A stretch of 64,000 bases of DNA from Mytilus galloprovincialis (taxonomy: Eukaryota > Mollusca > Bivalvia > Mytilida > Mytilidae). How positions within the stretch are numbered: position 1 is the stretch's first letter; every line of letters starts with the position of its first letter. Below are positions 1 through 64,000 of this stretch, in pieces. The stretch covers positions 76,843,410-76,907,409 of the forward strand of contig NC_134839.1 of assembly GCF_965363235.1 (NCBI RefSeq), written 5' to 3'. A program made the translations under genes and the position numbers. The notes beneath the pieces were generated by a model. The model was not told where the DNA came from. It did not search any database and saw only the letters and a list, made by a program, of their open reading frames with translations.

Positions 1-2
1 AC

Positions 3-180
3 GTTAATTTGGGTGTGAAACAAGGATATAAGTTATCCAAGACGTTGTTTTCAGTTTATTAAAACGATGTGGCAGATGATATCAACTCTTTAAATTCGGG
101 TTTACCAATATATGCAGATAGTATGCTAACGATATTGTTATACACAGATGACATTGTTCTATTGACGGACAGACGACGAA
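3..180 (+). mobile_element. LINE reverse-transcriptase fragment
   Basis: The frame starting at base 3 reads GVKQGYKLSKTLFSVY, then an interruption, NDVADDINSLNSG and LLYTDDIVLLTD. These match the GV(R/K)QGC-LSP-LF block and the YxDD catalytic box of non-LTR retrotransposon reverse transcriptases; here the box is YTDD. Only about 58 codons remain, with one in-frame stop between the two blocks, so it is a dead fragment cut by the window edge. The clade cannot be told from so little. Confidence 0.75.
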
Positions 181-551
181 TCCCTTCATCAAATGTTGGA
201 TATTATCATACCTTACATATATTTTAACAATTCTATTGGGTGAAACGTTATCACTTGACATGGAATAATTCAGTTGTTTTTCATTCAATTGCAAGGAAGG
301 ACGAATAACCCTTGAAATTTTCACCAGCGGTGAATAACCCTATTATTCACTGGTGAATAACCTTTACAGTTTGTTGATTTGTACTTGAGTTACTTCCCAT
401 GAAATGACGTCACAGACGTAAATAAACAAAATGGCAGCGTTCACATTACACTGGAAGCCCACCGAGAGAAGTGGAAATAAGGCAGTGGACATGAAAAGAG
501 AGACAAGACAGCAGCCGTTTCAAGGCCATCAATATTTTACAAAAATATTAT

Positions 552-698
552 ACAATTACTGTCTTTTGATGAGGTAAATGTGTAGTTTTATTGACTTTTG
601 AAAAACTGATATTCACTGAGGCCAACGGCCGAAGTGAATATCAGTTTTTCAAAAGTCAATTAAACCACATATTTACCGAAACAAAAGACAGTAATTGT
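552..698. repeat. Long inverted repeat, 66-bp arms, 15-base loop
   Basis: Arms 552-617 and 633-698 are reverse complements over 66 bases; the inner 28 bp pair perfectly and the rest with a few mismatches. The loop is GC-richer and contains ggccaacggcc. A weaker copy of one arm lies near 3005-3080. This looks like a hairpin core of a non-autonomous DNA element; no coding frame is associated. Confidence 0.8.
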
Positions 699-1048
699 TT
701 TATTCCATATTCCGAGAGAAATGTATGTAATGGAAATTATTAACCAAAACCAATTGTACATCAATCGTTTTTTTACCAAAATAGTGCAGGTAAAAGCACG
801 CGACGTTATGCGCGGTGAATATCCTTTTTCCGCAGGTGAATATGCTTATTTATTCAAAATCCCATTCATATAGAAAAACCTACTAAAGTTTTATCAATAT
901 GGAATAATCTACCTTAGTTGTACATGCGAGAAATTCTAGAACACAAAGCCGTTAAAGTTATTTTCAGCTTGTGTGTTTGTGTTGACTGTTGTGTAAAGTC
1001 CAAAGAAGCGTTCGAAAGGCCTTTCCAATGTTTGTTTGGTATAATAAA

Positions 1049-1189
1049 ACAATTGTGGCCCCTTAGAGTCGCTGAATATCCAAAATTGTCAACCCTTAAA
1101 ATTATTTCACTTCGGGCTGCGCCCTCAACGAAATAACCTTCTCGTGTTGACAATTTTGGATATTCACCTCTTCAACGGGCCATAATTGT
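1049..1189. repeat. Nested inverted repeat
   Basis: Arms 1049-1093 and 1146-1189 pair: the inner 20 bp (gaatatccaaaattgtcaac and its complement) are perfect, and the outer acaattgtggccc pairs with gggccataattgt. The loop itself holds a small GC-rich hairpin (gggctgcgccc). Open frames on both strands here are by-products of the palindrome. Confidence 0.75.
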
Positions 1190-2440
1190 ATATTTTTCAT
1201 AAATTGTGTTCCAAGTAGAGACTTTGTATAAATTTTGTCAAAACTAGTGTAGTGCATTTCAGATGTGGATCATCACTACGATCTAACTTTGATTTTCCTT
1301 GTGGTAATACCGTTGTGAAATACGACAGCAAATATAGGTATATTTGTATGTGGATAAAGGAACACCAAGCCTGGAAGTTTACGGTGAGAAGTAAGAAAAT
1401 CGGCCAGTCGAGCTTTAACAGCACTTTATACTAAATGTATAGCCTGTGGCGGCTTCGACTTTGATAGATACGAAAAATTAAACGAAAACCTTGTTAAATA
1501 TGTTTTGATGTATGAATCAAGTATTTGGGGTATATTGGAACATAAGCAATGAGAAACTGTGCAAAATAAGGCATGTCAATATTTTAGTTAGGACTATCCA
1601 TGAAACTAGTAAGTCATAACAACGACCATGGCATTCACGTGTATTAGTTTTACCGAGAAAATATGAATTAAACTTAACAACCAAACAATAAACTACAAAC
1701 GGCTCAAAACAAATTAACAGCTTTAGATCAGGAGAAATTGTTAATTGGTGTCTGTGACGATAAAAGTTCTGTGAATGAAAACAAGCTAAAAACATTCATA
1801 TTGGCCGAGGACAAAGTCCGATTGTCAATATAATCTAACAGGTCCATATAACATATTGACTGAGTGAAAGTACTTAATTTCTCTATTACATAAATTATGT
1901 AGATAATGAATGAGGAAATAGCGTTCAATGTTCTTACTGTGTATTTTTAAATTGTATTTTGCAAGAATAATAACATGCTATTGCAAATATCAATAGATTT
2001 AAACAACTTCATAGCTTGTTTCATTAACTTTCGTGTATTCATAGCGTCTGCATTTAGTATAAAATTCTTGAAAAATCCAGTGATAAACTTGCAAATTTCC
2101 TTTTTTTTTTCTGCTGCGGCGCTTCCTATGTGGTTGTTATGTGTGACTTCATGACGTCATAAATCAAAATTTAGCAAACAAAATTATATTGACCACCAAT
2201 ATACTGACATATAAATAGAAACACAGCATCGAATGTACGTACAAATAGAAACAAGGCTACAGATATGTAAAATAAACTTTGAAAGGCGTGATCATTATAT
2301 CCAATGTAAAAAGTAGAATGCTGTACAATATGCAACCATTGTAATGTAATATTATGATGTATGTTGAATATCTGGAAATACGTTAATATGATTGGTCGAG
2401 AAGGCTTCCGATAGCGGCTGTTTCTCTGTCCCATTTGTAT
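1190..2440. other. No gene recognised
   Basis: AT-rich sequence without a frame, splice-site pair or repeat that I recognise. It includes a TGACGTCA (CRE-type) octamer at 2152-2159, like another at 405-412; neither sits before a gene. Confidence 0.4.
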
Positions 2441-2479
2441 GTAGTCCTGTCATGTAATGTTGTCATTTAAATGTTATAA

Positions 2480-2970
2480 TTATCATTACCATTAAAGCGG
2501 GAGGTTTGGCATGCCACAAAACCAGGTTCAACCCATCATTTTTTCTTTAAAAAATGTCCTGTACCAAGTCAGGAATATGGTCATTGTTATATTATAATAG
2601 TTCGTTTCTGTGTGTGTTACATTTTAACGTTGTGTTTCTTTTGTGTCGTTTGTTTCCTCTTATATTTCAGTGTGAATTCACATTATTATAAGGCGTGTCA
2701 CGGTACTTTTCTATCCCAAATTCATGTATTTAGTTTTGATGTTATATTTGTTATTCTCACCGGATTATGTCTAATGCTTAGTTCGTTTCTGTGTGTGTTA
2801 CATTTTAATGCTGTGTCGTCATTCTCCTCTTATATTTAATGCGTTTCCCACGGTTTTGGTTTGTGACCAGGATTTGTTTTTTCTATCGGTTTTTGAGTTT
2901 TAAACATCGGTATACTACTGTTGCCTTTATTTATTTAAGGGATATCTGGAGGATTTTTTTTGCAAACGAT
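2480..2970 (-). repeat. Bivalve interspersed repeat (family G)
   Basis: Related sequence occurs reversed at 51250-51460 and 60740-60905, and in part at 52750-52860. Inside, a segment beginning ttcgtttctgtgtgtgttac occurs twice, about 180 bp apart (2601 and 2780). Short open frames here are read from the repeat and are not genes. Confidence 0.6.
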
Positions 2971-3119
2971 ATGTGTATTTATTGGCTTTTAAAATCTACC
3001 GAAAAGATTATCAGTTTTTCAAAAGTCTATTTAACCACTTTGATAGAACAAAAAAGGTTATAGTTGTTTTAATCCATAGAGAAAAAATGTGTATTTAATC
3101 GAAATAATTTACCAACTAT

Positions 3120-3490
3120 AAAAAAGAAGATGTGGTATGACTGTCCACAAGAGACCAAAATGACACAGACATTAACAACTATAGGTCACAGTACGGCCTT
3201 CAACAATGAGCAACGCCCATAGCGCATAGTCAGCTATAAAAGGCCCCGATAAGACAATGTAAAACAATTCAAACGAGAAAACTAACGGCCTTATTTATAT
3301 AAAAAAAAATGAACGAAAAACAAACATGTAACACATAAATAAACGACAACCACTGAATTACAGTCTCCTGACTTGGGTTTGGCACATACTTACATAATGT
3401 GGCGGGGTTAAACATGTTAGCGGGATCCCAACCCTCCCCCTAACCTGGTACAGTGGTATAACAGTACAACATAAATACGAACTATAAAAA
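3120..3490 (+). repeat. Bivalve interspersed repeat (family H)
   Basis: Begins near agaagatgtggtatgactg and contains tataaaaggccccgataag and gcgggatcccaaccctccc. Relatives occur at 15975-16235 (same strand), 18950-19300 and 22935-23145 (opposite strand), and 49020-49190 and 61560-61705 (same strand). No coding capacity; a SINE- or MITE-like element. Confidence 0.7.
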
Positions 3491-3689
3491 TCAGTTGAAA
3501 AAGGCTTAACTCATCAGATGCACAAAAATACAAGTGGACGTGGCCGGGTACTTGTACATCCCGACAAAAAAAGAACCAATTATACATGTAAATGCACGGC
3601 CAGTATCACTTTTATTTAGGTTAATTGTTGTATTTTTCATCGCAAATTCGTATAGAAAAGTTTCTAAAATAATACCAATATGGGATAAT

Positions 3690-3703
3690 TTTATTCATTT
3701 ATT
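3690..3703 (-). terminator. Candidate poly(A) signals of the shell-framework gene
   Basis: Two AATAAA hexamers on the minus strand (plus-strand tttatt at 3690-3695 and 3698-3703) lie about 265 bases after the stop codon of the Ala/Gly-rich gene. They are the first such hexamers downstream. Confidence 0.4.
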
Positions 3704-3962
3704 ATACGAAAATATTCGCACAAATAAAACAACACACAAGGCCTTTGATTAACAACAATAAATACATACAAAAATCACAATATTCTGTAGATCGATGTTT
3801 ATCCACAATAATGGATTGCTTCATTAACTATCGTTCAGTTATATTCTCAAACATTGTTAATAGGGACAGCGAGACCAGTGTACTCCGTAACAAACGGATT
3901 TGACTATTGAATATAATTTTAGAATTGTAGAGGTAAATGATAACATGAACATCTATGGTTAC

Positions 3963-6900
3963 TTATTTAGAATTTTCATATCCTGAACTTTTTGAACTAT
4001 CGTCTTTATAATAGTCATAAGCATACAATTTGACGCCATTGTTAGAAGTATCATTACTTCCATCATTATTGTTGGAGCTACCACTACCTCCGGAACCACT
4101 ACTTCCGGAACCAGATCCACTTCCACCTCCTACTCCAAAACCTCCAGCACCAGCACCGGCTCCAGCACCAGCTCCTGCTCCTACACCACTGGCAACCAAC
4201 CAGCCTCTCAGATTAGCGTTTCTTGCAGCTGCAGCAGCTGCAGCAGCGGCGGCGGCAGCACTCGATGAACCACCATCATTACCACCACCTCCTGCACTAG
4301 CTCCAGCACTGGCAGATGCGCCTGCAGCAGCTCGACCTCCAAATCCTCCTCCAAATCTTCCTCCTGCTCCTGCTCTTGCTGAAGCTGCGGCAATTGCAGC
4401 TGCTGATGCTGATGATCTAGAAAACAACAAATTAAGAAGTTTTGCTCTTCTAGCTGCAGCGGCTGCTGCAGATGCAGCAGCAAAAGCTTGAGCTGATGCT
4501 CCTCCTCCATATCCACCAACTCCACCGAAATTGCCTGCACCAGCAGCAGCGGCAGCGGCAGCGGCAGCGGCGGCACTAGCACCAGCACCAGCACCAGCAC
4601 CTCCCCAACCGCCAAATCCTAATCCAGCTCCTCCTGCTCCACCTGCAGCTGCTCCTGCACTGGCACCAGCGGATGCACTACTTCCAGCACCACCTAATCC
4701 TCCGGACATCAAAAGTCTGGTTAGAAGCTGAATAATTATTTTGGCTGCTGATCGGAAACTGTCATCACTCTCGCTTTCCTCGTCATCATCGTCACTTGAG
4801 TAATCACTGTCGCTACTTTCAGAACTTTCTGAAGTACCAGAACTATCGGAATCACCATCACCATCTGGGTCTGAACCAGAGTCAGAATCCGATGCATCAC
4901 TTCCAGTGTCGCTGTCTGAACTGTCAGTATCATTATCAGAGTCAGAATCAGATCCTGAGTCTGAATCTGAAGATTCGCAATCGCCGTCTCCACCAGCTCC
5001 ACCAGCACCGGATCCATCAGCACCTCCAGCACCAGCACCTCCAGCACCTCCAGCACCAGCGCCTCCAGCGCCTCCAGCACCAGCGCCTCCAGCACCTCCA
5101 GCACCAGCGCCTCCAGCACCAGCACCTCCAGCACCAGCACCTCCAGCACTAGCTCCAGCTGAAGCAGCTGCTCTAGCGGCAGCACGTCTTGCTATCAACC
5201 ATCTGATTAAACCTGAACGACCTCCTGCTGCAGCGGCAGCAGCTGCAGATGAAGCACCTCCAGCTCCACTTCCTGCACCTCCTGCTGCTGCTGCTGCTGC
5301 GGCTGCGGCTGCACTTGCACCTCCTGCTCCACCATTTGATCCACCTGCTCCAGCTCCAGCTCCTGCTCCTGCTCCAGCTCCAGATCCTGATCCTGCTCCA
5401 CCTCCTGCTCCTGCTCCAGCACCAGATCCTGCTCCTGCTCCACCTCCTGCTCCACCTCCTCCAGATGCAGAGGCAGCTGCAGCTGCTGCGGCACTTGCTG
5501 CTGATTGTCGTCGAGCTATTATTCTAGAAATAAGCCTTTGTCTTAAAGTTCCACCAGAACCACCTGCAGCAGCACTAGCACCGGCTGCTGCTGCTGCCCG
5601 TCTACCTGCAGCTGCGGCTGCTGCGGCTGCAGCTGCTGCACTTGAACCACCTATTCCACCAGCTCCTCCTGCAGCAGCTGCTGCCGCCGCTGCTGCTGCT
5701 GCACTTCCACCTCCAAGTCCTCCGGCAGCTGCTGCTGCGGCTGCTGCTGCAGCTGCGGCACTTCCGCCTCCAAGTCCTCCTGCAGCTGCTGCTGCTGCTG
5801 CTGCTGCAGCTGCGGCACTTCCGCCTCCAAGTCCACTTCCACCACCTAGACCAAGAGCAGACAAAACTGCAGCATCCTCAAGATCAATGGTATCAAGTCC
5901 ACCTAATAATTCTTCAAGATCTCCTAAATCTATATCTAATGCTCCACCATATCCATAACCAAATCCATCTCCACCGGATCCACCAGCTCCACCAGCTCCA
6001 CCACCTAATGATGCAAGAAGCTCATCAATATCACCACCTCCTAGACCGAGTTCAGCTGCAAGTTCGTCATAGTCCTCACTACTGTCACTTGAACTGTCAT
6101 CTGAACTAGAGCTAGAGTCATCTGAACTAGAACTAGAGTCATCTTCACCATCGCCATAATCACCGCCTTCTCCACCGTCTCCACCACCTCCACCACCACC
6201 TCCTCCTCCGCCACCTCCGCCTCCCAATAATCCTCCCAGTCCTCCTCCAAGTCCTCCTCCAAGTCCTCCAAGTCCTCCAGCACCACCAGCACCAGCACCA
6301 GCACCGGCACCACTTCCACCTGAGAGAATTGCTGCTAATCTAATATCTTCTGCGTCAAGTCCACCAAGACCACCAGCACCAGCGCTGGCAGCGGCAGCTG
6401 CGGCAGCAGCAGCACCACTTATGGCTCCACCAAGGTATGAACCCAGATCTAAGGCTCCACCTCCGACACCACCACCACCTCCTACACCAACACCACTTCC
6501 TACTAGGAGACCACCTCCGACTCCGACACCACTTCCAACTCCAATTCCTACACCGCCTCCAACTCCACCTCCACCTGCGGCAGCACCTGCAGATGCTGAT
6601 GCACTTGCAGCTGCGCCTGCTCCTGAATAGCCTCCAAAACCTGTTAAAACAAAATTTAGTTTTTAAAGCTAGATAATGGTATGTCGGTTCCTTATTATAA
6701 TTTTTCCGCAAGCAGGATCAATTTGAAAGTTCTCGATTAATTTTTAATTATATCCACAGATAAATGAATCAGTCATCAATGAATTATAAATGGGTTTCCG
6801 TTGCAATTTTGACATATATTGGCACATTTTGAGTATTTTAAAAATAATTTGACCCCTGTGTTCAATCACTCAATATTCTTTAACTTTCTAATTTGGTCAG

Positions 6901-7393
6901 ATTCTTTTAATCATATACATTTATAATTCGCTTTGTGGAAACATTAGACAATTTAACGGTTGTTCCTATTTATTATATTTTATTATAAATTTGAGTTCAA
7001 ACTTGTGTATCTTTTCTTTTTGTTGACGAGTATAATTATCAGTAATATGTAAGGATTTGTAAAAATTTAAACCGATTTTATTAACATTTCTATTAGAAAT
7101 TCTTTTTCGTTAGTCATCATTTTTAAAATTCCATCGACGCTGTCTTTTCTTTGCTAGTGTTTTTTGCTAGTAACTGTTTCTTCATAGTGAAATACATGTG
7201 CGATATGTATATATGTATATAAATAAAAGTGTAAAAATTTGCACAACGGTACTAGTATAAGATGTTCACTTCTCACTTCTACGACAAAACTGCAGATTTT
7301 TTATATATCTGTGTGTGTTAGTGTGTGGGTGTGTGTGGTCGTCGGTTTTTTTTACAGTATGTGTACACTGATGTGAGTATTGTTCGTATATTC

Positions 7394-7438
<45 letters not shown>

Positions 7439-9251
7439 GCCTGATACTCTGATTGTACAGTCGCAATCTTGATCACTAAAACCAGTGCCAATTGCACACC
7501 ACATGTCCTTCCATCCGACGCCATTTACAAATTGTTCATATTTTCGTATATCGCCTTTTACTTTACGCAGTCCACAACCTAGAAAAATAAATAGTTCATA
7601 TGTGGAAATTGAACACAGCGTGTCTGTCTATTATTCGAGAATATTTCGTCCGTCCGATATATCCATGCATTTTATTAACATATAACGGGAAATTTAATCT
7701 TATTAAATGATTTCTGAGAATAAATGAATTATGATGACACGGCATTGCTCGCTTATGATGAGGTCGTCAAGTAAAAGTTAATGCATTAAAATAGGGACTA
7801 ATAGGTAAGGAAGAGACTGATTGACAGCTGAGGCAAACTAAAACATTATTAAAGACTTGTTGACCGCTTTTTACTATTGAATTTAATTAAGCGGGTTTTG
7901 TTTTAAACTTGCGGAGGCACACTATAACGTGTGTGCTTAAATGAGTATAATTATCAGGAATCCAGCGAGATGAATTATTTTCAAAACGGCAATGTTCAGA
8001 GCCAATGCAAACATATGTATAACATGCATAACGGGACGAACAAATATTCTGAAGGCATAAAGAAAGAAAAAAAAAACACCCACATTACTGGAAAGTTACA
8101 TAGACACATTGTATCATGTACCGCTAGTCAGTATGTGTCAAAGTAAGAATTTACTTATTGAAGCATGTACCGCTAGTTTATAGTATGTGTAGAAGTAAGA
8201 ATTTACTTATTGAAGCATTTACCGCTAGTCAGTATGTGTAACAGTAAGAATTTACTTATTGAACATGTACCGCTAGTTCGTATGTGTAACAATAAGAACT
8301 TACCTATTGAAGCATGTACCGATAGTCAGTATGTGTAACAGTAAGAATTTACTAATTTAAGCATGTACCGCTAGTCAGAATGTGTAACAATAGGAATTTA
8401 CTTATCGAAGCATGTACCGCTAGTTAGTATGTGTAACAGTAAGAATTTACTTATCGAAGCATGTACCGCTAGTCAGTATGTGTAACAGTAAGAATTTACT
8501 TATTGAAACGTGTACCGCTTGTCAGTGTATATAATAGTTAGAATTTACGTATTGAAAAATGTGCGTCTAGTCAGTGTATATAACAGTCAAATTTACTTGA
8601 GGTATTACGTATCGCTAATCAGTGTATAGAGTTATAATTTACTGATCGAAACGTGTACCGCTAGTCAGTTTATATATCAGTTAGAATTTACTTATGGAAA
8701 CATGCACCGCTAATCAGTATGTGTAACAATAAGTCGGAATTTGCTTATTGAAACTTGCCCACATGTCAGTACTTGTAACTGTTAGAATTTACTTATTGAA
8801 ACATGTGCGTCTAGTCAGTGTATAACAGTCAGACTTTACTTGAGGTATCAAGGATCGCCAGTTAGTGTATATAATAGTAAAAATTTACTGGAGGTGTTGG
8901 AATTTGCATAACCATACAATACTATAAAAGTATCAATCCGCATAAACTGTTATAGTCCGAATTTTTTTTTTTCAACCAGAGTTGTGTTTTACCATTATAT
9001 GTGTACTTTGGGACTAGGTATACTCATCAACTTGTATATATTATTCAAATTCACTAAATAAACAATTTAAAAGGTATGCTTTAGAAAAATCTTGATATGT
9101 TGATACCTTTGAGTATATATGTTGAATTGTTAAAACAAACATCTTCGTATACAAAGTAATATAAAGTATATCATAAAGTTATTAAACTGCACTTACTTTG
9201 TGAAGATAGAGAGACTAGCGAACTCAGAAATAGTAATTGAAGAAGCATCAT
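3963..9251 (-). CDS. Silk-like Ala/Gly-rich shell framework protein (MSI60-like), two exons
   Basis: Coding exons are 9251-9197 and 6640-3963, with a GTAAGT donor and an attttgttttaacag acceptor. Both ends are phase 1 and the join is in frame: 910 residues. A signal peptide (1-18) is followed by a Gly/Val-rich stretch (20-75), an Ala run (about 95-103), a Gly run (157-172) and a Ser/Asp block (183-209). Three 19-residue units, GLGGGS plus poly-Ala, follow (287-333), then Gly/Ala blocks with repeated Ala runs. A 79-residue Ser/Asp/Glu block (569-647) and an Asn/Ser-rich tail ending YENSK complete it. Short amphipathic helices separate the blocks: acidic in the N-terminal half, basic (RQRLISRIIARR, LIRWLIARR, LLNLLFSR) in the C-terminal half. 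Poly-Ala plus Gly blocks plus acidic stretches is the pattern of pearl-oyster MSI60 and other framework silks that bind mineral. A silk-like byssal or gland protein is the alternative. An ATG does not occur in the main exon, which is why exon 1 is needed. The family call is from composition only. Confidence 0.75.
7395..7434. repeat. (TA)n microsatellite
   Basis: About 19 TA units inside the intron of the shell framework gene, next to a GT-rich tract (7310-7345). Confidence 0.9.
8105..8895. repeat. Tandem array, ~49-bp unit, about 16 copies
   Basis: The unit contains catgtaccgctagtcagta and gtaagaatttacttattga. Copies start near 8114, 8161, 8214, 8263, 8312, 8362, 8410, 8459 and 8509. From about 8555 onward copies drift (gtgcgtctag, gtatcgctaa) and vary in length. 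The array sits inside the intron of the shell framework gene, so it may vary in length between individuals without touching coding sequence. Confidence 0.85.
9197..9251 (-). CDS. Exon 1 (signal peptide) of the shell framework gene
   Basis: Reading the minus strand from 9251 gives MMLLQLLFLSSLVSLSSQ plus one base, then GTAAGT (plus-strand acttac at 9191-9196). The split codon A|GT gives Ser, followed by FGGYSG from exon 2. A hydrophobic core with small residues before the exon end is a textbook signal peptide, and the phase-1 junction is usual next to cleavage sites. Two ATGs stand in tandem; the first is chosen. Upstream on the same strand are TATAAAT (9295-9289) and ttctttttcag (ending 9275). 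The spacing from TATA to a TCAGTC initiator is only about 19 bases, so the latter may instead be the acceptor of a non-coding leader exon. Confidence 0.75.
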
Positions 9252-9299
9252 GTAAAACCTCTTCACCGAAACGACTGAAAAAGAATACATTTATAGCAT

Positions 9300-10566
9300 T
9301 AATAATTCAAATCAAAGCAAAACTTTTCACAGTAATATTCGAAAGAAAGAAAAACGGTACAAGAACTGTTATAACTGGTTCAAACATCTTAAAAGTAAAA
9401 CATCTTAATAGTAGAGTCAAATATTTTGTACAATAAGTTATAACCAAAAGCAATATTCTCTATGGAACGTTTCGCAATTTCAGTCTTGAATCAAAAGACA
9501 AGTGAGGGAAGTTAATATTATGTTTTGTCATTTCCCAAAGGCTTGCTGTTCCTTCGCAGAAATGTTTTATCTTTCGTAGAATTTTTAACTGTCATTTAAA
9601 ACTAGAGCCATTATCATTTACTTGGGACTATATTATTGTGTAATATAACCCCGAATTGCTACTGAATACCTAAATTGTCGCGTTTTGTATTATAATTATC
9701 ATCACGATCATCATTACAATTATTATTCTTAATGCAAACAATTGAAGTTGAAAATAAAACAATAAATTAAATGTACGCTAATATACTAAAAAAATATATT
9801 CAATAATCAAAATTTCATTCATATACTCCAAATGTTATTTATTCAAACCATTTTATGAAATAGAAGTTATCGAAAATATTTTGTTTGTTTCTTTTTCGTT
9901 TCCTTTTTAGAATCAAGTTAAGCTATGACTTACTGAGTTCCTGTGAAACAAGGTTTAGAATATTCCTGGCGAGTGCCGATATCCAACTTGGTTCTGTGTT
10001 TTATAGTGTTTACGCCTTACCCTGTCACAAAACACCACGTCAGAGTCAACGAACATGACCAAACCCACCTTAGATTCATGAACAATAAAATAAGTGAAAT
10101 TTGATTAATTACATCATTTACCATATCTAATTATTATTTCTAATTATAATTATAATTATTCACATATCTTAATTTGTCTTGTTATTAAGATATATAAATT
10201 AATTTTCGCTATACCTCAGCTACAAGGTCACTCATTAGAAATGACAGTAATACGAATTCAGCAGTCAATGGAATACAAATTGGAAAATAGAGGAAATAAT
10301 CTTACATAATTACTGCACATTTACCTTACCTTTGTTTTTTTAATTAAAATTAATAAAGATCGTTAAGTGTTCAAAATATGCATGTCATAAATTATCATAA
10401 GTCATCTCTCTTCATTTAGAACAATCTTGAATGTATTAACATGATGCCCCAGTACAGTTCAGATGTGGTTTTGGAAATGCTCCAGCTAGATTATTTCCCT
10501 TAGAGCATTACTAACACAATTGTTTCAAACTGAACACAAGTCATCATTCTGGCTTAAAAGAAAACA
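9300..10566. other. Upstream region of the shell gene; no gene seen
   Basis: AT-rich, no convincing exon on either strand. This is where a leader exon and enhancers of the minus-strand shell gene would be expected. Short TA/AATT-rich runs near 10130-10200 are low complexity. Confidence 0.35.
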
Positions 10567-10680
10567 AAATGTTTCAAAGAGTCAGAAATGTTTCAATGTG
10601 TCAGAAATGTGTCAGGAATGTGTCAGAAATGTTTCAATGTGTCAGTAATGTTTCAATGTGTCAGAAATGTTTAAATGTGT
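10567..10680. repeat. Tandem array, ~20-bp unit
   Basis: Five to six copies of a unit like tgtttcaatgtgtcagaaa, some shortened to tgtgtcagaa. No open frame of interest. Confidence 0.8.
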
Positions 10681-11129
10681 GGCGAGAAATCAATTAAAAC
10701 CACTTAATATATTTAACCACGATTTTCAATTTTAAAGAATTGGGATTTCAAAGAACGCTATATTTTCATCTCGAAAACAATGTCATGCGTCCGATAATTG
10801 TTTTTTCTACAGTTTGTAGACCAGAAGTCACTAAGCCCTCTTATTTCAAAGGTAACATGTATAGAATACCACATTTGTTTTGGAATCAGTGAAAAGTATC
10901 AGTTGACAGCAGAAGTACTTTATGGTATCGTTTATTTCAAATAGGTGGAAAGACCATCAATTAACAGTCTCCGTGACAAGTTTGCAATTCCTCTGAGTGC
11001 AAAAGTTGTCACCTTAATTTTTGGATTGAAGTCAAAATGAATTCGATAACTTGCTTGGTATTGGTTCCCTCATATTTGTCATAATTGTTTTTGGCTGTAG
11101 TACCTCTGCTGAAAAAGTTATGCCCTTTT

Positions 11130-11540
11130 TTCAACAATTTCCTCAGAGGAAAAGTGGTTTTCCTCAAATGAAATCAAATTTTCCTAAGGGTAAAAGATTT
11201 TTCCTCAAGTTAAATTGTTTTTTCCTCAAGGGCAAACTATTTCCCTCAGGGAATTTGCGGCATAAATATTTCCTTTGAAGAAATTTACTGCTTCAAAATT
11301 TCCTTATAGGAAATACTTTTTTCTGTGAGGAAATTTGTGGCCTCAAATTTTCCTTTGAGGAAATACTTTTTCCTGTGAGGAGATTTTGTCAACAACAATT
11401 TCCCTTGAGGAAATTTTTGACAAACACTTTTCCTTGAGGGAAAATTCAAGACTGCAAATGTATCTGAGGAAAACTTTGTTCTTCAAATTTCCTCTAAGGA
11501 AATTTCTGTACATCAAATATCCCCGAAGAAAATAATTTCC
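11130..11540. repeat. Array of short palindromes TTTCC-N5-GGAAA
   Basis: About 15 imperfect palindromes such as tttcctcagaggaaa, tttcctttgaggaaa and tttcctctaaggaaa, spaced roughly 28-35 bases, separated by unlike sequence. Frames rich in Phe, Pro and Lys on both strands are read from this array. Confidence 0.8.
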
Positions 11541-11989
11541 CCTATTTTTTATTATTGAAATTTTCTTCTCTATACAAACAGTATAAACATAATTTTTCAT
11601 GACTGATTAAATGATACAAATGATATTTAAAACTTTGATAAATTTTTGAATTCTCTGAACAATTGAGTTTTAAATCTGTGTACGGAAAATTTTTAAATGA
11701 GAAAAAATAGATGACCTGTCAAAACAAATCTGATACAAATATTTAATAACACGTTTAGATATAGGATGATATTTTGGCTCTCATTAATGACGACTTCAGT
11801 TTGTATAAACTAAAGAGATTTATCCTGCTCAACTGACTTTAACTTCTAGTAGACCTTTGTTGATTTATGTATCTATGTCATTTTGCTTAGTTTCTTCTTC
11901 TGTTAGCTTTTCTGACATCGGACTCTTGACTCCCTTTCAGCTGAGAATTACTATGCGTAATACCGTGTGTTGGTTTATTATATACATTG

Positions 11990-12345
11990 TCTAAAGGTAT
12001 AAGGGGAGGGTTAATATCTCACAAAACATATTGTTTTAATCCAGCCTCATTTTTGTCCCTGTTACAAGTCAGTAGCCTCTGGCTTTTAATAGTCTTGAAT
12101 GTTTTTTTTTAAATTGTAGTTCATCTATATGTTTTGGAGTTAGGTGTGACATCCATTTACACTGAACTACACAGTGTGATACCCATTTTTTTTGTTTACG
12201 GACCACCTGAGGCCAGCCTGTGTGTGAGGGATTTTCTCGCTTTGCTGAAGACCCATTGCATTGATGGCCTTAAGCCTGTTTCTATTTCTTTAGTCAAGTG
12301 CTTGTCTCTTTGACACATTCCCTATTTCCGTTCTCATTTTTACAG
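11990..12345 (+). repeat. Fragments of common bivalve repeats
   Basis: 12000-12075 resembles part of family H in reverse orientation, and 12225-12345 (tttgacacattccctatttc) has a second copy at 47815-47915. Non-coding. Confidence 0.5.
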
Positions 12346-12779
12346 ACATGAAAATTAGAAGGACCTATATTTCAGTGATATGGATAGCTTACAATAAGAG
12401 TTCAAGATACATATATTCGCTATTTTATTAGAACAATATTAATTCGTTATATAAGAATATAAGTTAGTATGTAAATTGTTATTCAAGGTTCCTACCGAAC
12501 GACAATAAAATAGCTATTTTGTTGCATAAATACGTTATATGTACCTCGCGAAGTATATTATAACAATTTAGTACTGTATAAGTCGTGTATAGTTGCAAGA
12601 CAATTTTTAAGGAAAGGTTTGAGCACTCAACAGGTGCCTGTCACAAACCAGTGGTTCTTGTTTGACTTTATTTGCTATATTCGTTTTCAGTTCATTTTTG
12701 TAATAGAAATCATACCGATTGTATTATTTCTTATGCTATTTCCCATATTGTCATTCCAGTGTCTTTTATAAAGTAATTT

Positions 12780-14215
12780 ACGGTATCGAAGTTGCTCATT
12801 GGTGAAGGCCTAACGGGGACATTCATTTTTAAATCTTTGTCCTTTTCGTCCTGTATGGAAAGAAAGTCTATGTGTGCATTTGCCTCGCCTACGACGATAG
12901 TCACAAAATGCGAGATACAGGGATTATAATTTGGCGACGGCGAGGTAAACTATTTGAATAAAGATTTACATTTAAGAAAAAAGAAGACCTGCATTCTTCG
13001 TCGCTTATACTAAGATGCTTTTGTTACGAAATTTCCATCTGTTATATGTTTATTGTCCTTCACCTCATTTATATGAGATAGTGACTACTTGAAATAAATT
13101 TGGAATTTTGATTTGTCATGTGCAATACTCACTTATCATGAGTAATACTTCATGGTCAGTGATCAAAGTTTATTTTTCGTGATCAAATCTGTATCGCATA
13201 CACTATAAGCAAAATGTTAAATACAATGTATATTTGGTATGTAGAATGATTGTCAAGAGTACATGTCCGACTGACAGGTTTCATCTGACCTTGACCTCAT
13301 TTTCATGGTTCTGTAGTCAATGTTCAGTTTTTCAGGTTATGTCTGTTTCTCAAATACCATAAGGAATAGTTCAACTGTATTTGGTGTGTTGAATGATTGT
13401 CAGCTGTACACTATCAGGATTCATCTGACCTTGACTTCAATCTCATAGCATAGTGGTCTAGTGTTAAAGTTCCTCGTTTTGTCTGTTTCACAGATACGAT
13501 AATCAATTGATCAGCTGTATTTGGAGTAGGGATTACTTTAAGATGAACATGTCCTCCTGGCAGGTTTCATCTGACCATAAATTCAGATTCATGGTTCATA
13601 TCTCAATGTTTAGTTTTTCAAGTTTGATTTGTTTCCTGGTATTAACCTTATTTTCATGGTTTGTTGGTCGATGTTCAGTTTTTGTCGAGCCTGCGACTTT
13701 TGTCGCAGAAAGGTCAACATAGGGATATTGATCAGGCAGCGGTGGCTACTTCTTAAAGCCCTTATATTTTAGCAGGTGGAAGACCTGGATTCCTCATACT
13801 TTGTATATAGATGCATTATGTTACAAAGTTTCCGTATGTCAAATGTCCATTGTCCTTTCTCTTTTATTATGAGTAATAGGATAACTATATTTGGTATGTG
13901 CGTATCTTGTAAGGTCCTCATACCCGTCAGATCGTTATCACTTGACCTCAATCTCATTTCATTGATCAGTGAACAAGGTTAAGTTTTGGTGGTCAAGTTC
14001 ATATCTCAGATTCTATAATGTCTAGTATATTCGGTGTATGAAGGACTGTACGGTGTATGTATCCAACTGGCAGGTGTAATTTGACCTTGACTTCATTTTC
14101 ATGGTTCATAAGTTAAGTTTTTGAGGTGGTTTTTTTTTCTAATACTATATGCAATAGGTCAACTATATTTAGTGTATGGAAATGGTTATAGGGGAGTTCC
14201 TTGTGGTAAATTTCC
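12780..14215 (+). repeat. Composite bivalve repeat with 'catctgaccttgacctcat' modules
   Basis: Modules of roughly 140-180 bp built around catctgaccttgacctcat and ttttcatggtt recur near 13285, 13425, 13567, 13935 and 14078. A boundary near 13683 (tttttgtcgagcctgcgac) looks like the start of a second element of the same kind. I recognise this sequence as widespread in mussels but cannot name its class. Confidence 0.65.
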
Positions 14216-14219
14216 GAAG

Positions 14220-15457
14220 GATAATACACTAGGATAACAATGCAGGAACAAGTCTGATATTTAGGATGCCCATTTGGAACAACAGCAATACCTTAAACTT
14301 GTCGATAAGCTGTATTGTCAAACCAAACAAACAAACATTATGTCCAGGAGACTATTAACATCATCTCATCACAGTTCCAGTTAAGTATAATGTAACATAT
14401 CACGTTTGTCGTTACAGAGGTATGGTTAATATATAAGTTTCAGCAAATCTTTTTGCTGGCAAAATTGCTGTGTTAATGGCGTTTTTTACACCTCTCCTTA
14501 TCATTACATTTGAATGTTGTTTTGTTTAAAGAATGTTTTTTTTCTAAATATTACACTAAGCAATTTAATAAAGAAAATTATGTTTCTTATAACAAGAGCA
14601 CGATATATTCTAAGCACGTCCAACCGCAGATGTACAGACCTAACTATAAACTTGTCACGAAAAGTAAAATTACGTTACAAATGAACATGACATCTATATA
14701 TATACATTTGTATGTTGCTAGTCGACACTTCGTTAATTAATTAATTGACTGGAGATGTTTTCCTTGAAAGCAAATAAGCTCTAAATTCTTGTTCATATCT
14801 TTAATAATGATATCTCATAATAAGAAATCAAACTCCGTAGCTACCACGCACCAATTAATAACCTACTACTAAGAAATCGTGCTTTCGAGTCACAAGCCTA
14901 ATGTAGGTCATATAACAAGTAAGAAAAACCCATGTAAAACAAAAAAAAAAAAGGAAATGCAATGAACATTATGAAAAGTAAAAATACATGAATCATGGTT
15001 AGGAGACGAGCTGTATATTGACATTTGTTTCTAATGAACATTCTATTTATACCATATGCATTTAATATAAATGAGTACATTTAGTTTATTTTATGATTAA
15101 GAACGTTATTTGTGAATTTAACAACGATTAAACTCCTGCGCATTGCATCTAGTACTGTTTTTTCTTATCCCCTATCATGTTGTATAAAAACAAAGTTTTG
15201 TTAATCTAAAATCGATTTTACATATATCCATATAGGTAAATCAATTTTTCCCAAATCAAGTTAAGAAGGGGGATAGGGGGTCAGCGAAAAAACTATGTCA
15301 ATTAAGTTTTTTATCCTACATTGAACTTTTGATGTCGTCCCTAAAAACACACTCTGTCTGTGTTTAACTATCGATGTCGTATAAAAAAAACGCACTGCAC
15401 ATGTCGTACAAAGACAAATGCGCATTGCATCAAATAATAAATAAACGAACTGAGATC

Positions 15458-15460
<3 letters not shown>
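14220..15460. other. No gene recognised
   Basis: AT-rich; a hydrophobic minus-strand frame near 14900-15000 is driven by a poly-A tract. Nothing convincing. Confidence 0.35.

Positions 15461-15490
<30 letters not shown>
15461..15490. repeat. (TA)n microsatellite
   Basis: About 15 uninterrupted TA units. Confidence 0.9.
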
Positions 15491-15497
<7 letters not shown>

Positions 15498-15974
15498 TTG
15501 GTGTATTTACTGTCTTCTGATTGGTTAAAAGAATTAGCTTTATTTTCAATGTTATCAATTTTTATGTCGACACACCCACTCTAACGTTGTGTATTCATAC
15601 GCAAACACCTGTGTATGTTGTTATTCGTATTAATATACATCTTTGAGCCTTATTTTTGATAGAAATTTATTTATAATGAATGGCAATAATTTATTTGAAT
15701 TTATTGAACCATAACATTAATTCAAAATAAATAACAGCCATTCATTAAATATACATGTACTTGATTACAAACTTTAAATATTCCAAATGAGCTCATACAT
15801 ATACTGCCTGCATGATAACCTAACTAACGCGCAGCATAAACTTGTCACTATTACCTTCTGAAACTTATTATTACTGCACAGTTTTAAACTTTATTGACCA
15901 GGAATTAAGGCTAAACCATATCCATTGCTCAGTCGGGTAGTTTGATCATGTAAAGGACAGGAAATATTGTACAT

Positions 15975-16235
15975 AGATATAAGAAGATGTGGTATGAGTT
16001 CCAATGAGTCAACTCTCCATACAATTTGTAAAAAATAACAACATTATAGGTCAATTTGAGTACGGTCTTTAACACGTAGCCTAGGCTCACACCGAACAGC
16101 AAGCTATAAAGGGCCCCCGAAATGACTATTGTAAAACCATTAAAACGGGAAAACCAACAGTCTAATCTATATATAAAAAAAAACAGAACGAAAAACACTT
16201 GTAAACCACATCAACAAACGACAAATACTGAACAT
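15975..16235 (+). repeat. Family H repeat copy
   Basis: Shares agaagatgtggtatgag, aagctataaagggcccccga and the a-rich tail with the copy at 3120 and, inverted, with 19020-19300. Confidence 0.65.
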
Positions 16236-16834
16236 CCGATTGTCTTCGGTCTGACAAAACTTGTGTTTCAATATTAAAACATTTATTGGTGAAATATAAA
16301 TGATCGCAAAAATATTACCACACTATTTCTATAACATAGTTTGTTCTATACTATAATAATAATAAAAAATGAAACAAATTCTAGTTTTCTCTGTTTCACA
16401 TTAAGAAATGAGAGCATTTATTTTTATATTTAAGATATAATAGTGTGAAAATATATCTGCTTTCTCCTTCTGTTTTTTTAACATAGTATACTGTTATGAA
16501 TAAAATGAGCAGAATATATGGTAAAAATACCTTTAACAATTGACAAAAACAGGGCAAAAATATAGAATAGAGTAAAATGGAGTGAACAGATAAAAAAACA
16601 ATAGTGAAAAATTGGCAATAATATAAAACATACAGAATAATTAACTAAAAATTTAAGTATGCAGAAATAAAGCTGCCCCCTGCAATTCAGACCCTCATAA
16701 ATCGATCATTTTAGTGACATTGATTTATTACGAAACATAAAAAAGTATTGAAATGCGAAGAAACGTATGTTTCCGTATTAATAATCAGTTGTAAAAGGAC
16801 AAAATAGCTATCGGAGTTTTATAATATTTCATCT

Positions 16835-17060
16835 TGAACTATTTAAACTCAAATGCAAGAGGTTGTGGGTTCAATCCCAGTACAACTCAAACCAATGGAA
16901 TGTGATGTGCATTCGAAATTCAGCTGTGAGCGCAAAAACTGGACGGGTAAGATTCGGAATAATGCGTCGGGTATGTTGACATATATCTGTGCACTTTAAC
17001 CTTGTGAATTAGTACGTTAAACACTCGTTCAAATGGCCGGTTTTGTATATTCATATTCAT
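16835..17060 (+). repeat. Possible tRNA-derived SINE
   Basis: gtgggttcaatcccagtaca at about 16866 has the form of a T-arm with an internal promoter B box (GGTTCAATCCC). A matching A box and acceptor stem are not clear, and about 170 bases of unlike sequence follow, so this is a degenerate SINE head and not a tRNA gene. Confidence 0.35.
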
Positions 17061-17814
17061 TTTACATCAACATGTTTTCGTCCTGATAAACAAGTAATGT
17101 TTGCCACTGGATGTTAAACACCATCTCGTTCGTCCGTCCGTCCATATATAAGTATATATTATACCAAAATTTTGTTTTTAATAAATGTACACACGTTGGC
17201 GAAGTTTTTTTTTTTATTTGATGAAAGCGTGGGTTGATGCTTGTTTAAACTCCAGAAGCAGTGATTCTAAGCCACGATACACCACATTCGAGGAGAGCAC
17301 GATAACAATAGACCACCGAGTCATTTTTTTTTTAAATTTGAACAGAACGTATTTATTCAAGATGGCTCAAAATTAATGATAGACACTGGGTAAGAAGAAA
17401 GAACAAAGCAGAATGGACAGTTTTTTTGGTTTTTTTTATATAGATATACATTGAAATCAAATGAGAACTCAAATCGTACGTTTGTGTTAATGTGATCTGT
17501 TGATACAATTTGTAATTGCTTTTTGTTATTTAATGTTTACTTATTTAAAGTTATATTTCGTCTCTCTATTTTTAATATACAGGCTTTGATAACTGTTTGC
17601 TATGATTATACATTTTCGCTCCTGTTCTCGAACTATTAATTCCGTTCTCCATTACTGTACACAATTATTTTCATTTACCTGTGTGTACATTATTCTAGTT
17701 GATGGCATTTTGTTCAAGATCAGGGTTTACTTTTAAAAATGTTTATTATATCTCACCCCTTATTTTATTGATTTTGTATTTACAGGATGTCATATATCAA
17801 ATATTCGTCCAGTT

Positions 17815-18850
17815 TTTATACGTCCGTCGTCTTTTAGACGGGACGTATTATGGTATACCGTTGTCCGTCCGTCCGTCTGTCCGTCCGTCGTCCACACTTC
17901 GGACAATAACTCAAAAACACTTTCACCAATTTCCATGAAACTTAAGTGAATTGTTTATATCTATTGACGTAAGCTCCCTTTCGTTTTTTTTTTTAATTTC
18001 AGATTTTAAGTTTTGGATTTATGGGGCTTTATTCATAAAAAAGGGGGGATTTTCAACACTTCGGACAATAACTCAAAAAGGCTTTCACCAATGTCCATGA
18101 AACTTAAGTAAATTGTTTATATCTATTGACGTAAGCTCCCTTTCGTTTTTTTTTAATTTCAGATTTTAATTATATATAAGTTTTGGATTTATGGGGCTTT
18201 ATTCATAAAAAAAGGGGGATTTTCAACACTTCGGACAATAACTCAAAAAGGCTTTCACCAATGTCCATGAAACTTTGTTGAATTGTTTATATCTATTGAT
18301 GTAAGCTCCCTTTCAATTTTTATAAATTTCAGATTTTAAGTTTTGGATTTATGGGGCTTTATTCATAAAAAAAGGGGGATTTTCAACACTTCGGACAATA
18401 ACTCAAAAAGGCTTTCACCAATGTCCTTGAAACTTTGGTGAATTGTTTATATCTATTGATGTAAGCTCCCTTTCAATTTTTATAAATTTCACATTTTACA
18501 TTTCCGTGTTATGAATTTTTATGCTTAGAAAATGGGGGATTTTCCAATTTTGGGACAATAACTAACACTTTCACAAAATTTTATGCAACTTTGATAAATT
18601 GTTTATATCTATTGACATAAGCTCCCTTTCCATTTTTATAAATTTTAGATTTTACGTTTTCTTAAGTAATGAATTTTTATACTTAAAAAAGGGGGATTTT
18701 ATGAAACTTTGGTGAATATATTAATGTAACATCCCTTTTGATTTGTATATATATTTCTAGTTGATCATATAAATTCATTTAAAGCATAAAAGACAAGTTA
18801 AAAGAGCAACGGGCGTAACATGCGCTAAAGCGCAGCCCTTTATTATTTAC
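17815..18850 (+). repeat. GTCCGTCC-type bivalve element with internal tandem repeats
   Basis: Opens with gtccgtccgtccgtctgtcc and ends near gcgctaaagcgcagcccttt. In between, a unit of about 165 bp starting cacttcggacaataactcaa occurs about five times (17893, 18057, 18227, 18390, 18555), each holding an aaaggggg run. A non-coding element that I recognise as common in bivalves. Confidence 0.7.
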
Positions 18851-18949
18851 TTGTTTGTCTTAATATGTCTTTTGATTGACTTAAGCCATTTCAATTGATA
18901 TTTTATAGTTTGTCTTTCTGTGTTGTGATGTTACATTATTGTTTGAGGT

Positions 18950-19300
18950 AAGGGTGAAGGTTGGTACCTATTGAATTGTTAAAACCCGCTGTATATGTTT
19001 GCACCTGTCCTAAGTTAGAAGTCAGATGTTCAGTGGTTATCGTTTGTTGATGTGGTTCATAAATATTTCACGTTTCTCGTTTTTTTTTTATATAAGTTAG
19101 ACCGTTAGTTTTCCCGTTTGAATGGTTTAACAATTATAGTCATTTTTTGGGGCCCCCTTATAGCTTGCTGTTCGATGTAAGCCAAGACTCCGCGTTGAAG
19201 ACCATCCATTGACCAATAATGGTTTCCTTTTACAAATTGTGACTTGGATGGAGTTTTGTTTCATTGGCACTCATACCACATCTTCTTATATCTATATACT
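18950..19300 (-). repeat. Family H repeat copy
   Basis: Reverse-strand relative of 15975-16235, ending in ccacatcttcttatatctat, the complement of that copy's start. Confidence 0.65.
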
Positions 19301-20985
19301 ATTGATACATTGAATTGTTCTTCTTGCATGAATATAAGAAAGAGTGTTTATTTTCTTGAACAATGTATAAGTACATAAATGGGAACAGATGTCAGTTTAC
19401 CAGATAAATCACTTTTGCTTTGACAATGACATGCGGTGATTATATGTTGACTTATTTGAATTCATAATGATGTACCTTGTTATATATCTTAATGAATTAT
19501 CACGTCAAAGCTGACAACAACCTTTCGGAATACCCGATATGCATTTTCATTACTTTATTTGACCCCAGTTTGTGTTATACGTGCTAGGAGGTGCCCCTAT
19601 GTTGACATTTTAATTTCAACAATAATGCAATGTTTTATTCATATTGTTTTATTCATAGAAACATGAATTGATCTTTCATGATATGATTTTAAATAAGCTA
19701 TTTTTGATCATGTGGGGGCAATTTATTTTTATATATGGTATGGGTTTCTCACTTTGTTGAAGGTCGTTTTGTAACCTATAGTTTCCTTATTCCACATGAT
19801 ATTTACTATGGTGGATAAATGTCTCATTGGCAATGGTATCCCACCTCTGACTTTTAACGTGAAATTATATCACACAAAAAAAAAAAGAATTCCCATCCCT
19901 TTATATATTCAACTATTGTTTTCAGAGGTGAGCTAATTTCCATGTTGCCAAATTCCTTACATGATTCTTGAAGTCTTACACTAATTAGTAATGTACAGTG
20001 ATATTTTATGATTAAAGAGTAGAAAGTACGAATTTTAAGAAATGTTTATAGTATCAACTATTTACGTTGGGCAAACAATTTACATTATTAAAATGAGAAA
20101 CATGTAAGAATCTCATTATTATATGATAAATTAATATGAACTGTCATCATGCAATCTCCATTAGTATTTCACTTTCATGTTTAATTATAATAACATACAT
20201 ATGCTGTTTGCATTTTAAAAGTGTTCTAATAATAAAATGAATGGCAGGTTTTTTTAAACCTTATATACCTTGAAATATAATATCACGCCTTTTGACATAA
20301 TGCCCTTTTGAGCTGTACCAAGACGTTATCACTATCTTCCTATTAATACCTACAGTATGAAGGATATCTAAACTAAATTCCTCTTGGAAAGAATAATCAG
20401 TTTTCCTATTGAGTAATCTGTAGTGTAAATTATGAATGAAAAAATGGCCTTGGACGTCTTTTATACGGATGTAATTCATATTCAGCGAAGTTAACATGGC
20501 TCTTTTCTCTACATTGTCATGTATATTTACCAAGATGAGCCTGTTAAACGAAAGGTAATGGATTAATATACCATATGTATGTATACTCCTGATGAAATTG
20601 GTCAAATTGCTCTTCTAAATGCATGAAAAATATTCCTGCCCTTCCTATAACCGCAATTTTTGAGTGTTCTTGTTGACGATATGAATCAAAATCATTCCTT
20701 TTTGCTTTGTTTTATCGTTACCTTTATCGTTTATATGCAGTTTGCTTCTTGAAAGTCGATTAAGTTCTAAAATTCTACTAATGTATGAAAAGAACGAGTA
20801 CAGTTTGGTGCAGAGCAAGAATTACAGGTAGACGGGCGGAAAAGGTTAACGCGGCGTTTTCTCTCTACCAACCGAGGTAACCTCTTGGTTGTAGTTTCGT
20901 GAATAAATTTACAATGTCTTTTTTTGTTAACTTTTTGTATACTTTTTGATAATCCGATGAACCTCATTTTCGTATAATCGTTAGG
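19300..20985. other. No gene recognised
   Basis: Contains a 114-codon minus-strand frame (20605-20261) without an ATG and without recognisable domains; a frame of this length is expected by chance in 64 kb of such AT-rich DNA. Confidence 0.3.
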
Positions 20986-21050
20986 TTAAGGTATGGCGTG
21001 CCTCAAGGTCGAAGTTTAATTTATTTAAACATTCATTTAGGAATCTAAAG
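20985..21050 (+). mobile_element. Tiny non-LTR reverse-transcriptase remnant
   Basis: The frame RYGVPQGRSLIYLNIHL resembles the GVPQGS-LGPLLFxIYIND block of jockey/CR1-type LINEs. Only about 20 codons are recognisable. Confidence 0.4.
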
Positions 21051-22404
21051 TATAATAGTGTATATTTATTGAAAGATTAAATGTATTGAAGGAAATTTAA
21101 ACAGGTTGTTATGTTTCAGGATAGATCCCACACTTAAAAGTCATTTTGAAATATTGCGTCTTTTATTTGTGTACATATTCGGCCGCACACGTTTCTTGCA
21201 AAGGCACCTCGAAACGCAACAACTTAGGTTTACTAGTGTATGTTTTCAGGGCAAATCCTACAGTTGTAAAAAATACTCGTTGTTTGAAATACATTGATGC
21301 CAATATGCATTTAAAACTTTACAAAATTGTCGGAAGTTGTATTTCTCTTATTCTTACACAATTTATCTTTTTTCTGACATGTTGATTTGTATTTAATCAA
21401 TCCATTTGATCTCAGTTCTTCATTGGTTAAAATTCGAACTATCTTGCTTTCCTCTGAATTTCCTTTTGTGACGACATAGAAAAAGGCGACCATGCCTGTC
21501 ACATAGGAAAAAAAACATCTTTATGCAGCAGATCATTTGAAAGAAGGAACAAGCTTTCTGCATATTGTTTAAAAATCATTAGAGAATAAATTCCACCTTT
21601 TAATCTCGGGTAATACGATATTTATCCACTCTCGACGGTTAAATTTTAAATATTTACCGATATCGTCGTTATTTTCCCATACAACATTTTTATACTGTTA
21701 TTTTGCATTAAGAAAAAAACCATTAACGTTCAAATTGGAAAAAGACCGTAACTATGCTTTCTTACGTCATTAAGGAGGAATCTTCAGTATATGTTAATCA
21801 TAAAATATAAGACCTCTAGACAGTACATATGAGGAAAATTTAATTTTATTTCGTATAGAGTAATATACATCACATCACACTCAAAATCAAGCGTAATAGG
21901 GGATACATTTTTGTAATAGGCGTCTGATTAATGTCATGCACAACATTTACATGTTTGATTACATGCCACAAAAAAGGCAATGACTGATGAAAAGGTATAC
22001 AATAAATGATAAATAAAATTATGCAAATAAATGCATGTTAAAACAATTAAGCAATTTATTAATGAATAAATATATTATGACATTTGCATTGTTGCACTAT
22101 GATCGACGTGTGTTTCCTTATATCGAAGTTCAATCTGACCTCATAATAAAATTCCATTCTGAATCGGCAGGCATTTCTGACGCCTCCATAAACAATGACA
22201 TTTATCACTTTCTCAAATTGAATTTAAAATTCCAAGGTTTTTATAATGAGGTTTCTCCAACGTATGTCAATGTCGTCATATTATGTTTTCAAACAACATT
22301 TGATGTACACTGAAGATATAAGCACAATTTAAAAGTATAGAATCATGTTGATACCTTACAAGTTTAGATAAAAATCCATTTATTTTGAAAAATTAGTAAT
22401 TTAA

Positions 22405-22612
22405 GGAGGTAGACCTAGGTTAAGGGAGATAACTCTTTAAATCAGTCAAGCGTTTGTAAAAGCCAAGTTCACCAATGTATTTTAAGCATTTACCTGAAAC
22501 AGATTGAAAATAATCTATGTAACATAGAAGCTTAGAATATGTTTTTGGAAATGGTTGACACAAACGTACTTATGATTTTAAGAGTTATTTCCCTTAACCT
22601 ATATCTACCACC
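22405..22612. mobile_element. piggyBac-like MITE with TTAA target duplication
   Basis: Flanked by TTAA at 22401-22404 and 22613-22616. Terminal inverted repeats of about 33 bp: GGAGGTAGACCTAGGTTAAG at the left, GGTGGTAGATATAGGTTAAG read inward from the right. A 208-bp non-coding element. TTAA target sites are the hallmark of the piggyBac superfamily. Confidence 0.75.
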
Positions 22613-22934
22613 TTAAAACATTATATAAACTTTATAAATTCATGTGAATTTCACTAAAAAAAAAAAAAACATGTAATTTTCTCGTGGAAAAAAATTATGT
22701 TATTTTAACGTGCAAATTACGTGAGGTTCATATGACATTCATCTGACACTCTAATGAACTGATTTTGAGTGCATTTCTTTTTAACCAAAATTTAAAAATT
22801 TGTAAACGTTGTGTGCCGTTTAATATAGTTTAGTAATTTTTACAAAAGAAGAAGCAAATACATCGTTTAATCAGTGTTTCCTGACCCGGTTTGAACTGTA
22901 AAAATGCATTTATAAGTAGTTGGTTATCAAACTT

Positions 22935-23145
22935 TTCATTTTTTTTTATATAGATAAGGCCGTTATTTTTCTCGTTTGAATTGTTTTGCATTTTCTTATC
23001 GGGGCCTTTTATAGCTGACTATGCGGTATGGGCTTTGCTTCGATTGTGGAAGGCCGTACGGTGACCTATAGTTGTTAATGTCTGTGTCATTTTGATCTCT
23101 TGTGGACAGTTGTCTCATTGGAAATCATACCACATCTTCTTTTTT
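22935..23145 (-). repeat. Family H repeat copy
   Basis: Contains ctcgtttgaattgttttgca, tcggggccttttatagctga and ends in ccacatcttctt; complement of the 3120-3300 copy. Confidence 0.7.
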
Positions 23146-23154
23146 ATATTATTG

Positions 23155-23380
23155 CACGGGAAAATGACATACTGTGGATTCATTTATTTTTGTGGGAACC
23201 AATTTTCCGGGATTAAGGAAAACTTACATGTTCGTAGATATTTAATTTTGTGGTTTTACCAAAGGGTGCATATAAGCCTATGGAAAATTTGTAATTCGTT
23301 GAAAATTTAATTTCGTGGTTTACCTGCAACCACGAAATTCACGAAAATTGGTATCCAACGAATAATAACGAATCTATAGC
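23155..23380. mobile_element. MITE-like element
   Basis: gtggattcatttatttttgt at the left and gaataataacgaatc at the right form approximate inverted ends; internal cgtggttt and aaccacgaaat also pair. I recognise the gene-free type as frequent in molluscs. Confidence 0.45.
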
Positions 23381-24529
23381 CCTTCTATATATATAGAAAA
23401 ACATGTAACATTTTGTTTTAAAAGATACAAGTGTATTACTCATCTGTATTTCATTTAGTAAACTGTTCCATATTTGAGAACCAGAATTTGTAAAAGTTTT
23501 CTTCAAAAAGTTGTTTTGGGCTTTGGAAGATTTAATATTTTTTCATCAGCTTAACGTAAATTTATAAATTTTGATTACCAGTCAAATGAAAGTTTTTCTT
23601 GTAAATAGTTAAGATATCATGTAATGATTTAAATACAGTATTCAATTTGCCTTTTGGTATTGAATTCGTTTTTCCACATTTCACAAGTTTAAACTCTTAA
23701 ACAATAAACTGGAGGATGTCATTATGTCAGCTTCTTCATTATTATTTATGTTCTATTTCAAGCCGGTGTGTCACTTTTGATTGGCAGCCGGAAACATTAA
23801 TTATTCATGCAGACATCTAATACGTTCAGGTATTTGACTTCAAATCTTTTATGGTAATATTCTTTACAAAGCACAAAAATGTCGGCAATCACCTCAAAAA
23901 CTAACAAAACCTTTAAAAGGACTTACTAGTTTTAAGAAGGAATATTGTTACGATACTGTTGTCAGGTCATTAAAGATGGCATATGTTTGCTTTGATATTT
24001 ATTCACTCATATGGTCTTTGCATCGGAAATAAACACATTTATTCTATAACCGGTTGTTGGCATGATACGGGTTATGTTTTTCTCATATATTTTATGATGT
24101 TATGATATTAAACCCCTAAGGTGAGAGATCGTGCTTGATTTTCATATGATGAATATATTTTTATAATTTGTTTATTACATTAACTTAGGTTTTCAGCCTA
24201 GTTTGATACATTAGGGTTTCAACCCAGTTCCATACATTTAGGTTTCAGTCTATAGCTCCAATATTTGGTTTTAACAAGTATCAGCTTGAAAGGGTTTTAA
24301 ACTATAATTTACCAGGTTCGGGTTAAGTTGATAGGTGTGAGTGTTTGTTTTGTACTTGGTAGTATAGCGTGAACTGTTTGACTTCAGATATTTTGCATTG
24401 CTCTTTAAATCCCAGGAAACTGGTACGAACTCAGGACAAAAATATTAAAACGTCCCAAATTATTGCAGTTTATGAATCAAGAAATTATTATTAAGACACT
24501 CAAGTTTCAACTTTCTCAGTTGACCTTAT
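23380..24529. other. No gene recognised
   Basis: AT-rich with no supported exon; low repeat content. Confidence 0.3.
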
Positions 24530-24766
24530 ATGCATATTACTATTCCTTTTATGTCAATTTTAGTCAATTTTGGTAGGCTTGCAACGAACAGTTCTGACAA
24601 CAAAGATAAGCATTGCATTCACCATTGTGTAGATAAGTTAAATTTACGAGAGGGGATAAAAACGCGTTTCAGTGAGATATACGACAGCGGAATAAAATAT
24701 GGAGAAATTTCGCGATGGTGTCACGCATTTCTCAAAGATGCGAGATTTTTACCTCGTGTTATATGA
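24530..24766 (+). CDS. Doubtful small Cys-containing protein, 78 residues
   Basis: An ATG-started frame opens MHITIPFMSILVNFGRLA, a weak signal-like segment. It continues with a charged, codon-balanced body with three cysteines (CIHHC and WCHAF) and ends FLPRVI before TGA. An alternative start is the acceptor-like tcaattttag at 24562. Just past the stop, AAG|GTAAAG would be a fair donor. The third-position base use and low stop density favour coding; no family is recognised. It may be a chance frame or a terminal exon. Confidence 0.3.
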   Translation: MHITIPFMSILVNFGRLATNSSDNKDKHCIHHCVDKLNLREGIKTRFSEIYDSGIKYGEISRWCHAFLKDARFLPRVI

Positions 24767-25276
24767 AGGTAAAGATATATTTTTTTTTACACTGTATGTA
24801 CTTTATTTTAGGGACAATACCTGTGGGACACAAACTCTTGATTGACATTGTTTGAGAACACACAAGGTGCAAAGATACTTAATTTGTCATTAATTATAAA
24901 CGAACTTTTATCAAATCCCGTTTTTTTCTTGGATGTGGTTGTGGTCGTCTCGTCATTTATTATAACGAGACTTGCACGCTTTTATTTTTTCTTTGCAGAT
25001 GAACATTTCTTTTGAATTTAAAGTGAAGGCTGTAATCGAGGACGTTGAATATACACAATAGAAAATGTTGATACAGGACAATAACAAAGGTAATTTTAAT
25101 AGAATGACATAGAAAAAACATGCCAAATAATGACACAATAAAAACGACAGGTATTATTAATTTATTTACTCGGTTAAATTCATCAAATCAACGTGAGGCT
25201 TACCTAAACAAATAAGGAATAAGTGCACAAGGATATTTTAAACTATAATCATAAGTTTCAAAACAGATTTAAATGT

Positions 25277-25468
25277 GCTAGTTCTAAAAAAAATTGCCAT
25301 GTGGCACTGAAATACGAGCCGCAATATAGAACCATGTACATCCAGTCGAAACCCAGAAACAAGAAATACACATGTGAAAATTGCCAGACTTCACTAAGCC
25401 ATATGAACGGTTTCCAATATCAGGGTGAACGGAAAACGACATGTTTATGTGATATATGCAACCTTTAA
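25277..25468 (+). CDS. Doubtful Cys-rich terminal exon
   Basis: After an acceptor-like tttcaaaacag (ending 25276) a frame reads FKCASSKKNCHVALKYEPQY and finishes TTCLCDICNL before TAA. There are seven cysteines, including CENC and CLCDIC. No ATG or signal peptide is attached, and the frame just upstream is closed. If real it is the last exon of a small secreted or metal-binding protein whose first exon was not found. Function unknown. Confidence 0.3.
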   Translation, partial: ASSKKNCHVALKYEPQYRTMYIQSKPRNKKYTCENCQTSLSHMNGFQYQGERKTTCLCDICNL

Positions 25469-25514
25469 AGTTGCTTCGTCTTAGTCGTCATCTTTATCGT
25501 CATCATTACATTCT

Positions 25515-25605
25515 GAATAATCTGTTATATCAGTTTAATGATTTGTTATATCAAATTAGTAATTTGTTATATCAAATTAGTAATTTGTTATATCAAATTG
25601 TAAAA
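25515..25605. repeat. Tandem array, 21-bp unit
   Basis: Four to five copies of taatttgttatatcaaattag. Because 21 is a multiple of three, the repeat leaves a frame open that reads NLLYQIS repeats; this is an artefact. Confidence 0.85.
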
Positions 25606-25727
25606 AGTAAATTTATTAGCATGGCTCTAAAAGGTTTCCGTAGAAAAGGTTGCGTCGCACTCTCAAATGGTAAAAATAAAAGTAAGTCGCATGTTTTTAT
25701 TTTGTAAAAGTTAAATCTTACTGACTT

Positions 25728-25800
25728 TACCCCCCCCCCCCCACCCCCCACCCCACCCCCCACACCCAAAAAAAAATAAAAAAATAAAGAGCAAACAAAC
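25728..25800. repeat. C-rich then A-rich low-complexity tract
   Basis: A run of C interrupted by single A bases is followed by an A-rich tract; the reverse-strand Gly-rich frame here is an artefact. Confidence 0.9.
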
Positions 25801-25804
25801 AAAA

Positions 25805-26980
25805 CCCCCAAAAAACCAAAACAACGTGAAGTTTATGAATTTCATTACATCAACCACCGACCTAAACGGGGGACCTGGAAATCCTAGACATTTAATGGAA
25901 ATCGAACGCGCTGGCCACGTGCTGGGACCGAACTCATAACTAAGTATTTGTAGGCTATAGTAATACAGTAGATATATTATTTAGGCCACACGACCACTTA
26001 GGGCCACAAAAGCATGTTAGGTATGATGGATGTATACATTCATCGGTACCCATTTTAAGGATTTCTTCATTATTAACAAATTGACATCTTTCATTAAAGA
26101 AACATTCTTATTTCAATCATGATTCATTATCGAATGTAAAAATTAATGTACATCAAATGACAAGAGGAATATAAACAGTCAGTTAAAAAAAATGTATTTT
26201 TAAAAAAAGTGAAAACTTAAAATTTGATAGACTTTACACGAGAAGCAAAATTATACTTACATAAATGTGTTGTTCAATGGCAGTCTTATAATTACATGTA
26301 AGTTCATAATGCCATATCAAAAATAAGTTCAATCATGTTACAAAAAAACATTTGAAAACAAGTGGTATATATAATGAATACTAATATATGTCAAAAAGTA
26401 AAATTTTTAGTAACATGATAAAAACACATAAAAAGTTTTTATAACACTTTCGCAAAATGAAGGCAATGGAATATGGTTCAACTTAGATTATCTCCCCTAT
26501 ACCGTAATACATCAAAGTATAAGTTCTATGTATACTGACTGACTTTAGAAACGCATTTTGGTGATCTTTCTAAGCAAATTATGACTGGTCCTCATATAAC
26601 TACTGTTCATGCTTAGGTTACAAAAAATCAATATCTCCTCATCTGAGGTGTATTGAACATACCGGATTATTGAAGTCACACAAATTTCCTAAAGCGAAAA
26701 ATTGAAACCCATAAATGATTTTGCGGAAGTTTTTTTTTTTCGTGAAACATTTTTTTCAATCCATGGGCATACTTAAATCATTAAAAATTGTTGCACTTCT
26801 ACATTGCCGAGACTAAGCAATGGAGATCTGAATCTAGTCTTAAGAATATTGCTGGTAGGAATACGTGGACGTGCTGTTTTCAGACAATTTCACGTCAGGA
26901 ACTCATTTTACTGTCCATACAATATCAAACGAAACAGGTTGATGGTATTCGTTTGCAACTTCAATAACATTTGATTTTGC
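25805..26980. other. No gene recognised
   Basis: AT-rich; no supported exon or repeat. Confidence 0.3.
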
Positions 26981-26982
26981 AA

Positions 26983-27327
26983 AGTCATTTGCAAGACACG
27001 TCTACGGCCACAACGTCAACTGCTAATCAAGTCGACGAATGTCAGAAATGCAGACAAGATTCATGCCAAAAATGTTTCCCATATATACTGAAATGCCAAA
27101 TACAGTAATCGACCGCAGAGAAAAAATTGAAGAACTTATATGTTAATGTAAACCACTTAATTGCTAAAACACATTGTAATGCATGGGACAGAGGCAAAAT
27201 CATAAGGTATATAAAAAAAGAACTCAAAACATGCCCAACAGAATTGGTTGACCTTTCTGACAATAATTTTGGCGATGATTGCAGTCAGTCAATGATTGCC
27301 TTCGACGGTGACTCAGCGATCCATTGA
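26983..27327 (+). pseudogene. Eight-Cys frame with one in-frame stop, possible relic exon
   Basis: One frame is open from 26983 to 27327 except for a TAA at 27106-27108. The first part (about 41 codons) holds DECQKCRQDSCQKC and FPYILKC. The second (about 72 codons) holds KTHCNAWDRGKIIRYIKKEL, then KTC and GDDC. Eight cysteines and balanced codon use over 115 codons suggest a once-coding exon of a secreted protein. CAA to TAA is a single change, so a read error or a null allele is possible. No signal peptide or clear acceptor was found upstream, and I do not recognise the family. Confidence 0.35.
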
Positions 27328-27329
27328 TA

Positions 27330-28060
27330 AGGGGAAAACCATGGTTTCAGTGCCTACCACATGATTTGAACTTTAAAATTACGTCATCATTACTTTTGAA
27401 TTATTAAAAGACTTTTCAGACAAATAAAAATGATTAAAATTTATGTTTATACATATATTTTACAAACATTTCCTTTTTGAAAACGGATATAAAACAGAAT
27501 AATCTAGTGTTGCGTTAGTATATATAGAACGGATGTTTTGAACAACCGAATATTGTTTTAATTATGTTATCTTCTGTTCACCTGAAAGCAAATAACTAAA
27601 ATGTTACAAATTTCTATCAGTCATCGTATATCTATAAAAAATATTGAAAAATACTTCTTGCGTCCGAAGCGCTTTTCTGGATTTACCTTCATCAGGAACG
27701 CTGAAAGACAATTAAGTACCGAAACCGTTGAAGAGCTATATGACAAAAATACCTAAAATAAATAGTCAAATTCATATAAAATCCTTTGGTAGATGTTTTA
27801 ACAAAATTCATCTATGTCGCTATGCCAGATATTATGTTATAGTATATTATTTATACTTAATTATAATGAAGACATATTCATGTATCGGAAAACAAAATGT
27901 AGATATAAACTGATATAGATTGTATAAATGAAGAAATTCGATAAATGGTTGTAGAACATATGGAGGTATAATAGTACGAATGAAATAGCGTATGTGATGA
28001 AGATCAATATAGGCCCTCCAGTGCCATCTGCGTTATTATTTACTTTGTCAATTCAGCAAG
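27330..28060. other. No gene recognised
   Basis: AT-rich; nothing supported. Confidence 0.3.
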
Positions 28061-28064
28061 GGTA

Positions 28065-29060
28065 AAATCACCTGCTTGGACATGCAGCTATAGGCATTGG
28101 ACAGTTCAAATGTACATAAAACTGATTAATCAATATATTATTTGAGTTTAATCTATAACTACCATGGTAAGGAATAAAATTTCTGATACCACTTCAAGTT
28201 TGTACAAAAATGTATAACGGTACAATCAAATGAAAGAAAATTATTATGAGATTTATTTTTTTAATTTTTGACTCTTTTTTTGGCAAGACTCTTGTCAACG
28301 ATAGCCTATTAAACAATCAGGCATTCACTTTTGACAACATTTGACACCCACTTCCTACAAAGGCATGATCTTGGTAATATGTTCCAAAGGATCATCTAAC
28401 GAATATTTATGACAAATATACCGCTTGGACGGGGAGTCTGCCCGTCGAGTCCGGAACTAAATACACGTGTTACAGAGATGACAATATAATCCCACGTCAG
28501 AACAAACTTATGATTTCACATATTTTTGACAGTTTTGGTCACAGGACATGATACAAAATTGAAGCACCAAACTTTACAGTTTTGATTATCGGTTTATATA
28601 TAGGAAGTGATATCAAATTTGTTTACTGGTTCAGAAGACGCACAACATATTTAGACCTGGCTTTAAGGGTTCATATTAAAAATTCTACATAATTGTTAAA
28701 CAGATTTCATATATAAGTATATCGCTTTAATACAGTTTTGGCCATTTATTTTTAGCTGTTGACAAAAGCAACTAAATCGTTATTTCCAAACAGATTGTTG
28801 GGTAGAAAGTGAATGACCACGGAGGACACTTGTTTTTCAACATTTATTTTTGATTGATTCCAATTATTTGTATTATCACAAAACTAATTGACACAACAGT
28901 AATTTAAATAACAAATTCACAGCTCATCTTGCTGATGGCATCTTAATTTTGACAATTATTTGAATATCTAATTCTATTAAAATTTCATGATAAAAATTCC
29001 TGTTATAATAGTTCAGTTAACAACACATAAGCAGTCTATAAATTAAGAATTGTTTTATGA
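28065..29060 (+). repeat. Direct duplication, first copy
   Basis: Matches 29235-30690 in the same order: cagctataggcattggacag (28085) versus ggctataggcattagacggt (29267); a ccatggtaaggaat segment; and tccaattatttgtattatcac with about 290 bp around it (28860 and 30536). Divergence is high and there is no gene I trust in either copy. Confidence 0.6.
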
Positions 29061-29234
29061 AGTATGTTTTTATAGTATCACAATTCTATATAAAGCATCA
29101 ATGTAAGTTGTAAAAGGAATTTTGAATATTGGTTTTTGTAGTTATATTTCATGACCATTAGCTTTAATCATTTGTGTGATAAAGATCAGTATATCATTTC
29201 TATCCAATATCATTCCGTTATAATTTGCATGATC

Positions 29235-30690
29235 AGTTCCGATAAGGTGTAGCATCTGTTTGTGGCTATAGGCATTAGACGGTAACTAAATAATTAAATA
29301 TTGCATTTGGCGATAAACGAAGATCCCCATGGTAAAGAATGGAATATTAGTTAGTCCCACTCTACAAAATTTGAACTAAAATACGTTTGAACACCATATA
29401 CAGACGTTTTTTTTATTTATGTGTTTTTTTTGTTGTATGGACATGACTTTTTGTGATAAAAACTTTGCCACAAATATTGATACAGAGCTAACTGTATTTT
29501 GTCGCAATTGAGGAGTCTTTTCCCTTTGTTTTACGATGCAATCTCCAGAAAAGAAAAAAAAGAAGATTATACTTTGAAAAAAATATTATTAGCTAAACCT
29601 AAATTAATAAAGCAATACTTTAACACTTAGCTAAATATTTTTGTTATAAAAGTATAAACATTCTCGAAAGCTGAGTTTTGACATTGCATACGATCGTGAT
29701 TTTCTCTGACTGTTAATGATGGCTTTACACTAAATTCATTGAACTTAAGATGTGTACATATTGATATTTTAGTCTAACATGTTAATTTTATTGCTTGTCT
29801 TTAGCTCTAAACTAGCTTTCAGTAACTGTGAGTACTATCAGAACCCTCCCACATGCTGTATATGTGGCTGTCCAAAGTCAGGAGCCTGTGATGAAGTAGT
29901 TGTCGATTTGTTGGTGATGATTATATTTGTTTTTTTTTTTTTTAATTATTTTATTGTACAGTTTGTTCTATTACACCGCTTTACAAGGTTAGGGGAGGGT
30001 TGGGCGTCCGCTAACATTAGTAATCCCGCCTCATTGTGTATAAAAAATAAAATCACAAAAATACTGAACTCCGAGGAAAATTCAAAACGGGAAGTCTTTA
30101 ATTCAAAAAATGTATGTTATTGTAATTCATTGGTGGTCGTTGGTTGCTTGATACAATATCTAGAATGTCGTTTATTATTCCTCACATAAGTCTGGCATGA
30201 ACGCAGGGAATTTTTAAAGTGCTATTTTCGTTTATTATTAACTTTTCATCACATAAATCGGGCATGAACGAAGGAAATGTTTGAAGTTCTCTTTTCGTTT
30301 ATTATTCAGCACATAAATAGGGCATGAACGTTGGAAAATTTTTAAAGTGCTATTTTCGTTTTATAAAACCATTATATCATGATCTATATGTCTTTCACAG
30401 ATATAAGATATAAGTGAATCGCTTCGCTATATTTCGTAGCAACATCATTCTGTTGACAAAGACAACAAAATCGTAGTTTAGTAGCATTGGATGAAGGGGT
30501 GGACAATTTTTCATAAACATTTATTTATGATTAATTCCAATTATTTGTATTATCACAAACCTAATTGACACAACAACAATTTGAATAGCAAGTTTACAAT
30601 TCGTCTTGCTGCAGGCTTCTACAATTTGATAATTATCAATTCTATTAAAATTTCATTATCAAAATTCCTTTTAGATATATTGAACTCAAT
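29235..30690 (+). repeat. Direct duplication, second copy
   Basis: Second copy of the 28 kb segment, enlarged by a common bivalve repeat (about 29860-30050) and by the tandem array that follows it. Confidence 0.6.
30185..30362. repeat. Tandem array, ~62-bp unit, three copies
   Basis: Three copies of a unit containing cacataaatcgggcatgaac and ttttcgtttattatt. Confidence 0.8.
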
Positions 30691-31189
30691 TGACGCTACA
30701 TAGATCGTATATAAATTAAAACAATAAATTCATTTTCACATATTTGGAAGAAAAACTTTAAAGGTAAGACCGAGCACCTAACTTATCATAAAAGCAAAAT
30801 TGTACGACAAGATGAGTGTGTATTTATGAATAATTGTTAAGATTTAAAAAAAAATATATGTTGCATGTTGTAGACAAATCATTTTGTAAACCAGTTGGTA
30901 TGCATTTATGCGTCATTAAAACATTGATATACGAAGAAAACATATTTGTGTTTTATCGGTTATGTTAACTTATTTAATGGCATCTTTATATTTTCGTACT
31001 TTTAATCTTCCGAAAAGATCTGTCGAAAAGTCGCAATATTTCAAAAACAGATACAACTGATACAACAGACTGAAAAGCATTAACACATAAATAAGATTAG
31101 GACTGCAACGTAGGATTTCCAACTTATTAGAGACTTTGATCAATAATTTGGCAAAACTTTTAGGAATTTTGGTTGTCAATGCTCTTCAA

Positions 31190-31320
31190 CTTCGTACTTT
31201 ATTTGACCTTTTTAACTTTTTTGGACTCGGGCGTCACTGATGAGTCTTTTGTAGACGAATCGCGCGTCTGGCGTATATACTAAATCTAGTCCTGGTATCT
31301 ATGCATGATGAGTTTATTTA
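31190..31320 (-). repeat. Family I repeat (reverse copy)
   Basis: Contains actcgggcgtcactgatgag and cgcgcgtctggcgtatatac. Forward relatives lie at 35555-35700, 35890-36000, 47640-47790, 52935-53100 and 53395-53520. Non-coding. Confidence 0.65.
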
Positions 31321-31937
31321 TACTAAACAGTCTTTTTGAATTAAAAATGTTTGATCACGAGCGTGAACTGGATATCGCTTGATGACAACTCCAGTTATTG
31401 TATTTCAATATAAATTGATTGATAATCAGGCAATTGGCCAATTGTTTCGCCTATTTTTCTACGGTAAATTCATCCAGTCGACTTATTTTGCTATACTCTT
31501 TATCAGCTGAGACGCAGACTGAAACCATAAAATGAGACTCCAGTTAGTATATTATTTTATGTATGTGTAGTACAAGACATCTTGTATTTATGTTATCGTC
31601 GATGGTAGATCGAATATATGATAATGTTTCCCGAAAACCAAAATAAACATCATTTGGGACGGATAAAAAGAAGTCTGTCACATTATACTTTATGCCAACT
31701 AAATTCACGACTTTTTTTGTGTCTCTTTTTATATTAAACTCCATTATGTGTGATCTTCATTTCATGCGGGGAATTGATACCTATAAGCCACAACAACAAG
31801 ATAATTTATCATTATTATGACACACGCATCAGCTTGTACATGTAGAATAATTATTTATCACATTTATGAAGGTTAAGTTCACAATGAGACGAACTTAGTT
31901 ACAAATCATTAATGTATGTTCTTGTCTTACTTTTTAG

Positions 31938-32186
31938 ATGACTAGAACAGCTCTACTGGTATTCTTCATGACAGTAATAGTCGCTCAAATATATGGAAAG
32001 TCAATTACAAGATCTCAACCGGATATAGAGACTGAATGTTGGGAACTTTGCTCTATGGACTTCGAGAAATGTCGAGAGTTTTATATGTGTCCAAAGATAC
32101 ATGACGAATTCGGCGAAGCTCAACAATGTTCATCCTGTGCAAAAAGATCTATTGCTTGTCTGGGCAAATGTGTTAATAAGAGATAA
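31938..32186 (+). CDS. Secreted eight-cysteine peptide, copy 1
   Basis: 82 residues. MTRTALLVFFMTVIVAQIYG is a clear signal peptide; the mature part begins near KSITRSQPDIE and ends CVNKR. Cysteines follow C-x3-C-x6-C-x5-C-x12-C-x2-C-x6-C-x3-C, a near-symmetric frame with CxxxC at both ends. It matches none of the mussel mytilin, myticin, mytimycin or big-defensin patterns as I know them. The ATG follows directly on cttgtcttactttttag, a strong acceptor, so a non-coding leader exon probably lies upstream; signal and mature regions share one exon. AATAAA follows at 32242. The mature peptide is acidic at its start and basic at its end. A host-defence or signalling peptide is plausible; neither is shown. 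Confidence 0.8.
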   Translation: MTRTALLVFFMTVIVAQIYGKSITRSQPDIETECWELCSMDFEKCREFYMCPKIHDEFGEAQQCSSCAKRSIACLGKCVNKR

Positions 32187-32241
32187 AGTTGAACATAATT
32201 GTTTTCCAAAACATCGGCACTGTTGCCTTACCTGTTGAGAA

Positions 32242-32247
32242 AATAAA
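32242..32247 (+). terminator. Poly(A) signal of copy 1
   Basis: AATAAA 56 bases after the stop codon; repeated at 33634-33639 after copy 2. Confidence 0.6.
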
Positions 32248-32934
32248 TTATCATCAATCAAACTTGTCATTGATAGTGCAACACATTACAATTACAATAA
32301 CTATATTTAAAAAGTTTTATTATGGCGGCGTTTCACAAACATTTGTAAATTTTGCTTCTTTACCAATCCACTTTTTAGTTACGGAAACCAAACCGCTCAA
32401 TATATTCTAATTCATACATGTAAAACATTTATAAAACACTTTTTACTTTTTCCCTTTAATGTTACTCTTATAATCAAATATTTTAAGTAAAATAGAAGTA
32501 ATTGTCATTTTCATTTTGTATACATTTAAAAATTTCGAAGTAACATGCTTGAAGTATGTGTTATAGTGATCTTTCGTCTTTGCATATCTTTAATCTATAC
32601 TGCTAGTAAATTGTTTGGTAATTTACTTTTAATATACATGGCTCGGTATTTATACATCCCGCCTTTGTGTCATTGTGCTGTGGACATTTTTTGTATTTTT
32701 GTTTTTCATTTCTGTTAATGAACTTTGTCTATAGAGTGTCTCTATGCCATTTTTTTTTCTTTATTGAAATAGGTATTCGTTTCATAGTGATTAAGATTAC
32801 CAAACAATGTTGACGGCTGTACCCCAATTTTTTACTTTTCAACCTATTATGTTTGTTTAATTTGCTCACAGATTGTTGTCAATATTATGAAATTCTATGC
32901 GACTTACAAACAAGTCAGTGGTTTAACTAGACAA

Positions 32935-33115
32935 TAAACCAGGTTTAATACAAAATTTCTACATAAGGAAATACCGGTAGCAAATCAGGAATATGACAGT
33001 TGTTTTCCATTTGTTTGATGTGTTTGAGCTTTTTATTTTGCCATTTGATAGATGATTTATTTTTTTAATTTTTCTTCGAGTTCTTCACTTTTGTTATTAT
33101 ACCTTTGTTACAAAA
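32935..33115 (+). repeat. Family F repeat
   Basis: aaaccaggtttaa and tttgatgtgtttgagcttttt; relatives at 44210-44340, 45260-45340, 56905-57020 and 57560-57640. Its first 40 bases remain in unit 2 (34327-34366), so the size difference between units is a deletion from unit 2. Confidence 0.65.
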
Positions 33116-33212
33116 GTACCAATTTTCTTTGTAAGCTTTGTTAATAAAACTTCTGCAAGTTATTATCGAGCGATTCATATGTAAATATAGAGATAATTCA
33201 ATCCGTCAAGTC

Positions 33213-33300
33213 CCACTATACAAAATTATCGGTCGTCCCACTGTCTGTATGACTCTTCACAGCTCAGCACGGCTTGTGAATCCAAATACGTTGACCTGTT
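33213..33300 (+). repeat. Segment P, first copy
   Basis: 88 bp from ccactatacaaaattatcgg to tacgttgacctgt, repeated at 34383-34470. It closes each duplication unit and lies directly before peptide gene copy 2, where it may serve as that copy's upstream region. Confidence 0.8.
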
Positions 33301-33303
33301 TGT

Positions 33304-34470
33304 ATGTATGTTCTTGTCTTACTTTTTAGATGACTAGAACAGCTCTACTGGTATTCTTCATGACAATAATAGTCGCTCAAATATATGGAAAGTCAATTAC
33401 AAGATCTGAACCGGATATAGAGACTGAATGTTGGGAACTTTGCTCTATGGACTTCGAGAAATGTCGAGAGTTTTATATGTGTCCAAAGATACATGACGAA
33501 TTCGGCGAAGCTCAACAATGTTCATCCTGTGCAAAAAGATTTATTGCTTGTCTGGGCAAATGTGTTAATAAGAGATAAAGTTGAACATAATTGTTTTCCA
33601 AAACATCGGCACTGTTGCCTTACCTGTTGAGAAAATAAATTATCATCAATCAAACTTGTCATTGATAGTGCAACACATTACAATTACAATAACTATATTT
33701 AAAAAGTTTTATTATGGCGGCGTTTCACAAACATTTGTAAATTTTGCTTCTTTACCAATCCACTTTTTAGTTACGGAAACCAAACCGCTCAATATATTCT
33801 AATTCATACATGTAAAACATTTATAAAACACTTTTTACTTTTTCCCTTTAATGTTACTCTTATAATCAAATATTTTAAGTAAAATAGAAGTAATTGTCAT
33901 TTTCATTTTGTATATATTTAAAAATTTCGAAGTAACATGCTTGAAGTATGTGTTATAGTGATCTTTCGTCTTTGCATATCTTTAATCTATACTGCTAGTA
34001 AATTGTTTGGTAATTTACTTTTAATATACATGGCTCGGTATTTATACATCCCGCCTTTGTGTCATTGTGCTGTGGACATTTTTTGTATTTTTGTTTTTCA
34101 TTTCTGTTGATGAACTTTGTCTATAGAGTGTCTATATGCCATTTTGTTTTTCTTTATTGAAATAGGTATTCGTTTCATAGTGATTAAGATTATAAAACAA
34201 TGTTGATGGCTGTACCCCAATTTTTGACTTTTTAACCTATTATGTTTGTTTAATTTGCTCACAGATTGTTGTCAATATTATGAAATTCTATGCGACTTAC
34301 AAACAAGTCAGTGGTTTAACTAGACAATAAACCAGGTTTAATCCACAATTTCTACACAAGGAATGAAAATCCAATAAAAGTTCCACTATACAAAATTATC
34401 GGTCGTCCCACTGTCTGTATGACTCTTCACAGCTCAGCACGGCTTGTGAATCCAAATACGTTGACCTGTC
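33304..34470 (+). repeat. Tandem duplication unit 2
   Basis: Second unit, shortened by the deletion near 34367 and ending with the second copy of segment P. Confidence 0.9.
33330..33578 (+). CDS. Secreted eight-cysteine peptide, copy 2
   Basis: 82 residues, same signal peptide and cysteine frame as copy 1. The coding sequences differ at three bases, and each changes a residue: Val to Ile in the signal peptide, Gln to Glu at the start of the mature part, Ser to Phe between the sixth and seventh cysteines. No silent difference was found. The acceptor tcttactttttag directly before the ATG and the AATAAA signal are retained. The duplication starts only about 26 bases before the ATG, so no upstream exon or promoter of copy 1 was carried along. 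Confidence 0.8.
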   Translation: MTRTALLVFFMTIIVAQIYGKSITRSEPDIETECWELCSMDFEKCREFYMCPKIHDEFGEAQQCSSCAKRFIACLGKCVNKR

Positions 34471-34800
34471 CTTAATAACATATCACCAATCATAACGATT
34501 GATCCGACGCCAATACGTTTGACTTTAACAAACTTAACAATTTAGCTTCCTGTGTGCTGGTAAAACAACCCAAAGAAAACACTAGTTTCTGTCTCGCAAA
34601 AAACACTAACACAACCTGATCAATCGATTATCTGATTGTCTGTAGGTTTATATTGTGAAATATCAGCTGTTCGACACACTATGAAGCCTTTCTAATCTCG
34701 TTTGCGACATCCACTCACAAATTGCTTTATATTGTGACTCGTAGCTGATACTTTATATTATCAATATGCAGACCATGTTGACAATCGGTACTTTCATTCA
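34471..34800. other. Unique spacer, no gene
   Basis: 330 bases between the two duplication systems with nothing recognisable. Confidence 0.4.
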
Positions 34801-36950
34801 AACTCAATGTAAAGATGATTAGATCCATTCTGTGCCAGTAGTCGAGCCTACGTGTAACAATCAATATCATTGTAAAGTTGATTTAGTCCACACGTTCATA
34901 TAAGCCTACCTTCCATATAACATATACTGAAAATGTAAAAATGATATAGTCCACAAAAGCTACTAGCCAACCTTACATGTGACAGCCAATTTAAATGTTT
35001 AAATGATGTGGTTGTAATTACAGCCCAATAAGCAATTCCTTTAATAAAAATACGTATTTCTTATTCAGGAATTAATTTTTAGATGTTATATGTACGAATT
35101 TTTGACAATTTTTCTAGACTGAAAATATTTCACTGTAAAAAAAAGGCGATACAGGCAAAAAGATAATAACGAACTAACACTGACATGACAAAAAACTACC
35201 AAAAGACAAACATTAATCTCCAAACACAACTCTTAGCAAATGAACCTACAACTGTAGTGATTTTAGTTACTCAGGAGTGTAAGTAGATCATGCCTTTCTG
35301 GCATTGATTAAAAGGTTGAAAGTCTTCATGATAAATGTATTACACAAAATGAAAAATATCAAGGTCAGATGAATCCTGCTAGGTGTACATGTACACTTTC
35401 AATTTTTCCATGCACCAATTGTAGCTGCCTCGTTTCGTAGCTGAAAAAAGTACAAAACAACTAAAATTTAGCGTTGGTTACTAATTTATAAAATGAGGTT
35501 AAGGTCATGCTTGCCTTGCAAAACATCTATATGCCATTAAAATCATCATACAAACCAGGATTGAAATTTTGTATTTGCGCCAGACGCGCGTTTCATCTAC
35601 TAAATACTCATCAGTGACGCTCGAATAGGAAAAGTTAGAAAACCAAATAAAGTACGAAGTTGAAGAGCTTTGAGGACCGAAATATCATTAACTTTGCCAA
35701 AAAACAGTTAAGGTAATCTATTACCGAGGCAGACAAGCTCTAGTATTTGTAAACAGTTAATTAAAAATTATGACAATGTCAAAGATACTTCATGTCAACA
35801 TAGAAGTGATGACTACTGGGCTGGAGATACAATCGGGGAACAAAAAACTCCTCTAGCAGTGGCATCGACCCAGTGGGTGAGAATAAACTCATCATAGATA
35901 CCAGGATTGAAATTTTGTATTTGCGCCATGCTTGCGTTTCGACGCAATTAGACTCATCAGTGAAAACTCGAATAAAAAAAGTTAAGTTGAGAAATATCAT
36001 TATAATAATTTAACATCAGCCAAAGAAATAAGAGATTGAGGTCAATAACGGAGATTCGACATATCCAGAAGAAAATGTCATATTTGGGTACAAGATATGG
36101 AAATAAACTGATCATAGATACCAGGCTAACACTTTTGTACGGCAGACACATGTTTCATCTACAAAAGACTACCACAATACAAGTACGGAATGGAAGATCA
36201 TGGAATACCTTTAATTCCAATTTGTTTTTGAAAAATACAGCTAGGATAATTTATTCCTTGGTAAGACACTCTTTAGTAATTCGAAATGTATGTTATCTTT
36301 TGAAATTTTAGTCATTTATCTGATTCTGTAAATTCAGAAATTAATGCGTGCATTTATTATTCTGAATCACTGATTGCTGGTAAAATGGGAGATCTGACGA
36401 AAGCAACTGCTGAAATTATTTGAAGTGAAAATAAATGAATTAGAATTTTTATTACTGCGATCATGAAACTGTCGCATTGTTTGCATATAAAAAAACCGGC
36501 AATAATTTCTAAACATTGCAGTAGTTTAGGTCGCCGCCAGATTAGCATACCTATGTGTCGAATTCTGCTACAGATGTCATTAACTAGACAAAAACGTAGG
36601 TTGGAAAACTTAGTATTGATATCTGATTTATTTGCAAATATTTTGTATGCATTCAGGATTTATTAAAGTTGTGTTTTGTAGATATATAAAGGTATTCGGT
36701 AGATTAAAGTTTTTGACTAGCAGTTCCCGTGTCCATTGAATTATAATAATGTGAAGTTTTTAATGAATCCTATTCAATGATACATCGACAAAATTAAAAT
36801 GTGTTATTCAACATCTTTGACATTTTAGTACAAACTTTAATTCCTTTTTCATTTTAATAAAGATGCAATAACATTAACCACCTGTGTCTTTGTGATTTTA
36901 TAAAACAGTTTAGTACATTCACTCATAGATGAACACTGAGGAAACCAAAC

Positions 36951-36959
36951 TATATAAAG
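36951..36959 (+). promoter_or_regulatory. TATA box of gene X
   Basis: tatataaag, 75 bases before the exon 1a ATG; the sister copy keeps ctataaaaatt at the equivalent place (54245). Confidence 0.6.
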
Positions 36960-37033
36960 CGAAATAAAGTCCACTTACAAATACTTGTTAATCTCACTAA
37001 CTATAATATACTGTAGCTATTTAAAAGGGAAAA

Positions 37034-40000
37034 ATGCAAATCAGTTCATTCCTTTTATTTTTGTGTATTACAGGATTCCAGATTTCGCATGAGTATGCTT
37101 TGGGTAAGTTTCTTTTTGGTACGGAACAATTAATTTTCATTTGCATAAGTTCACTTGTTCGTGCTAATATTGGAAGAAACAGAATGCTATAGATATTTAA
37201 AAGGAGAAATATGCAAAGCAGTTCATTTCTCTTCTTTTTGTGTATTACAGGATTCAAGATTTCGCATGAGTATATTTTGGGTAAAAGAGAGACGAAAGAC
37301 ACCAGAGGGACAGTCAAACTCATAAATTTGAAAACAAACTGACAACGCCATGGCTAAAAATGAAAAAAGACAAACAGACAAACAATAGTACACATGACAC
37401 AACATAGAAAACCAAAGAATAAGCTACACGAACCCAACCAAAAACTAGGGGTGATCTCAGGTGCTCCGGAAGGGTAAGCAGATCCTTCCCAATGTGGCAC
37501 CTGTCGTGTTGCTTATGTAATAGCAAATCCGGTAAATAGTCTAATTCGGTAGGTCACATTCATGAAAGGGAAGGGGTTGTAGTTACGACGTCAGGAACAT
37601 GTCCGATATCATTTGTGAAACGGTTATTCCATAACGGTCAACTTAAATTTCTTTTTGGTACAACACAATTTATTTTCAGTTAAACTAGTTCACTTGTTTG
37701 TGCTACTATTGGAAGACACGTATTGAGATAAACATGTTTATGTATCATACTTAGAATAGTTATTTTGCATACAGGGATGATGGTCATAATGTTTTGCATG
37801 GGGAAATTACTCTTAGTTTCAAAATGCAATAACAGTTAAAATAGAGAGAAATGTCTTATTCATAAATATAAACTATTTAAACAATATTGAAATATTAAAG
37901 TTAAAAACAATTTTGTCTCCACGACTTTGATCGCGTTTGTACCCGATGAATTGTAAGGGTAAGTGTTGCTTAGTCTTTAGTTTTCTATGGTGTGTCTTGT
38001 GTTTTATTATTTCTCTGTTTGTCTTTTTATTTTTTTACCATGTCGTTGTCATATTATTTTCGATCTATGAGTTTGCCTGTCCCTCTGGTATCTTTCACCC
38101 TCTTTTAGCGTGACACAAGTGTCATAATCAATGGCATATTACTTTTATTTAGATTTATGTGTTGTCACAAGTGTTTCTTAGACCTCTAAGGTTTCACAAT
38201 AAACTATTCAGAAATGTACATACAATTGATTATATGTGGAAATTAGACAGTTTGAAATGTTTCAATTAAGTGTGTTTTCTTGTAGATGGAAAGACCAAAC
38301 AGAGTGCATTAGATGAGACAATAGTTCAATTGATAAGGTCCTCGCTTTTGTCAGATGACAAACGGGAAAGTGTTACATGTCCAGAAGGAATGGAATATGA
38401 TGAAGACAAGGAACAGTGTAAATGTTTTAGTGAAGACTCTACATACAATCCAGACAAAAAGAAATGCCAGTGTAATGATGGTTTTAAAGAATTAACCTCT
38501 ATGGATAATCGTATATTCTGTTATAAAAGATACGACGGTGAGCTATCCAATAAGATCACTTACTCTTCTTGAAGAAAAAGACATTTTAAAATGGCATTGA
38601 CGGTCATGGTTAAAAACAAATCACTTTAGCAATTTCAAAATTTTACAATTCATATACAATATAAGCAAATCAATACTAGTATATATATATGCATGTGTAC
38701 TTGTGATATTTTCGACAATTATTTTAATTGCTTTGTGATACATTCAGAACAAAACAAACCTGTAACGAAGCGCCGACCCTATATTTGGAAACCTCAATGG
38801 TCTGAACACCCAATAATGAAGCCATCGGAACACCGAAGTGTTCCCTTTGTTATTATAAGCTAGCCATGCAACCATGCATCTAATATTGCTCGACTAGACC
38901 CGACACTATTTAAGTGTTTTGACAGTTAAATCTTGAGATGGTCATCTTAATAAAAGAGGCATTACTTAAATATAATGAAATTTGCCAATTATTCGTGTAT
39001 ACATTAATATATTTATATTTAACTTTTCATGAATAGATCTCATAATAGATCTGCTAACATCAAGGTTACAACTGCCAATTATATGTCCTATAAATGTAAC
39101 ATATTTAGCATGCCTCCATTTGTGTTTGACATTTGGAACTATTGGTCAACATTGAAACTTTTACACATCCTTTGCCAAACTGCATGTGTAATGATACTTT
39201 TGATTTCTATATTGACTCATAGGACCCGACAGTATTTTAATGTTTCGGCAGTTAAAATTTGATGGTATTACTTTGATAAAATCAAATATAAAAATTTGTT
39301 TATTTGAAAGTTGTAACAAGGTCAAGAATTGTTTGGATTATAATAATTGCTATTTAGTTGTTATAATCCTTATATACTTTTACTGTATCTCTCATAATTT
39401 TTTCAGTTAACAAATTAAACGTTCTGTTGGCTTAAAAAAAAAACTAAGAAGAAGAACGAAGACTACAATATAAATGCCAAAAGAAAAACATCAAATAAGA
39501 AAAATATGTAAAATTGAAGATTATCGCATCAAATTACCATTTACCTCAAGTTGAACTCTGGAGCTTACAAACCTAGCTTTAATGGGCCTTTATAAAGAAT
39601 GAACAAAACACAATCCGAAGTATAAGTTTGAATACCGCGTTATCATGTATGCATTCATATCATGAAAGAATAACCTTGTACAGTAGGCGAGGAGTTTGAA
39701 GTAGTTTATGTTTGATATCTCTAGCCTATGAACACTAAAGTTATGAATCATAAACCCGCTCGTGGCAGGTGCCGTCGACACAAATCTGAATATACTAGGA
39801 CCACAAATTTTCCTGAAGAAACTCTGGAAATACTACTGCTTTCTCCTCATATTAAATTGTTGCCACGATTCAACCCTATAGTGATAGTTGGGCTTAAAGC
39901 GGCGACACCTACTATCAATCAAGTATGCAATTCTGAAAATATCTGTTTTAAAAAGTTTCCGATCTATATCATCTGTCAACGTACGGGTGACTTTTGTATT

Positions 40001-40281
40001 GCCAAAAGAAAACCCGCTGTAAAGCGGAACAAAGTACATTATGTAACAGAATCGCTATATAAGCCGTTATTGTGACCTGTGGTGATAAACGTCCTTCACT
40101 TTGTACTTATTTTTTGGTGTGAATATGTGTCTCAATGGTGATTATTTATCTGTTTTGTTTTGCGCACAAACTTAAATGAATAAAATGTCAAAATAAACTA
40201 ATATATCATTTTATTTCTACAGATGCTTTTGGCCTACCTGGATTGGATGGATTGGTAACCAAAGATAAACGCCATTCTTAG
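37034..40281 (+). CDS. Gene X: secreted six-Cys prepropeptide, three exons
   Basis: Exons 37034-37103, 38286-38537 and 40223-40281 join in phase 1 throughout: GTAAGT donor, ttttcttgtag acceptor, GTGAGC donor, ttatttctacag acceptor. Product 126 residues. Exon 1 is a signal peptide starting MQISSFLLFLC. Exon 2 begins with an acidic pro-region ending SDDKR, a dibasic site. It is followed by six cysteines, C-x12-C-x-C-x13-C-x-C-x15-C, in two loose repeats of the form C-P-x-G ... C-x-C. Exon 3 adds AFGLPGLDGLVTKDKRHS. A TATA box stands before exon 1 and AATAAA (40348) lies 67 bases after the stop. Without the last splice the frame would end at 38572 with GELSNKITYSS. The repeated C-x-C pattern recalls EGF- or TIL-like knots, but no family fits well. 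Likely a processed secreted peptide; role unknown. Confidence 0.7.
37211..37280 (+). CDS. Gene X duplicate first exon (1b)
   Basis: A second 70-base signal-peptide exon, 177 bp after exon 1a, with the same phase-1 end. It starts MQSSSFLFFLC and ends near SHEYIL. Its intron begins GTAAAA where 1a has GTAAGT, because an antisense retroelement tail begins about four bases into the intron. Exon 1b has no TATA box of its own, so it would be reached only by splicing or a weak start. Confidence 0.55.
37282..37648 (-). mobile_element. 5'-truncated retroelement tail, antisense in X intron 1
   Basis: The minus strand reads VDRYGITVSQMISDMFLTS and then a non-coding 3' region ending in gtccctctggtgtctttcgt. 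I recognise this as the end of a reverse-transcriptase element abundant in mussels. The same 3' tail recurs in plus orientation at 37985-38100. Right of the insert (37650) the intron sequence tttctttttggtac resumes as after exon 1a. The element is a 5'-truncated fossil. Confidence 0.7.
37985..38100 (+). mobile_element. Retroelement 3' tail fragment
   Basis: Plus-strand relative of the 37282-37648 element's non-coding end: tttgcctgtccctctggtat and a T-rich stretch before it. Confidence 0.55.
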
Positions 40282-40347
40282 CCATAGAAACACCATGCGC
40301 AGTCAAAGAAACGAGATATTTCATCTCAAGAAAATAGTCATGTCTGT

Positions 40348-40353
40348 AATAAA
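40348..40353 (+). terminator. Poly(A) signal of gene X
   Basis: AATAAA 67 bases after the exon 3 stop codon. Confidence 0.5.
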
Positions 40354-41559
40354 ATAATCAATTATGCATTTTTTTTATTACCTTATGACATGAAAATGAC
40401 AATCATTATTTCGAAAACATATATATCAATCAGATGTTGAATTAATTGTTTTCCCTATCCCTTCCTTTTTATTTGACAAGCTTTTATGTCTTTACCAATA
40501 TTAAAACCACACAGATAGCATACAATAAATGATAAGATCAGATAACAGAGAACAGAGAAACGCGGTTGATATTCTAAGAGAGATAAACTACAACGATACA
40601 TAACAGAATACATGCTAATAAAAGAACAAACGAATGAACGAACGAACAAACGGACGCACAGACCCGAAAACAATATGTCTATAAATGAAGCATGAAAAGT
40701 TAACTCTAAGGCATACTAAAAAATAGGAAGTTAACAAAAACTCACAAAATCACAAAAACGCCTTCAGTCAACGGAACAAGTGAAAAACAACTGCCATATT
40801 CCTGTCGTGGTTAAGAAAAAATAGAAATAAAAGATTTTCTGAATAAAACCGTGTTTAATAGCTAGCTATACCTCCAACTTGTATGACGGTTGGTTTTGAT
40901 GTATTCACAAAATTGAATGAGCTACCCAAACAGACATGAAATGACAATAATTGGGTTCCAGCATCCATACTGTTAATATAACAAACTTACAACATAACAG
41001 ACAAAATTTAACAAACATGCAAATAAATCTAACAAAGACGCCAACAAAAAAGGTGTAGTAGATATTAAATTTGAAAGTTAACAATGACGTCAACAAAAAA
41101 GTATTTGTTGTTGATAGCACATACTGTTCATAATATATATGTTACAGTGAATTTATGAAATCAGGATTTGTAAAATTCATGGAATAATTAGTAATTTTGA
41201 AAATAGAAAAAAAAACAACGCTGCTATTACACTTTTTGTCCGATTTGCACCTCTGGAACCACTTGCACCAAGAATGTCAAAAGTTCAAAAGTTAAAACCG
41301 TATGGCGGGATGTATAAACAGCGAGTCACGTCAAAAACCATACAATCATGCAAAATTATACCACGAAGACAGATATCGGGAAACGAAAGTAAAATAAATC
41401 ACTTATTATATATTACTCAAGACCATACTCAGTTGTATTAATTTTGATATTGACACTAAATTGTTCATCATTAGGTCTTGGTTCTTTCCGGTGACATTTT
41501 TGGGACAAGGACAACTCCTCGGACACCGATGACGTTTTCTTGCTTAAGTGTTAGTAGTA

Positions 41560-41990
41560 GCTGGAAGCTTTCAAATAATGTATTTGTTTATAAATTTATT
41601 CTTCTTACCAAGCGAAGTTAGTATATTGCTGCTGAGAAAATTCATCATTTCAAAATCGTTTCGTTTGTCACAAATTCTAGTTCTGAAATGACCGTTGTTG
41701 TCAAATTCTAAGTTGATGTCTAAAAATGATCAAAGGAAACTGTATCTTTTGTTTTCTTTTAATCTGTAGTTTCGGAGGGTATATCAATAGGACACAATTA
41801 GACAAATTTGGATTGTTATTGAAAGAACTTCATCAATAAGCTTGTACGTGAAGATGTGAATAGTCTAGCTTCTTTGATCCATTAGTTTTAAACAAGTGTC
41901 TGAAAGAACTCTTAGTTCATATGATAATCAGACAAAGGTCGGCCAGGAGAGGTGCACAGTTAGTTCCCGATAAGAAATTTCACCATCTTG
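41560..41990 (-). mobile_element. Reverse-transcriptase fossil
   Basis: The minus strand retains GTNCAPLLADLCL and, further on, FLDINLEFDNNGHFRTRICD and KRNDFEM. These are recognisable blocks of an invertebrate reverse-transcriptase element that seems to be the same family as the tail at 37282-37648. The copy is broken, with several interruptions, and lies in the 3-kb stretch of copy A that copy B lacks. Class (LINE-like or Penelope-like) is unsure. Confidence 0.7.
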
Positions 41991-42601
41991 ATCACTTGTT
42001 CTTCGCTGTAACATGTTTTTCGGGCTTATATTTTTACAAAATATGTAGAATCATATCACAAAGCAATACATTTCTGGCGTATGGTATTATCTTGGACTAT
42101 ATTTAACTCTTTAATTGTTTAGCAATTGTTGTCACTAATGAAGAAAGAGAAATCCATTTTGAAAGGTTTTTGATAGTAGTGTATAATAAAAAGACCAAAT
42201 GACATAGAAGTTTAAAAGAAACAACTCATGGGATTTATCTAAGTGTTCGGTGCATGTTTGGTTTACGCATATTCGTAAATTGTTTTGATTTCTATGTGCG
42301 ATTGTAGTTCCATTGCTGAAAAGGGATTGTGAACTTTATTAAGTGTGGGATAAATATTACATAATTACGACAGGTTATAATTGGTACAATCATTTAAGCA
42401 ACATTTTTAAGTTGCGATTGTGAAACCGTCTTCGATCGCTTACCGAAGAAAAACAAGCCAATATATGCATAATGTGTTATTTGTCCTTTGTAAATTGACA
42501 TAAAACAAATAACAGTTAATCAGTATCTTTGCAATCATGTTTTATAGAATTATTGTATCAGTGTGATCGATAAAAGGTCATCACTGTGTTTTTTTTAATT
42601 T

Positions 42602-42633
42602 ATGAAGACGACCTATACTATTACGAAACTTAA
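42602..42633 (+). pseudogene. Relic alternative last exon of gene X (copy A)
   Basis: In phase 1 this reads (D)EDDLYYYET and stops. The sister copy at 56088-56122 reads (V)DDDDLYYNET and stops, behind an intact atatatttttcag acceptor. In copy A the sequence before it no longer ends in AG. AATAAA follows at about 42944. It looks like the ancestral last exon of X, replaced in copy A by the exon at 40223. Confidence 0.45.
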
Positions 42634-43114
42634 TTTCCTTCATTTTGCGTATAGACCAGGTGATTCAAATTTAGTATGCTCGACAAAGAAGAAAGGCGAA
42701 AGGTCGACCAATGATCTAGGTTTACTGTCATTGAATGTAGAGTGTTTGGTGATACACATACATTTGGTACGTCTCGTGTTTCCTGTATATAACTTATCAA
42801 GTTTGCGCGATTTGTAACCTTTCTTCAAATTGTCAAAGCATTTCAAAACTTTCATGTGTCATCTGTGTTCAAAGAGGCATAACTTATTGTGTATTTCCAA
42901 AGAGATTTTCATTCTAAAACAATATGTGTTCACTGTATAAAGACAATAAACTTTGTTTTAAAAAGTTCTCATTTTAATAAATTTTTGCCTCAAATTGAAG
43001 TTGTAGGAATGCACGGTGCTCTTTTTTTTTAATCCGATTTATCTTTTTAGTCTTACATTAAAAAGAAAGGTAATGTTTTTTTACCTGCAGATTTATAGTA
43101 AAAACGAATTCTGA

Positions 43115-43595
43115 GGGCTCTTAAACTCATATCGTCGCTGGTCTTCTAAAATGTCGTATATGAATTTTTGGCTAAAAATACTTTTTGACACCAATGGTCA
43201 GGGCGAGAGGAAATCTTTGGTATTACAAAATAGCATACAGTTAGACCAATCAAAATGTGTGAACTAAGACATATTACAAAATTGCCAATGTCAGTTGTTT
43301 GTAAAGTTTGCTTCCAAAATGTTGTATGAAAACTTTAAAATCGTTGTAGAATGGCTTTGGGAAAAAAAAAAATAATTGTACATTTCTTTATTTCTGTGAA
43401 AATAATTTAAGTTCTTGGATAATCTAGAAATGCCAACGTTTTTATTTCACTGCTATTTACAAATATGTTCAAGTTCACATACGACATTTTGGAAGCATGC
43501 ATTTTGCCAAAATTTTCAAAGCCTGTTTGTGAGAAATTTTTTTTCTTGACAACATTTCAGAAGCCCAGCGACGATATGAAACCTCAAATTTAAAA
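43115..43595. mobile_element. Inverted-repeat element inserted in copy A
   Basis: Left end tcatatcgtcgctggtcttc and right end gaagcccagcgacgatatga are inverted repeats; copy B lacks the segment (near 56590). Non-coding, about 480 bp; type unassigned. Confidence 0.6.
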
Positions 43596-45711
43596 CAAAA
43601 TAAAGCTTATGTTTTTTATAACTAGATGGATAGTTTTCATATTAAAACTTATGTACATATACTTTTTTCTGAAGATTTTTTAAAAATTTTTCCCACATTT
43701 AGAAGAAGTTTCCTTTTTTTAATTGCTTTCTTCCAGGAAGCAATTCACCGACATATTTTCCGTATGCAAGTGACCTCAGCGTGACCCCTCTCGTAAAAGT
43801 CAAGTGATCGCAATACGCATGAATTTGTCATTTAAATAAACTTTAATATGATTGTACATGTTAAACAAGTGCTCAATATCCATGCTTTTTTGTTGATTGT
43901 TTACTATAAGTTGACAATCGGTAAACTACGGCTTTAAAAAAGACAATTAAGTAGCTGCCATATTTTCAGAAATTAACAGACAGAGTGAAAATAAAAATGA
44001 CGATTATTCCAAATGTTTGCGTAAAAAATAATAAAATCGTGCACAGAAGACTAAGTTTAGGATATATACATACATTGGTTCAATAATTGGTTAAACATCA
44101 TTTTTCACCAATCATTCGTTTCATATGACTTTAATTTGATTTCAAGGTTATGAGCCCTTCTGTGAAGAGACTGTCATACAAGTGAAAGTTTTGACTAGCT
44201 ATGAAAGCAGGTTTAATCAACCATTATCTACTTTAGGAAATGCCAGTACCTGTCAAGTATATGAAAGTTGTTTTCCATTCGTTTGATGTGTTTGAGCTTT
44301 TTATTTTACCATTTGTTAAGGGTCTTACCGTTTTGAGTTTTGAGTTTTCGTTTTATTTTTCATGTTTGCTTTATTTACTTTTTAATATATGGCGTTTGAA
44401 ATATATATTTTTAAATCATGATGGTAGAACATCACTCTTTATTTGCTGTGATTTTTTTATTGAGGTGTTTTCCATTATATCTGTTTGTTAGCATATAAAT
44501 TTAACATTCCTGTTTTATACAGTTGCTTGTAACAGTATGCAGATTTATTTTTAAAAGACAAATTAAACAAACTCTGTTTAATAGTGTATGCTTGATTATA
44601 TAAGGTGAACTTCCGATGATACATGTATTGGTTTTAATTACTACACCAGTTTTTGTAATAGTTTGACACGTTATCCCTTTCTGCACTAATTGTATGAAAA
44701 CAATAATCTCAGAAGATGATTGAATGATGTAAGAGTCATAACATATGAATCAACATATGATAACAAGTGTTAATGGAATTGACAACTTTGTGGTATGTGG
44801 AAGGCACTCGAGGGGGATTTTCGTTGACCAAAAGAATGAAAATTAATTTTTATGATCATAAAAGAAACATAGTTAGTCATGGATTATCGAATTTGTTATA
44901 ATCTCGATAATTCAATTATTAATCTAAAAATTCCTTGCCAAAGCTCGGACTTTAGAATCGGACAATTAAAATATTTCGATTGGATAATTCCGATAATCCA
45001 CTGGTATCAATGTCAGAATCTATATTTATATTTCTTAATATATATATATATGCAGGTGACATTCGTAATTTGTTAATATAATTATGTTCATATGTTATTT
45101 TAGTTGTTTGTCTGTGATGTATGGTTATACAATTTTGGCTAGGATCCCAATTATTGTTACAGTAATCTATTGAGTTTGTTGTTGTTGAGTATTCTCACCT
45201 AATTTGGCTAATAAAACGGAACTATTAACAACTGTAATGTAATTGAAAGGTTTAGCTATAACTATAAAACCAGGTTTAACCCATCTTTTTTTCGAAAAAT
45301 GTCTGTACCAAGTCAGGAGTATGACGGTTGGTTTCTATTTATTCCGTTTGTTGTCCTAATACATAGTACTTGACAAACTAAAATGATCTCATTTGTTTCA
45401 CTATTTTAATATGTGACTGTAAATAAATACAAAACATCATATAAGTTATGTTTGATTTACAAAACAAAATCTATACTTTTTAAAAACATTTCAAATTATG
45501 TTCCGATACATATAGATTATCATTATAAATTTGAATCGTCATTTATTTTTTTTAAGCTAAAATCCAATGTTCCCGTACAGCTTGATCAAAACAATATTTT
45601 ACAATATTTTCACATTGTTATGTACTATATAAATCTATACAATAGAAAACGTGTTATTGAGGAATTTGAATTAATATATATTAAACAATACAAGTACACA
45701 ATTTGGCTAAG

Positions 45712-46052
45712 ATGGAATGTGTTAAAATTCAAGTATATATATATTTCTTATACTTCTTTTTCTAGCACAAAATATGAACTGTAAGTAATTGTAAAAATGT
45801 TTGTGTTAAATTTAAATGTATTTTTTGTTTGTTTAAAAAATTCCCTTTTACTAGAATATGAAACCAAGAACTAGAATAAGTGATAAGAGTGATTCATGCG
45901 AACGTTCGTTGTTAAAAAGAGCAGAACATTAGCATCTGACATACAATATAATTATACCTCATATATTATAGCTTGTCAATACACTATTCACGAAAAATGT
46001 GTCACAACTTCCAATTTATTGCAAAACAAAAACATATTGCATCTGTACCCTT
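45712..46052 (+). pseudogene. Gene Y, broken copy A
   Basis: Aligns with the intact gene at 58073-58472. The start MECVKIQ is kept, but the rest of the signal-peptide exon and the mature exon have lost their frame through several small changes. The 360 bases upstream are also conserved between copies. A long frame overlapping this region (45413-45784) does not follow the Y reading frame and is not supported. Confidence 0.65.
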
Positions 46053-46514
46053 GAAATCTAACCAATAATTTGTCCAATTGCTTCTTACGAAATGGTTTCC
46101 AGCAACCGCCCTACAAATTGCAGTTGTTCAATTTACACTTTACTAAAAGTAAGTTCATACCTCAACCGTAGTAGGAGTCAAGTTGCGGCAAGTACATTTC
46201 TGCATTTATAAAAACATAGTGGCCTTTGCTGTGTATGCTTATTATTTTTGTAATCCCTTTTTTATTGTCACATATTTTTCTGACCTTATTGTTTTTCTTA
46301 TCCTTTTTATTGTTTTTCCTTAAACATATTTTTGACATGGCCTCGCCTGTTTCTGTTGTATTGATCATGACCAAACCTGACCATCGATAGACTTCATCAT
46401 GACGTTTTACCAGATGACTCTGTGGAGGATTTTATCATTCTAATACAAGTTATCTCCCTATAATATTACTTTTCGAAATGCCCCCTCGTTGTTTTGGCAA
46501 ATAGCATGACTTAA

Positions 46515-47073
46515 GGAGGCTCGTGGGTACACAAATTTCAGGAAAAATTTAACCTTTATTTTTTTATTACAAATTTTATTTATTACACTATTAGTTATTA
46601 CTTTATGATTAGGTACAAAAATCAACCCAAAAAATCGATTCAGTTTGGCCCCAGAAGACTTTTAAAATATTTATATCATTGAAAAAGCTCCAAATTATCT
46701 CCCTTTGGTGCAAAAATGCCATTTTTGGCATTAAATTTTAAATATCTTTTTTAACTCATCAGTGACCTATATTTTTTATTATTGTTTTCAAATAAGCTAT
46801 ACATAAACTAAATAATTGTAAAATTTAAGCGATTTCTGTAATTAGGTTATTTTTTTATTTCGATATTACCTAAATTTCGCCTATTAGTTCAACAGAAAAA
46901 AAGGACATAAACAAAAATGTATGCTTCTTCCGGAGGATGATTGTGAGTTAAATGAACGGTGACTCCATTTTTTATTTCATTTTTCTATTAAGTATAGGTT
47001 AAAGTTAATTTATAAAAAAAATATAGCGAAATCCTATATTACAAAAAAAATTTGATTTATACCCAGGAGCCCC
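46515..47073. mobile_element. piggyBac-like MITE with TTAA target duplication
   Basis: TTAA at 46511-46514 and 47074-47077; inverted ends GGAGGCTCGTGGGTAC (left) and GGGGCTCCTGGGTATA (read inward from the right). Copy B has an uninterrupted site near 60550 (gcgttacttcattg), so it inserted after the segmental duplication. Confidence 0.75.
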
Positions 47074-47101
47074 TTAATATAAACAATGGGTGTATATCAT
47101 T

Positions 47102-49025
47102 ATGAAGTACCTGTATTACCAGATGACCCTCCGTACGATTTTTATCCTCCCATTTTTAGAGTTATTCGCATGTCTCTAAATTGTAACTGATAGAACCAAT
47201 CTGAATATGGCAACATGAAATATTATACACTATTTGAAAAATAGAATATATTCCGTGAACTGGAAGTCATAAGGACATTATACCTGCTTCATCAACAGTC
47301 TCCAGTTCATACGACCTTTCAGTCTCACATACAGGCAAAGGTCATATAGTCCAAACAGTTTTTACTCTTAAACTTCAAGCTTGGATACTATTCAGAAAAC
47401 TATAAGAGATAGGTGCAAACACACAGCGCATAAGATGTTCCTCCCGAAAAGCTCTTATTCTAAACATTCCGACCATCCGTTCAAAAGTTATATGTACAAA
47501 GGAATGTTTCTTTAACGCATAGTTTATTTAGTATATCTTTGAAACGTTAACATATATTAACCTTCTATAACCTTGAAAAATATTAAGACCATCAATTGGA
47601 GTGCAATGAAAAACGATCAAACTTGATGGCGTTGTTAAATATCGAAATAAATAAACTGCTCATTGATATCAGGATAGTAATTCTGTATAAATAAACTGCT
47701 CATAGATATCAGGATAGTAATTCTGTATGACGCACCAGACGCACATCTCGTCTACAAAACTCATCAGCGACCATGAAATAAAAAATGACATCAAGGGATC
47801 AGCTGAAGAACGCTGCCGGGTGCGAGCGTTTCTCATTGCATTAAAGACCCAATGGTGGCCTTCGGCTGTTGTCTGCTCTTTGACACATTCTCCATTTCCA
47901 TTCTCACTTTTTATTCATTATATATATCATACTTACGATCTCGAAAATTGAGGTGTATAGGTGCCAAAAGTAAAATCTTTCAGAAGTTATGCTTATCGAA
48001 TATCAAATGAAATGTCGGCGATAGAACATTAGAACGCTTAGAATGTAAAAGGAAACCCTTCCAATAGTTTTCAACCATTGAGATGAAAAATAATGTATTG
48101 GTATCACCCTACACAAACTAAACGTAATGTTAAGACTTGTTAGTAATAGGGGTCAATGAACTTTCATTGGTCGCTCATAGACAATGGAGTAAGTCCGGTA
48201 TGGGCTTTTTTGGCCTAAAACTTCAAGTACATCTGAAGAAAGATTTAGGATATTTTTTAAACCCTTAGGTGTCTACTTCAATACATCCAATTAGTTAGTT
48301 TATAGAAGGATTGAGTCATTAGAGTCGCTCAAATTAAAGCGTAAATAAGGAAAATATATCAAATATGCCATAAAATGTCACTCTTCAGGTAGTTTTTGTC
48401 AAAAATAAAAGTGGCCATTCGTGTTCAATCTCAATCTTTATATATGTTATGTATTACCATCAAAACAACATACGTTTTAGTATCAAGACTGAACACAATT
48501 GCGGATACTTCCATTTAAGACGGATTTAAGTAATTATGCTTAACTTGATGAATCTAGTACCCAATACAAGTGCATTGTATTGTCCAAATCAGCACATATT
48601 TATGTTAAAAAAGTATTATACTTTCCAATAAACAGCTGAAAGTTTCAATTTTATCAATTTTGTAAAACTGATATATTTTAGAGTCAAACAGGGGTCTTAC
48701 TGGGCATACTCTTTTTTAATCTATAGTATAAAGTGATATTATTTGGTTTTTTTTACATTATTTTCTTAAAGTTTCTCGTTCTAAGAATCATAAAAGAGGG
48801 TCATTCAAGAAATGGAAAGCCACTACACAAACTTCATAGTTTAAAGTTTCATCACAACTGGAAGAAGCACAAGTTCAAGTACCAGGATCTAACGAACCCG
48901 CAAATTCTGAAGTCACAGTGTTGGCCCCGTCAGGTGATGTAGTAAATAGAGCAGGTAATGTAATTAGTCAAACGCAATCATATCTCATGCAAACATCTAG
49001 TTACTCTCCTATGAGGTATGCTTGA
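47102..49025 (+). pseudogene. Gene Z, copy A (probably broken)
   Basis: A signal-like start, MKYLYYQMTLRTIFILPFLE, aligns with 60583 in copy B, but no usable donor follows. An exon-like segment from 48772 (after tttcttaaag) reads VSRSKNHKRGSFKKWKATTQ, then an in-frame TAG, then a longer tail than in copy B ending SSYSPMRYA. Confidence 0.35.
47640..47935 (+). repeat. Family I repeat plus family J repeat
   Basis: Two short direct copies of a segment containing ctgctcat(t/a)gatatcagg (47655 and 47695) precede cagacgcacatctcgtctac. From 47815 a repeat shared with 12225-12345 follows. Confidence 0.55.
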
Positions 49026-49189
49026 CAATGGGACATCTTCCCACAAGCTACCAAATAACACAGAACTGAACAACTATCGGTTACTGTACTGGCTTCAGCT
49101 ATTAGTAAAACCCATACCGCATAGTAAGCTTTAAATGGCCCCTAAATGACAAATGTAAAACAATTCAAACGAAAAAACTAACGGCCTAA

Positions 49190-50710
49190 TTGAGCCGTGG
49201 CGATGACATATCCTTACATGTTTGTCAGAATCCTTATGCTCTTCATTTAATTGTAAAAATTAAATACTATACAACGATACTCTGATATATTTTCTCCTTC
49301 TATAAATTTAATACAAGGCGTGTTTACATTTGACTGATATTGGTAATTTCTTTTTTTAATCCCTACTCAAAGCGTTATAGAGACCCTTTCTTGTTTACAC
49401 ATCGCATAATTTCCCAAATTACTTAATATTCATTGGATTTCGGTTGATTGTTAGTTTTAACAGCGGTGTAACAGAACAACATCATGACTAGGTAAGGCGT
49501 CATTTCACCAGGGTAGCTTATCGTTATAAATTGGAGACAAAAACGTTATGGAATTATCTTCATTTATTTTGTGTTTATTGAAACGACTCATTATCAATTT
49601 TTGTTTTGTTATTTGTGATGTGTACTTGTTCTTATGAATACAATATAAAAAAGATGTAACTTTACTTGATAAACTTAGGTACTACGTAATTCCACTCTAA
49701 ACAACAAATGAGATTCATTCGATCCTTGTTGACGTTGAATGTCTCATAATGACATGGATATTACAACAAAAAATAATACACTGTTTGTTTGTTGTGACAT
49801 CCAACATCCAATGAATTTAGTATAAAGACGTCATAAACAGTAAGGGGAAAACATGACCTTGTGCAATGCAAAGATACAGGAGTCGACAGATTGTAGATCC
49901 AAGAAAAAGAAATGTATATAAATAACAATATGAAAAAATCAAATGACAATGTTGAATTGATAACCTTTTAGAATAAATTTATTGAAAGGAACGATGAGTT
50001 TACCAGGGTCATTTCTAAATTTCAAGGCTCGGTAAACAACATCGCTGTAAGAAATGAGGACCTTCAGTACCATTTGAAATAGGTCCTCTACAAGTACAAC
50101 CGAACATCAAAACCAAATCTCCATATCTATGGAAGAATTTAGTTAATCTAAGATAAAAATAAACAACAAAAAAAATACTGTATCAAACAATATTTGCAGT
50201 TTCGGAAAGCGCCCTTTTGATTTTGTAATGCCATATATCTATATAAACCAGTTTATTTTTAATTATGACAAACAGGAAGGCTGTAACTGTAACTAGGCGG
50301 CATCTTTTTCACTCCATCTCTTTTTTTATATATTCATATGGTAAAATCAAATTTAAATACCATTGATGTAGACAAAACAAATTTCTTTTTCAGTTCATCA
50401 TCATAAAAGTTGTTGCAATCCAAATCTGAATGAGTAAACGATCTATCCGGAGGAAAATAGAGGGCGATATATATCACCTAGTAATGATATAATTGGAATA
50501 AAATGTAGGAATTGTTTAATTTCATGTTATTTTTCTTATATTTATCTACCGCTTGTCCTATATATCCTAACGTTGCTGCATATTTATCCACTCCACACAT
50601 ATTAATGTTTTGTCTTAAGCATTCCTAACTAACGTTAACCCGTAAAAAGTGCATCGGACGGAATACATGTGAATCGCTTATATCTATTTATTAAATGTAA
50701 AATTCATTAT
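49190..50710. other. Spacer between duplication copies
   Basis: No gene or clear repeat; separates copy A from copy B. Confidence 0.4.
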
Positions 50711-51249
50711 TAATGTTAAGACGACGAAGTCCACTTTGTGCCAGTGGTTATCCTTACGTGAAACATTTAATGTCATTGTAAAGGTGATTTAGTTCTTACA
50801 ATCAAACTAGATAGCCTTACATATAACATCTAATGAAAATGTAAAGATGATATAGTCCATCCATAGCCTTTAGCCAACCTTACATGTGACAACCAATATA
50901 AATGTTTAAATAATTTGGTTGTAACTACAGCCCAATCAACAATTCTTTAAATAAAAATATGCATTTCTAAATCAGAAATTCATTTTTAGATGTTATATGT
51001 GCGATTCCTCGACTATTTTTGTTAACTTTGAAAATATTTCACTGTAAAAGACAGGCGGTAGATACTAAAGGGATATTCAATCTCATAGATATATAATGAA
51101 CTAACATTAACAAACATACGTTTTTAAACTCAACAGCAATATGAACCGAATACTCACAGTGGTGATCCCTGGTACTCTTGGAGTGTTAGCAGATCTTGTT
51201 TTACTGGTAATGATTAGAAGGTTGAAAGTCTTTATGATAAATGTATTAT

Positions 51250-51460
51250 ATAAATAAGGGCAAAAGTAGTATACCGCTGTTTGAAATTCATCAATCGATT
51301 GAGAAAAAACCAAACACGGGTTAAAAACTCAAACTGAGGGAAACACATCAAATATAAGAGGAGAACTATGACACAATAGAAACATAACACTTAAACGTGA
51401 CACACACAGAAACCAACTATAATATAACAATGGCCATTTTCCTGACTTGGTACAGGTGTA
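51250..51460 (+). repeat. Family G repeat
   Basis: gggcaaaagtagtataccgc through to ctgacttggtacaggtg; complement of 2480-2960. It interrupts copy B relative to copy A. Confidence 0.65.
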
Positions 51461-52930
51461 ATACTGTAAGGGACCTCCTTATATAATAAATTTATATGTC
51501 ACGTGACATGTATTAGCCAACCATAACAATCAAAACAAAAATGGTGGGACAAGTTGAGCCCGGCAATTGCCTGAACTTTCATGAATTTGGAGTTACTTAA
51601 GAGTTAACAGCTTGCCCGGGTGTGGCGCTTTATTAGCTATGACTTTAAGGAAAGCGGGACTATAGGTTAGAACGTCGTACATTACGTAAATTTTAATCGG
51701 GCAAGCAAAACATGGTTTGGGGTAAAGCGCTTTGATACAAAAATGGCGTAATTACATTGTAAACAGGCTTAGTGCAAAAATAACCCAAGGGCGACACATT
51801 CATATCATTTAGATACATAATTATAATAGGAAATTGTTAATTGAATTTCATGTTTCCACGTTTACTGATCTTGCAAAAATACTAAAATCTCAAAGAAATA
51901 CATAGCAGACGAATTCCCAGGCGTCTAGACGGTCATGTGACTTTGTTAACATGGCGATCGATTTCGATCAGCTGAGAATCAATAAAATTCTATTTTACTT
52001 CTTATCTAAAACATGTAAAGATAATCATTACAAAAATAAAGCAGCAGTTAAACGTGGAAATGGTACGGCTTTTACTTTTATACGATTTTAAGCCCTGTGA
52101 AATTTATGAAAAGAAACAACAAACATGACTATTTTTGAACTTCTGAACAAGTTAACAAATTATGAAATATTTCCATTGAAACTATTTCCTGGCTTGCAAC
52201 AAGAAAAATCATTAAATATCTTAACATAACAAAGGGCCTTAGCCAAACATTATCAACAAGAACTTGTAAATCGGCAAAACATGAAAAATAAATGGAAATG
52301 TTGATTTCCAAAAATTAAAAAATGTCAGGGGGGGGGGGGGGTACACCCTGCACATTACAATACCGTACTACCAAATCAAAGTACGTCATAACCGGTTATA
52401 TACGAAAATAGGTCGAAAAAAATTATTCCCTAACAGTTGTAGGTAATTAATCCTACATTTTATTGCAGTAAAACATTTATATGTCATAAACATATGTCTT
52501 GGATATTTCAAGGCACCATTATTTTTTCATTTGGGATTTCTATTGAAAACTTGAGGTTACATGGCTACTTAACCTTGTACACAGATTAAATAAGGGGAGA
52601 AATTTGATTGCTTAACTTCCAGTGATGGTTATTTTCTTATATGCAATAAAATGTTATGTGCATTTTTTTCTATAGTACTGGACAAGATAAAAACTTACTC
52701 ATGCTAAATATTTCAACAAAAACTAATAGGGGAAAATCAACGGTGGTATTACACCTACAGGACATCTTAAGAAAACAAACTGGTTGGTTGAACCTGGTTT
52801 TGTGGCAACCCAACCTCCCGCTTTTATGGCAATGTTAAATATAACATTAAAATTACAACATTATATGACAGGACTACACTACAAATAAACATGTAGGACA
52901 GAGAAACACACGAATAAAAGCTAACGAAAG
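51460..52930. other. Insert-rich part of copy B, no gene
   Basis: Not matched in copy A. It includes a gtcacgtgac palindrome (51499-51508), a G12-type run at 52329-52340, and a partial family G/F copy at 52750-52860. Confidence 0.35.
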
Positions 52931-54326
52931 GTACCAGGTTTAAAATTGATTAAGCCAGACTCGTGCCTCGTCCACACAATACCAACCAGTGACGCTCTGG
53001 TGGAAAAGTCAAAACAAGTACAAAGTTGAAGAGCATTGAGGACACGAAATGATCCAAAAAGTTGTGCCTAATACGGCTAAGGATTTCTGCCTGGGATAAG
53101 AACATCCTTATTATTTAGAATAATGCATACTTTTGTAAACTTAATCATACCACTGATCCATGAAACCTATCATGGTCATATTAATCCTGCTAGTTTGAAA
53201 TGTGCACTTTTAATCTTCCCATGCATCAATTGTAGCTGTCTCATTTCTTAGCTGTAAAAAAAGAACAAAACCGCTCTGAAACGTGTATGTCATTAATCTA
53301 TGAAATGAGGATAAGTTCAGGTGATCCTTGTCTGAAAGCCTTACATGCAAACCATTCATATGCCAATTTAGTTGTCACACTAGATGAGAAATATCATTAC
53401 ATAATTTTAACAGCCAGACGTGCATTTTGTCTACACAAAACTCATCGACGCTAAAAAAACAAAGGTAAAATAAAGTACGAATTTGAAGAGCATTACATAC
53501 CTACAATTGCAAAAGTTTTTGCCAAATAAAGCTTATGTAATTGATAATTCCCGGAGAAAGCAATAATTAGTAGTTCAAAAAATATTCATGGTTTGCTATC
53601 CTGTGAAATTTAAATCACTTATCTAATCTTAAATTAACAAAAAACTAACGTGCATCTGATAAATGCAATTGCGGAATAGAGGCAAAAGATTCCACGGAAA
53701 ATAAGATAAAAGAAAATCATTAGTGAAAAAAATGAATATGAATTTTTATTACTGTGATCACGAAAATGTCACATTGTTCGTATATAACAAACGGCAATAA
53801 TTTCTGAATTTTGCAGTAGTTGATGTCGCCGCCAGATTAACGTTCCTATCTGTCGAAGTCTGCTTCTGTAACATATGTCGTAGGCTCGACAAATAAAGTA
53901 GGTTGAAAAACTTACATATTAATTTCGGGATTATTTGCAAATCTACGCATACGTTTAGATTTTATAAAAGATGTGTTTTGTAGATACAGAATGGTATTCT
54001 GTAAATTAAAGATTTTGACAGGCAGTTCCCGTGTTCATTGAATTATAATAATGTGAAGTTTTTAATGAATCTTATTCAATAATTCATCGATAAAATAAAA
54101 ATTGTGTAATTTAACATCTTTGACATTTTAGTACAAACTTTAATTCTTTTTCCATTTTCATAAAGATTGAATAAGATCAACCACCTGTGTCTTTGTGAAT
54201 TTATAAATACGTACACTCACAAATGAACTCTGACGAAACCAAACTATAAAAATTGAAATAAAGTTTACTTGCAAATACTTGTTACTCTCACCACTGCAAA
54301 ATAATGTAGATATTTAAAAGGGGAAA

Positions 54327-56122
54327 ATGCAAAACAGTGCATTCCTCTTATTTCTGTGTATCACAGGATTCAAGATTTCGCATGAGTATGCTTTGGATAA
54401 GTTTCTTTTTGGAACGGCGCAAGTAATTTTCATTTGGAATTTGTTCACTTATTTTTAAACTGCTATGTAAACTATGGTAACTTTCTGAATGTTTCTACCA
54501 TATGTATTATAATCAGAATAGTTATTTTACATACACGGACGATGTCCATTATGTGTTGTATGCTAAATTACCCTCAGTTTTAAAATTCCATTACAGATCA
54601 GTTGCACAATTCATATTTTTAGAATCAACTGCTTGACAACCATTTTAAGTTGAAAATAAAAGGAAATTTCTTATTCATAAAGGTTAAAAAATTATTTAAA
54701 CAATATTTGAATATCAAAGTTATAATTAAACGATTTTAACTCCACGACTTTTGATCTTGTTTGTACCCGAGGAAGTTTAGCCTAACACAACTGTCATAAT
54801 CGATGCCATATTAGTTTTGTTTAGAATTATGTGTTGTGTTTACACTAATGTTTTCTAGTGTATAAGATTTTGCGGAAAACTATTTAGGAATGTACATTCA
54901 ATTGGTTATATGTGTAACTTAAATAACTCGAATGTTTCGAATAAGTGATTTTTTCTGAAAGATAGAAAGACCAAACAAAGTGCAGTAGATGAGTCAATAG
55001 TTCAATTGATAAGGTCCTCGCTTTTGTCAGATGATAAACGGGATAGTTTACGTGTCCAGAAGAAATGGAAGATTAAGGTTGGGATTGTATTACTTTGATA
55101 CAATTAAATGTAAAATAATTCATAAGCACATTGATATATGTATATTTAAATCTTCGTCAATAGATAATATGACAGGTCTGCCTTTATCAGGGGTCAATCT
55201 GTCATTTTTATGTTACACTTTTTTAATTGATCTAGTAAGCATGACTCCTACACTTTTGTGTTAGCACAGCTATTTGTTTCACATTACTGGAATCTAATGC
55301 AGGTAGAGAAAAGAAATGTTTTTCAAGGACAAGAATGCCATGTATTGTACATCTTTGACCTTTAATTACAGCAGCATCTACGATCGACTATTTAACGTTT
55401 GAGAGTTCATACTATGTGAATGTCAATGCGGGGATTTAACTATTTTCAAGACGGAACAATCTGTATTTCCATTTGATGTTCCATTATATACTATAAATCA
55501 AGCATTTTTGTATCTGTCATGCTAAAATGTTTTGTCTTATAATTTTATATTTAAATTCAAAAACTATTTCATTCATTACTTTAAACATAAGTATGTCACA
55601 AATTTCATTATATCAGGAAACCTCGTCGGTCTGGCACATCAAATTATGAAGTCATCGGCACGTCGAGCTGTTCTACTTTGCTTTGATTTCATACCACTTT
55701 AATTTATCATTTACTATGAATAAAAATCATATAGTTTAATGATGTGGTAGAGACGTCGAGTAAGGTTATACCTTTATCTCCACTTTTTATATTTATTCTA
55801 TTCTGACTTTCCCCTTTATTGCGTAAAATGATTGATATTATATCTCTCAGCATTTTCTCAGTTAAATCATAACACTTTCTGATGGGTTTAAACACTTAGA
55901 AGAAGAATGAGGAATAACATATCAATGTCAAAAGAAAAACATCCGATAAAATCAATGTGTAAAATTGAAGATCAATCTCACGAAATAACAATTTAATTCA
56001 GGGTGAACTCTAGTGCTTAAAAACACTAGCTCTCATTGGCCTCTATGACGAATGAACAAATCACAATCCGAAGTATATATTTTTCAGTTGACGACGACGA
56101 CCTATACTATAACGAAACTTGA
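54327..56122 (+). pseudogene. Gene X, broken copy B
   Basis: The first exon (54327-54396, MQNSAFLLFLC) lacks the GT donor that copy A has. The second-exon remnant (about 54962-55075) keeps the pro-region up to the KR site in part and then lacks the cysteine region, with copy-A sequence from 38410 to 39260 missing. A last-exon relic (56088-56122) survives with a good acceptor. The TATA-like ctataaaaatt remains at 54245. Clearly non-functional as gene X. Confidence 0.7.
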
Positions 56123-58072
56123 TTTGGTTTCATTTCGCGTATGGACAAGGCAGGTCATGATGGCTTTATATTGTGCAACGACAAAGAGTGGCAAAAGGTC
56201 GATATTTGTGTTTACTGTCACTGATTGTTGTGTTTTGTGTTATACGTATAATTTTTCTCAACTATAGAATGTTTTATGATAAAATATCAACGTTAACACA
56301 ATGTATAATCTTTCTTCAAATTGTCATAGTGTTTCATAATTTACATGTGTCATCTGTGTTCAAAGGGGCATAATCTATCGTAGACTCCAAAGAAGTTTTC
56401 ATTCTAAAAGATATGTGTTTTACATTTACTGTATGCAGACCAGAAACGAGGTTTGTTATTAAATTTTTTTTCAGTTGAAGTTGTAAAAATGTACGTTACT
56501 ATTTTGTTTATATCATTTATTGTTTTAGTCTTACGGCAAAGAAAGACAAATGGTTCTATCCGCAAATACAAAAACAAAAACCAATTCAGAGATTATTTGA
56601 TTTGTTTTTCAAGTTAAGGTGCCCTTTTTGTAGAACGATTAAATGTAAGTATTATGTGTAGCACAACAAATTCTAATTCAATATCTGATGTTGCAATAAT
56701 GTGATTTATTAGAATGAGATTTAAGATTTTAACACAATACGATAAGAATTTTCTCCGACTGGCATACAATTGAGAGGTATCGCTAGATATATAGTAGAAT
56801 TAACTTTTCATTTGTTGTATGACAGCTGTTAGTAGTTCCTTATTGTAAGCACCAATAGGTGAGCAACCTGAACAAACATAAAAGATAACTGTGACAATAC
56901 CGAGACAAAGTTTAATTAACCATTTTCTACATAAGGAAATGTTAGTACCAACTCAAAAATGTGAAAGTAGTTTTCCATTCGTTGAAGTGTTTGAGTTTCT
57001 ATTTATGCCATTTGTTAAGCGACTTACCGTTGTGAGTTTTCGTTTGAGTTTTTTGTTTGTTATTTGACTTTAAAGTATATGGCGATTGAGATATATTTTG
57101 TAAATCATTATTGTAGAATTCAACTTTTATTTACTGTGATTATTTTTATTGAGTTGTTTTCCATTATATCTGTTTGTTAATATAGGAATTTAACGTTCCT
57201 GACATTATACTGTTTCTCAAAACACTATGCAGATTATATTAAAAAAAAACAAAGAAGAAAAACTCTGTGTATGCTTGACTTTATTAGAAAAAACTAACCA
57301 TGAAATTGTTTTTAATTACTACACCAGTTTACATACCTGGATTAATATATGCATGTGACATTACAAATTGTTACAAGCAATCAATTTACATGTTAGTTGT
57401 GTTGTATATCTGTCATGTATGTTTACATAATTTTTGCTGCTTGAACCCAATTATTTTAACAGTAATCTTTTGAGTCTATTGTGTATTCTCATCCAATTTG
57501 GCTAATAAAACGGAACTATTAACAACTGTAATATAATTAAAAGGTTTAACTATAACTTTAAAACTAGGTTTAACCCATCATTATTTCGAACAATGTCTGT
57601 ACCAAGACAGGAGTATGAGGTTGGTTTCCTTTTCTTTCTTTTGTTGATAAAGTCTAACGTTTGATTTTGTCAGTTTTCATGTACACCCTCCGTTTGAATT
57701 TACCTTGTTCTGTATTTTTATATTAATTAATTGATTTATAAAAACGATGCATTTCCAAACAGCTGGAGAGAATATATTTAGTCCTTGTTCTTGTACAAAA
57801 CATTATGTAAACTATGTTTTATTATACAAAATATATCCATACTTTTCAAAACATTTCAAATTATTTTTCAATACATATAGATTATTATTATAAATTTAAT
57901 CGTTGTTTTTTTTTTAATTTGAAATCCCAAGTTCCTCTACAGCTGGATCGAACACATGCTTTACTCTGTTTTTCACCATGTTATGTACTTTACAAATCTA
58001 TTCAATAGAACACGTGTTATTGATGAAGTTGATTTAGTACAAAAAGCAATACCATTACGTAAGTTGGCTAGG

Positions 58073-58472
58073 ATGGAATGTGTTAAAATTCAATTATCTA
58101 TATTTCTTATACTTCTGTTTCTAGCACAAAGTAAGTACTTGCAAGCGTTATATGTTAAATTCATAAATGTATTTTTGTTTGTTTATAAAAAAATCCTTTT
58201 TATTGATAACATTTTCAATATTCTATAAATAATAAAAAAAAACACACAATTTAAGCTGCAATTTTTACTTACTAGAATATGACAAAAAAACTAGAATAAT
58301 TAATGACAGTGACTCAAGCGAACGCTTTGTGAAAAGGGGAAGAACATTTGCATCTGACAAATACTGTGACTATTCCTCACATATTATAGTTTGTCAATAC
58401 ACCACTCACAAACATAATTGTCATAACTGCCAAGTGTTCGCAAAAACTATCATATTGCAAGTGTCCACTTAA
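58073..58472 (+). CDS. Gene Y: secreted four-Cys prepropeptide, two exons
   Basis: Exon 1 (58073-58130) encodes MECVKIQLSIFLILLFLAQ, a strong signal peptide, and ends at GTAAGT in phase 1. Exon 2 (58276-58472) follows tttttacttactag and is open for 65 codons to TAA, giving 84 residues. A short acidic pro-region (KYDKKTRIINDSDSSERF) ends in VKR, a dibasic site. The predicted mature peptide starts GRTFASDKYC and is His- and Thr-rich, with cysteines C-x8-C-x8-C-x2-C (CHNC last). The intron is 145 bp. The same architecture as gene X (signal exon, phase-1 intron, pro-region, KR, Cys-containing mature part) but no sequence likeness. No family recognised. No AATAAA was seen close downstream. Confidence 0.65.
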
Positions 58473-58676
58473 AACCTTACCAAAAATTTGCCCAAATGCT
58501 TTTTACAAAATGTTTGCCAGCATCTTTCCTACAAATTGTTGTTGTACAATTTACACTTCACTTAAAGTAACTTTAACCTCAACCGTAGTAGATAGTATAA
58601 CGTCATTTTGCGGCAATTTCTTTACGACCAACATATTTCTACATTGAATTATATAGTCGTTTGCATTGGATACTTA

Positions 58677-59308
58677 CACTACAAACCAGAAAAAGTCTGA
58701 AATGGCCTATATCTATACTGATTTTTACTTGATCAGTCTGAATTGGTCTGAAATTTACTTGATAATACTCGACTGTAGTCTGAACCATACTTAACAGTCT
58801 GAATTTGTACTTGACTAGTACTTAACCATTTTATACGAGTCTGAACCATGCTCGACCTAGTCTGAACCATACTCGACCTAGTCTGAACCATACTCGGCCT
58901 AGTCTGAACCGTAGTCGACCTAGTCTGAACCATACTCGACCAAGTCTTAACCAACTTATCAATTGAGGATTTTTTTTTAATAAAAATGAAATTTGAACAA
59001 CAACTTGAAATTAAAAATGTATTCAATAGAGTATTGAAATAAAAATTTCACAATAATCAATCATAATATATAACTTCAACAAAATAGTAATCGACACTTA
59101 CATAATAATATATATCATCTTTAAAATATAAATAAAACAAGCTGATCAAATAAACCTAAAACAAATTGTGATCAATATTTTCAATATTATTTAAAGTTTT
59201 ATGAATATTTTATTGTAACTGGACTATTTTCACCATTAACTTAAGCCTAGTTTAGAGTTATGGTGTCAGTTGAGTTTAGTAAATAATGCAGTGAATATTT
59301 TTTTATTG

Positions 59309-59340
<32 letters not shown>

Positions 59341-60282
59341 GTATATAAAACAACTTAATAAATTTTAAAAAATGAGACCTTAATTATTTTGTTTTATTAA
59401 ATCAAGAATCTAATATAATCATGAAAATAGAATTTCCATAGCAATCCTTGATAACCTTTTTAATAAAGGAAATGTGTAAAAATTTATTTCAATTAGTTAA
59501 AGTAATTTTTGTCAAATTAAAGACATGGCATGCATAAAGCACTTTAATATGGTCTGATTACCTCAGTACATATGTGTTTTACAGGTAAAAAGAAAACCCT
59601 ATTTTCTGAAATTCGTGTATTAATTATCTAGAACATGTATATTTGAAAGGCCTTGCTACTAAGTTAAACAGGATGTTGCAATTTTGAATCAATGTTATTT
59701 AGAATTTAATACCTCTGACCAGGTGTGAACTTATTGATGAGTTTGCCCCAAGTAGAGGTAATACTTTATATTTCACCACTAATCAGAAATCCAATTTTAT
59801 TTATGTCTTACAGATTATCCTTTTTTAATATAAATTATATACATTTTTTTTTATCTTTAATATAGTAATAGATATATTTCTATTATAAGGTTAAACAATT
59901 TATAAATTTTTTTGGCTGTTGTTATATATGTCAATTAAAAAGAAATTTATTTTAACAGTTAAAAAAGTAGAGGTTATTTGATCTTAGTATGGTTCAGATT
60001 GGTCGAGTATTCAGACCTTTGGTTAAGTATGGTTTAGACTGGAAAAATAGGTCGAGTACAGGTCGAGAATAGGTTAAGACTGTTTCAGACTGGTCGAGTA
60101 ATAGTTCAGACTGTTTTCAACGGCAAAGATAAGGGACAAGCACGATTCAGTACAGTTGAGTATTGTTCAGACTGAGGTCGAGTAATGTCAAGTAAAAGTC
60201 AGACCAATTCAGACTGGTCGAGTAAAAATCAATACAGTCGAGTACAGATATAGGTCATTTTAGACTTTAATGGTTTGTAGTG
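58677..60282. mobile_element. CACTA-like non-autonomous DNA transposon
   Basis: Starts CACTACAAACC and ends GGTTTGTAGTG, flanked by TTA on both sides (58674-58676, 60283-60285). Inverted ends of about 80 bp agree with scattered mismatches. Inside each end lie clustered gtctgaa / gtcgag motifs, including five to six 21-bp copies of agtctgaaccatactcgacc at 58815-58945. A TA tract lies at 59310. CACT(A) ends, 3-bp target duplications and subterminal repeats are CACTA (CMC/EnSpm) traits. Copy A has the empty site near 46230. No transposase frame. Confidence 0.75.
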
Positions 60283-60582
60283 TTATGTTGTGTAATCCTC
60301 TTTTTATTTTGATATATTTTTCTGCCTTTTTTTTCCTAATCTTATTGTTTCTTCTTTTTTTCACTTCAACATGTATTTGACATGGCCTCCTCCGTTTCTA
60401 ATGTAGCTATAATGACCTTTGACCATCGATAGAATTCATCATGACGCATTTCCGGATGATGATGTGTAGGATTTCATAATTACCATTAGAATTTATCTCC
60501 CTTTATATATTATTTTCGATATGCCCCCCTCGTTGTTTTTGAAGATAGCGTTACTTCATTGAAATAATGGATATATGTCATC

Positions 60583-61506
60583 ATGAAGTATTACCAGATG
60601 ACCCTCTGTTGGGTTTTTATTATCTTCTTTTTAGAGATATTTGAATGTAACTTTAAAATTGTTACTGATAGGACTAATCTCAAAACGGCAACAATGAATA
60701 TTATGCACTATTTAAAAAGAACTAGAAGTCGTAAGGACATAAATAAAGGCAACAGTAGTATACCGATGATCAAAACTCATAAATCGATAGAAAAAAAACA
60801 AATCCGGGTTTCAAACCAAAACTGAGGGAAACGTATTAAATATAAGAGAATGTTAACAAAACATTAAAATTTAACAAACACAGAAACGAAATAAGAATTA
60901 GACAAAATCCGATGAGAATAACACATATAACATCATATATCCGATTCACCAACAGCCTTTCCGTAGCACACAATGTTAAATATCAAAGAGTACAAACAGT
61001 TTAATCTTACATTTCAAGCTTAAATACTCTTCAGAAAAATATACGAAATAGGTGCAAATACACAGCGTATAAGATGTTCCTCTCAAAAAGCTCTTATTTT
61101 ATACATTACCCACAAACTTTTCCAACCATCCGAAAATAATCAGTATCACTTTGAGTGCAATCAACCAAATTTCGTAGATGATGGTCTCATTTAATATCGA
61201 AATAAACGACATGAGGTCTCCATTATATATAACATACTTACGATCTCGAAAATTGTGGTGTATCAACTCATTTCATATGTCTTTATTTATAGTGTGACCT
61301 TCAAGCAATATCCTTTTTTGTTCATTCATTTCCTTATAGTTTCTCGTACTAAGAATAATAAAAAAGTAAAAACATGGAAAGCAAAGTTCCAAGCTTCTTC
61401 ACCACAGGAGGAAAGACGAGTTCAATTACCAGCATCTAACGGTCCCTCGAATTCTGGACCAACAGCGCCGGCCACGGGTAGTAGAACGAGTAGGTATTGC
61501 ATTTAG
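60583..61506 (+). CDS. Gene Z: putative secreted basic peptide, two exons
   Basis: Exon 1 (60583-60646) starts MKYYQMTLCWVFIIFFLE, a signal peptide, and ends in phase 1 at GTAACT, a weak donor. Exon 2 (61340-61506) follows catttccttatag and stays open in the matching phase: SRTKNNKKVKTWKAKFQ, then a Pro/Ser/Thr-rich tail ending TSRYCI. The 76-residue product has a Lys/Arg-rich centre and almost no cysteine. A family G repeat (60740-60905) lies in the intron. Support is the matching phase, the strong acceptor and the paired exons in copy A; the weak donor is the main doubt. Confidence 0.4.
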
Positions 61507-62007
61507 TCAAACGCATTCGTATCTCATGCAAACATCTAATTACTTTTCTATGAGGTCTGATTGCCAATGGGACAACTCCCTACAATCGACTAAATATCAC
61601 AGAACTGAACAACTACAGGTAACCGTACTGCCTTCAACTATGAGTAAAAACACTTACTGCATAGTAAGCTATAAAATTCCCCCAAATGTAAAAACCATTT
61701 CTTAAGTAGTAAATGTTTTTCTCGACCGATCAAGTATGTTGCTACTGATATATTTTCTCTGTAACTTGTGAGCTTCCCGTGGTTTTGTCATCTATCTGGA
61801 GGTTTTATACCCAGGGAAAACTTTAGGCTTTCAAACCAAATGACGAGGTTAAGATGTACGCTTAGAAATGGCATTGTTCCGTCACTGATAACCAATTGAA
61901 TTGCTAGAACCTATGCTGAAACTCGAAATTAACTGATAGAGCTGTGATACTGTAAATTGATTGAAACAATTTGTCTCGGTATGAAATTCGGCCGAATTCT
62001 CTTTTAA

Positions 62008-63394
62008 GGTGACTCGGGCGTCTTCCTACATCTTGGATTTTGAGATAGTTGGTTTAGATCTTTAATGAAAATGGCAAATTTTGAGAATAGTATTTATTTC
62101 ATTTGTAAAACTTTTAATATAAGTATAGAAAATTATGTTTTTTTATTATAAATACGGATGTAATATCAAAATAATACCATATTTATTTTTTATTGATTTT
62201 TAGCTCACCTGGCCCCTTTGGGCCAAGTGAACTTTTCTCATCACTTGGCGTCCGTCGTCCGTCGTTGTTAACTTTTACAAAAATCTTCTCTGAGACTTCT
62301 GGACCAAATTTAACCAAACTTGGCCACAATCATCCTTTGGGTATCTAGTCTAAAAAAGTGTTCGGTGACCCGGCCAACTAACTAAGATGGCCGCCATGGC
62401 TAAAAATAGAACATAGGGGTAAAATGAAGATTTTGGCTTATAACTCTGAAACCGAAGCATTTAGAGCAAATTTGACAAGTGGCTAAATTTTTTATCTAGT
62501 CAACATCTATCTGCCCTGAAATTTTCAGATGAATAATGAACAACTGGTGGATGGGTTGCTGCCCCCCAATTTGTAATTTTTAAAGAAATTTTGCCATTTG
62601 TTGTTATTATCTTGAATACTATTATAGATAGAGATAAACTGTAAACAGCAATAATGTTTAGCAAAAAAAGATCTATAAATAATTAAAATGACCAAAATAG
62701 TCATTTGACCTCTTAAGGAGTTTTTGCCCTTTATAGTCAATTTTGAACAATTTTCATTAATTTGGTAAATTTTTGTAAATTTTTACAAAATATTTTCCTC
62801 TGTAACAGAAGGGCCAAGTTTATCATAGATAGAGAAAAGTAGCAAGAGTGTTCAGTAAAGTAAGATCTACAAACACATCACCATCACCAAAACACAATTT
62901 TGTCATGAATCCATTTGAATGTGCAATTTCTTTAAATGCACATATACCAAGGTGAGCGACACAGGCTCTTAAGAGCCTCTAGTTTTTATAACTTTGCCAA
63001 AAAAAAAAAAAGCGGAGATACTTTGGATAGTAAGGCAGATAACTCAGATTTTGTAATAGAAAGTGTGGCGAATTTAAATATTTTAATATGTAGCAAAAAA
63101 AAACAAGTTTAGTGACGCCTTTTTCTTTTACTTTTCTTAAAGCATGTTATCAGAGCTATCTTCTACTTTATATCTTAAAATTCTATCAAATAGTTTTCTA
63201 TTTATCACACAAAACTGGATTTTCCATGCATAATCTAAACAAAAACTTACAATTTTGCAAAACCTGTGGTGTGAAAATAAAAATCTGGTGACCCATACTT
63301 TTTATTATATATTTTTGAAAAAAGCATGATAAAACTGCATTTTCACAAAGTATTAAAAAATTCTATGAATTTTAATTAAAACGCCCCAGCTACC
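62008..63394. mobile_element. TTAA-flanked element, interrupted by another repeat
   Basis: TTAA at 62004-62007 and 63395-63398; ends GGTGACTCGGGCGTCTTC (left) and GGTAGCTGGGGCGTTTTA (inward from the right). A third piggyBac-like MITE in this window, with the 62202-62965 repeat nested inside it. Confidence 0.65.
62202..62965. mobile_element. AGCTCACCT...AGGTGAGC bivalve repeat
   Basis: Starts agctcacctggcccctttgg and ends aaggtgagcgacacaggctc; the ends form a short inverted repeat. It contains cgtccgtcgtccgtcg and aagatggccgccatggc. A very common mollusc element without coding capacity. Confidence 0.7.
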
Positions 63395-63398
63395 TTAA

Positions 63399-64000
63399 TA
63401 GACTAGCTGCCATTAAAACAATTTGTAAAGGATGAACATTGATTTAGAGACAACTTAACTATTTTGAGCACAGAAATTATCGTTGCACAAATATAAATCG
63501 TCTCAAGTGCAGTTGTTTTATGAAGGACCGTAAAATTAAATTTGATTAATCCTCCCTCTAGATTTAATATTACAGACAACAAAACACAAGTAAAAGAGAT
63601 TGAAGAATCAACAAACAATATAGTATCAAACAATGTTTGCAGTCTATTTAACTTTTTTCATTTCTGATAAAAAGCCAGGACCTCACTTGTATATCTGATA
63701 CAAACATTTGGTAATATTACATTTATACGCCATTCGTGAAACAAGATACATTTATATTTCAGTTACTAAAATGTGTTGCAATTCACATGTGGAGGGCAGC
63801 TAAAAGGTTCGACAGAAGAACAAAATGGGCGATTCCAACCAAGAATGAAGTGATTGAAATAAAATTGTTAAATTTCCTATTTCTTTATGTCACCTAACAT
63901 GTATGTATGCACCCACACTTTCAAATGCTTATGATTGAGCGTAAATGGTGGAGTATATTCAGTAAAGCAGTCAGGACTTTAAAAACTAGTTTTAGATTAG
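63399..64000. other. No gene recognised
   Basis: AT-rich sequence to the window end, without a supported feature. Confidence 0.35.

What the first reader, a model, noticed from the sequence alone, without database searches (positions are those of the whole stretch)
34805..61705. Duplicated block holding three unrelated secreted-peptide genes
Copies A and B share the ordered set X, Y, Z on one strand. Each gene has a signal-peptide exon ending in phase 1 followed by a short exon with the mature part; X and Y have a dibasic KR site before a Cys-containing peptide. The three proteins do not resemble each other, yet lie within about 12 kb and were duplicated together. A compact cluster of this kind looks like a secreted-peptide locus not covered by the known mussel antimicrobial families.
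Basis: partly seen in the sequence, partly recalled or inferred. Interest (0 to 1): 0.75.

Follow-up and report, generated by a model that had tools for sequence, protein, structure and literature searches.

The report
Tandem family of secreted hairpin peptides

Summary

'Unrelated' fails for X and Y. Sequence beyond the window shows that X heads a same-strand array on this chromosome: eleven copies of its hairpin exon over about 226 kb, nine with the full motif C-x12/13-C-x-C-x2-G-[FYW]-x8-12-C. Protein searches found nothing better than E 0.26 on other chromosomes. The best-preserved genes have three exons: signal peptide, hairpin domain, short tail. In five genes the tail ends in GKR, GRR or a bare Gly, like a C-terminal amidation signal. 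One gene, X-D, has X-type later exons but shares its upstream region and signal exon with Y, so X and Y are linked by exon exchange.

Best reading: a fast-evolving birth-and-death family of small secreted, half-EGF-like disulfide-hairpin peptides, below every Pfam cut-off and acidic or neutral rather than cationic. Defence or signalling is inferred, not shown.

The parts
34806..49148 (+). Duplicated block A
   Evidence: blastn A against B: 19 pieces, 17 strictly in order, 5,667 columns, mean identity 77.5%
50712..61688 (+). Duplicated block B; shorter, with no counterpart of about 39625-42590 and so of X exon 3
37034..37103 (+). X-A exon 1, signal peptide, ends in phase 1 (GGTAAGT)
   Evidence: 91% identical to X-B against 80% upstream and 59% mid-intron; upstream region plus exon 1 match X-C at z 16.2
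37211..37280 (+). Tandem duplicate of X exon 1, followed at once by a dispersed repeat; probably not used
   Evidence: family D5; the repeat at 37281-37642 has 39 copies at 93-94% among the 40 candidates scored
38286..38537 (+). X-A exon 2: propeptide, DDKR, six-Cys double hairpin; phase 1 at both ends
   Evidence: 48% protein identity to X-C exon 2 with all six Cys kept; AlphaFold2 block pLDDT 83-89 over residues 31-80, three beta hairpins
40223..40281 (+). X-A exon 3: DAFGLPGLDGLVTKDKRHS and stop
   Evidence: resembles X-D exon 3 DDRGFGNAGLDG
54327..54396 (+). X-B exon 1; splice donor mutated GT to AT (pseudogene)
54962..55073 (+). X-B exon 2 remnant: 1-base deletion shifts the frame, later part lost
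58073..58130 (+). Y-B exon 1, signal peptide, phase 1
   Evidence: with its upstream region matches X-D at z 17.8 (alignment)
58276..58472 (+). Y-B exon 2: propeptide, FVKR, four-Cys peptide, stop
   Evidence: only the A and B copies found in the genome search
45712..46060 (+). Y-A: frameshift in exon 1 (TA slip), stops in exon 2 (pseudogene)
60583..61506 (+). Z-B candidate (60583-60646 and 61340-61506): open frame, coding status not established
47102..48955 (+). Z-A counterpart with in-frame TAG
31938..32186 (+). Neighbour W1: 82-aa secreted protein with eight Cys; not part of the X family
   Evidence: only two copies found in the genome search
33330..33578 (+). Neighbour W2: tandem copy of W1
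   Evidence: families D1, D2; 98.6% over 1,060 columns

Best explanation
The block is the upstream end of a same-strand array of small secreted-protein genes (here the 'X family') on chromosome C2, about 76.880-77.107 Mb.

Shown from sequence: the best-preserved members have a phase-1 signal-peptide exon, an exon with the hairpin motif C-x12/13-C-x-C-x2-G-[FYW]-x8-12-C and phase 1 at both ends, and a short last exon. The array is made and unmade by duplication and decay. Y shares its upstream region and signal exon with the X-family gene X-D but has a different second exon, so signal and mature exons have been recombined.

Inferred: the protein enters the secretory pathway, is trimmed where KR or C-terminal GKR/GRR occurs, folds into disulfide-linked beta hairpins, is C-terminally amidated in the members whose tail allows it, and acts outside the cell as a fast-evolving effector. 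A defence or other external role (mucus, haemolymph) seems to me the likeliest use.
For: The motif (written after seeing the genes) occurs five times in six frames of 182.5 kb, all on the + strand, at X-A, X-C, X-D, X-E and X-F; 60 shuffles of the same sequence gave none. Six further copies of the exon lie at C2 77.0517, 77.0590, 77.0753, 77.0825, 77.1018 and 77.1074 Mb, all + strand; four of the six fit the full motif. Queries X-A, X-C, X-D, X-E, X-F and X-G gave no hit off C2 better than E 0.26.

Signal exons with phase-1 donors were found for X-A, X-C, X-D and X-E; that of X-C also matches X-A in DNA at z 16.2. Phase-1 last exons ending G[KR][KR] or LDG in the 182.5 kb number four on + (X-D and its recent duplicate, X-E, X-F) and none on -. 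X-G and X-H add ISGKR and GDGRR.

X-A and X-C align only at exon 2 and in the exon 1/upstream region, with all six Cys kept. Upstream/exon-1 sets are {X-A, X-B, X-C} at z 15-54 and {Y-B, X-D} at z 17.8; the other 17 of 21 pairs are below z 2. The X-A exon 2 model has three beta hairpins.
Against: No expression data could be examined. Signal-exon-like frames are common by chance: 24 rows in 28.0-99.4 kb on +, including the genes, and 13 rows in a 31-kb control stretch with a looser donor. No convincing exon 1 was found for X-F (15 weak candidates), none was identified for the distal copies, and no exon 3 for X-C. dN/dS for X-A against X-C is 0.67 and the bootstrap interval of pN-pS includes zero (-0.25 to 0.04). 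Pfam matches stay below cut-off; no PDB fold match is significant (best E 0.19). The tail of X-A has no amidation glycine, and X-E has a second possible last exon without one. Three of the six distal copies look damaged. A looser tail pattern gave 16 minus-strand matches in 23.9 kb. Nothing here tests function.
Confidence: 0.62

Rival explanations
1. The X family are structural extracellular proteins of shell or byssus, such as small acidic EGF-like shell-matrix proteins, rather than free peptides.
For: Most counted X-family peptides are acidic (X -4, X-D -6, X-E -5, X-G -5, X-H -5). A 2.7-kb Gly/Ala-rich silk-like open frame lies about 30 kb upstream, like the A/G-rich shell proteins described for Mytilus galloprovincialis; an EGF-domain shell protein of 241 aa is reported there too (PMC4517812, passages).
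Against: The mature parts are only about 50-100 residues, and five tails end like amidation sites, which has no obvious use in a shell matrix. Nearness to the silk-like frame is weak evidence.
Confidence: 0.25
2. The hairpin exons belong to one very large multi-EGF gene, not to separate small genes.
For: All intact ones have phase 1 at both ends and the same strand; no signal exon was identified for X-F or the more distal copies.
Against: X-A, X-C, X-D and X-E each have their own signal exon with a start codon; X-A, X-D, X-E, X-F, X-G and X-H have last exons with stop codons.
Confidence: 0.1
3. One reading: three unrelated secreted peptides, perhaps antimicrobial, in one compact cluster.
For: Y-B has a signal exon, KR and a four-Cys peptide of net charge +2; the block duplication is real; Z exons are somewhat more conserved than part of their flanks.
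Against: X and Y are linked through X-D; Z shows no coding substitution pattern; X-family peptides are not cationic; the array extends far beyond the block.
Confidence: 0.12
4. The frames are decayed or chance open frames with no working genes.
For: Many copies are damaged (X-B, Y-A, Z-A, and those at 77.059, 77.075 and 77.107 Mb); dN/dS is not clearly below 1.
Against: The motif did not appear in 60 shuffles; splice sites, phase, Cys spacing and last exons agree across genes whose introns no longer align.
Confidence: 0.07

Closest known systems
EGF / EGF-like and cEGF domains (Pfam cEGF PF12662, FXa_inhibition PF14670 and others)
   Same: C-x-C-x2-G-[FYW] hairpin, phase-1 exon at both ends, beta hairpins in the predicted model
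   Different: X-D and X-E have four Cys in the domain rather than six; every Pfam match is below the curated cut-off; no significant fold match
Mytilus CRP-I cysteine-rich peptides
   Same: Small secreted precursors, a dibasic site in some members, multigene family, fast evolution
   Different: CRP-I has a C-C-CC-C-C array with the mature part in the fourth and final exon (PMC10138031, passages); here C-x12/13-C-x-C-x12-15-C in a middle exon
Mytilins
   Same: Secreted Cys-rich mussel peptides, multi-exon genes
   Different: Mytilin array C-X3-C-X3-C-X4-C-X11-C-X-C-X-C-X2-C, strongly cationic (PMC7168163, passages); not matched here
EGF-domain shell-matrix proteins (gigasin-2-like)
   Same: Secreted, EGF-type, mollusc
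   Different: 241-aa protein in PMC4517812 (passages); ours are 76-126 aa with a short tail exon

Membership tests
EGF domain | Passes a curated EGF-type Pfam cut-off | tested here: not met
   X-A cEGF 21 bits against cut-off 26.6; X-C, X-D, X-E and X-F also below
EGF domain | Six Cys in EGF spacing (spacing recalled) | tested here: not met
   X-D and X-E have four Cys; X-A and X-C have six spaced 12-1-12/13-1-15
EGF domain | C-x-C-x2-[GP]-[FYW]-x4-8-C signature (PROSITE, recalled) | tested here: inconclusive
   Read off the sequences: fits X-E and X-F; last spacing too long in X-A, X-C, X-D
CRP-I | C-C-CC-C-C knottin array | tested here: not met
   No such array in X, Y or W (definition)
CRP-I | Mature part in the fourth and final exon | tested here: not met
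   Hairpin exon is the second of three coding exons found
Mytilin | Eight-Cys array C-X3-C-X3-C-X4-C-X11-C-X-C-X-C-X2-C | tested here: not met
   Spacings of X, Y and W differ (definition)
Cationic antimicrobial peptide (general) | Net positive mature peptide | tested here: not met
   Trimmed: X -4, X-D -6, X-E -5, X-F 0, X-G -5, X-H -5. Y is +2 and X-C exon 2, propeptide included, +3
Amidated peptide precursors | C-terminal Gly followed by two basic residues or by the stop | tested here: met
   Met in X-D, X-E, X-F, X-G, X-H; not met in X-A; last exon unknown in X-C; X-E has an alternative last exon without it
Amidated peptide precursors | Amidated peptide observed in tissue | not testable with these tools
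   needs peptidomics
Antimicrobial or shell-matrix protein | Expression in the tissue concerned, and activity | not testable with these tools
   no RNA-seq or assay available

The most novel reading that the evidence does not exclude
A single-locus gene family, possibly restricted to mussels, in which tandem genes pair interchangeable promoter/signal exons with interchangeable mature exons and release amidated half-EGF hairpin peptides. They would be external signals or defence peptides of a kind not described before, with X and Y as products of such exon exchange.
Probability: 0.3. Interest if true: 0.65.

Novelty: new variant of a known kind. Interest (0 to 1): 0.5.

Why it matters
Mussel immune peptides are known for strong diversity and gene presence/absence variation (abstract of PMC10138031). 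This locus would be a further family outside the peptide arrays checked here, with a visible record of birth, decay and exon exchange at one address. That makes the origin of new secreted peptides directly testable in Mytilus populations, and the precursors are short enough to synthesise and assay.

Tried and rejected
Rfam: no match in the window at gathering scores. PDB by sequence: nothing useful for X, W or the X-family profile. PDB by fold: 139 matches at E up to 10, none at E <= 0.001, headed by HER2 and other Cys-rich or EGF domains. Six peptide strings (X twice, Y, W, X-E, X-D) searched in the full text of the paper library: 0 papers. Topic searches (listings and abstract starts only) showed no title describing this family; most subscription papers are not held, so absence from print is not claimed. 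A genome-paper search found none. The species was not identified; 'mussel' comes from the finding.

Full report
1. What was checked. The window is G000:C2:76843410-76907409 of an unnamed 1.38-Gb genome. I compared the block with itself, searched the own genome by protein, and read neighbouring sequence: 118.5 kb joined to the window to give 182.5 kb contiguous, plus 23.9 kb in five distal stretches. Window numbers above 64000 mean downstream sequence; C2 = window number + 76843409.

2. The duplication. Blocks A and B give 19 blastn pieces, 17 strictly in order, 5,667 columns, mean identity 77.5%. The two exceptions are a repeat-like piece out of order and the second copy of X exon 1. B has no counterpart of A 39625-42590, which includes X exon 3.

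3. X. X-A has three exons with GT-AG sites and phase 1. Between A and B, exon 1 is 91% and the retained part of exon 2 (94 columns) 93% identical, against 80% upstream, 59% mid-intron and 74% at the intron end. So X was constrained before B decayed. X-B then lost its splice donor, took a 1-base deletion and has no exon 3. A more distant relative, X-C, lies downstream (exon 1 65701-65770, exon 2 66697-66951). A and C align at exon 2 (68.5% DNA) and in the upstream/exon 1 region (z 16.2), not in the introns. All six Cys are kept at 48% protein identity. dN/dS over 105 codons is 0.67, not clearly below 1. The DDKR before the Cys part of X-A reads HDKI in X-C.

4. Y. Y-B is a two-exon gene with FVKR and four Cys. 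Y-A carries a 2-base slip in a TA run and stops in exon 2. Exon 1 is 95% identical between copies, but exon 2 is only 71% against 81% downstream, so this pair gives Y exon 2 no conservation signal. Its support is the open 64-codon frame, the splice sites and the signal exon shared with X-D.

5. Z. Z-B is open; Z-A has one in-frame stop and stays open after it. Codon-position differences 15/19/14 and dN/dS 0.80 show no coding pattern. Exon 2 (73%) is less conserved than its 3' flank (82%) but more than the stretch before it (52%); exon 1 (83%) is more conserved than its flanks (56% and 63%). Exon 1 overlaps a 62-nt repeat with three listed copies. I do not count Z as a gene; it is not excluded.

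6. Beyond the window. Protein queries and a motif scan showed further genes on the same strand: X-D (83691-83775, 84067-84177, 85131-85168), X-E (97336-97417, 98676-98780, 100178-100221) and X-F (exon 2 ending 107358, starting at 107188 or 107252; exon 3 108687-108730). No convincing exon 1 was found for X-F among 15 weak candidates. The motif C-x12/13-C-x-C-x2-G-[FYW]-x8-12-C occurs five times in six frames of 182.5 kb, at these genes plus X-A and X-C, and in none of 60 shuffles (motif written after seeing the genes). Genome searches then gave six more copies of the exon at C2 77.0517 (X-G), 77.0590, 77.0753, 77.0825, 77.1018 (X-H) and 77.1074 Mb, all + strand. I read exon 2 of all six. Four of six fit the full motif. 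The 77.0590 copy has lost its acceptor AG and its first part is shifted, the 77.0753 copy lacks part of the motif, and the 77.1074 copy has a frame-broken last exon. So eleven hairpin-exon copies are known, nine with the full motif; X-B's remnant is extra. Queries X-A, X-C, X-D, X-E, X-F and X-G gave no match off C2 better than E 0.26; that search scores only its best candidates.

7. Tail exons. Last exons read: X-A DAFGLPGLDGLVTKDKRHS, X-D DDRGFGNAGLDG, X-E GKERWDNPSIRGKR, X-F DSTGCCLPGAPGKR, X-G DVITCCNQDISGKR, X-H MKGVTVYGNPGSPGDGRR. A scan for phase-1 last exons ending G[KR][KR] or LDG in 182.5 kb found four on + (X-D and its recent 2.5-kb duplicate, X-E, X-F) and none on -. A looser scan of the distal stretches, which also allowed any final G, gave 16 minus-strand matches in 23.9 kb, so only the strict form is informative. 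X-E also has a nearer possible last exon (99345, VENLLEPVIDVIIL; read) without a glycine. That Gly plus two basic residues, or a C-terminal Gly, signals amidation is recalled knowledge, not tested.

8. How X and Y are linked. Upstream region plus exon 1 of seven genes gave 21 pairs: X-A, X-B, X-C match each other (z 15-54), Y-B matches X-D (z 17.8), and the other 17 pairs, all with Z and X-E included, are below z 2. Y-A matches X-D at 66% over 397 columns. X-D's second and third exons are of the X kind. So Y and X-D share a promoter region and signal exon but differ in the mature part. No trace of a hairpin exon was found beside Y, so the direction of the exchange is unknown. The order X then Y in A and B is repeated as X-C then X-D.

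9. What it is likely to do. Shown: gene structure, hairpin motif, tail motif, duplication and decay. Inferred: secretion, disulfide folding, amidation and external action. AlphaFold2 on X-A exon 2 with only five rows gave mean pLDDT 72.8, blocks 83-89 over residues 31-80, three hairpins. Net charges of the trimmed peptides are X -4, X-D -6, X-E -5, X-F 0, X-G -5, X-H -5; Y is +2. That argues against a membrane-active cationic peptide for X. Foldseek gave no significant match and Pfam matches are all below cut-off.

10. Comparison. The CRP-I and mytilin arrays, as given in passages of PMC10138031 and PMC7168163, are not met. EGF membership is not met by Pfam cut-off or Cys number, though the hairpin looks like the C-terminal half of an EGF domain. 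A shell-matrix role remains open: passages of PMC4517812 describe A/G-rich and EGF-domain shell proteins, and a silk-like frame lies at 3966-6662.

11. Verdict. Observation and interpretation are each partly right. The finding is better described as the upstream end of a new tandem family of secreted half-EGF hairpin peptides with probably amidated tails.

Noticed in passing
window 31912-34363: Two 1.39-kb tandem copies, 98.6% identical over 1,060 columns, each with an open 82-aa secreted protein of eight Cys (spacing 3-6-5-12-2-6-3); no other copy in the genome search, no Pfam or PDB sequence match, helical low-confidence model.
   Followed up: partly
window 3966-6662, minus strand: 899-codon open frame rich in Gly, Ala, Ser and Asp with poly-Ala blocks, like the A/G-rich shell proteins described for Mytilus; no Pfam match.
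   Followed up: partly
window 37281-37642 and 37957-38107: A dispersed repeat of about 360 bp sits just after the duplicated X exon 1, and a related piece lies inverted in X intron 1; 39 copies at 93-94% among 40 scored candidates.
   Followed up: partly
window numbering 85052-90549 (downstream of the window): Recent tandem duplication of about 2.5 kb (98.9-99.3%) carrying X-D exon 3; the second copy is split by an insertion of about 580 bp that is 72% identical to 48183-48715.
   Followed up: no
window 29779-29916: Cys-rich open frame that looks like a peptide gene but has 128 mostly weak matches across the genome, so probably a dispersed repeat.
   Followed up: partly
window 58592-60282: Stretch of about 1.7 kb in block B without counterpart in block A, between Y and Z, carrying an array of a roughly 21-bp unit near one end (58765-58953) and what reads as its inverse near the other (about 59960-60270); looks like an insertion.
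   Followed up: no
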